A stretch of 32,469 bases of DNA from Oscillatoriales cyanobacterium (GTDB lineage: Bacteria > Cyanobacteriota > Cyanobacteriia > Cyanobacteriales > Microcoleaceae), in NCBI GenBank assembly GCA_004292745.1, contig RDXH01000144.1, positions 1-32,469 of the forward strand. Reading direction: 5' to 3'. Below, piece by piece: positions 1 to 32,469 of the stretch (positions within the stretch are counted from its first letter, which is position 1; each line of letters opens with the position of its first letter). Under the pieces are notes generated by a model. It saw only the letters and a list, made by a program, of their open reading frames with translations. It did no database searches and was not told where the DNA came from. The translations under genes and the position numbers were made by a program.

Positions 1-153
1 AATTTTGATGCTGGCGGTGAAAGTTCCCTGGGGCATCTCATCCAAATTATAGGTTATCAAATGTTTGGAGTCGATCGAGTGCGGTTGTTCCAAGCTTTAT
101 GTCCGCAATTTCCACACCTAGTCAGATTTGAGATTGGATATTTAAGATTTTAA
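1..153 (+). CDS. Possible 3' end of a gene cut by the window edge
   Basis: Frame 1 is open from the first base to a TAA at 151-153, about 50 codons, reading through GGESSLGHLIQIIGYQMFGV. I do not recognise the family. The last codons fall in AT-rich low-complexity sequence, so the stop may not be native. The open frame is short enough to arise by chance, so this is a weak call that depends on sequence upstream of the window. Confidence 0.25.
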   Translation, partial: NFDAGGESSLGHLIQIIGYQMFGVDRVRLFQALCPQFPHLVRFEIGYLRF

Positions 154-1031
154 ATTAGGGAACTGTTGTCATGAAAGCTGTTGAGTCATTATCGGCTGTG
201 GGCATTTTGGCATGGTGGAGGCTATGCTAGGGATGTGGCTGGGGTGATGTGTGTCCCCTGTCACGGACGATGGGCTCAATTACAACAGGGCGATGGTATT
301 GAGGGAACCTTCACGCGCGATCGTCTTTATCTATTTTGGGATCGCTTAAAATTTTACACTCAACTCCCTTTTTCACAACCGCCCATCTAATTTTTAGATT
401 CCCAAACCCAAAAAAAGCTGTTTGTCTAAAGGAGTATTCTGATTTTGTCGCTACTCTTCATATCAATAAAATGTTGTCTTTGTCAAGGGTTAGTAGCCAG
501 ATTTTTTATGGCTTATAGATAGATTTAATTCAACAGCAAACTGCACATTTATGGCGTTTTTTGTTAACTAGAACACACACTTTCCCAAAAATTAAGATAG
601 GATGGGATTTCAATCTCAATTGTACTCAGAAGCGGGCAGCACATTTGTCAGTCTTGTTACGATCGCAAACTCAAGACTCAGAAGCTCGTGGCTAGACGCA
701 AGAAAGCGAAGATTTCTGTATCAGATCAGACTGTTTTACAGACTTTGCCTCATTAATGGGCGATCGCCACAGAAGTTAGCAAGTAGGTTAGCAAAATTCG
801 AGGGGCGATGGAGAGCGATAGTCAACAGCGATTTTCCACCGGGGTAATTATATAGAGCGATCATTAGTCATTAGTCATTGCTCATCGATCGGTGTTAATT
901 ATTCATTAATTCACAATCATTTATCATCAGTTACTAATCGGGTATGCCACAGATTGAAAATTCAATAACAAACTACTGAGAACTAATGAATAACCGATCG
1001 TGAGTAAGGGCGAATGACTAATAACTAATAA
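154..1031. other. Gene-poor, repeat-containing intergenic stretch
   Basis: I see no convincing gene here. Short open frames at 181-390, 336-518 and 602-847 lack a good ribosome binding site and any recognisable family. A second frame at roughly 523-695, reading through QQQTAHLWRFLLTRTHTF, is open for almost 60 codons and then hits a stop, which could be decayed coding sequence. Near 860-1035 there are runs of TCATTAGTCATT-type and CTAATAACTAATAACTAA-type short repeats just downstream of the glgC stop. Confidence 0.5.
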
Positions 1032-2321
1032 CTAAATGATAGTTCCATCGGGAATCGTGGCATTTTTCAGGACTACCACAATGCCGCTGCGGATGTAAAA
1101 ACCTTCGCTTTCGCGATTGGCTTCTTCCACTCGGTCTTTATTAATGATTTGAACATTGCGGCCGATGCGTGCATTTTTATCCACAATCGCGCGGCGAATT
1201 GTGGTATCTGCACCGATGCCGAGGGCAACGCCACTGTTTTCCAATGCTGAATGGCGTTCGGCATCGGGTTCGTAGAAGTCAGAACCCATGACGAGGGTGT
1301 CTTGAATTGTACATCCAGCTTCAATGCGCGATCGAACTCCCAAGACAGAATGGTCGATCCGACACTGTTTGAGAATACACCCTTCGGCAATAATTGATTC
1401 AGTCACCGTAGCATCTAACAACTTAGTCGGTGGCAAGAAACGCGGGCGAGTGTAAATTGGAGCATTTTCATCGTAGAAACTGAAAGGAGGCTTAGGCTGT
1501 TTGGTTAGCGCCAAATTAGCATCATAAAAAGCCTCTATGGTTCCAATATCTTCCCAGTAATCGTCAAATAAATAAGCTTGAACGTTATGGTCTTTTGCCG
1601 ATGCCGGAATAATCTCTTTACCAAAATCAGTTTGGTTTAGGGATTGTTTAAGAAGTTTAATCAGAACCTCTTTTTTGAAAACATAAATCCCCATCGAAGC
1701 AATGTAAGGACTTTCCTTGGCTTGTTCTGATGTCAGTCCCAGTGTAGTGGTATCCACCTGCATTGCTTTGAGCGCATCACCTTTTGGCTTTTCGCTAAAA
1801 GAAACAACCCGACCATTGTCGTCAATTTTCATCAAACCAAAATCCGAAGCCCGCTTTTCATCCATGGGCAAAACGGAGAGGGTGATGTCAGCATTAGTTT
1901 CGCGGTGTCTGTCCACAAATTTGCGGTAGTCCATGCGATAGAGGTGGTCGCCGGAAAGAATCAAGTATTCGTCAACGTCCCACTCTTGTAGCAGCCAGAG
2001 ATACTGGCGAACTGCATCGGCTGTCCCTTGAAACCAGTCAGGGTTTTCCTGAGTTTGCTGGGCTGCGAGTACCTCGGCAAATCCGTCTGTGAAGCCGGAA
2101 AATTGGTAGGTACGAGCAATGTGGCGGTTCAGGGATGCCGAGTTGAATTGGGTAAGGACGTAGATTTTGAGTATTTCTGAGTTAATGCAATTGCTGACTG
2201 GAATATCGATGAGGCGATATTTGCCGGCAAGGGGAACCGCGGGTTTGGCGCGCAGTTTGGTTAGGGGGTAAAGGCGGGTGCCTACACCGCCACCGAGAAT
2301 GATGGCTAATACTCTTTTCAA
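1032..2321 (-). CDS. glgC: Glucose-1-phosphate adenylyltransferase (ADP-glucose pyrophosphorylase)
   Basis: Makes ADP-glucose from glucose-1-phosphate and ATP, the committed step of glycogen synthesis in the cytosol. The 429-residue product has the usual cyanobacterial GlgC length. The N-terminal nucleotidyltransferase signature [19 protein letters not shown] (about residues 9-27) is followed by [20 protein letters not shown] and FSEKPKGDA. The last third carries the left-handed beta-helix typical of the family, and YIRSGIVVV lies near the C-terminus. The start codon gives the canonical [11 protein letters not shown] beginning. It is transcribed divergently from the GH13 gene at 2562, so synthesis and breakdown functions for alpha-glucans lie next to each other. 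In cyanobacteria the enzyme is normally activated by 3-phosphoglycerate and inhibited by phosphate; that is family knowledge, not read from this sequence. Confidence 0.97.
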
Positions 2322-2561
2322 GGAACTTCCTCCAGGGGGCCGATGAACTCTCCAAGTCCAGTGTCTGATGGTGAGGACTTCTTGACAAGGGGGGAACTTT
2401 GGATTTTGGATTTTAGATTATAGATTGGGGATTTTTGAGTTTAAATACTTATCAATAAATTGAGTAGATCTTCAAAAAGATCTTGTATTTTCTACCAAAA
2501 GTTAGATACCTCAGCAACCTCTGCTACATTAGCCTAAGCCATAGCAAGCTAGGAAAACTGT

Positions 2562-4037
2562 ATGCAGATTCAAACGCCAGACTGGGTTAAACACGCCGTA
2601 TTCTACCAAATATTCCCCGATCGCTTCGCCAAAAGCAAACAGCCCCGCCAACGCCTGCTACAAAACTTCATGTGGGAGGAGTGGCACGAAATCCCGACCC
2701 TGCAAGGCTACAAAGGTGGCGACTTGTGGGGTGTGATGGAACAGCTAGACTACTTGCAAGATTTAGGGATTAACGCCATTTACTTTACGCCGATTTTTCA
2801 ATCGGCGAGCAATCACCGCTATCACACTCACGACTACTATCAAGTCGATCCGATGTTGGGCGGTAATCAGGCTTTTAAAGATCTTCTAGATGCTGCTCAC
2901 GATCGCAACATCAAAATCGTCCTCGATGGCGTATTTAACCACGCCAGCCGCGGCTTTTTCTTCTTCCACGACATCCTCGAAAACGGCTCCCATTCTCCCT
3001 GGTTGGATTGGTTTAAAATTGAAGGTTGGCCGCTATCTCCCTACGATGGCAATTATCCGGCTAATTACGCCGGTTGGGACGGCAATCGAGCGCTACCTGT
3101 ATTCAATCACGACAATCCAGAAGTCCGGGAATATATCATGGAAATAGCCGAATACTGGATTAAGTTCGGCATTGACGGCTGGCGGCTAGATGTTCCTTTT
3201 GAAATTAAAGCACCAGGATTTTGGCAGGAATTTCGAGACCGAGTAAAGGCGATTAATCCCGAAGCTTACATTGTGGGCGAAGTCTGGGAAGATGCGAGGG
3301 AATGGCTCGACGGTACCCAATTTGATGGGGTGATGAATTATCTGTTTGCGGGACCAACTATTGCTTTTACAGCGGGCGATCGAGTAGATGTAGCTCAAAT
3401 TGAAGGTCGTTCTTACCGTCCCTATCCCCCACTTTTTGCTCAGGAGTACGGCGAAAAAATTCAGCACGTTTTAGAATTGTATCCTTGGCCGATTCAGCTC
3501 ACTCAACTCAATTTGTTAGCCAGTCACGACACCGCCCGGTTATTGTCCATTACCGGAGGCGACCAAAAAAGTGTTGAACTTGCTACCTTGTTGCTGTTAA
3601 CTTTTCCCGGAGCTCCCAGCATTTATTACGGCGATGAAGTTGGTTTACCTGGTGCTCTCGACCCAGATTCCCGTCGTGGTTTTCCTATCAAATCAGATTG
3701 GAAACTCGATGTTTTAGATTACCACAAGCAATTGATAGCTTTGCGACAAAAATACTGTGCTCTCCGCACCGGAGGGTATGAAATTTTGTTTGCTCAGGGA
3801 ACAGTTTATGTTTTTGCGAGAATCTTGGGGGATGAAGAAATCGTGGTTGCGGTCAATGTTGCCACAGAATCTGCACATATTAGCTTTGAAATGCAGGTCA
3901 CAGATCCCGGCCGAAGTTTCAAATATGCTGACCCGAAATTGCTGTTTGGTCAAGGTGAGTTTGTTTGGAAAGAGGAAGGGGAAACTCGGTATTTAGAATT
4001 GAGTCTGCCGGCGCGATCGGGCTTGATTTTAGGTTAA
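2562..4037 (+). CDS. GH13 alpha-amylase family enzyme (neopullulanase/cyclomaltodextrinase-like)
   Basis: A glycoside hydrolase family 13 protein of 491 residues, expected to cleave alpha-1,4 (possibly alpha-1,6) glucans. The four GH13 regions are present: DGVFNHASRG (around residue 120), GWRLDVP with the predicted nucleophile D210, GEVWEDA with the predicted acid/base E240, and ASHDTAR with D323. Region IV reads SHDT where NHD is usual, which is conservative. The protein begins almost directly at the barrel (WVKHAVFYQIFPDRFA) and lacks the N-terminal beta-domain of many neopullulanases. There is no signal peptide, so it is likely cytosolic. A beta-sandwich C-terminal region follows near residue 400. 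Its position opposite glgC supports a role in glycogen or maltodextrin turnover. The exact specificity cannot be read from the sequence. Confidence 0.9.
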   Translation: MQIQTPDWVKHAVFYQIFPDRFAKSKQPRQRLLQNFMWEEWHEIPTLQGYKGGDLWGVMEQLDYLQDLGINAIYFTPIFQSASNHRYHTHDYYQVDPMLGGNQAFKDLLDAAHDRNIKIVLDGVFNHASRGFFFFHDILENGSHSPWLDWFKIEGWPLSPYDGNYPANYAGWDGNRALPVFNHDNPEVREYIMEIAEYWIKFGIDGWRLDVPFEIKAPGFWQEFRDRVKAINPEAYIVGEVWEDAREWLDGTQFDGVMNYLFAGPTIAFTAGDRVDVAQIEGRSYRPYPPLFAQEYGEKIQHVLELYPWPIQLTQLNLLASHDTARLLSITGGDQKSVELATLLLLTFPGAPSIYYGDEVGLPGALDPDSRRGFPIKSDWKLDVLDYHKQLIALRQKYCALRTGGYEILFAQGTVYVFARILGDEEIVVAVNVATESAHISFEMQVTDPGRSFKYADPKLLFGQGEFVWKEEGETRYLELSLPARSGLILG

Positions 4038-4038
4038 G

Positions 4039-4066
4039 CTAATTTAGCAAGCAGTTGCTAAATTAG
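4039..4066 (+). terminator. Perfect 12-bp hairpin just after the GH13 stop
   Basis: CTAATTTAGCAA and TTGCTAAATTAG form a perfect 12-bp stem around a GCAG loop, a few bases downstream of the GH13 stop codon. There is only a short pyrimidine run (TCTT) after it, so it is either a weak terminator or a transcript-end stabilising hairpin. Confidence 0.55.
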
Positions 4067-4091
4067 TCTTGGACGCAACCATCTTAAGAAT

Positions 4092-4116
4092 AGGGCAACC
4101 ATCGGGGTTGCCCCTA
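4092..4116. repeat. GGGCAACC...GGTTGCCCC palindromic repeat
   Basis: The arms GGGCAACC and GGTTGCCC flank a short spacer. The sequence resembles the larger repeat found twice inside the STAND NTPase gene at 12109-12336, where GGGGCAATCCCCCTGTGGTTGCCCC-like text recurs. It belongs to a dispersed intergenic repeat type. Confidence 0.5.
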
Positions 4117-4172
4117 CAAAACACTATATATAGATGCTGTGTGTCCAGGACTGTAAAAGACTGAAGACTCAG

Positions 4173-4201
4173 ATCCCCGACTTCTTTAAGAAGTCGGGGA
4201 T
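4173..4201. repeat. Near-perfect palindrome, 14-bp arms
   Basis: ATCCCCGACTTCTT is followed after one base by its exact reverse complement. Related hairpins with the core GACTTCTTTAAGAAGTC or a variant occur at 24908-24936 and 19541-19575. This indicates a dispersed palindromic repeat family that may also act as a bidirectional terminator. Confidence 0.7.
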
Positions 4202-4281
4202 ATAAGGGAACGCAGAAGCAAATCGCATTATGCGGTAGGATGACCCAATAGCTGATTATGATGAGTTTGTTCATGTGCCAC

Positions 4282-4308
4282 TGCATAATCCTCTGAAACC
4301 ATCCCGAT
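4282..4308 (+). promoter_or_regulatory. Bipartite motif copy 1, upstream of the sigma operon
   Basis: TGCATAA at 4282-4288, a 13-nt spacer, then TCCCGAT at 4302-4308. It lies about 30 nt before the small gene at 4338 that precedes the sigma-like gene. The same two blocks with identical spacing occur five more times in the window. It is most simply read as a -35/-10 pair for an alternative sigma factor, or as an operator. Confidence 0.75.
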
Positions 4309-4337
4309 GAACAGACAAAGTTTATCCAGAGGCGAAT

Positions 4338-4526
4338 ATGGTAACTACAATCGAGCAAATTGTCCCATACCAGGACTTCCGCAATTGGAAGTACGAAGTG
4401 GATGCAGAGAGCGATCGCATTCTCACAGGCGTTAAGGCTCTCAACCCAAAGGAAGCAGAATTAGGGGAAAGGTTGTTACTGACGCGGCAAGATTTCTTGC
4501 CAGAGAGTGCCATTACCCTATTATAG
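4338..4526 (+). CDS. Small hypothetical protein ahead of the sigma-like gene
   Basis: A 62-residue acidic protein that I do not recognise, without a signal peptide or membrane segment. It has a purine-rich AGAGGCG a few bases before the ATG, and motif copy 1 is about 30 nt upstream, so it is positioned as the first gene of the transcript that continues into the sigma-like gene at 4588 (61-nt gap). It could be a small regulator of that sigma factor, by analogy with sigma/anti-sigma pairs, or a remnant of a larger gene. Only its position supports the regulatory idea. Confidence 0.5.
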   Translation: MVTTIEQIVPYQDFRNWKYEVDAESDRILTGVKALNPKEAELGERLLLTRQDFLPESAITLL

Positions 4527-4587
4527 CAAGGGATTACTGCCCACAAGCTCATAGGAATTAGCTAATCTGAAAATACAGGGAAAAACG

Positions 4588-6069
4588 ATGAAAAAGCGCA
4601 GGGATCTTGTTGAATTATTTTCTACTTTTCTTCAGATTGATGACCATTACGATGCTCTGGGCCCCTGTTGGGAAAAGTCGCCCCGGCTGGCAAGTAATAT
4701 GACTAAGAAAATCGAGTCAGAAGCGATCGCAAATGAAGAATTTTGGGCCCAATACTGGCTGAAAGCAACTCTCAAAGACTCCCAAACCAAATCCTCGGCG
4801 AGGGAACACCTATCAGCTTACTTAGAAGAAGCCTGCTATTGGACAGCAATCAAAATTTACCAGCAGCTTGCAGCTTACCAACTACGACGAGTGGATTGTT
4901 TCTTGATGCTCAGAGAAGTAGCGGCTAATCCCGTCAAGCTCTTTAAGAACTATGACTACAAAAGTAGCAGTGTCAAAACATATTCCCAATTTGCCTTAAA
5001 AAGCGCTGTGCTGGATCAAGTGCGGAAAGGGAGAGAATTAGACAAATATACTTGGCCGGCACTACTGCGAGCAGTTACTAAAAAGCGGCTTAAAGAATCC
5101 TTGCACAAAGCCAATCTCAAAGAGCCAGAAATGTCTCAATGCTTGTTAGCTTGGCAATGTTTTCGCGATAAGTACGTCCCGACTAAAGCGGCTGGTAGTA
5201 AGCAATTGCAACCACCAGATCAGAGGCAAATGGAAGCGATCGCCAACCATTATAACCAACAGTATAATCCCCAAGAAGCCCTAAGCGCTCAAACAATTCA
5301 AAAGTTGCTAGAACTCTGCGTTCAAGTAATTCAAGATAGTTCAAAAACCAGCTTTTTTTCCCTGGAAGATTGTGTTTCTGAACCTGCTTTCATCTCTGAA
5401 GATCCCATTGAGGAGCAAGATGCTGTAGAGAGCGAATATCATCAAATTAATCAGGTTTTATCAAAAGCCTTTGCTGCTTTACCAGAAGAAGCACAGACTC
5501 TACTTAATCTCTGGTATGGATTGGGAATGACTCAATCAGATTTAGCTCTTGTTTTGGGAATTTCCCAACAGTATCAAGTTTCTAGAACGGTAGGGAAACA
5601 CAAACAATTACTGTTAAAGCCTTTGGCAGAATGGAGCAAAGAAACTTTGCAAATCACCCTAAATTCTCAGCAACTTGGTGAAATGGCTAAACAGCTAGAT
5701 GGGTGGCTAGAAGAACACTGTGCAGCACCCTTCCGTAAGGTTTTAAAGGAATCTATATTTCAGCCTTCAATCCATCCTGAAATTCAACTATTGCGGCTCG
5801 TTTTTGGGCAAAATTTAAAGCCTGAACACGTAGCTAATGAACTACAAATTAAGGAAGCAGATATCAAATTGAGGATGAATCGAGTCAAGCAAAGTTTGCA
5901 GATCAGCTTAAAATATTATGTGGAAAATACGCTGCAAATTTCTCTTGCTCCCTGCAAATCAGTAGATAAATCCACAGCCAATTTCATTGAATTGTACTTG
6001 CAAAAAGCACCTTACGCTACTTTCACAGGACTTACGCACGTCGAGGCCAGAAACCGGGTTTCGACCTAG
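4588..6069 (+). CDS. Divergent sigma-70-like transcription factor
   Basis: A 493-residue protein with sigma-70 character. Around residues 125-155 it has a region-2-like stretch (SVKTYSQFALKSAVLDQVRKG), comparable to the helix of sigma factors where a Y-x-R-I-x-D-x-I-R pattern is usual. Around residues 290-345 it has a region-4-like helix-turn-helix (LPEEAQTLLNLWYGLGMTQSDLALVLGIS), followed by a further helical C-terminal part with a second HTH-like segment (LKPEHVANELQIKEADIKLR). It precedes a DUF1822 gene, a pairing I recall from cyanobacteria. Motif copy 1 lies upstream of its operon, suggesting autoregulation. The last 13 residues (from G481) are encoded by a MITE-like repeat that supplies the stop codon, so the native C-terminus is probably lost. 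DNA binding and promoter choice are inferred. Confidence 0.75.
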   Translation: MKKRRDLVELFSTFLQIDDHYDALGPCWEKSPRLASNMTKKIESEAIANEEFWAQYWLKATLKDSQTKSSAREHLSAYLEEACYWTAIKIYQQLAAYQLRRVDCFLMLREVAANPVKLFKNYDYKSSSVKTYSQFALKSAVLDQVRKGRELDKYTWPALLRAVTKKRLKESLHKANLKEPEMSQCLLAWQCFRDKYVPTKAAGSKQLQPPDQRQMEAIANHYNQQYNPQEALSAQTIQKLLELCVQVIQDSSKTSFFSLEDCVSEPAFISEDPIEEQDAVESEYHQINQVLSKAFAALPEEAQTLLNLWYGLGMTQSDLALVLGISQQYQVSRTVGKHKQLLLKPLAEWSKETLQITLNSQQLGEMAKQLDGWLEEHCAAPFRKVLKESIFQPSIHPEIQLLRLVFGQNLKPEHVANELQIKEADIKLRMNRVKQSLQISLKYYVENTLQISLAPCKSVDKSTANFIELYLQKAPYATFTGLTHVEARNRVST

Positions 6070-6129
6070 ATATCTAGTTGAGAATCAGGTATTTGTCAAA
6101 AGAAACCCGGTTTCTTTGCGTAAGTCCTG
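6026..6129. repeat. MITE-like element with 11-bp terminal inverted repeats
   Basis: The ends CAGGACTTACG and CGTAAGTCCTG are perfect inverted repeats. Each arm also carries an inner GAAACCGGGTTTC / GAAACCCGGTTTC palindrome. The element begins inside the sigma-like reading frame and ends 12 nt before the ribosome binding site of the DUF1822 gene. Related sequences lie at 9941-9989, 16178-16200 and 17949-18053, and a fragment lies within the STAND gene near 12357-12377. Confidence 0.8.
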
Positions 6130-6156
6130 TTTCAAATAAATAAGGAGAATTGAAAA

Positions 6157-7522
6157 ATGTTGACTACTGACGAATTACTGTTCTTAAATCCCAATCAAAT
6201 CGTGCTGGATCTTTCACCACAGGAGTGTCAAGCAGCTTGGGAATCTGGTCGTCAATTTTCTAGTGATGTAGGGCGGTGGAGAAGAATCGGGAATTGAACC
6301 ACAAGTTTTTCCTAATCCAACTGAGGCAATAAATCTCTGGGAATCTATCAATGGTACGGCAATTTCTCTCGAACAAACTAGAATTGTAATTATCCCAAGT
6401 GAAGCGATAGACACTGAAGAATTTTGCGTGTCGCAAGAATGGGTAGATATCCCCAATTGGACAGCAAATTATTATTTAGCAGTGCAGGTTTCTCCTGATG
6501 ACGGTTATTTGCGGGTGTGGGGATACGCAACGCACCAACAACTGAAAGAGTCAGGTATTTACGATGAATTTGAGCGGGTTTATTCTCTTGAACGTGCTGA
6601 TGTCATTGAAGATTTGAACGTAATGTGGGTAGCAAGGCAACTCTGTCCTGATGAAAAAGTTGAGGTAGAATCCTTACCAAGTTTATCTCAAAATCAAGCT
6701 GAAACAATTTTAGCACAAATCAGCCAATATCCTCTTGATTCACTGCGCTTAAACCTGCCCTTTACACAGTGGGGAGCTTTGTTAAGTCAAAATAGTTGGA
6801 GACAGCAATTGTGGGGACAGCGAGAGGTCGCTGTGGCAACGAATCCGACTGCGGTAGTAGAAAGAACTCTCACAAATTTGTCTAACTGGTTTGAGAATAT
6901 GTTTGAAACTGGATGGCAAACAATTGCAGAATTTGTGGGACAGCCAGAAAGTAATTTAACTTTAGCATTTCGGAGCATGGAAATGGCTGTGAATCGAGGG
7001 GAAACTATTGCAAATTTAATTGACTTGATTTATAATAGTGTTGATGACGGTCAATTAAAAGTTGCGGCTCAGAGATTAGGAGAAATTGGCAATGACAATC
7101 CTGAAGCTATTGCAGCACTAATTCACCTGATTCGCACTACTGAGGATGAGGAAACTCGCTGGGCTGCGGCTGAGAGTTTGTGGACGATCGCGCCAAGCAA
7201 TCCTGCATCCGGTGTTCGGAGGATTGCAGATTTGGGAATGCAGATTGGCGATCGCGCTGTGGCGCTGATGGTAGCAATTTTGCCCAAAGCGGAAGGGAAA
7301 GTGGCTATTCTGTTGCGAGTCTATCCAATGAGGGGTCAAACTTATTTACCGTCTGGCTTGCAATTAGCTGTACTGGATGAAGATGGGGATATTTTCTTGG
7401 AAACTGAAGCGAGGGATGCTGATAATTATATTCAACTCAAATTTGGGGGCGATCGGGGTGAAAGATTTAGTGTTAGAGTAGCGCTGGGAGATGATGGAAT
7501 TACGGAAGGTTTTGCGATTTGA
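6157..7522 (+). pseudogene. DUF1822 family protein, broken by a +1 frameshift
   Basis: The start at 6157 has a strong AAGGAG site at 6142-6147 and opens MLTTDELLFLNPNQIVLDLS, but the frame ends at a TGA near 6296. The gene continues in the next frame to 7522. Removing one G from the GGG at 6271-6273 restores one reading frame of about 454 codons through VGGGEESGIEPQVFPN. The C-terminal half has a HEAT-like repeat (AAQRLGEIGNDNPEAIAALI) and the DUF1822-type ending (VRVYPMRGQTYLPSGLQ, then DNYIQLKFGG). DUF1822 proteins are cyanobacterial, of unknown function, and often lie beside a sigma-like gene as here. The reading frame is otherwise undamaged, so this is either a recent mutation or a sequencing error; an in-frame ATG or GTG at 6428 could express the C-terminal part. 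Confidence 0.8.
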
Positions 7523-7541
7523 AAGAAATTTATCGTTTCCG

Positions 7542-7639
7542 GGCGTTAGGAGTTATCCATCTCGTCGATCGTTCGGCGGTTGAAACCGCTGGCGTTAGGA
7601 GTTATCCATCTCGTCGATCGTTCGGCGGTTGAAACCGCT
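7542..7639. repeat. 49-bp tandem repeat, two identical copies
   Basis: A 49-bp unit beginning GGCGTTAGGAG and ending GGCGGTTGAAACCGCT occurs at 7542-7590 and 7591-7639 with no difference between copies. Each unit ends in the palindrome GCGGTTGAAACCGC. That palindrome also occurs at about 26641, and in reverse as GCGGTTTCAACC at about 18929, so it is a dispersed family. After the second copy, AGTCTGCCTCCGCAGACT is a further hairpin of the same composite. Confidence 0.85.
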
Positions 7640-7705
7640 ACTACACAAACAAAGTCTGCCTCCGCAGACTAAGAAATATTGACGGTTATACATCCTGATA
7701 ACAGT

Positions 7706-7731
7706 ACCCGGTCAAATGACCGGGTTTTTTT
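7706..7731 (+). terminator. Rho-independent terminator
   Basis: CCCGGTC-AAAT-GACCGGG forms a strong GC stem followed by seven T. It closes the sigma-like/DUF1822 transcript and isolates it from the GTPase unit. Confidence 0.85.
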
Positions 7732-7752
7732 ATGAAGTGCGATCGCAACTCT

Positions 7753-7779
7753 TGCATAATCTCACAAGCCTTTCCCGAT
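7753..7779 (+). promoter_or_regulatory. Bipartite motif copy 2, upstream of the dynamin-like GTPase
   Basis: TGCATAA at 7753-7759, 13 nt, TCCCGAT at 7773-7779. It lies just after the terminator at 7706 and about 107 nt before the GTPase start, as expected of a promoter for that unit. Confidence 0.75.
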
Positions 7780-7795
7780 ACATAAATAACAAAGC

Positions 7796-7842
7796 GAGAT
7801 GTCAGATATAAAAACATCCTCTGTTTTTATATCTGGCATCTC
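7796..7842 (+). other. Long leader hairpin before the GTPase gene
   Basis: GAGATG.CAGATATAAAAAC pairs with GTTTTTATATCTG.CATCTC around a 7-nt loop, giving roughly 19 base pairs with one mismatch. It begins about 17 nt after motif copy 2, so it would lie at the start of the transcript and could stabilise it or control its translation. There is no T-run. Confidence 0.7.
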
Positions 7843-7886
7843 AAAACATCCCAAAAACCATTATCATTCCTAGGAGACATGAAACC

Positions 7887-9929
7887 ATGAGTACAGAAAT
7901 CACCAATCAAATTGCTAATATACTGCAAAAGCGTAAAGCAACTGCTGATGAACCCAAGCGAAGACAAATAGATTTTTCCAAACTGCTCGCTCTAATTGTA
8001 CAAGAACAGGAAGTGTGGGAAAACCTCTGGAAACGCTTTAACCGCGACACGGTTAATATTGGAGTTGCTGGACTAGCACGCCAAGGCAAAAGTACCTTTT
8101 TGCAAAAAGTAGCTGGACTGTCTGATGCCGAGATTCCGAGTAGCGACAGAATGCCTTGCACCAGCGTGCAAAGTAATATCTATCATTCTAAACAGGACAC
8201 TTACGGACTGGTTCATTTTCATTCACAAACTTCTTTTCTAGAACAGGTAATTCTACCTTATTATCAGGAATTAGGTTTTTCCCCACCCAGAAATCTGGCA
8301 GAGTTTCGCAATAAACCATTCCCATCAGCACCAACAAATCCCCGTCAACCAGCCAAAGCTGATTCAGTTTACAGGCACTTACACGATGAATATTATGACC
8401 ACTTTGATGGATATGCTAGACTGTTACAACCACAACAAAGAGCGGAAATAATTACCAAGCAGCAAATCAAAGAATATGTTTCTCAAGAGTACGATGCTGA
8501 GGGTAATCCTCTCTTATTCAGCCATTTAGCAGTGCAAAAAGTCGATATTTTCTGTTGCTTTCCCAAAACGGATGTAGAAAAAGTTGCCTTGGTTGATATG
8601 CCTGGTTTGGGAGATACCAGATTAGGTGACGCAGAGCGGATGATTAAAGCCTTGGGACAAGATGTTGATTTTATTTTGTTTGTGCGTAGACCCCCAGCAC
8701 AAGGAGGTTTTTGGGGACAACCCGATGTTGATTTGTACGACGGAGCTTATCAAGCTTTGAAAGATAAGCTTCCCCTGGAAGAATGGTCGTTTATGGTTCT
8801 AAATTATGACGGTCAAAATGGGAATGGTTGTCAAGATTTGGAAAACACTAGGGTGAATAAAGGCATTCATGTAAAAAAATGCCTGAAAGCTGATTGTAAT
8901 AACCCGGAAGCTGCTAACAATGTTCTTGGAGAAGTTCTCTTCTACTTGGCAAATAATATTGTCCGCTTAGATAAACAATATATGTCTGCCTGTCAAAGTA
9001 GCCTGAATGCTCTGCAAATCGAGGTGAAAGCTGAACTGGAAAAAGCACGTAAAGCTCTTGAACAGTATGGAGATAGCTATGCCGAATATGTAAAGTTACG
9101 CGACCAGTTTGTAGAAGGTCTTTATGACAGTATTGAGGGACTGCGACATCAGTTAAGACAAGAGCCTAAGCAACCCGATCCAGATTTTAAGGCTCAGGTA
9201 GATGCTGCCCTTGAAAAATGCAACCAAGAACCGGGAATTCCGAAATTGGAGCAAATTCAAAGTCAAATTAACCGCAAGGGTTTTGATGGGGCTTACTTCT
9301 GGAGTATCCAGCAGATGCGAAGCAATTTGTTGAAGCATTTTCACCCACTTGAAGTTGGACTCAAGGAATCCCTCGACAAGAAAAAGTATGAGATTGCAGA
9401 AATACTTATTAAACTAGGTCTTGGAGGTATGACAGAAAAACGAGGAACCGAATTTTTGGAAGCTTTGGCACAAAAATTGCCTGCTAAGTCGAATAGTTTA
9501 AAGCTGGGATTTCAATTTCTTGCTACGTTTGAATTCCTGTATAAAGGGTTTATTCAGTCAATCGTTTGGCGAAAGATTAGTAAAAGTTTTCCCTCTGATA
9601 CAAATATACCGCTACCAACGCCAGATGATATCAATGGAATCTTAACTCATCTTCAGGATCATCATCAGGAAGCTGTTAATAACTGTCAAAAAGCTTTAGA
9701 TGGTTTGGCATTGTTAATAGCGGAGGTAGGACATTCGATGGTTGAAGAGTTTGCGGATCACATCACAAGGGGTGAGGGAGTGGAACAAGAGTGGGACATT
9801 TTTCTCGGCAAATTCCGCACGCAAGTTTGGATTGAACTTCAGGAGTTAGAAGGACGCAAGCAAGTCGAACAAGAGTGGATGACTGTCGTGGATGAGGCCG
9901 TATCCATCAATCAACAACTCGGAAGCTGA
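7887..9929 (+). CDS. Dynamin-like large GTPase
   Basis: A 680-residue protein with a dynamin-type GTPase domain. The P-loop GLARQGKST starts at G62 with K68 as the phosphate-binding lysine. A threonine in PCTSV (about residue 93) fits the G2 position, and DMPGLGDT starting at D237 is the G3 switch. The G4 region reads NYDG where N/TKxD is usual. The rest is largely helical, with long predicted stalk or coiled-coil segments from about residue 370 and a short hydrophobic helical stretch near residues 535-560 that could contact membrane. Bacterial relatives remodel or guard membranes. The start is fixed by TAGGAGAC upstream, because the nearby ATG at 7879 runs straight into a stop. It is preceded by motif copy 2. 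Membrane action is inferred. Confidence 0.8.
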   Translation: MSTEITNQIANILQKRKATADEPKRRQIDFSKLLALIVQEQEVWENLWKRFNRDTVNIGVAGLARQGKSTFLQKVAGLSDAEIPSSDRMPCTSVQSNIYHSKQDTYGLVHFHSQTSFLEQVILPYYQELGFSPPRNLAEFRNKPFPSAPTNPRQPAKADSVYRHLHDEYYDHFDGYARLLQPQQRAEIITKQQIKEYVSQEYDAEGNPLLFSHLAVQKVDIFCCFPKTDVEKVALVDMPGLGDTRLGDAERMIKALGQDVDFILFVRRPPAQGGFWGQPDVDLYDGAYQALKDKLPLEEWSFMVLNYDGQNGNGCQDLENTRVNKGIHVKKCLKADCNNPEAANNVLGEVLFYLANNIVRLDKQYMSACQSSLNALQIEVKAELEKARKALEQYGDSYAEYVKLRDQFVEGLYDSIEGLRHQLRQEPKQPDPDFKAQVDAALEKCNQEPGIPKLEQIQSQINRKGFDGAYFWSIQQMRSNLLKHFHPLEVGLKESLDKKKYEIAEILIKLGLGGMTEKRGTEFLEALAQKLPAKSNSLKLGFQFLATFEFLYKGFIQSIVWRKISKSFPSDTNIPLPTPDDINGILTHLQDHHQEAVNNCQKALDGLALLIAEVGHSMVEEFADHITRGEGVEQEWDIFLGKFRTQVWIELQELEGRKQVEQEWMTVVDEAVSINQQLGS

Positions 9930-9940
9930 AGACTCAAATC

Positions 9941-9989
9941 AGTCCTGGATGCACGAGAGGTCAAAAACCCGGTTTCTGCGTTCAGGACT
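9941..9989. repeat. Short MITE-like repeat with AAACCCGGTTTC core
   Basis: AGTCCTG and CAGGACT form short terminal inverted repeats around AAAAACCCGGTTTCTGCG. It is a reduced version of the element at 6026-6129 and lies directly after the GTPase gene. Confidence 0.65.
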
Positions 9990-10010
9990 ATTTCATTTAC
10001 ATTCTGCAAC

Positions 10011-10046
10011 TTCGCTGACAATAAAAGTTACACTCTTGTCAGCGAA
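10011..10046 (+). terminator. 11-bp stem hairpin between GTPase and CHAT genes
   Basis: TTCGCTGACAA and TTGTCAGCGAA pair perfectly around a 14-nt loop and are followed by TTTATTG. It may end the GTPase transcript or attenuate read-through into the CHAT gene. Confidence 0.5.
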
Positions 10047-10118
10047 TTTATTGTATGCTATTTTCATAATCAAACGCAAGTTTAGAAATCTTCACCTACA
10101 CAGCCCTCCAATACTATC

Positions 10119-11189
10119 ATGGGCAAATTAGTCATCCTCAAACTAGGGGGAGGTAACTTTGAACAAGGGTTCCCCGTCACTCTGCAAATTGGAGAAGAAG
10201 GTTCGCGCCCGGACGCTGAACTGACTGGCCAATTACCTCCCGCCCCCCAACTCCCGGAATGTTACAGGGAATGGCGATCGACTTATCGCAATTTAGGGCT
10301 TTCCGTCCGACTTGAGAAACCAAAGAAACAAACCACTCAAGTTTCTGTTACTCAACCTTGTACCGATGCTGCTAAACTTTTAAAAGAGGGCCTTAATGAC
10401 TGGCTCAATTCTGAAGATTTTCGACCCGTAAAAGAAGGGTTACTTAAAAAATTACAGCCATCGGAAGTCGTTCGATTAATTATTCAAACCGAAGACTTTC
10501 AACATCAGCAACTTCCTTGGCATCTTTGGGAAATCTTGCTTGAAGATTATACCAAAGCTGAAGTGGCTTTGAGCGCTCCTCAATACGATCGCGTCACGGT
10601 TCATGAAACTCCTAGAAAAACGGTCAAAATTTTAGCAATTTTAGGTAATAGTGAGGGGATTGATGTTCAGGCAGATCGGGCAATGCTCGAACAGTTACCG
10701 GGCGCAGAAATTACTTTTATTGTAGAACCAGATCGGCAAGAATTAACGGATGCTTTGTGGGAGCAAGGATGGGATATTCTTTGTTTTTCCGGTCACAGTT
10801 CCACTGAGGGTCAAACTGGACGAATTTATATCAATAAAACTGATAGTTTGACAGTTGGCGAGTTAAAAAATGCTCTCAGAAAAGCGATCGAACGGGGACT
10901 GTGTTTGGCAATTTTCAATTCTTGCGATGGCTTGGGATTAGCTCGCGATTTGGCAGATTTGCACATTCCCCAAGTGATTGTCATGCGGGAACCCGTGCCG
11001 GATTTGGTGGCGCAAGAATTTTTGAAATATTTCCTGAAAGCCTTTGCGCGAGGGGAATCTTTGTATTTATCAGTGCGGGAAGCGCGGGAAAGATTGCAAG
11101 CAATAGAAGATAAGTTTCCCTGTGCAACTTGGCTACCTGTTATCTGTCAAAATCCGGCAGAAATGCCTCCGACTTGGGGCGATACATAG
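10119..11189 (+). CDS. CHAT-domain protease, cut off from its NTPase partner
   Basis: A 356-residue protein whose C-terminal half is a CHAT (caspase-like) peptidase domain. FSGHSST supplies the predicted catalytic His226 and FNSCDGLG the predicted Cys269, after the characteristic strand pattern KILAILGN and DILCFSG. The N-terminal part (LPWHLWEIL) matches the helical region usual before CHAT domains in cyanobacteria. The frame stops at PPTWGDT, 22 nt before the Walker A codons of the following STAND NTPase, which lies in another frame. In cyanobacteria these two domains commonly form one polypeptide, so the gene is probably the 5' half of a disrupted fusion. The protease itself looks intact and could be expressed alone. 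CHAT enzymes act in proteolytic death or defence pathways; the target here is unknown. Confidence 0.85.
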   Translation: MGKLVILKLGGGNFEQGFPVTLQIGEEGSRPDAELTGQLPPAPQLPECYREWRSTYRNLGLSVRLEKPKKQTTQVSVTQPCTDAAKLLKEGLNDWLNSEDFRPVKEGLLKKLQPSEVVRLIIQTEDFQHQQLPWHLWEILLEDYTKAEVALSAPQYDRVTVHETPRKTVKILAILGNSEGIDVQADRAMLEQLPGAEITFIVEPDRQELTDALWEQGWDILCFSGHSSTEGQTGRIYINKTDSLTVGELKNALRKAIERGLCLAIFNSCDGLGLARDLADLHIPQVIVMREPVPDLVAQEFLKYFLKAFARGESLYLSVREARERLQAIEDKFPCATWLPVICQNPAEMPPTWGDT

Positions 11190-13581
11190 GAAGCAATTGG
11201 TAGCGGTGATTGGTGCTTCGGGAAGTGGGAAATCTTCGGTGGTTTTTGCCGGTTTAATCCCTAAATTGAGATCCAGTAGAACAGGCATCTTGCCTGTTTC
11301 TGTCATTGAGAAAGAAAATTGGCTAATTATCTCGCACCGCCCCGGCGATCGCCCTTTTTTCTCCCTCGCAACCGCCCTGATACCGCAACTGGAACCTCAC
11401 CTAAGCGAAACTGACCAATTAGTAGAGAGTAATAAGCTGGCTGCGGCTTTGGATTCGCAAGATTTGCGGCTGTCGGATGTGATAGATCGCATCTTGCGGA
11501 AACATTCTAATCAAACTCGGTTACTATTGGCGATCGACCAATTTGAAGAACTTTATACCCTTTGCCACAATCATCGAGAATCCCAGCGCTGGTTAGATAG
11601 TTTATTAACAGCAATTCAAGGAATTCCGCAACTAACGATTGTGTTAACTTTACGGGCTGATTTTTTAGGGCAAGCTTTATCCTATCGCCCTTTTGCTGAT
11701 GCTTTGCAGGATGCGGATGTGAAACTTGGCCCGATGAATCGTGAGGAATTAAATAGGGCGATCGCGCAACCTGCTCAAAAAGTTGGGATGCTAATTGAGG
11801 AGGGTTTAACTGAGCGTATTTTAGATGCGGTGGAGGGGGAACCGGGAAATTTGCCGCTGTTGGAATTTGCGTTGACTTTGTTATGGGAAAAACCGAGAAA
11901 TGGCCGTCTCAATCACGCAGCTTATAAGGAAATTGGCGGGGTAGAATCAGCTTTGGCGCTGCACGCTCAAGATGTGTACGATAAGCTTAATCCTACGGAA
12001 AAACGGGTGGCCAAGCGGATTTTTCTGGAATTAACTCAGTTGGGCGCGGGTACGGAAGATACTCGCCGACAGGTACTTAAAAAAGATTTACTTGGGGGTT
12101 CAGAAATCGGGTTTTTTGATGAAAATACCTCTGAAATTTGTAGGGGCAATCCCCCTGTGGTTGCCCCCACCGCCGATGGGGTAAGCACGGGGGCATTACC
12201 CCTACAGGCACATACTTTAACTGGGTTTGTTGACGAAAATACCTCTGAAATCTGTAGGGGCAATCCCCCTGTGGTTGCCCCCACAGTAGACGGGGTAAGC
12301 ACGGGGGCATTACCCCTACAGGCACATACTTTTATTCCGCAACGTGCAGATGCGGTTAAAAACCCGGTTTCTTGCGTGGAATCGGTGATTCAGCAATTAG
12401 CGGCGGCTAAATTAATAGTAACGAGCGAGTTAGTGCAGGGTTTGACTCCAACGGCGACGGTGGATGTTGTCCATGAGGCTTTAATTCGCCATTGGCCGCT
12501 GTTGCGGCGGTGGGTGGAGGAAAATCGAGAAAAGTTGCTGCGTCAGCGGGCGATTGAGGCGGCGGCGAAGGAGTGGCAAGGGCAGGGTGAGCCGGAAGAG
12601 TTGGCTTACCTGTTGCAAGGGCCAAAGTTAGCGGAGGCGGAGAGTTTTTTGGGCTCTATAAATGAGGGGGTTTTGCTGTCGAATTTGGCGAGGGATTATA
12701 TTATTGTCAGTCAAGCGGCGCGCGATCGCATTTTCAAGCAAGAGGAAGAGAGGCGACAGCGGGAATTGCAACAGGAAAGGCGGGCGAGAATTGCGGCTCA
12801 AAGGATGACTGGGGCGGCCATTTCTTCTCTGCTGGTAATTGTGGTTTCTGGGGGTTTTGCTTGGTGGCAAAGGCAACAATCTCTGCGTATTATTCAAGAT
12901 GTTTCTGCGGGGATTGATGTGGGTACGCCGCAACTTCTTTCTATTTTGCCGGATTTTTTAAGCATTGCTGATGGGCATAGAAATGGGGGGGATGTGGAGC
13001 GGGCGCTTTCCTATTATCGTAAAATTTTAACTGAGGCGGATAAGTTGCTTAAGCCTTCACCGAATCAGCAGGTGAAGTTACAGCCGCAGGAGCAAAAGAA
13101 GTTGCAAGATGTTTCCTTGAAAGCTGAAAAGTCGCTGGTGGAAACGATTGAAAAATATCGGTTGCCACAGTTGGAAGAACAGTTGAAAAAGGGTCAAATT
13201 GGAAAATTGCTGGAGAACACTTCTTTACTAAGTTATGAAAAGCAATATACAGAAGGAGCGCTTCGCACTACTTACGCAATTCTCATGCGAGAATTGGGAG
13301 CGAAGGCAGATTTGAATGACGATGGGGAATTGAAAACCCATGAAGAGGCAAATTATCTCCCCTGCGAGACTTTAAAGGCGATCGATGCCTTGTGGCGGAA
13401 GTACACTCAGAATTACTGTGGCTGGTACGATAAAAAATCGGCTTATAACGCTTCTCAGTGTAAAAAGCTAGATGGGCTAACTCTCACCAGTAAGATATTA
13501 ATTATCCCGCCTTATGATGCGGCAATTAATCGTCTTAATAGCTGTAAAGTTGTTAATTCGCCTGCTAATCCCAATTCTTAA
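11122..13581 (+). CDS. STAND-type NTPase lacking its normal N-terminus
   Basis: The Walker A motif GASGSGKSS begins at residue 31 and the Walker B DQFEELY at D139, followed by TLRADFLGQAL, the usual order for STAND NTPases fused to CHAT or WD40 domains. Family members have a segment before Walker A of the FFGRE...LV..V type; here only HRKQLVAV remains. The ATG at 11122 lies inside the CHAT gene in another frame and is probably not a true start. A membrane segment (ISSLLVIVVSGGFAWW) lies near residue 575, followed by a helical region. Residues 730-741 (DLNDDGELKTHE) match a canonical EF-hand calcium loop. Repeat-derived peptides occur near residue 54 (TGILPV), at 330-405 (two 38-residue copies) and near 414 (KNPVSC). 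Together with the CHAT gene it probably formed a sensor-protease; whether it still functions is doubtful. Confidence 0.75.
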   Translation: MQLGYLLSVKIRQKCLRLGAIHRKQLVAVIGASGSGKSSVVFAGLIPKLRSSRTGILPVSVIEKENWLIISHRPGDRPFFSLATALIPQLEPHLSETDQLVESNKLAAALDSQDLRLSDVIDRILRKHSNQTRLLLAIDQFEELYTLCHNHRESQRWLDSLLTAIQGIPQLTIVLTLRADFLGQALSYRPFADALQDADVKLGPMNREELNRAIAQPAQKVGMLIEEGLTERILDAVEGEPGNLPLLEFALTLLWEKPRNGRLNHAAYKEIGGVESALALHAQDVYDKLNPTEKRVAKRIFLELTQLGAGTEDTRRQVLKKDLLGGSEIGFFDENTSEICRGNPPVVAPTADGVSTGALPLQAHTLTGFVDENTSEICRGNPPVVAPTVDGVSTGALPLQAHTFIPQRADAVKNPVSCVESVIQQLAAAKLIVTSELVQGLTPTATVDVVHEALIRHWPLLRRWVEENREKLLRQRAIEAAAKEWQGQGEPEELAYLLQGPKLAEAESFLGSINEGVLLSNLARDYIIVSQAARDRIFKQEEERRQRELQQERRARIAAQRMTGAAISSLLVIVVSGGFAWWQRQQSLRIIQDVSAGIDVGTPQLLSILPDFLSIADGHRNGGDVERALSYYRKILTEADKLLKPSPNQQVKLQPQEQKKLQDVSLKAEKSLVETIEKYRLPQLEEQLKKGQIGKLLENTSLLSYEKQYTEGALRTTYAILMRELGAKADLNDDGELKTHEEANYLPCETLKAIDALWRKYTQNYCGWYDKKSAYNASQCKKLDGLTLTSKILIIPPYDAAINRLNSCKVVNSPANPNS
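11279..11300. repeat. GAACAGGCA...TGCCTGTT palindromic repeat inside a gene
   Basis: A palindrome of the type found between genes at 18101-18122 (GAACAGGCAGGATGCCTGTT) is present in frame in the STAND NTPase gene, encoding TGILPV. Confidence 0.7.
12109..12336. repeat. 114-bp tandem duplication inside the STAND NTPase gene
   Basis: Two copies start at 12109 and 12223, exactly 114 bp apart, so the reading frame is kept and a 38-residue unit (FDENTSEICRGNPPVVAPT, then GALPLQAHT) is repeated. The core, GTAGGGGCAATCCCCC to GGGGGCATTACCCCTACA, is itself palindromic and resembles intergenic GTAGGGGC repeats elsewhere in the window (for example 4092 and 17478). The copies differ at only a few bases. 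Confidence 0.85.
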
Positions 13582-13612
13582 ATTCGTTAATCTAATCTCA
13601 ACTAAAAAACTT

Positions 13613-14218
13613 ATGCCCTACAGTCAATTCACGAACATTACTAAAGTTAAAGAAGCCTTCAATTTAACCACAGTAGAAGGAATCAGATTTCTGCCTGAAA
13701 TCGAACCCATCCAGCCTAGTATAGTCTTAAAAACCCTATTAGAAACTAACATCCCTTGGGCGATCGCGACTAGCACTGAAAAATCTCGATCAGAAGCTAT
13801 TATCAACCCGGTATTGCTAGAGGTTCGCCGCATTTTTAATCAACAAATCGGCGTGTTTTCGGGAGAGGAATTTAACGTTGATTCAACAGTTGGACTGAAT
13901 GGTGTTTGCGATTTTTTGATTAGCCGTTCTCCCGAACAGCTAGATATTGAAGCGCCAGCAGTTATTGTGGTAGAAGCTAAAAAAGAAGATTTGAAAGTTG
14001 GTTTAGGTCAATGTATTGCTGAGATGGTGGCGGCGCAAAAGTTCAATGAAAATAAGGGACGATCTATTAAAGTTATCTACGGTATCGTGTCCAGTGGTAC
14101 ACAATGGCGGTTTATCAAACTGGAGGGGACTACAGTGACAATTGATTTTACTGATTATTCACTACCGCCAGTAGAGCAAATTTTGGGATTTTTGGTTTGG
14201 ATGGTAAGGGAATGGTAA
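13613..14218 (+). CDS. PD-(D/E)XK nuclease-like protein
   Basis: A 201-residue cytosolic protein starting MPYSQFTNITKVKEAF. The arrangement GVCDFLI (D100), IVVEAKK (E121, K123) and GLGQCIAEM (Q133) fits a PD-(D/E)XK nuclease core with the trailing glutamine. The type resembles cyanobacterial restriction-endonuclease-like proteins of unknown target. A further upstream start at 13514 would overlap the STAND gene and reads through sequence unlike the family, so I prefer 13613, 31 nt after the STAND stop. This spacing suggests it is co-transcribed with the CHAT/STAND pair. A fragment of a paralogue survives at 17283-17352. Nuclease activity is inferred from motifs only. Confidence 0.7.
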   Translation: MPYSQFTNITKVKEAFNLTTVEGIRFLPEIEPIQPSIVLKTLLETNIPWAIATSTEKSRSEAIINPVLLEVRRIFNQQIGVFSGEEFNVDSTVGLNGVCDFLISRSPEQLDIEAPAVIVVEAKKEDLKVGLGQCIAEMVAAQKFNENKGRSIKVIYGIVSSGTQWRFIKLEGTTVTIDFTDYSLPPVEQILGFLVWMVREW

Positions 14219-14262
14219 CAAGTCTTAGAATTGTCTAATCACTTAACTTAAGGAACACAATT

Positions 14263-15930
14263 ATGAACAGATGGAAATTCCGCCGAAATACTAGCCGCTT
14301 GATTCTAGTTTTAGCCAGCTTGGTCACGTTAATTGTGATTGTAATGACAGGAGTAAGCGGTTATGCGATTGACCCAGATGGTGCTTACATAGGCGAAATT
14401 AAAGGAACAGGATTAGTCATCGGTGTTGGCAAAAGTGGCGATCGCAAACCTGCAAGTAAAAAAGACGAATTGCGACCGAATACAATTTTATATGTTCCGG
14501 GTAATAGGTCATGGGCTAACCTCGGTTTCTTCGAGGATTCGCCTAAAGATAGTACAGGATTATTAGTACAAGCAGGCCCTTCTGAAATGATTTCTGAGTG
14601 GAGTTTTCCTTGTAGCGCCAAAGGTCGATTGACAATTAATTGGAAAAAGGGTCAAAAGAGAGGATGTGAAGAAGGAGTTAAATTGCAAAGTAGTAGTAAG
14701 AAAAGTGGGTTGCCGAATAATAACGTTCAAGCTTCTCGAAGACTGTTAGCTCAAGCTGAAGATGAGGTGACGGTTGTACCAACTCCGGGACAAAGTATCA
14801 TTCAAACTGCTGATAGTGCTGCTGGCATCAGTGTTAATGTATTAGTAGGAGATGTGCGGGTTAAATCAGCAAAAAATCCTGGCGGTAGGCTGGTTAAAGC
14901 TGGGGAAAGGTATAATTATCCTCAAGATACGATTACACCGTTCGATCCGAATCCGATTTTGAATTCTCCTGAGATGCAGGATTTTGTGAATCCTAATAAT
15001 TGGTCGTCGCCTGATATTCCTCAAAGAATTGCTGATGGTTTTTCTGAACAGTTAGGAGAAATGCGATCGGCTTTGAGTCAGTTACCGCAACGAACAGCAA
15101 GTCAATCTACACAACCTCAACGAACAACAAATCAATCTACACAAAGCAATAACTGGACTTTAGAATTTCCCGTATATCCTGTGTATGAAACTTGTGGGAA
15201 TGCTTCTACAGCAAGTCTCCCACTGGTTTTAACAGGTTCTTCTTTTAGTGGTCAAATGGGTTGGTATTGGGGTGGTCAGCAATATTATTCACCCATCACT
15301 GGCACTATTACTGGGAATAATGTACAGTTAAGCTTCTCATCCCCTGATGCCGTCGTCTATCCTTACATACTAAATGGTTCAATCAATAACAAAGGGGAAT
15401 TTATAGGAACTGCGAGAATAGTAGATGGGCCTTGTGGAGGAAAGTCGGGGCCTTTCACATTGAGACCAGAATCAGTATCATCAAATTCTGGAAATAATAA
15501 CAATTCAAGTCAGCCACCTTTGAAATCTGGAGGAATCCCACCAGTAATAACTAACTTTACTTGCAATGGTAATAATTCCTCCTGCACAGCCGCATGGAAA
15601 GCATCTAACTCTCTTTCAATTAGTTATACAGACGAGGATGGTGATGCTAGTAGTTGGATAGTAAGTGGCTATACAGAAGGTAAATCTACTAACGAAGGAA
15701 AAATTTTGCCTGCCAATGGTCGTAGTGGTTCTATTGACACATCTGTAAGTTGCACATGCGAGGGGAGAGGCTGTTCTTCTACCACGACTTTCCCAATGCG
15801 GGCTGTTGTAATCGATGCTACTGGTTTACAAGGTACTGCTTCGCTGAATCTACAATGCCAACCTTCTGTTATCGATCGCCTTCAAGATATAATTCGCGAT
15901 CGCGTTCCTATTCCTCGTTTGCCGTTTTAG
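14263..15930 (+). CDS. Secreted or membrane-anchored protein with a FecR-like segment
   Basis: A 555-residue protein with a basic N-terminus and hydrophobic segment (RLILVLASLVTLIVIVMTGV, about residues 13-32), so it is probably exported or anchored. Residues 190-225 (VNVLVGDVRVKSAKNPGG, then LVKAGERYNYP) resemble a FecR-like beta domain. A Gln/Ser/Thr-rich linker near 275-300 separates it from a beta-rich C-terminal half with many cysteines (TFTCNG-like NFTCNGNN, then CTCEGRGC), consistent with disulfides outside the cytosol. TAAGGAAC lies just before the start. The gap of 44 nt after the nuclease-like gene suggests one transcript. I do not recognise a named family for the whole protein, and its role in this locus is unknown. 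Confidence 0.65.
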   Translation: MNRWKFRRNTSRLILVLASLVTLIVIVMTGVSGYAIDPDGAYIGEIKGTGLVIGVGKSGDRKPASKKDELRPNTILYVPGNRSWANLGFFEDSPKDSTGLLVQAGPSEMISEWSFPCSAKGRLTINWKKGQKRGCEEGVKLQSSSKKSGLPNNNVQASRRLLAQAEDEVTVVPTPGQSIIQTADSAAGISVNVLVGDVRVKSAKNPGGRLVKAGERYNYPQDTITPFDPNPILNSPEMQDFVNPNNWSSPDIPQRIADGFSEQLGEMRSALSQLPQRTASQSTQPQRTTNQSTQSNNWTLEFPVYPVYETCGNASTASLPLVLTGSSFSGQMGWYWGGQQYYSPITGTITGNNVQLSFSSPDAVVYPYILNGSINNKGEFIGTARIVDGPCGGKSGPFTLRPESVSSNSGNNNNSSQPPLKSGGIPPVITNFTCNGNNSSCTAAWKASNSLSISYTDEDGDASSWIVSGYTEGKSTNEGKILPANGRSGSIDTSVSCTCEGRGCSSTTTFPMRAVVIDATGLQGTASLNLQCQPSVIDRLQDIIRDRVPIPRLPF

Positions 15931-16281
15931 AGGAAAATAATGAGTTTTTCTGACCTTTTACCACAAATCAAAAAAAAAACGACACTTTATTATAGAAACT
16001 ACCCAATCCTGGGCTAGTCTCATCCTTTTTCATTCTGTAGATGAAAGAGATGCAGTGGACTCGGATGTTTGACTTGTGGGAAAAATTCCAGAATAGCGAT
16101 CGAATTTTACAGGTAGGGTGCGATCGAAATCTCCCAGAAACCAATTTGTTTCCCAATAATTCGGTTTCACATAAACAGGCGTAAAGAAACCGGGTTTCTA
16201 TGAACATTAGTTTCCCGATCGCCGATCTCGGTCTATAATGGAATTACTAACGCATCTCAATTCAGCTTGCCAACAAATTCA
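15931..16281. other. Intergenic region with a possible TATAAT promoter
   Basis: No gene seen. It contains an AAAGAAACCGGGTTTCTA palindrome at about 16182-16200 of the same family as 6026-6129. TCTATAATGG (TATAAT at 16234-16239) lies about 43 nt before the next start and is a plausible -10 box, but I see no clear -35 box. The bipartite motif of the other units is absent here. Confidence 0.45.
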
Positions 16282-16590
16282 ATGGAACCTCTACCCAATA
16301 GCTGGGCAGAAATTCAGCCTGATACAATATATCAAACAACTAATGGACTCCTAGTATCTTTTAGTCAAGCTCAAATACAACTCGGAATCAAGTATGACCA
16401 AAACAACAAACATTTGAAAGCCATTCAAAAAGGAATTGTTGCCCCTCGCGGTAATATTGGCCTGGTTCCTTCAGAAATAGAAGACTACGAGCTAAAATCA
16501 AAAGTGCTAGGCAAAGGAGGCGATCGCCGCTTTCACGCAATAATAATAGATAGAGTCTTACATTTTCCCGGTTTTGTAACAGAGCATTAA
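16282..16590 (+). CDS. Small hypothetical protein, first of three
   Basis: About 102 residues from the ATG at 16282 (MEPLPNSWAEIQP); a TTG at 16267 could add five residues. No signal peptide or membrane segment. The C-terminal part (YELKSKVLGKGGDRRFHAII) has the look of short endings found in polymorphic-toxin-type domains, where an ELK...GGDRR pattern precedes final strands, but that is only a resemblance. It lies 13 nt before the next gene, and a BrnA/CopG-like antitoxin gene follows, so the trio could be a toxin-antitoxin-like cassette. I cannot name the family. Confidence 0.6.
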   Translation: MEPLPNSWAEIQPDTIYQTTNGLLVSFSQAQIQLGIKYDQNNKHLKAIQKGIVAPRGNIGLVPSEIEDYELKSKVLGKGGDRRFHAIIIDRVLHFPGFVTEH

Positions 16591-16603
16591 TCAACAACCA
16601 ACC

Positions 16604-17014
16604 ATGACAAAACTACAATTAAAAACTCACCCAGTTTGGCAAGATTTAACAGAAGTATTAGAAAATCTAAATACCAACTATCTTGTCACAGAACATCTGG
16701 AATTATGCGATTATAAAATCTGCGGTTACTGGGATGAACAAGATGAATTTTATGAACAAATTATCTTACCCCGTTCTCTGTCTGCTGAGTTAGTTAGCAG
16801 TTCCATTGGTGTTACAGGTGAAAAGCGTTGGATTAAAGTTAAATTTATTCTCAAAGCCGATCTGCTCGTTGCAGAAGACTCTACCGATCGTAATTATACA
16901 CAAAATCTTGGCGAACTGACCATCATTTATGATGAAAATCTGCAATTTGTTGATGAAAATTGGCAGATAAATATGGATTATTTCGTTACTCGTCCAGAGG
17001 AAAAACAAAAGTAA
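16604..17014 (+). CDS. Small hypothetical protein, second of three
   Basis: A 136-residue acidic soluble protein (MTKLQLKTHPVWQDLTEVL). It has no membrane segments and no motif that I recognise. Spacing to both neighbours is short (13 nt upstream, 20 nt downstream), so it is very likely in the same transcript. It could be an immunity-type or partner protein for the preceding small protein; this rests only on gene order. Confidence 0.6.
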   Translation: MTKLQLKTHPVWQDLTEVLENLNTNYLVTEHLELCDYKICGYWDEQDEFYEQIILPRSLSAELVSSSIGVTGEKRWIKVKFILKADLLVAEDSTDRNYTQNLGELTIIYDENLQFVDENWQINMDYFVTRPEEKQK

Positions 17015-17034
17015 AGAATATAGGAGATAAAACA

Positions 17035-17244
17035 ATGGAACCGGAATACGATCTTTCAAAAATGAAAAAAAGACCTAATCCTTTTGCTAAACAGTTGAAA
17101 AAAGAGATCGCGATTTCTCTAGGAATTGATGTGATTGAATATTTTGAAGCGATGGCTCAGGAAAAAGGTATATCTTCCCAGGAACTAATTAATCTTTATT
17201 TGCAAGATTGCGTTGTTTCTAAGCGGCAATTATCTCTAAATTAG
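17035..17244 (+). CDS. BrnA/CopG-like antitoxin-type protein
   Basis: A 69-residue basic protein opening MEPEYDLSKMKKRPNPFAKQ, followed by KKEIAISLGIDVIEYFEAMA and GISSQELINLYLQDCV. This is the arrangement of short ribbon-helix-helix proteins of the BrnA/CopG type common in cyanobacteria, which bind operator DNA and neutralise a toxin. The preceding TAGGAGAT is a good ribosome binding site. No BrnT-type toxin gene is adjacent; the partner may be one of the two upstream genes, or the antitoxin may be solitary. Confidence 0.7.
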   Translation: MEPEYDLSKMKKRPNPFAKQLKKEIAISLGIDVIEYFEAMAQEKGISSQELINLYLQDCVVSKRQLSLN

Positions 17245-17282
17245 CGACATTAGCGACCGATTGCGATCGGTTGCAGATGATT

Positions 17283-17352
17283 GCGATTGAAGCACCAGCC
17301 CTTGTCATTTTAGAGGCAAAACAGGCAGATTTGAAAACAGGAATCGGTCAGC
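17283..17352 (+). pseudogene. Remnant of a PD-(D/E)XK nuclease-like gene
   Basis: The frame reads IEAPALVILEAKQADLKTGI, closely matching IEAPAVIVVEAKKEDLKVGL in the intact protein at 13613 (its residues about 112-131). Upstream sequence of the family is missing, and downstream the frame enters the direct repeat at 17361 right after the conserved GQ. It is a catalytic-core fragment of a second copy, cut by the repeat. Confidence 0.75.
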
Positions 17353-17360
17353 GATTTACC

Positions 17361-17490
17361 GTTGGGTGGGGGCGGGTTTTTGAGATTGTCGATTATAGGC
17401 AATTATTGTTGGCGAACCCGCCCCTACCGAAATTATGTTTAATTAACCTAAGATATTGTACCATTATTAACAATCTGTAGGGGCGGGTTC
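17361..17490. repeat. Direct repeat A, copy 1 (130 bp)
   Basis: Begins GTTGGGTGGGGGCGGG and ends CTGTAGGGGCGGGTTC. It recurs 183 bp downstream at 17544-17673 with few differences. The two ends contain complementary GGGGCGGG and CCCGCCCC blocks that can pair. Confidence 0.85.
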
Positions 17491-17543
17491 GCCAGTAGCT
17501 TAATAAGGATACTCAAAGACTCAAAAACCCGCCCCACCCCACT

Positions 17544-17673
17544 GTTGGGTGGGGGCGGGTTTTTGAGATTGTCGATTATAAGCAATTATTGTTGGCGAAC
17601 CCGCCCCTACCAAAATCATGTCTAATTAACCTAAGATATTGCGCCATTATTAACAATCTGTAGGGGCGGGTTC
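17544..17673. repeat. Direct repeat A, copy 2 (130 bp)
   Basis: Second copy of the repeat at 17361-17490, same orientation, offset by exactly 183 bp. The 53-bp spacer between copies has a further CAAAAACCCGCCCC block. Confidence 0.85.
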
Positions 17674-17948
17674 ACCCAGATATAACTGTCCCCAACCCTA
17701 GATATCTATAAACCCGCCCCGCCCCCACCAAAAGCCCTTTATTTACTCTTCTCTTGATCGTGTAGCCAGGAGATATATGTCAGATAGATGAAGGCAAATT
17801 CATCGAGGAAAGGTATCGGATCGGGGATAATCAAATCGATGATTGTCAGAAATAAAAAAAATTCAAACATAACCTCAAGCTTCCTTTTTTGATTGTTCTA
17901 TTCATCTATCGGGATGGGTTACGACTAATATGCACAGCTTTGTAGAAT

Positions 17949-18053
17949 AGGACTTATGCACGGGTGGCCAAAAAACCGGGTTTTTTGCCAAAATGCGCGT
18001 TACAGACCCCAAAAACCGCAAAAAACCCGGTTTCCTTGGTTTTTTGAAGGACT
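17949..18053. repeat. Degenerate MITE-like element of the 6026-6129 family
   Basis: AGGACTTATGCAC at the left end resembles AGGACTTACGCAC at 6027. It contains both AAAAAACCGGGTTTT and AAAAACCCGGTTTCC blocks in opposite orientation, and ends GAAGGACT. Confidence 0.65.
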
Positions 18054-18100
18054 AGAGAAAGGGGAGTTCACCATTAGACCTCTCCCAAAAAGCGAGTCTT

Positions 18101-18122
18101 GAACAGGCAGGATGCCTGTTCC
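18101..18122. repeat. GAACAGGCAGGATGCCTGTT palindrome
   Basis: Near-perfect palindrome; a close relative lies within the STAND NTPase gene at 11279-11300. Confidence 0.75.
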
Positions 18123-18241
18123 ACAATAATTATGGGAGATGTCTATTAGCCTTCTAGGATACGCAAACACTCAAAAACCCGCCCCCACAACACTTTCAGT
18201 CGATCGCACGCGCAATTTTCCCAATTCCCTCCCACACCATC

Positions 18242-18268
18242 TGCATAATTTTTGCTTCCTCTCCCCAC
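18242..18268 (+). promoter_or_regulatory. Bipartite motif copy 6, upstream of the coiled-coil protein
   Basis: TGCATAA at 18242-18248, 13 nt, TCCCCAC at 18262-18268. The second block is the most divergent of the six (TCCCCAC instead of TCCCGAT), but spacing and strand are the same. About 51 nt before the next start. Confidence 0.6.
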
Positions 18269-18319
18269 AAGTCAACAGAACGAAAAACAACGATAGACAA
18301 GTGCAAGGGAGCAAAAATT

Positions 18320-18817
18320 ATGAATATGTCTGGTACTTCAATGGTCGCTTTTGGTTTTGCCGCACTTCTCGGAGTCACTGGTTTTGCTTATTTGGATGCG
18401 CGGAATCAATTCGATAAAACCAAAGATCATGGGGTGGCTATTCAATTGGAGCGCGATCGGTTAAAGCAACAAGCTGATAGTTTGCAGTCGGAGCGCGATA
18501 AATTAAACAAACAAATTGAGAGTTTGCAGTCAGAGCTTAGTACGAGGAATAACCGAATCAGCGATTTACAACGCAAATTAAACGAAAGCAGAGGTGCTAT
18601 GTCAGCTTACGAAGGACAAGTCGAAACCCTCGGCGTTTGTCTCGAAGGATTTGCCAAGGGAATCAATGAAATTAATCAAGGCAATCGAGATGGGGCTATT
18701 ATTGCTTTTTCCTCTGTTTCATCTCAGTGTAAACAAGCCGACAAAATCCTTGAACAGCGAAACTCTTCTGGCTCCAGACAAGAACAACCTGCTACAACTG
18801 TACGCTCAAGTTTGTAA
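18320..18817 (+). CDS. Membrane-anchored coiled-coil protein
   Basis: A 165-residue protein with one N-terminal hydrophobic segment (MVAFGFAALLGVTGFAYL, about residues 8-25). A long coiled coil of about residues 40-95 follows (LERDRLKQQADSLQSERDKL and repeats of the SLQSE type), then a C-terminal part with two cysteines and an alanine-rich helix (GNRDGAIIAFSSVSSQC). No known family. Topology suggests a membrane-tethered rod, perhaps in the periplasm. It has its own motif copy and its own terminator, so it is probably monocistronic. A shared regulator with the dynamin-like GTPase is suggested by the motif, not by the protein. Confidence 0.75.
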   Translation: MNMSGTSMVAFGFAALLGVTGFAYLDARNQFDKTKDHGVAIQLERDRLKQQADSLQSERDKLNKQIESLQSELSTRNNRISDLQRKLNESRGAMSAYEGQVETLGVCLEGFAKGINEINQGNRDGAIIAFSSVSSQCKQADKILEQRNSSGSRQEQPATTVRSSL

Positions 18818-18848
18818 ATAATTTGATTTATATTAACAGCTTTAATCC

Positions 18849-18881
18849 TCCCATTCTCACCTAAAGAATGGGATTTATTTT
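18849..18881 (+). terminator. Rho-independent terminator after the coiled-coil gene
   Basis: TCCCATTCT and AGAATGGGA form a 9-bp stem with a 7-nt loop, followed by TTTATTTT. Confidence 0.8.
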
Positions 18882-18975
18882 GTCATCTGTTATAGTCCGC
18901 GCACCATCCGAACTTCCTTTGTGTAGTCGCGGTTTCAACCAGCGATCTAATTTTATCTCTCTCTTAACTCTATAC

Positions 18976-19002
18976 TGCATAAACTCCTCACCCATTCCCG
19001 AC
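18976..19002 (+). promoter_or_regulatory. Bipartite motif copy 3, upstream of the first membrane paralogue
   Basis: TGCATAA at 18976-18982, 13 nt, TCCCGAC at 18996-19002, about 80 nt before the start at 19083. A GCGAG...CTC leader element follows, shared with the copy at 19635. Confidence 0.75.
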
Positions 19003-19082
19003 AAATAAACAGAAGATGCGAGGCGAGACAATTACTGCTCTCACTCCTACCTCTATACACAAACTAATAAAGAGATAGAACT

Positions 19083-19514
19083 ATGACTTTTGACAATACA
19101 GCTAAAAATCAAAATCAAGCGATCGCAGGACAAATAAAAGCCAAAAAAAAATCCGAAATAGTGAAGCTATCTCAGTTGAATACTTCGGCGGCTATGCTCC
19201 TCAGTGCTATCTTTCCCATTGGCGGTTATATCTACACGAGACGCTGGCTTTCTTGCCTGGGTTTTCTGTTAGGAGGATTAGCGGTTTTCACCACTGTTTA
19301 CACCACCGAACTGGAACAGGATAAAACTGATTCAATGGTATGGACTTTCTGCGCGCTATACGGATCTACTGTTGCACCGATCGATAATGCTCGTGCGATC
19401 GCCCGTGCTCGCGAAAGAGTTAGCAATCTCAAGCCCCATCACACCAGAATTGCATACTTACAGCGCGATGATTTTGGGAAGTGGGAGCAAAAGTTGTTGA
19501 CTACCAGTAATTGA
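19083..19514 (+). CDS. Small multipass membrane protein, paralogue 1
   Basis: A 143-residue protein with a charged N-terminus and two or three hydrophobic segments: NTSAAMLLSAIFPIGGYIYT (about 35-54), LSCLGFLLGGLAVFTTVYT (about 57-75) and possibly MVWTFCALYGSTVAPI (about 85-100). The pattern PIGGY.YTRRWLS.LGF resembles TM2-like small membrane proteins. It closely matches the next gene (19749) over the first 115 residues and carries an extra 28-residue tail (HHTRIAYLQRDDFGKWEQKL). Its leader region is also duplicated, so the whole transcription unit was copied. Function unknown. Confidence 0.75.
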   Translation: MTFDNTAKNQNQAIAGQIKAKKKSEIVKLSQLNTSAAMLLSAIFPIGGYIYTRRWLSCLGFLLGGLAVFTTVYTTELEQDKTDSMVWTFCALYGSTVAPIDNARAIARARERVSNLKPHHTRIAYLQRDDFGKWEQKLLTTSN

Positions 19515-19540
19515 ACAACGGCTAAAAAAACAGAATATTC

Positions 19541-19575
19541 AGAACCCCGACTTCTGGGCGTGAAGTCGGGGTTCT
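19541..19575 (+). terminator. Hairpin after paralogue 1
   Basis: AGAACCCCGACTT and AAGTCGGGGTTCT form a 13-bp stem around a 9-nt loop. It belongs to the same palindrome family as 4173-4201 and probably ends the upstream transcript. Confidence 0.65.
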
Positions 19576-19634
19576 TGCTTAGTAACAGTTTCAACCGCCG
19601 AACCCTCTAATTTTTTTCTCTTTTAACTCAATCC

Positions 19635-19661
19635 TGCATAAACTCCTAACCCAGTCCCTAT
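19635..19661 (+). promoter_or_regulatory. Bipartite motif copy 4, upstream of the second membrane paralogue
   Basis: TGCATAA at 19635-19641, 13 nt, TCCCTAT at 19655-19661, about 87 nt before the start. Surrounding leader sequence is similar to that of copy 3, so this copy is explained partly by duplication. Confidence 0.7.
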
Positions 19662-19748
19662 GAATAGAAAGAAGATGCGAGACGAGCCAATTGCCGCTCT
19701 CACAGTTACCCCAAGACACAAACTACAAACAAATCAGGAGATAAAACT

Positions 19749-20096
19749 ATGACTACCACCCAAAATAAAATTCAAGCCATCAACGAACAAATTGAAGCCG
19801 AAAAATTAGGCAAAGTAGTTAAGCTATCTCAGCGAAATATTGGGGCCGCCATTATCCTCAGTGGTATCCTTCCCATTGGTGGCTATGTCTATACGAGACG
19901 CTGGCTTTCTTTCCTGGGTTTTATGTTAGGAGGATTTGCCCTTTCTATGGCGGTTTATACAATTGAACCCGAACGGGAGAAAGCTGATTCAATGGCATAC
20001 ACTCTCTGCGCGCTATACTGCTCTATTGTTTCACCGATCGATAATGCTCGTGCCATCAGCCGTGCTCGCGAAAGAGTTACTGATTTATCCCAGTAA
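19749..20096 (+). CDS. Small multipass membrane protein, paralogue 2
   Basis: A 115-residue paralogue of the preceding gene, with the same order of features: charged start, SGILPIGGYVYTRRWLSFLG, LGGFALSMAVYTIE, DSMAYTLCALYCSIVSPIDN and NARAISRARERV. It lacks the tail of the first copy. AATCAGGAGATAAAACT gives a strong ribosome binding site. Function unknown; its motif copy places it in the same presumed regulon as the GTPase. Confidence 0.75.
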   Translation: MTTTQNKIQAINEQIEAEKLGKVVKLSQRNIGAAIILSGILPIGGYVYTRRWLSFLGFMLGGFALSMAVYTIEPEREKADSMAYTLCALYCSIVSPIDNARAISRARERVTDLSQ

Positions 20097-20126
20097 AGTT
20101 TAGTGAAAATAGATTACAGCTTAAAT

Positions 20127-20158
20127 AAAACCCTAGGTTCTAAGAAACTGGGGTTTTT
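20127..20158 (+). terminator. Imperfect hairpin with T-run after paralogue 2
   Basis: AAAACCCTAGGTTCT pairs imperfectly with AGAAACTGGGGTTTT and is followed by further T-rich sequence (TACTTTTTT). Confidence 0.6.
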
Positions 20159-20243
20159 ACTTTTTTAAATATTCGCCTTATTTCTTAGTCCCTCTCTGCT
20201 GGGACTTCGTTTGACAATAAGCGATTTCAATCGCCGAGCGATC

Positions 20244-20270
20244 TGCATATTTCGATCGACCTATCCCGAT
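20244..20270 (+). promoter_or_regulatory. Bipartite motif copy 5, upstream of the secreted protein
   Basis: TGCATAT at 20244-20250, 13 nt, TCCCGAT at 20264-20270, about 71 nt before the start at 20342. Here the second block continues as CCCGATAA. Confidence 0.7.
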
Positions 20271-20341
20271 AAAAAAACAGAAATGAGAAAGCTCAAAGAA
20301 ACAGTTTACTTCAACAAATATTAACACGAGGAACAATCGCC

Positions 20342-20848
20342 ATGAAATCTATTTTCCTGAATTCCTACAACTGGGTTTGCAACACTGCTACTGCTCTGAA
20401 TCCCAAAACCACAGCCAAAACCGCGATCGCACTCTTTTCTGGTATCGTATTGTTAACACCTACTGCTGCTTTAGCAGGACGCTTTACTGACCAAGTGCGC
20501 GGACAACTGATGCAAGCAGCGATCGGTTTAGGAATCAATGGCAGCTATCAGTTAACTCATAACCCCCAGGTTGATAACCTCCGCAATAATCAATCAAAGA
20601 TTTTGAATATCAACCTTCGTTCTGGTACTTCCTACGCTTTCGTTGGCGTTTGTGATGAAGATTGTAGAGATATTGACTTGCAGGTTTATGACGAAAATGG
20701 TAATCTTGTTGACTCTGACACTGGTGCTGATGACTACCCAATGGTAAGAGTAAACCCGCGTTGGAATGGTCGTTTCCGAGTCAAAGTTACTATGGCAAAT
20801 TGTAAAGCATCAACCTGTTATTATGGAGTGGGTGTCTTTGGTAAATAG
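20342..20848 (+). CDS. Secreted beta-sandwich-type protein
   Basis: A 168-residue protein with a signal peptide (AKTAIALFSGIVLLTPTAALA, cut here into AKTAIALF and SGIVLLTPTAALA; likely cleavage after ALA at about residue 41). The mature part ends in a beta-rich domain of the pre-peptidase C-terminal kind: YAFVGVCDEDCRDIDLQVYD, then DADDYP-like GADDYPMVRV and GRFRVKVTMANC. Cysteine pairs (CDEDC and C...C near the end) suggest disulfides, and the acidic DIDLQVYDENG stretch could bind calcium. It has its own motif copy and terminator. Function unknown; it would act outside the cytoplasm. Confidence 0.75.
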   Translation: MKSIFLNSYNWVCNTATALNPKTTAKTAIALFSGIVLLTPTAALAGRFTDQVRGQLMQAAIGLGINGSYQLTHNPQVDNLRNNQSKILNINLRSGTSYAFVGVCDEDCRDIDLQVYDENGNLVDSDTGADDYPMVRVNPRWNGRFRVKVTMANCKASTCYYGVGVFGK

Positions 20849-20905
20849 GCTATCTTTAAGAGAGCTATCTTTCCAGAGTTCAATGAAATATGAGCCAGCT
20901 ACACG

Positions 20906-20931
20906 ACCCCCAGTAGGGGGTTATTTATTTA
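20906..20931 (+). terminator. Rho-independent terminator after the secreted-protein gene
   Basis: CCCCC-AGTA-GGGGG followed by TTATTTATTT. Confidence 0.75.
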
Positions 20932-20988
20932 ATTTTAAACTTGACTCTCCTGATATATTTATTCAGAGCGATGACAGCATCCTCACTA

Positions 20989-21086
20989 TAGCAATCCTAA
21001 ATCATTTGTGAGTTTCTTACTCCCTCCCCTTGGTAAGGGGAGGGTTGGGGTGGGGTAAAAATTTTACGACTCATTTAGGATTGCTA
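20989..21086. mobile_element. 98-bp MITE-like element, copy A
   Basis: Terminal inverted repeats TAGCAATCCTAAATCATTT and AATGAGT-side partner ACTCATTTAGGATTGCTA flank a CTCCCCTTGGTAAGGGGAG hairpin and a GGGTTGGGGTGGGG tract. No coding capacity. Immediately followed by copy B with no spacer. Confidence 0.8.
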
Positions 21087-21184
21087 TAGCAATCCTAAAT
21101 CATTTGTGAATTTCTTACTCCCTCCCCTTGGTAAGGGGAGGGTTGGGGTGGGGTAAAAATTTTACGACTCATTTAGGATTGCTA
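21087..21184. mobile_element. 98-bp MITE-like element, copy B
   Basis: Tandem with copy A and identical except for one G/A difference near position 12 of the GTGAGTTTC stretch. Its right end lies inside the DUF2358 reading frame and supplies that gene's stop codon. Confidence 0.8.
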
Positions 21185-21531
21185 GAATAGCCGTTGAAAA
21201 AAATCTGGGCCTTCCAGGGAACCCGCAATACCCCGCGAACAGTCCAATTTGCCAAAATAGTATCCGAGGCTGTTTGGGTCACGTCGTAGAGGTCAAAGAA
21301 AATTTCGGTGAAAAATAGTTTACCGTGAAATCGCAGAGTCCAAAAGATAATTCGGTAGTTGATTTTTCCTTTAAATTTGTTAACCGGGTCTTGAAAATAA
21401 ACATCTTTTGTGTAGATGTCGTAGGAGATGTCTGTCTCAAAAAGGGTCGGGAGATCCGCTTTGAGTGTGTCTAGGGCTTGCGCTACCTGCTTTTGATATT
21501 CGATCGAACTCAAGATATCACCTTTTAACAC
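21169..21531 (-). pseudogene. DUF2358 family protein, 3' end truncated by a repeat
   Basis: A 120-residue protein with LKADLPTLFETDISYDIYTK, DVYFQDPVNKFKGKINY and YRIIFWTLRFHGKLFF, the hallmarks of DUF2358, a family of cyanobacteria and plastids with an NTF2-like fold and unknown role. The frame ends IFFNGYSSNPK; the last residues (SNPK and stop) are encoded by the inverted-repeat end of MITE-like copy B. Family members continue with a final strand of the LN..GLI..H.D.WD kind, which is absent here. It is therefore probably missing 20-40 C-terminal residues and may be non-functional. It is divergent from the gene at 21603. Confidence 0.75.
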
Positions 21532-21602
21532 GAAGGTACTTCACCTTTATAATTTTATTGTCCCCACTGGCATTGCCATCTCACCACCCAAATAGAGATT
21601 TG

Positions 21603-22037
21603 ATGGATTACCCCCACTCCTCGGACATCATCGCAGAACTCAGCAGTGGCAAACTGTTGCTGGTAGATAGCCGTCGCCGGAACGGTCTAATTTTAATTAA
21701 ACGTTTCCACGCGGAGTTTGCAGGGCCAGGGGCGGCCGTCGGGGGTGCTTTTGATGTTGACTCTCAGCAGGTAATTCCCGTAGGCGACTTTTGTTTGGTT
21801 TACCCTGAATCTCCCGAAGCAAGACAGAAAGCGTTTGGGATTCGGCGTCACTGGGTGCGGTTGACGGAACAGTTAACTGCTAAGCCGGAAGCTTTGGAAC
21901 GGGCCCAAATGCTTTTAACTCAGTTTGAACACTATTTTGATGTCCCAACAGTGGCACAAATTCCCGATCGAGCTTTGGCACTTTTAATCGGTGTCTTCCC
22001 CCACACAATTCGTCAGGCACGACAGAGCCATCGTTAA
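21603..22037 (+). CDS. Conserved-looking hypothetical protein
   Basis: A 144-residue soluble protein starting MDYPHSSDIIAELSSGKLLL, rather balanced in charge, with an N-terminal beta-rich half (LLLVDSRRRNGLILIKRF, then GDFCLVYPESPEARQ) and a helical C-terminal half. I do not recognise a family. An upstream start at 21465 would overlap the divergent DUF2358 gene, so I prefer the ATG at 21603. It converges with hisC across a hairpin at 22039-22073. Confidence 0.65.
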   Translation: MDYPHSSDIIAELSSGKLLLVDSRRRNGLILIKRFHAEFAGPGAAVGGAFDVDSQQVIPVGDFCLVYPESPEARQKAFGIRRHWVRLTEQLTAKPEALERAQMLLTQFEHYFDVPTVAQIPDRALALLIGVFPHTIRQARQSHR

Positions 22038-22038
22038 C

Positions 22039-22073
22039 AATGGTATGATTAATTTTGGTCATCTCATACCATT
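22039..22073. terminator. Bidirectional hairpin between convergent genes
   Basis: AATGGTATGA and TCATACCATT pair perfectly (10 bp) around a 15-nt loop between the stops of the + gene at 21603 and the - gene hisC. Confidence 0.6.
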
Positions 22074-22087
22074 TATTAAGGTTTTTG

Positions 22088-23362
22088 TCAAGTCAATATC
22101 TGGGAAAGGCGATCGCAAGTTCGCTGATTTTCCTGGGGGCTACCTACCGTAATTCGCAAACCTCCCCCAGTATGGCGAATTAATGTTCCTTCAGCTTTTA
22201 GTTGCTCCATGATTTGTTTGTGTTGTTGTTCTGCTAAATTACGATTGTCGGCTTTCACGCGCAGGTAGACAAAGTTAGCCGCACTAGGCCAAATTTGCAA
22301 TTGTTGATGCTGAGTGAGCGCTGCAATTAACTTAGCTCGTTCTGATATGGTTTCAGGGATTACTGCTAACAATAATTGGCGCTGGGCTAGGGCAAATTCT
22401 GCTGCTAATTGGGAGAAAGCTGGGAGGTTGTAGGGAAGGCGGATTTTTTCTAAGGCGGCCGTGAGTTCGGGATTGGCGATCGCATATCCGACTCTCATTG
22501 ATGCCAATCGAAATGCTTTGGAAAATGTTCGCAAAATTATCCAATTCGGATGTTCTTGTAATTTTCCAGCTAAGGTGTTTTGGCTGAATTCAAAATAGGC
22601 TTCGTCAATTACTACTAAAATATCTTCGGGCAAAGTTGACAGCCATTCTATTTCATTGGTTGTCAAAGCATTGGCGGTGGGGGAATTGGGATGAACGACA
22701 AAGACGACGCGCACGGGGGGATTTTCGGTTTGGGCGTTAGCGCAGCCCTCGGAGAGGATCGCCCTTTTAGCCTCCTCGATATCCATTTCAAAAGTGTCTG
22801 GTTTTCGCGGCACACTCACCACGGGAATTCCCAGGGTTTGGGCAATGATTCCATACATCGAAAATGTGGGATTGGCAACCAGAATTGAGCCCACTGCTCC
22901 CAAGCACGTCGCAATTAAGAGCGATCGAATTAATTCATCGGAACCGTTGCCGACAGAAATATTATCGGCTGTGATGGCAGTTTTTGGAGGTATAACCCCC
23001 CCTAGCCCCCCCTTGCTAAGGGGGGGGACATGAAGCCCCCCCTTGCTAAGGGGGGGGACATGAAGCCCCCCCTTGCTAAGGGGGGGGACATGAATAGATT
23101 CTGCGATCGATTCGTTGACGTATTGGGCGATCGCCTCTTTCAGTGCTGCGTGGCCACCATCGGGATAGCGATTTGTCTCAATTAGTTGCTGATAATTCCA
23201 AGCTAACTTTTGTTTTAATTCCGCTGGTAAGTCGTAGGGACATTCGTTGGTATCTAGGCGATCGATCGCACTTTTCGACGGCACTGACTCTCCTGACGCT
23301 GCACCCGGATGGGGAGTGTATGCCGTAAGTTGGGCTAAGTCTTTTCGGATAAAAGGTAGCAT
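22088..23362 (-). CDS. hisC: Histidinol-phosphate aminotransferase with a repeat-encoded insert
   Basis: A PLP enzyme of histidine synthesis, converting imidazole-acetol phosphate to histidinol phosphate with glutamate. Seen are [53 protein letters not shown] (Y256) and [16 protein letters not shown] with the predicted PLP lysine K282. The product is 424 residues, longer than the usual 350-380. The excess is at residues 90-127, where a 30-bp repeat occurs three times in frame and encodes [10 protein letters not shown] three times, followed by GGVIPPK. The insert lies just before the conserved [12 protein letters not shown] segment, in a surface-loop position. The flanking enzyme is intact, so it may tolerate the loop. 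Confidence 0.93.
23006..23095. repeat. 30-bp repeat, three tandem copies inside hisC
   Basis: Units at 23006-23035, 23036-23065 and 23066-23095, each built on the hairpin CCCCCCTTGCTAAGGGGGG plus ACATGAAG. A partial unit (CCCCCCCTAGCCCCC) precedes them. The unit length is a multiple of three, so the hisC frame stays open. Confidence 0.9.
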
Positions 23363-23380
23363 GGTATGATTTGCTAATGA

Positions 23381-23422
23381 CTAATGACTACTGACTAATG
23401 ACTACTGACTAATGACTTCTGA
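23381..23422. repeat. 14-bp tandem repeat, three copies
   Basis: CTAATGACTACTGA occurs three times (the last as CTAATGACTTCTGA) between hisC and the glucokinase gene. Similar TCATTAGTCATT text occurs near 860-890. Confidence 0.8.
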
Positions 23423-23427
23423 CTATT

Positions 23428-24135
23428 TTAATCGCGCCACAAAGCAATTCCGCCTAACAAACCAGTCACATTTGGCACTATTTTTACCTGAGATGGCAAT
23501 TCAAAAACAATTTTTTTAGTATTACCACCGCCCAGATATAAGTAATCCAAACTAAACAGATTTTGCAGGGAGACTATCGCCTTTTCCAGACGGCGATTCC
23601 ATCTTTTCGTACCGACTGTATCTAAAGCCAAACGTCCTAATTGCTGTTCGTAAGTTTCCCCTTTCCGAAAGGGGTGATGTCCTAGTTCCAAATTAGGAAC
23701 TAAAATACCATCAACAAATAAGGAAGAACCGAAACCTGTCCCCAGAGTCACTACTAATTCTACTCCATTACCAGCAATTGATCCCAATCCTTGAATGTCG
23801 GCATCATTAGCGACTCGTACTGGTTTCCCTAACCGATCTTTGAGAGTAGTTGCTAGGTCAAAATCGATCCAAGAGGGGTCTAAATTGACGGCGGTTTTAG
23901 TGATCCCGCGACGCACGACTCCGGGGAAACCAACGGATACTCTGTCAAATTCCCCTTGTCCCGCAGCTAAGGAGGCTATGGCTTCTAGTATCGGTTCCGG
24001 TTTTGGTGGTTGAGGGGTTTCTAAGCGACTGCGTTCCGTTTGGGGTTGGCCTTCCTCGTCCAAAACCATCACTTTGATACCGCTGCCGCCAATGTCAACG
24101 GCTAAGGTGCGAGTCGATCGATCTTCTTGAGTCAT
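23428..24135 (-). CDS. ppgK: Polyphosphate glucokinase (ROK family)
   Basis: A 235-residue ROK kinase expected to phosphorylate glucose using polyphosphate (or ATP). LAVDIGGSGIKVMVLDEEG at the N-terminus is the phosphate-binding ROK signature, VANDADIQGLGS the sugar-binding/catalytic DxD region, and VTLGTGFGSSLFVDG the second phosphate loop. ELGHHPFRKGETYEQQLG is the variant seen in polyphosphate glucokinases, replacing the zinc-cysteine motif of other ROK kinases. It is soluble and co-directional with hisC and the esterase at 24168. It feeds glucose-6-phosphate to central metabolism, connected with the glycogen genes at the start of the window. Confidence 0.85.
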   Translation of the reverse strand: MTQEDRSTRTLAVDIGGSGIKVMVLDEEGQPQTERSRLETPQPPKPEPILEAIASLAAGQGEFDRVSVGFPGVVRRGITKTAVNLDPSWIDFDLATTLKDRLGKPVRVANDADIQGLGSIAGNGVELVVTLGTGFGSSLFVDGILVPNLELGHHPFRKGETYEQQLGRLALDTVGTKRWNRRLEKAIVSLQNLFSLDYLYLGGGNTKKIVFELPSQVKIVPNVTGLLGGIALWRD

Positions 24136-24167
24136 TGGAGTGTTGAGAGTTGCAAATTAATCAAATT

Positions 24168-24857
24168 TTAGTTGAATTGGCAAAAATTTTGAATCGCTTC
24201 CCACATTTCTGCTAGAAAATTTCCCAAGGAATGGTCGTCTTCTAGTTCGATTAATTGCACCCAGGGACGGTTAGCGGCAAAATTTTTGCTAGCCTGAATC
24301 GGTATGATTGTATCATGCAGACCGTGGATAATTAACGTAGGCACTGACCGTATTAATTTTTCTTCAGGGTATTGAGCCATATCTTCCACAAATTGATAAT
24401 TTAGTGGCAGATAACGCTGTTCGCCGTAGTGGTAAACCGGTAAATATTTCTCTGACTGCCACTTTTGTAACTGTTCCTGTCCCAATTGGGGCAGCCAGTG
24501 GGAGAGAAAGTCAAAAGCCGGTGCTAACAAAACTATTTGTTTTACCGATAGTTGTCGTTGGGCCAACCAAGCTGCTGTCAGCCCGCCAAAACTAGAACCA
24601 ATGATGGTGACTTCACCAGGATTTTTGACATTTTCTGCCACTGGCCCAAGTGTTTGGGGTGACAAAAATGCTGTTTCTATTTGGTGTAATTGCCTGGTGA
24701 GGGTGAGGCTGGAAAAATCTTTGTGATTGAGATCGGGAGTTTTTAGGTCCATGGCTAGGGAAGAAAAGCGATCGCGGAAATATTTTGCCTTTAGGGAATC
24801 GGGACTGGAAGCAAATCCGTGTAAATAAATGTAACTAGAATTTTTGTGGAGATTCAT
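24168..24857 (-). CDS. YqiA/YcfP-like alpha/beta-hydrolase (esterase)
   Basis: A 229-residue soluble alpha/beta-hydrolase. YIYLHGFASSPDSLKAKYF is the oxyanion-hole region of the YqiA family, IIGSSFGGLTA carries the nucleophile serine, HGLHDTIIP the acid, and LEDDHSLGN the histidine. Members hydrolyse short acyl or palmitoyl-CoA-type esters; the substrate here is unknown. It starts 32 nt upstream of the ppgK start on the same strand, so the two are probably co-transcribed. Confidence 0.82.
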   Translation of the reverse strand: MNLHKNSSYIYLHGFASSPDSLKAKYFRDRFSSLAMDLKTPDLNHKDFSSLTLTRQLHQIETAFLSPQTLGPVAENVKNPGEVTIIGSSFGGLTAAWLAQRQLSVKQIVLLAPAFDFLSHWLPQLGQEQLQKWQSEKYLPVYHYGEQRYLPLNYQFVEDMAQYPEEKLIRSVPTLIIHGLHDTIIPIQASKNFAANRPWVQLIELEDDHSLGNFLAEMWEAIQNFCQFN

Positions 24858-24907
24858 TCAGCAGTTTTTGTTAAATTGAACAATAAATATGAATTATAAC
24901 ACCAAAA

Positions 24908-24936
24908 ACCAAGACTTCTTTAAGAAGTCTTGGTTC
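24908..24936. terminator. Palindrome with CAAGACTTCTT arms
   Basis: AACCAAGACTTCTT and AAGAAGTCTTGGTT pair around one base. It is a variant of the palindrome at 4173-4201 and lies between the Spy-like gene stop and the esterase start, so it may terminate the sigma operon on the minus strand. Confidence 0.6.
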
Positions 24937-24963
24937 TCAGAAACCTAGATTGAGATGGAAGTA

Positions 24964-25449
24964 TTACTGAGGTTTGGAGCCGTTTTGCATCCTATTTTTA
25001 GCTGTTTCGCGGCGCTGCTTCATCAGTTCAGCTAATTGGGTGCGCTGTGCTGGCGTGAGGATGTCTCGCATTGCCAGCATACTTTCAAATCTCACATCAT
25101 CCAACTGCTTTTTTAATCCGCTTATTTGGGTGTTTTTATCGCGGATCTGGCTAGCACTAGCAGTGCCACTCATCATCGTTTGCAATTCTTGTCTGGCTTG
25201 ACGCACAGCTTGCATTCGCTGGGAAATTTGGTCTTTATAGCGATCGCGAACTGCCTGCATTTTCTGTTTTTGGTCGGCGCTTAAATTAAGCTTCTCGAAC
25301 ATCGCACCTTCCTTACCACCAGGTCGATTTGGTCGCTGATTTTGGGCAATAGTTTCTGGGGGTAGGGGATTGGGAACTGCGATGGCGGCGGTGGCGCTAC
25401 CAAGGGTCAGCATTAACAGGGCTAGGGTAGAAATACGACGCATTGACAT
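24964..25449 (-). CDS. Spy/CpxP-like periplasmic protein
   Basis: A 161-residue exported protein. The N-terminus has a signal peptide (STLALLMLTLGSATAAIA, about residues 7-24). Two LTxxQ-type motifs follow, LNLSADQKQKMQAVRD and DILTPAQRTQLAELMK, separated by a basic helical stretch. This is the arrangement of Spy/CpxP chaperones and periplasmic heavy-metal sensor proteins. It is the third gene of an operon with an ECF sigma factor and a candidate anti-sigma, fitting an envelope-stress function. Gap to the upstream gene is 19 nt. Confidence 0.82.
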   Translation of the reverse strand: MSMRRISTLALLMLTLGSATAAIAVPNPLPPETIAQNQRPNRPGGKEGAMFEKLNLSADQKQKMQAVRDRYKDQISQRMQAVRQARQELQTMMSGTASASQIRDKNTQISGLKKQLDDVRFESMLAMRDILTPAQRTQLAELMKQRRETAKNRMQNGSKPQ

Positions 25450-25468
25450 GAAAATTACCTCTTTAAGA

Positions 25469-25906
25469 TTAGTTATTTGTGGGCTGTTCGCTGTCAGCAG
25501 GAATCTGAAAATTCAACCAGTCTATTTGTGAGCTATCACTCATATTATCCGCGCGAGAATCATGCAACACATCTTCCCAATTATTTACTAGAAATGCTTC
25601 TAGGTGTGCACCCTCATCCGGGTTAAATTGTGCGGGGATTAGCAGGCGATAGCCAGACCCAAAAAGTATCAGCATCCCGGCAATTGCCCCAGGGAAAGCC
25701 CACTGGGAGAAACCGGGAATAATTGACCTATTTTTAGATACAATTGAACCGTTTTTTTTCCGGTAGATTTGCTGGTGTTCTGTCTGCTCATTCCTTTCTA
25801 TTGTTGCTAACAGCTTCAACTCTAAATCGGGCGTAGCTTCAGGACAATTTGGGCGATGTTGCTTCAAGAAATTAACTAACTTTTGGTCGCTGCTTGGGTT
25901 ATTCAT
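25469..25906 (-). CDS. Candidate anti-sigma factor, single membrane span
   Basis: A 145-residue protein with a short cytosolic N-terminal part (SSDQKLVNFLKQHRPNCPEA), one membrane segment (WAFPGAIAGMLILFGSGYRL, about residues 68-87), and an outer tail with acidic and serine-rich sequence. The start overlaps the ECF sigma stop by 4 nt (ATGA), typical of translational coupling between a sigma factor and its anti-sigma. It lacks an obvious zinc H-x3-C-x2-C motif. Role inferred from size, topology and position. Confidence 0.72.
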   Translation of the reverse strand: MNNPSSDQKLVNFLKQHRPNCPEATPDLELKLLATIERNEQTEHQQIYRKKNGSIVSKNRSIIPGFSQWAFPGAIAGMLILFGSGYRLLIPAQFNPDEGAHLEAFLVNNWEDVLHDSRADNMSDSSQIDWLNFQIPADSEQPTNN

Positions 25907-26511
25907 AGCTCGCTGACACCTTCTTTTTGCAAAAATTGCCGCACAGCATTTCGGGCATAAAACACGCGAGATTTGACAGTTCCTGCCGGTAGTCCCAAAA
26001 TTTGGGCTACTTCTTTTTGCGGGATGTCTTCTAAGTCATGTAGCACCAAAACGCTGCGGTGTTCAAAGCTCAATTGCTCTAATCCCCGCTGCACTAAATC
26101 TTGATAGTGCAACTGCATCAATTCTGAAGTATGTTGTTTGACAACAACTAAATTGATTTCTGCTTGATTTTTGAGTTCGGCATCAAAAGAATGTTGTTTA
26201 GCAAATGCTTGTCTTTGGTCAGAAGCTACATTCCAAGTGATTCGATAAAGCCAAGTAGAAAAGTTGTCTTGGTGTTTGAGTTTGGGTAATCCTTTCCAGA
26301 CTCGCAGGAATACTTCTTGCGTTAAGTCGTCAAGCAGGGATGGCCCGCAGAGTTGGTAAAGGGTTGACCTGACTTTGTGTTGATAGCGTTGGTAAAGGTG
26401 GCGAAAGGAAGTACGATCGCCCTTTAAGCATTCAGCAACTAAGTCTGAGTCGGAACAGTTATCGATTAAAACATTGGCTGACACACCTAACACCTGTGAA
26501 GTATCCCTCAC
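25903..26511 (-). CDS. ECF-type RNA polymerase sigma factor
   Basis: A 202-residue ECF sigma factor. Region 2 is seen as SDLVAECLKGDRTSFRHLYQ to DDLTQEVFLRVWKGLPKL and FSTWLYRITWNVASDQ. Region 4 is LSFEHRSVLVLHDLEDIPQK followed by EVAQILGLPAGTVKSRVFYA, a helix-turn-helix. It is the first gene of the operon with the anti-sigma and the Spy-like protein and most resembles cyanobacterial SigG-type regulators of envelope stress. It is unrelated in sequence to the sigma-like protein at 4588. No copy of the bipartite motif precedes it. Confidence 0.9.
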   Translation of the reverse strand: MRDTSQVLGVSANVLIDNCSDSDLVAECLKGDRTSFRHLYQRYQHKVRSTLYQLCGPSLLDDLTQEVFLRVWKGLPKLKHQDNFSTWLYRITWNVASDQRQAFAKQHSFDAELKNQAEINLVVVKQHTSELMQLHYQDLVQRGLEQLSFEHRSVLVLHDLEDIPQKEVAQILGLPAGTVKSRVFYARNAVRQFLQKEGVSEL

Positions 26512-26871
26512 CAGTTCGTTATCTGAGGGGTTTAGACAGGAGGTTTGCGAAAAAGGTTCAAAGGATTTAAAATTCTTTTTTTGTGAGGTGGCGGTTGCAG
26601 CAGGTAGAGCCGACGGGCCGATCAGACGGGTGGAGCAGACGGCGGTTGAAACCGCGTCTACACAGACAAAACCCGCCGACGCGGGTTGAAGAGGGAGGGA
26701 AACGGCATTAACTGGTTCCCTGGCTCTGCCGCGGAACCGATATCACTCTTGCTCTGCCTCGCTGGGGAAATTCGCTGGGGAAAGAGGAGGCAGAGCCTCC
26801 GGATATGCGTTACCTGGCAGAGCCTGGTAACGAGTAATACGAGTAATTTGCGGGCAGTCCCGATTTAAGAT
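26512..26871. other. Intergenic region with several hairpin repeats
   Basis: No gene supported. From 26640 a GGCGGTTGAAACCGC palindrome is followed by ACCCGCCGACGCGGGTT, a composite related to the repeat at 7591-7670. From 26714 a run of three palindromes follows, annotated separately. The region separates the sigma operon from the gor gene, both on the minus strand. Confidence 0.6.
26714..26832. repeat. Cluster of three palindromes sharing a GGCAGAGCC core
   Basis: GGTTCC...GGAACC at 26714-26738, GGAGGCAGAGCCTCC at 26786-26800, and CGTTACC...GGTAACG at 26808-26832. All three contain GGCTCTGCC or its complement, so they share a core. They lie 3' of gor (its stop at 26872) and may act as a transcript-end structure. 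Confidence 0.75.
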
Positions 26872-28215
26872 TTATCGCAGAGTCACGAACTCTTCAGCAG
26901 TCGATGGATGAATGCCAATAGTAGCATCGAAGTCTTTCTTGGTAGCTCCCATATTAACCGCGATCGCCATTCCTTGAATAATCTCGCCAGCATCTTTCCC
27001 CACCATGTGCACGCCCAAAACTTTGTCAGTATTAGTCTCAACAACTAACTTGACAAAAGTTTTTTCATCTGCACCAGTCAAAGCATGAAACATCGGTCTA
27101 AACTTGGCTGTATAACACTTGATTGATTCAGGAAACTTGACTCTAGCTTCCTCTTCTGTTAAGCCCACTGTCCCCGCTTCGGGCTGGGAAAATACGGCCG
27201 ATGCCACGTTTTCGTGACTAATGGATCTGGGGTTATTCCCAAATTCAGTATCGGCAAAAGCACGTCCTTCGGCGATCGCAATTGGGGTTAAATTAATCCG
27301 GTTAGTACAGTCTCCCACTGCAAAAATGTGTGGCTGACTGGTGCGGCTGTCTTTGGTGACAGCGATCGCACCTTTTTCTGTTTCTACTCCCGCATTTTCT
27401 AAACCCAACTTTTCCAAATTGGGTAAACGCCCGGTAGCGCACAAAACTGCGTCTACTGTCAGGGTTTCTTCCGATTTTCCTGACAGGGTTAATTTTAAGC
27501 CTTCGGTTGTTTTTTCAATTTTGGCGATCGAGCTTTCTGTCAAAAATTCAATGCCATGCTTAACCATGCCTTCTTGCACGTTGGCGCGAATTTCTTCATC
27601 GAAGTAGTGCAGAATGCGATCGCGCCGGATGATTTGAGTTACTTGACTTCCCAAACCGTTCATGATGCAGGCAAATTCAACGCCGATGTAGCCGCCGCCC
27701 AAAATAGCCAACCGTTTTGGCTGCTCTTTTAACAGGAAGATTTCGCGGGAAGTAATCGCGTGTTCGATGCCGGGAATATCAATTCTGTGGGCTTCTCCGC
27801 CGACAGCGATTAAGATTTTGGCAGCCGTGTATTTTTTGTCACCAACTTCGACGGTGTGAGGGTCAATAAATTTGGCGTATCCTGAGATTAATTCGACTCC
27901 GGCTTTTTCCAGAAAGCTAATGTGCAGTTTGCTGAGTCGTCGCACTTCTGTGTCTACGGTGGTGACGAGTTTTTCCCAGTCGAAGCTGCTTTCTACAGGG
28001 CTCCAACCGTAGCCGATCGCATCTTCATAAAGGTGCGAAAATGTTGAGGCGTAAACCATCAGTTTTTTGGGTACGCAGCCGCGAATTACGCAGGTTCCGC
28101 CTACTAAGTCGTTTTCGGCGATCGCCACTTTTGCCCCGTAGGATGCCGCCCGCTTGGAACTCGCTAATCCGCCGGAACCCGCACCTATCACAAACAAGTC
28201 GTAATCGTATGTCAT
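26872..28215 (-). CDS. gor: Glutathione reductase (FAD-dependent disulfide reductase)
   Basis: A 447-residue flavoenzyme expected to reduce oxidised glutathione with NADPH. FVIGAGSGGLASSKRAA binds FAD, GGTCVIRGCVPKK holds the redox pair C42/C47, LAILGGGYIGVEFA is the second nucleotide-binding fold, IFAVGDCTNRINL is the FAD-contact segment, and GIHPSTAEEFVTLR carries the C-terminal His-Glu pair. Motif order and length suit the cyanobacterial enzyme. AAGGTAGGG before the ATG is the ribosome binding site. Cytosolic, part of oxidative-stress protection in a photosynthetic cell. Annotation as Gor rather than another disulfide reductase rests on the overall pattern. Confidence 0.93.
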   Translation of the reverse strand: MTYDYDLFVIGAGSGGLASSKRAASYGAKVAIAENDLVGGTCVIRGCVPKKLMVYASTFSHLYEDAIGYGWSPVESSFDWEKLVTTVDTEVRRLSKLHISFLEKAGVELISGYAKFIDPHTVEVGDKKYTAAKILIAVGGEAHRIDIPGIEHAITSREIFLLKEQPKRLAILGGGYIGVEFACIMNGLGSQVTQIIRRDRILHYFDEEIRANVQEGMVKHGIEFLTESSIAKIEKTTEGLKLTLSGKSEETLTVDAVLCATGRLPNLEKLGLENAGVETEKGAIAVTKDSRTSQPHIFAVGDCTNRINLTPIAIAEGRAFADTEFGNNPRSISHENVASAVFSQPEAGTVGLTEEEARVKFPESIKCYTAKFRPMFHALTGADEKTFVKLVVETNTDKVLGVHMVGKDAGEIIQGMAIAVNMGATKKDFDATIGIHPSTAEEFVTLR

Positions 28216-28626
28216 AATTGTCCCTACCTTCCTGTCTCAATTTTAGCCATTTTGCGCTTTACTTTTTTTAATGATATCTCAAAAAAATTTCGTTTTTTAG
28301 AGGGGAAATTGCTTTACTTCTTGCAGTTGACATGATATCATTTGATAATGGGAATACGTGCATTAAATTTAAAATTGCACACACTCCCATTATTAGAGTA
28401 TAGCACAAGCAACTGGCAAAAAATATATAAAAATGTAACTATTTTTGGTAGTAATAAATATGTAGTGAAAAGGTGCAGGATAAATATACCATTTTAAGTT
28501 ATTTTATACTAGAGGTTTTGGATTTAGCAAAGCCCATCGAGATGAGAATATCCGTTCCGCTTGCAACGGGGATAGCAATTATAGCACTCCGCATCTTTTA
28601 TTGAAATCCTAACTACTCTGGATAGT
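28216..28626. other. AT-rich divergent intergenic region
   Basis: About 410 bp between gor (-) and the GT4-GH99 gene (+), containing promoters for both. AT-rich, with the inverted repeat at 28345-28393. TTGACATGATATCATTTGAT at 28327 contains a -35-like box, but spacing to GATAAT is only 11 nt, so I do not call it a promoter. I see no gene here. Confidence 0.5.
28345..28393. repeat. Nested inverted repeat, possible operator
   Basis: Outer arms ATAATGGGA and TCCCATTAT (9 bp), inner arms GTGCA and TGCAC, with TTAAATTTAA at the centre. The symmetry suggests a protein-binding site or a structured leader between the divergent gor and glycosyltransferase genes. Confidence 0.55.
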
Positions 28627-30756
28627 ATGCTCGATCTTGCAATCATCATCCCCGAACTCGTCAAGTATGGAGGCGCTGAACGAGTTGTTATTGAGTGCCT
28701 TGCTCGATGGCAACACCACCATCGCATTACGCTCTATGCTACGTCCATCGATTATAAGGTTGTGCGGGAGTTCTGCCCAGAAATTCGTTTCACATTTGTG
28801 CAGCTTTCACCTTACTTTCAAGGGGAATATGCGTTCTTCTTGAATGGCACCTTGCTACCCAAACTATGGCAACAGGAAATCGGCACCCACGACCTTTACC
28901 ATACTCATCTTTGGCCCTGTCATCTGATTGACAGACACCCGATGGTATGGTATCCTCACGAACCGCCACGTATGCTTGAAGACCTTCGCCTTAGCCAGTT
29001 TCCGGAAGCCAATCCGTCTGATGTGTGGAAGGTTCATGTATACCCCAAATTCACCTATGATGATGTTCCGTCTCGGGTTTACGAAGCAACCCTGAACTCA
29101 GTGGCAATGTTTGACAAACTCGGCAAGCCAGACCGAATCGTTGCCAACAGTCACTATGTTGCTCAGTATTTGTTACAGGTTTATGGACGAATTGTTGAAG
29201 ACATTGTTTACCCTGGTGTTGTATGTGCAAACCAGATCGTTGAAATTTCGCTCCATGTCCAGTTCCTCGCAGTAGGTCAACTCTGGCCGCACAAACGAGT
29301 GAAGATGATTATTGAGGCGCTTGCCATGGTGCCAGATGCACGGCTAGTGATTGTCGGAAATGGTCCCGAACGGGAGAAACTTGAACGAATGGCGCTCTCC
29401 CTCGGCATCCAGGATCGGGTTTGTTTCAAGCATGAACTGTCTGCTGAGGAACTGCGAGCGGAGTATAATGCCTGTCGTGCAGTTGTTTTCGCAGCAGCAC
29501 GGGAACCGTTCGGCATTGTTCCTCTCGAAGCGTTAGCTCATGGTCGTCCCTTGATTGCAGTCAATGAAGGAGGATATACAGAGGTTGTAGACTCTCATTG
29601 TGCCATGCTGGTGCCGCCACGACCTCAAGATCTGGCGGATAAGATGAACCTGCTTGCGCGTGACATTGATTTGGCAAGAGCGATGGGCGAAGCCGGTTGG
29701 AGAAAAGCTCAACAATACAGTTGGAATAACTCGGCGAATCAGTTGATTAAGATTATTGAATCGACGTTTAATACCTATGCCCATGACCACAAGCGGTGTA
29801 ATGGCGGAACGGCAATCGATCGGCCGCTGATCGGAGTCCAATATTATTGCTGGTATGGAGATGGAGCGGGCAGTCTTCATTGGAATGATAACTTGGAATT
29901 CGGAGCTGTTGATGATATGCCCGAAATTGGGTTCTATTCGTCGCTCGATGGTGATGCCCTGAAATATCATTTACAATTGATGGATCGCAATGGAGTCGAT
30001 TTCCTTGTCGCCAACCTCCATATCGACTCAAACGGTGTGAACGATCTGGAGTTAGCTGGACTGCTTCGACTGTTCCATGTTGCTGAGATTCTCGAATCGC
30101 CAATCCGAATTGCAATTCAACTTTGTCCCTACGATCTATCCCATGATTCATTAGATCGGGCGATCGCCACCCTCAGCGAGATGTCAAAGTCACCGCACTA
30201 TTTCAGGTTTGAATCCCAACCAGTAATATTCATGTTCTGGACTGGCGCCTGGGATGGACAACGAGATGAGATCGAAAATCTGAAGGCAGCAACTGATGGA
30301 TTCCTACGTATCGCTTGTAGTTTGCGGCTTCCTTCAGATACGGAATCGTTGTATCAGACCTTTGGGCTATTTGATTCCTGGTCACTTTTTTCACCGCTTG
30401 AAGTGGCATCGTCTGAAAATTGGCAGAGGGTTTGGGCAGAAGCCTATCGCCGATCGGATTGTGGCAACCGGGGAATTCGATCGGTTACGGTTAGCCCAGG
30501 CTACGACGATCGCCATCTAAGCGATCTTCGGAGGGATAACAATCTATTTCGTTTTATTGACCGCAATTGTGGCAAGACTCTGGATGCAATGACAGAGTTT
30601 GTGCTGCGTCAATCTGATATGCCACAGATGGTACTTGTATCAACCTTTAATGAGTACCACGAGAACAGTCATATCGAGCCAACCAAACGGTATGGATTGC
30701 AATATATGGAAGCAATCAAAGATTTTGGCAAGGCATTGCGATCGCAATGGATGTGA
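28627..30756 (+). CDS. Fusion of GT4 glycosyltransferase and GH99-like domain
   Basis: A 709-residue protein with two parts. Residues about 1-385 are a GT4 glycosyltransferase: ELVKYGGAERVVIECLARW at the start, FLAVGQLWPHKRVKMIIEAL and EPFGIVPLEALAHGRPLIAV (the E-x7-E sugar-nucleotide motif) near residue 300. Residues about 403-700 resemble GH99/WbsX-type glycan hydrolases: IGVQYYCWYGDGAGSLHWND, NGVDFLVANLHID and VLVSTFNEYHENSHIEPTK (around 673-691), where E residues are likely catalytic. Such pairings occur in O-antigen and capsule loci. It would act on surface polysaccharide in the cytosol. A sulfotransferase follows 84 nt later. The substrates cannot be told from the sequence. Confidence 0.82.
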   Translation: MLDLAIIIPELVKYGGAERVVIECLARWQHHHRITLYATSIDYKVVREFCPEIRFTFVQLSPYFQGEYAFFLNGTLLPKLWQQEIGTHDLYHTHLWPCHLIDRHPMVWYPHEPPRMLEDLRLSQFPEANPSDVWKVHVYPKFTYDDVPSRVYEATLNSVAMFDKLGKPDRIVANSHYVAQYLLQVYGRIVEDIVYPGVVCANQIVEISLHVQFLAVGQLWPHKRVKMIIEALAMVPDARLVIVGNGPEREKLERMALSLGIQDRVCFKHELSAEELRAEYNACRAVVFAAAREPFGIVPLEALAHGRPLIAVNEGGYTEVVDSHCAMLVPPRPQDLADKMNLLARDIDLARAMGEAGWRKAQQYSWNNSANQLIKIIESTFNTYAHDHKRCNGGTAIDRPLIGVQYYCWYGDGAGSLHWNDNLEFGAVDDMPEIGFYSSLDGDALKYHLQLMDRNGVDFLVANLHIDSNGVNDLELAGLLRLFHVAEILESPIRIAIQLCPYDLSHDSLDRAIATLSEMSKSPHYFRFESQPVIFMFWTGAWDGQRDEIENLKAATDGFLRIACSLRLPSDTESLYQTFGLFDSWSLFSPLEVASSENWQRVWAEAYRRSDCGNRGIRSVTVSPGYDDRHLSDLRRDNNLFRFIDRNCGKTLDAMTEFVLRQSDMPQMVLVSTFNEYHENSHIEPTKRYGLQYMEAIKDFGKALRSQWM

Positions 30757-30840
30757 TGGTTTCGTGAATGTATCCGCAATTATTCGGCGTTTGTTCAGCC
30801 TTTAGTTTTATTGTTGTAGTTTTATTGTTGGAGGTGTTGA

Positions 30841-31533
30841 ATGTCAGAAATCAAGCGTTATTTTGTTCTCACTTCTCCAAGATCGGGGACACATATGCTG
30901 CGGACAAGTCTGGACAATCATCATCAGGTCCTATGTATGACTGAGATGTTCAATCCTGACTATACTGAGGGCAAGTTTGACTTTACATCTGAGACACCAG
31001 CATCCGAGATTCTTGCCAACTACATCTTCACTCCAGAAAATATGACGCAGCCTTGTGTGGGGTTTCTGTTGCATCGTAGTGGAGCACGGTTCGGTAATTG
31101 GCCAGATCTCTGGTCGCTCCTCGAGCAGGACAAGGAGTTGGCTGTCATCAGCCTCCGTCGCCAGAACCTCTTGCGTCGTTATCTCTCTGTTCAGTTGATG
31201 AAGAATCAGGATCTAGAGGGGAATCCACCAGCACCAATGCACTTTGACAAGGAGCTACTGATCCGGGACTTCCAGAAACAGGAGGCTAAGATTGCCGAGT
31301 TTGATGCCAGATTCTCTGACCACCCGCTCACAACCGTTACCTATGAGGATCTGTGCGATCGCTACGCAGAGACTATGGTTCGCATTCAATCATTTCTTAA
31401 TCTCACGCCAGCGAATCTTCAACCCGGAACCAAGAAGCGGGCAACCCCACCATTGGCAGACGTGATTTCCAATTACACGGAACTCAAGCGCGAATTTGCC
31501 GACACCAAGTGGTTCAGTTTCTTTGAGGACTAA
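30841..31533 (+). CDS. Sulfotransferase family protein
   Basis: A 230-residue soluble protein with the PAPS-binding 5'-phosphosulfate loop TSPRSGTHML (residues 11-20) and a 3'-phosphate-type segment ISLRRQNLLRRYLSVQL (about 101-117), the marks of the Stf0-like/sulfotransferase fold. GGAGGTGTTGA is the ribosome binding site. Downstream of the GT4-GH99 gene and on the same strand, it probably sulfates the glycan or glycolipid made by that locus. The stop codon is immediately followed by MITE-like copy C at 31535. Acceptor unknown. Confidence 0.82.
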   Translation: MSEIKRYFVLTSPRSGTHMLRTSLDNHHQVLCMTEMFNPDYTEGKFDFTSETPASEILANYIFTPENMTQPCVGFLLHRSGARFGNWPDLWSLLEQDKELAVISLRRQNLLRRYLSVQLMKNQDLEGNPPAPMHFDKELLIRDFQKQEAKIAEFDARFSDHPLTTVTYEDLCDRYAETMVRIQSFLNLTPANLQPGTKKRATPPLADVISNYTELKREFADTKWFSFFED

Positions 31534-31534
31534 A

Positions 31535-31634
31535 TAGCAATCCTTGCAGGAGTCGTAAATATTTTTACCCCACCCCAACCCGGACCTTAATAAGGTCCGG
31601 GAGCAAGAAATTCACAAATGATTTAGAATTGCTA
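31535..31634. mobile_element. 100-bp MITE-like element, copy C (reverse orientation)
   Basis: TAGCAATCCTTGCAGGAGT at one end and TTTAGAATTGCTA at the other, around ACCCCACCCCAACCC and a GGACCTTAATAAGGTCC hairpin. It is the same family as 20989-21184 but inverted and with a different central hairpin. It starts 2 nt after the sulfotransferase stop. Confidence 0.75.
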
Positions 31635-31670
31635 TATTATAGAGATTAATTTATTTGTCTGGCTAGCTTT

Positions 31671-32469
31671 ATGATTGATTGGCTTGTGGTCTGGGGGGTA
31701 ACGCAAGGAGTCGGCATTCTCGTCAAACCCATCTTAGAAGATTTGGCAGTAGACGGCGCGAAGGATTTAGTAAAAGATTTTTTCAAAGATTCCCTAAAAA
31801 ACGTCTTATTTGGCGAAAAAGATCCCCGACAAGTCGCAGCGGGTAAAGCGCTGAAAAAGTTTTTGGAGTTAGTGCAACAACAGTTGAAAATCAGCGGACT
31901 TTCCCCAGAACAGATTAAGCTGTATATTAAAGATGTTAAAAAGTTTATCAGCAACAAGTCAGTTAAGGAAATTTTGGGTAAGGCCTTTGAGAGCGATCGC
32001 GAATCCCTCGATGCAGAACTTCTCGAACCAACCTGGACTCAACTAGATTTAGCTGCTTTACCAGCCAGATTTAAGTGGCAAACCATCGCCAATCAGTATC
32101 TCGCCGAAGTTCAAGAAATTCTCTTTGACTCAAAAGACTTGCGGGATATCTTGAATGCTCAAAATCTGGACAGCATTCAGAAAAACACTCAAGAAATTGC
32201 TGGGATAATCCCCGATTTTGATTTGAGGCAATATCAAGAAGCTTTGTGCGAACGTTACAGCAATCTGGATTTAAGCAGCGTCGATAGCAATACCCACGAT
32301 TATCGCGAAAAGCTGAAAGTTTGGCAAATCTTTATTTTCCAAGATGTGCGCTTAATTTACGAGTCATTTCTGCCCCAAGCTTACGAAATTCCCAAGGAAC
32401 ATCAACGGCGGTTGGAAGATAGCGATCGACTAGAGGCGATCGCACTTGAAAATTTAGAGAAATATCGAC
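31671..32469 (+). CDS. N-terminal part of a NACHT/STAND-type protein (runs off the window)
   Basis: An open frame from ATG 31671 to the window end, at least 266 codons with no stop. It begins MIDWLVVWGVTQGVGILVKP, then ILEDLAVDGAKDLVKDFFKD, GKALKKFLELVQQQLK and SVKEILGKAF. This helical N-terminal domain is the one I associate with large cyanobacterial NACHT NTPases that carry WD40, HEAT or pentapeptide repeats. The NTPase motif would lie outside the window, so the call depends on the N-terminal part alone. It is a second STAND-type gene in this window, about 18 kb from the CHAT/STAND pair. Confidence 0.6.
   Translation, partial: MIDWLVVWGVTQGVGILVKPILEDLAVDGAKDLVKDFFKDSLKNVLFGEKDPRQVAAGKALKKFLELVQQQLKISGLSPEQIKLYIKDVKKFISNKSVKEILGKAFESDRESLDAELLEPTWTQLDLAALPARFKWQTIANQYLAEVQEILFDSKDLRDILNAQNLDSIQKNTQEIAGIIPDFDLRQYQEALCERYSNLDLSSVDSNTHDYREKLKVWQIFIFQDVRLIYESFLPQAYEIPKEHQRRLEDSDRLEAIALENLEKYR

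What the first reader, a model, noticed from the sequence alone, without database searches (positions are those of the whole stretch)
4282..20270. Six-copy promoter-like motif with fixed spacing defines a possible regulon
TGCATA(A/T), exactly 13 nt, then TCCC(G/T/C)A(T/C) occurs at 4282, 7753, 18242, 18976, 19635 and 20244. All are on the + strand and 30-110 nt before a start codon; at least three lie just after a terminator-like hairpin. Exact conservation of spacing with degenerate spacers is what a bipartite promoter gives. The second block with its downstream A residues (CCCGATAA at copy 5) resembles the -10 of sigma-28-like or ECF-like promoters. One copy precedes the operon of the divergent sigma-like gene at 4588, suggesting autoregulation. 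The members would be a small ORF, the sigma-like protein, a dynamin-like GTPase, a coiled-coil membrane protein, two membrane paralogues and a secreted protein. Copies 3 and 4 are related by duplication, so independent support is about five sites.
Basis: partly seen in the sequence, partly recalled or inferred. Interest (0 to 1): 0.88.

Follow-up and report, generated by a model that had tools for sequence, protein, structure and literature searches.

The report
Private promoter of cyanobacterial sigma-factor cluster
Seven copies of a two-part DNA signal sit in front of genes of one gene cluster and were found nowhere else in this cyanobacterium's genome, and the same signal recurs beside relatives of the same unusual sigma-factor gene in other cyanobacteria, which suggests a dedicated on-switch for a predicted self-defence or cell-death system.

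Summary
Best reading: a dedicated promoter class read by the divergent sigma factor encoded at 4588-6069, which sits with DUF1822 and CHAT/nSTAND genes. Support: the motif recurs beside close homologues of this sigma in Roseofilum, Okeania and unnamed genera; it precedes related target genes there (the sigma, YbjN-like, small membrane and secreted genes; 21 of 30 regions tested outside the window); of 13 new profile hits at E<=0.01, 9 lie within 10 kb of a DUF1822 or sigma gene against about 1% expected; the consensus fits the sigma-28 promoter best at exactly its 11-nt spacing. A further conserved block (AAATAAACAGAA) follows. The sigma probably has two region-4-like domains. Transcription and binding are untested. 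The gene neighbourhood was described in 2021 as a predicted apoptosis/immunity system; my searches found no published promoter or regulon for it. Exceptions: several homologous sigma genes have no recognisable site, and 29 exact matches in other genomes were not examined.

The parts
4282..4320 (+). element 1: TGCATAA-N13-TCCCGAT plus downstream conserved stretch; before a 62-aa YbjN-like remnant and the sigma gene
   Evidence: same element before YbjN-like genes in G175, G147, G159, G038 and G040
4338..4526 (+). 62-aa ORF; aligns to the two ends of longer YbjN-like proteins (184 aa in G175), so probably an internally shortened copy
   Evidence: Pfam YbjN match of the G175 relative is 18.7 bits, below its cut-off of 22
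4588..6069 (+). divergent sigma-70 family protein, 493 aa, probably with two region-4-like domains (about 281-350 and 383-446)
   Evidence: NCBIfam sigma70-ECF 57.5 bits, cut-off 42.9; Pfam region 4 24.4, cut-off 24.1
6428..7522 (+). DUF1822 gene, longest open part; the frame upstream is interrupted
   Evidence: Pfam DUF1822 272.5 bits; stops between 6158 and 6428; full-length relative in Roseofilum
7753..7791 (+). element 2, before the dynamin-family GTPase
7887..9929 (+). dynamin-family GTPase, 680 aa
   Evidence: Pfam Dynamin_N 27.5 bits, cut-off 27; relative with the element upstream in G028
10119..11189 (+). CHAT-domain protein (caspase-like)
   Evidence: Pfam CHAT 46.6 bits
11122..13581 (+). 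nSTAND1 NTPase ORF; fused to the CHAT gene in Roseofilum
   Evidence: Pfam nSTAND1 348 bits; fused 1096-aa gene in L085
13514..14218 (+). PD-DExK-like ORF
   Evidence: PADLOC PD_DExK E 3e-53
14263..15930 (+). 555-aa ORF, probably exported; relatives in the Roseofilum cluster
   Evidence: no Pfam family above cut-off
17739..17870 (-). 43-aa ORF, DUF6116-like, 37 nt after element 7
   Evidence: DUF6116 26.8 bits, cut-off 27
18242..18280 (+). element 3, before a coiled-coil membrane protein
18320..18817 (+). 165-aa coiled-coil protein with one N-terminal hydrophobic segment
18976..19014 (+). element 4
   Evidence: orthologous site in G043
19083..19514 (+). 143-aa membrane protein
19635..19673 (+). 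element 5
19749..20096 (+). 115-aa membrane paralogue; relative with the element in Roseofilum
20244..20282 (+). element 6
20342..20848 (+). 168-aa protein, probably secreted; relatives with the element in Roseofilum and G163

Best explanation
The seven elements are promoters of one class, read by RNA polymerase carrying the sigma factor encoded inside the cluster. TGCATAAT would be the -35 element and CCCGATAA a sigma-28-like -10 element at the sigma-28 spacing, followed by an A-rich conserved stretch near the start site. The sigma transcribes its own operon (positive feedback) and a set of separately promoted membrane, secreted and GTPase genes. Because its neighbours are DUF1822 and CHAT/nSTAND genes, the likely order of events is: the CHAT/nSTAND protein senses a stress or invader, the sigma is released or activated (perhaps through DUF1822), and the regulon is switched on. 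Shown here: the motif, its confinement to this cluster in this genome, its conservation with the sigma and with related target genes, and the likeness to sigma-28 promoters. Inferred: recognition by this sigma, start sites, trigger, and the role in defence or cell death.
For: 7 of 7 exact genome matches in the window, control 0. Same orientation as the downstream ORF, 29-107 nt ahead. Close sigma homologues: 6 of 9 genomes have the exact pattern against 30 of 379 others; G175 has six matches, one 189 nt before one of its two close sigma genes, three within 7 kb of the other, and two about 33 kb away beside a CHAT/nSTAND/DUF1822 gene. Roseofilum has the same gene order with sites before the sigma, after DUF1822 and before three later genes. 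With a matrix trained without the tested genome, 26 of 35 upstream regions (21 of 30 outside the window) beat all 150 control stretches. Of 13 new profile hits at E<=0.01, 9 are within 10 kb of a DUF1822 or sigma gene (about 1% expected). The consensus fits TAAAGTTT-n11-GCCGATAA at 12 of 16 positions, best of ten spacings, 7 of 20000 shuffles. The protein is of the sigma-70 family.
Against: No transcription or binding data. Sigma genes of G037, G016, G028 and G163 have no good site within 600 nt; those of G147 and the second sigmas of G175 and G202 have none either, though there a YbjN-like gene lies in between. The coiled-coil relative in G175 and two GTPase paralogues in G014 have no site. 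The exact site in G383 (C164:26661) has no ORF of 60 aa or more within 420 nt. 30 genomes without a close sigma hold 34 exact matches; five are explained (G147 two, G043, G159, G040), 29 were not examined. Roughly 400-aa sigma paralogues, the commoner kind, show no TGCATAW upstream in 7 of 7 cases. At E 0.01-0.1 only 6 of 27 new hits are near such genes, and genomes without the sigma also gave hits in that range. Pfam finds no region 2.
Confidence: 0.8

Rival explanations
1. The element is an operator for a transcription factor (or the sigma-like protein acts as a plain DNA-binding regulator through its region-4-like domains), and another holoenzyme starts transcription nearby.
For: Region 2 of the sigma-like protein is weakly supported (Pfam none; a 11.6-bit stretch to FliA). 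The block is longer than most promoter elements.
Against: The element is not palindromic, has a fixed orientation and distance to the next gene, and resembles a known promoter with the right spacing.
Confidence: 0.12
2. It is a promoter, but for a sigma factor encoded elsewhere (for example SigF or SigJ).
For: The second block resembles sigma-28-type promoters, and a published comparison notes that the Synechocystis SigF -10 region resembles the J-box (PMC6495340, passage).
Against: The exact motif occurs in this genome only in this cluster and tracks homologues of the local sigma. The published SigJ J-box, GGGaAtacT, is unlike it.
Confidence: 0.06
3. The copies are a short repeat or mobile element without regulatory role.
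For: 18976 and 19635 are duplicates; G022 carries a tandem triplicate.
Against: Spacers and flanks of the other copies are unlike while the blocks are constant; related genes in other genera keep the element with other spacers.
Confidence: 0.02

Closest known systems
EACC2-caspase / DUF1822 / ECF-sigma neighbourhoods (Kaur et al. 2021, eLife, PMC8195603; passages read)
   Same: Sigma-like gene, DUF1822 and a caspase-like (CHAT) gene together; a STAND NTPase domain is among the partners they list.
   Different: They predict that the sigma acts on many genes but, in the passages I saw, name no promoter or targets. Here a promoter element and target genes are proposed. I did not identify an EACC2 domain.
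Sigma-28 (FliA) promoter, TAAAGTTT-n11-GCCGATAA (PMC2859248, passages)
   Same: 7 of 8 positions of the -10 octamer, 5 of 8 of the -35 octamer and the same 11-nt spacing.
   Different: The best conserved upstream block is TGCATA, and a conserved stretch follows the -10; the protein scores far below the FliA/WhiG cut-off (39.1 against 189.6 bits).
SigJ J-box of Nostoc punctiforme (PMC6495340, passages)
   Same: A promoter class of an alternative sigma in filamentous cyanobacteria.
   Different: J-box is GGGaAtacT with a weak -35; this element has a strong upstream block and no J-box.
Family J.1 of cyanobacterial sigma-70 factors, region 4 only (Gevin et al. 2024, PMC11119718; abstract, one section and passages)
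   Same: Pfam detects only Sigma70_r4 in the window protein above cut-off, as in J.1.
   Different: Profile and fold comparison suggest a region 2 segment and a second region-4-like domain. I did not check that published J.1 members are homologues.

Membership tests
sigma-70 family factor | family-level sequence similarity | tested here: met
   NCBIfam TIGR02937 57.5 bits, cut-off 42.9, residues 77-345
sigma-70 family factor | region 4 (-35 binding) | tested here: met
   Pfam r4 24.4, cut-off 24.1; profile matches to solved sigma factors at 281-350
sigma-70 family factor | region 2 (-10 and core binding) | tested here: inconclusive
   no Pfam r2; FliA region 2 stretch at 118-148, 11.6 bits; Foldseek's first four matches are sigma factors but with low TM-scores
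sigma-70 family factor | directs transcription with core polymerase | not testable with these tools
   needs in vitro transcription
sigma-28 (FliA) promoter | -10 octamer GCCGATAA | tested here: met
   CCCGATAA, 7 of 8
sigma-28 (FliA) promoter | -35 octamer TAAAGTTT | tested here: inconclusive
   CATAATTT, 5 of 8
sigma-28 (FliA) promoter | 11-nt spacing | tested here: met
   best of ten spacings
FliA/WhiG sigma family | score above curated cut-off | tested here: not met
   39.1 bits, cut-off 189.6
SigJ J-box promoter | GGGaAtacT at the -10 | tested here: not met
   consensus of 24 sites lacks it (by eye)
EACC2-caspase / DUF1822 / sigma system | sigma, DUF1822 and caspase-like genes side by side | tested here: met
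   same order in Roseofilum
EACC2-caspase / DUF1822 / sigma system | EACC2 domain before the caspase domain | tested here: inconclusive
   a conserved region precedes CHAT, but no EACC2 model was among the Pfam or NCBIfam matches

The most novel reading that the evidence does not exclude
A bacterial immune or cell-death system in which a STAND/caspase-type sensor is wired to its own RNA polymerase holoenzyme: a sigma factor with two -35-binding-type domains that reads a private, sigma-28-like promoter carried in many copies by the effector genes, feeds back on itself and can also reach targets elsewhere in the chromosome.
Probability: 0.35. Interest if true: 0.87.

Novelty: new variant of a known kind. 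Interest (0 to 1): 0.74.

Why it matters
The sigma/DUF1822/caspase neighbourhood was spotted by gene order, and its sigma was only proposed to control many genes. A sequence signature for its promoter would let the target genes be read from DNA in other cyanobacterial genomes, gives a list of candidate effectors (small membrane and secreted proteins, GTPases, YbjN-like proteins) and gives a simple reporter with which to look for the trigger. A sigma factor with two region-4-like domains would also be an unusual architecture for studying promoter recognition.

Tried and rejected
A de novo search for repeated dyads inside each homologous locus gave mostly AT-rich noise and was dropped for directed scans. 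A list of CCGATA/CCCGAT/CCGACA strings in 13 loci was mostly background. Weak matches TCCATAACTATTAACTTA..TCCCGG in several g7/g8 loci fall inside the DUF1822 gene and were rejected. The exact matches TGCATAAAGAATATTTAG.GTCCCCAC shared by g7 genomes were set aside as probable conserved coding DNA, without a test. The idea that the motif extends to the roughly 400-aa sigma paralogues was not supported (0 of 7). GTPase paralogues in Okeania G014 have no site.

Limits of the numbers. The 24 aligned sites were chosen by an exact pattern, so the invariant TGCATA, TCCC and A columns are so by construction; the informative columns are those outside the pattern. The 1e-110 cut for 'close' sigma homologues was chosen after seeing the list, and 4 of the 9 genomes are rows of the query alignment A2; with those four left out it is 3 of 5 against 30 of 379 (p 0.005). 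In one search the 81-88-aa and 125-aa families were found because a site precedes them, so their 2 of 2 each is partly by selection; the G040 site is an identical copy of the window's first. Gene starts there were typed from tblastn and ORF outputs. In one search the places were typed; the list was itself cut by the tool, and I left out second fragments of the same gene and several rows of G061 (a genome with no profile hit). Two of the 13 new hits are near copies of training sites (G037:C59:344800, G040:C217). Profile E-values are optimistic. The 41 long-type loci include some fragments.
Full report
WHAT IS THERE. The window is contig C205 of a 5.9-Mb cyanobacterial genome. TGCATAWN13TCCCNAY has 7 matches in the genome, all seven here, control 0. 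With two mismatches there are 370 against 174 in the control, so loose matches say little. Only 18976/19635 share spacer and flanks. A matrix of the 24 sites finds these seven and no other place above score 12 in the window.

THE CLUSTER. In order: a 62-aa ORF; a 493-aa protein of the sigma-70 family (NCBIfam sigma70-ECF 57.5 bits, cut-off 42.9, next best FliA/WhiG far below its cut-off; Pfam region 4 just above cut-off); DUF1822; a dynamin-family GTPase; CHAT; nSTAND1; a PD-DExK-like ORF; a 555-aa ORF; then, each with its own element, a 43-aa DUF6116-like ORF on the minus strand (26.8 bits, cut-off 27), a coiled-coil membrane protein, two membrane paralogues and a probably secreted protein.

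THE SAME ELEMENT ELSEWHERE. Relatives of the sigma were found in 24 of 40 genomes of the family at E<=0.001, and with a four-row alignment in 129 of 388 genomes of the order at E<=1e-60. The pattern TGCATAWN13TCCCGAY occurs in the same 388 genomes 50 times, in 36 of them. Of the nine genomes with the closest sigma homologues (E<=1e-110) six hold 16 of these matches; of the other 379, thirty hold 34 (p 3e-5; without the window's own genome 5 of 8, p 2e-4; without the four genomes that supplied the query alignment 3 of 5, p 0.005). The genomes with more than two matches are the window's own (5) and G175 (6). In G175 one match lies 189 nt before a close sigma gene (C3), three lie within 7 kb of a second (C4), and two lie about 33 kb from the first beside a CHAT/nSTAND/DUF1822 gene. 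The named Roseofilum acuticapitatum BLCC-M154 has the same gene order, with CHAT and nSTAND1 in one 1096-aa gene, a site before the sigma (two mismatches), one right after DUF1822, one before a lipoprotein-like gene, and two before relatives of the window's membrane paralogues and secreted protein.

RELATED TARGETS KEEP THE SITE. With a matrix trained without the genome under test, 26 of 35 upstream regions of 600 nt beat all 150 control stretches: sigma genes 8 of 15; YbjN-like genes 6 of 7; membrane paralogues 4 of 4; the 168-aa family 3 of 3; a 125-aa secreted family (G037, G147) 2 of 2; an 81-88-aa family (Roseofilum, G175) 2 of 2; the coiled-coil gene 1 of 2. Five of the 35 are the window's own genes, so 21 of 30 elsewhere. 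The 125-aa and 81-88-aa families were picked because a site precedes them; what counts there is that the genes are homologous across genera. Not in the training set and still found: the sites before the sigma in Roseofilum, G202, G383, G014, G038, G043 and G051, before YbjN-like genes in G147 and G038, and before the 168-aa relative in G163. Failures: sigma genes of G037, G016, G028, G163, G147 and the second sigmas of G175 and G202 (in the last three a YbjN-like gene lies between; in G202 its site is cut by the contig end), and the coiled-coil relative of G175. In G028 a relative of the window's GTPase (53% identity; the ORF there stops after 165 aa) has the element, one base changed, 309 nt upstream, on a contig other than that of its sigma. 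In G037 two matches lie 242 kb from the sigma gene and on another contig. So targets in trans are possible. Two GTPase paralogues in G014 have no site, and the exact site of G383 has no obvious gene after it.

PROFILE SEARCH. A 45-column sequence profile of 24 sites was run on 40 genomes. All 24 training sites were found. Of 13 other hits at E<=0.01, 9 lie within 10 kb of a DUF1822 or sigma gene, where about 1% would by chance; two of the 13 are near copies of training sites. Of the four not near, G040 looks like a relic: its DNA follows the window up to position 4437 and then departs, leaving the element and the first codons, and no close sigma was found in that 92%-complete genome; one is about 12 kb from the G147 cluster; one is the G028 GTPase site; one (G009) is unexplained. 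At E 0.01-0.1 only 6 of 27 are near.

ARCHITECTURE. Consensus of the 24 sites: cTGCATAATTTCCTnAnCCTnTCCCGATAAATAAACAGAA. Columns not fixed by the search pattern carry information too: a C three bases before TCCC (1.2 bits) and twelve columns after GAT (0.5-1.5 bits each). Against the published sigma-28 consensus TAAAGTTT-n11-GCCGATAA (PMC2859248, passages) the best of ten spacings is n11, with 12 of 16 positions; 7 of 20000 shuffles of the consensus do as well. Before more distant long-type sigma genes TGCATAA persists while the second block varies: 22 TGCATAW on the gene's strand against 7 on the other in 700 nt before 41 loci (p 0.008), and 0 in 7 shorter paralogues.

THE SIGMA PROTEIN. AlphaFold2 model: mean pLDDT 85.9, pTM 0.44. 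Foldseek's first four matches are sigma factors (E 1.5e-3 to 2.3e-2, probability 0.99-1.00; two of them I know as sigma factors from their entry names, recalled), but TM-scores are low (0.17-0.19 by query), as for domains placed differently, and none has E<=0.001. A profile of 23 homologues matches solved FliA weakly at 118-148 (region 2, 11.6 bits) and at 383-446, and other sigma factors at 281-350. The C-terminal part alone (133 aa, pLDDT 82.5) matches solved FliA by profile at E 0.0017 and resembles region 4 of sigma factors in 3hug and 2h27 (probability 0.91-0.99, TM 0.68-0.74 by target, rmsd 2.1-2.6 A, but Foldseek E 0.5-1.9), with other helix-turn-helix proteins further down. Two region-4-like domains are therefore likely, not proven; region 2 is not settled.

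MECHANISM. Most likely: a sensor (CHAT/nSTAND, perhaps with DUF1822) releases or activates the sigma; the holoenzyme reads the element; the sigma operon and the separately promoted genes come on together. Recognition by this sigma rests on co-occurrence, position and promoter likeness, not on an assay. The trigger and the defence or cell-death role rest on the gene company and on the proposal of Kaur et al. [quoted passage not shown]

WHAT IS KNOWN. In the held library DUF1822 occurs in two papers: the one above and a genome comparison that lists it in a table. TGCATAA with promoter and cyanobacteria occurs in one paper, seen in the listing only. Further searches listed nothing whose title or abstract start names a promoter or regulon for this sigma. 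Subscription papers and preprints are not covered. The SigJ J-box (PMC6495340, passages) differs. By Pfam content the protein would fall in family J.1, region 4 only, of Gevin et al. 2024 (PMC11119718).

VERDICT. Observation confirmed (terminator remark only partly), interpretation supported, with one added site, a longer element and a conserved set of targets. A new variant of a known kind: an alternative sigma with a private promoter, tied to a predicted conflict system.

Noticed in passing
window 4338-4526, 6158-7522, 10119-13581: Three genes of the cluster look shortened or split against relatives: the YbjN-like ORF, DUF1822 with stops before 6428 and CHAT/nSTAND1, one gene in Roseofilum. 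Decay or assembly error was not decided.
   Followed up: partly
L078 (G040:C217) 10597-13928: DNA syntenic with window 1013-4437 that stops inside the 62-aa ORF: an apparently lost cluster with a relic promoter.
   Followed up: partly
L152 (G022:C34) 5730, 5586 and 5443, minus strand: Three tandem copies of a promoter-like element (spacer one base longer) near DUF1822 and CHAT genes, with no close sigma in that genome.
   Followed up: partly
L043, L044, L048, L049 upstream of the sigma gene: A conserved TGCATAATTTA block followed by a different second block (AGAYAAGAAGAT), as if the -10 preference of that sigma clade had changed.
   Followed up: no
L141 (G175:C4) 8320-10587 minus; L153 (G383:C164), gene after the site at 11869 minus: Other GTPase-type genes follow the element: a DO-GTPase1 protein (36.0 bits, cut-off 27) and an 808-aa protein with a P-loop seen by eye. 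GTPases may be recurrent members of the regulon.
   Followed up: partly
G000:C12:2880-4070 (L033, L057): A second, distant sigma relative (29% identity) with a DUF1822 gene after it in the window's own genome; no TGCATAW within 700 nt upstream.
   Followed up: no
window 17360-17690 and 20985-21185: Two tandem-like duplicated intergenic repeats, G+C-rich at the first place (sequence).
   Followed up: no
window 16267-17244: Three small + strand ORFs between the operon and the array of promoted genes, without an element.
   Followed up: no
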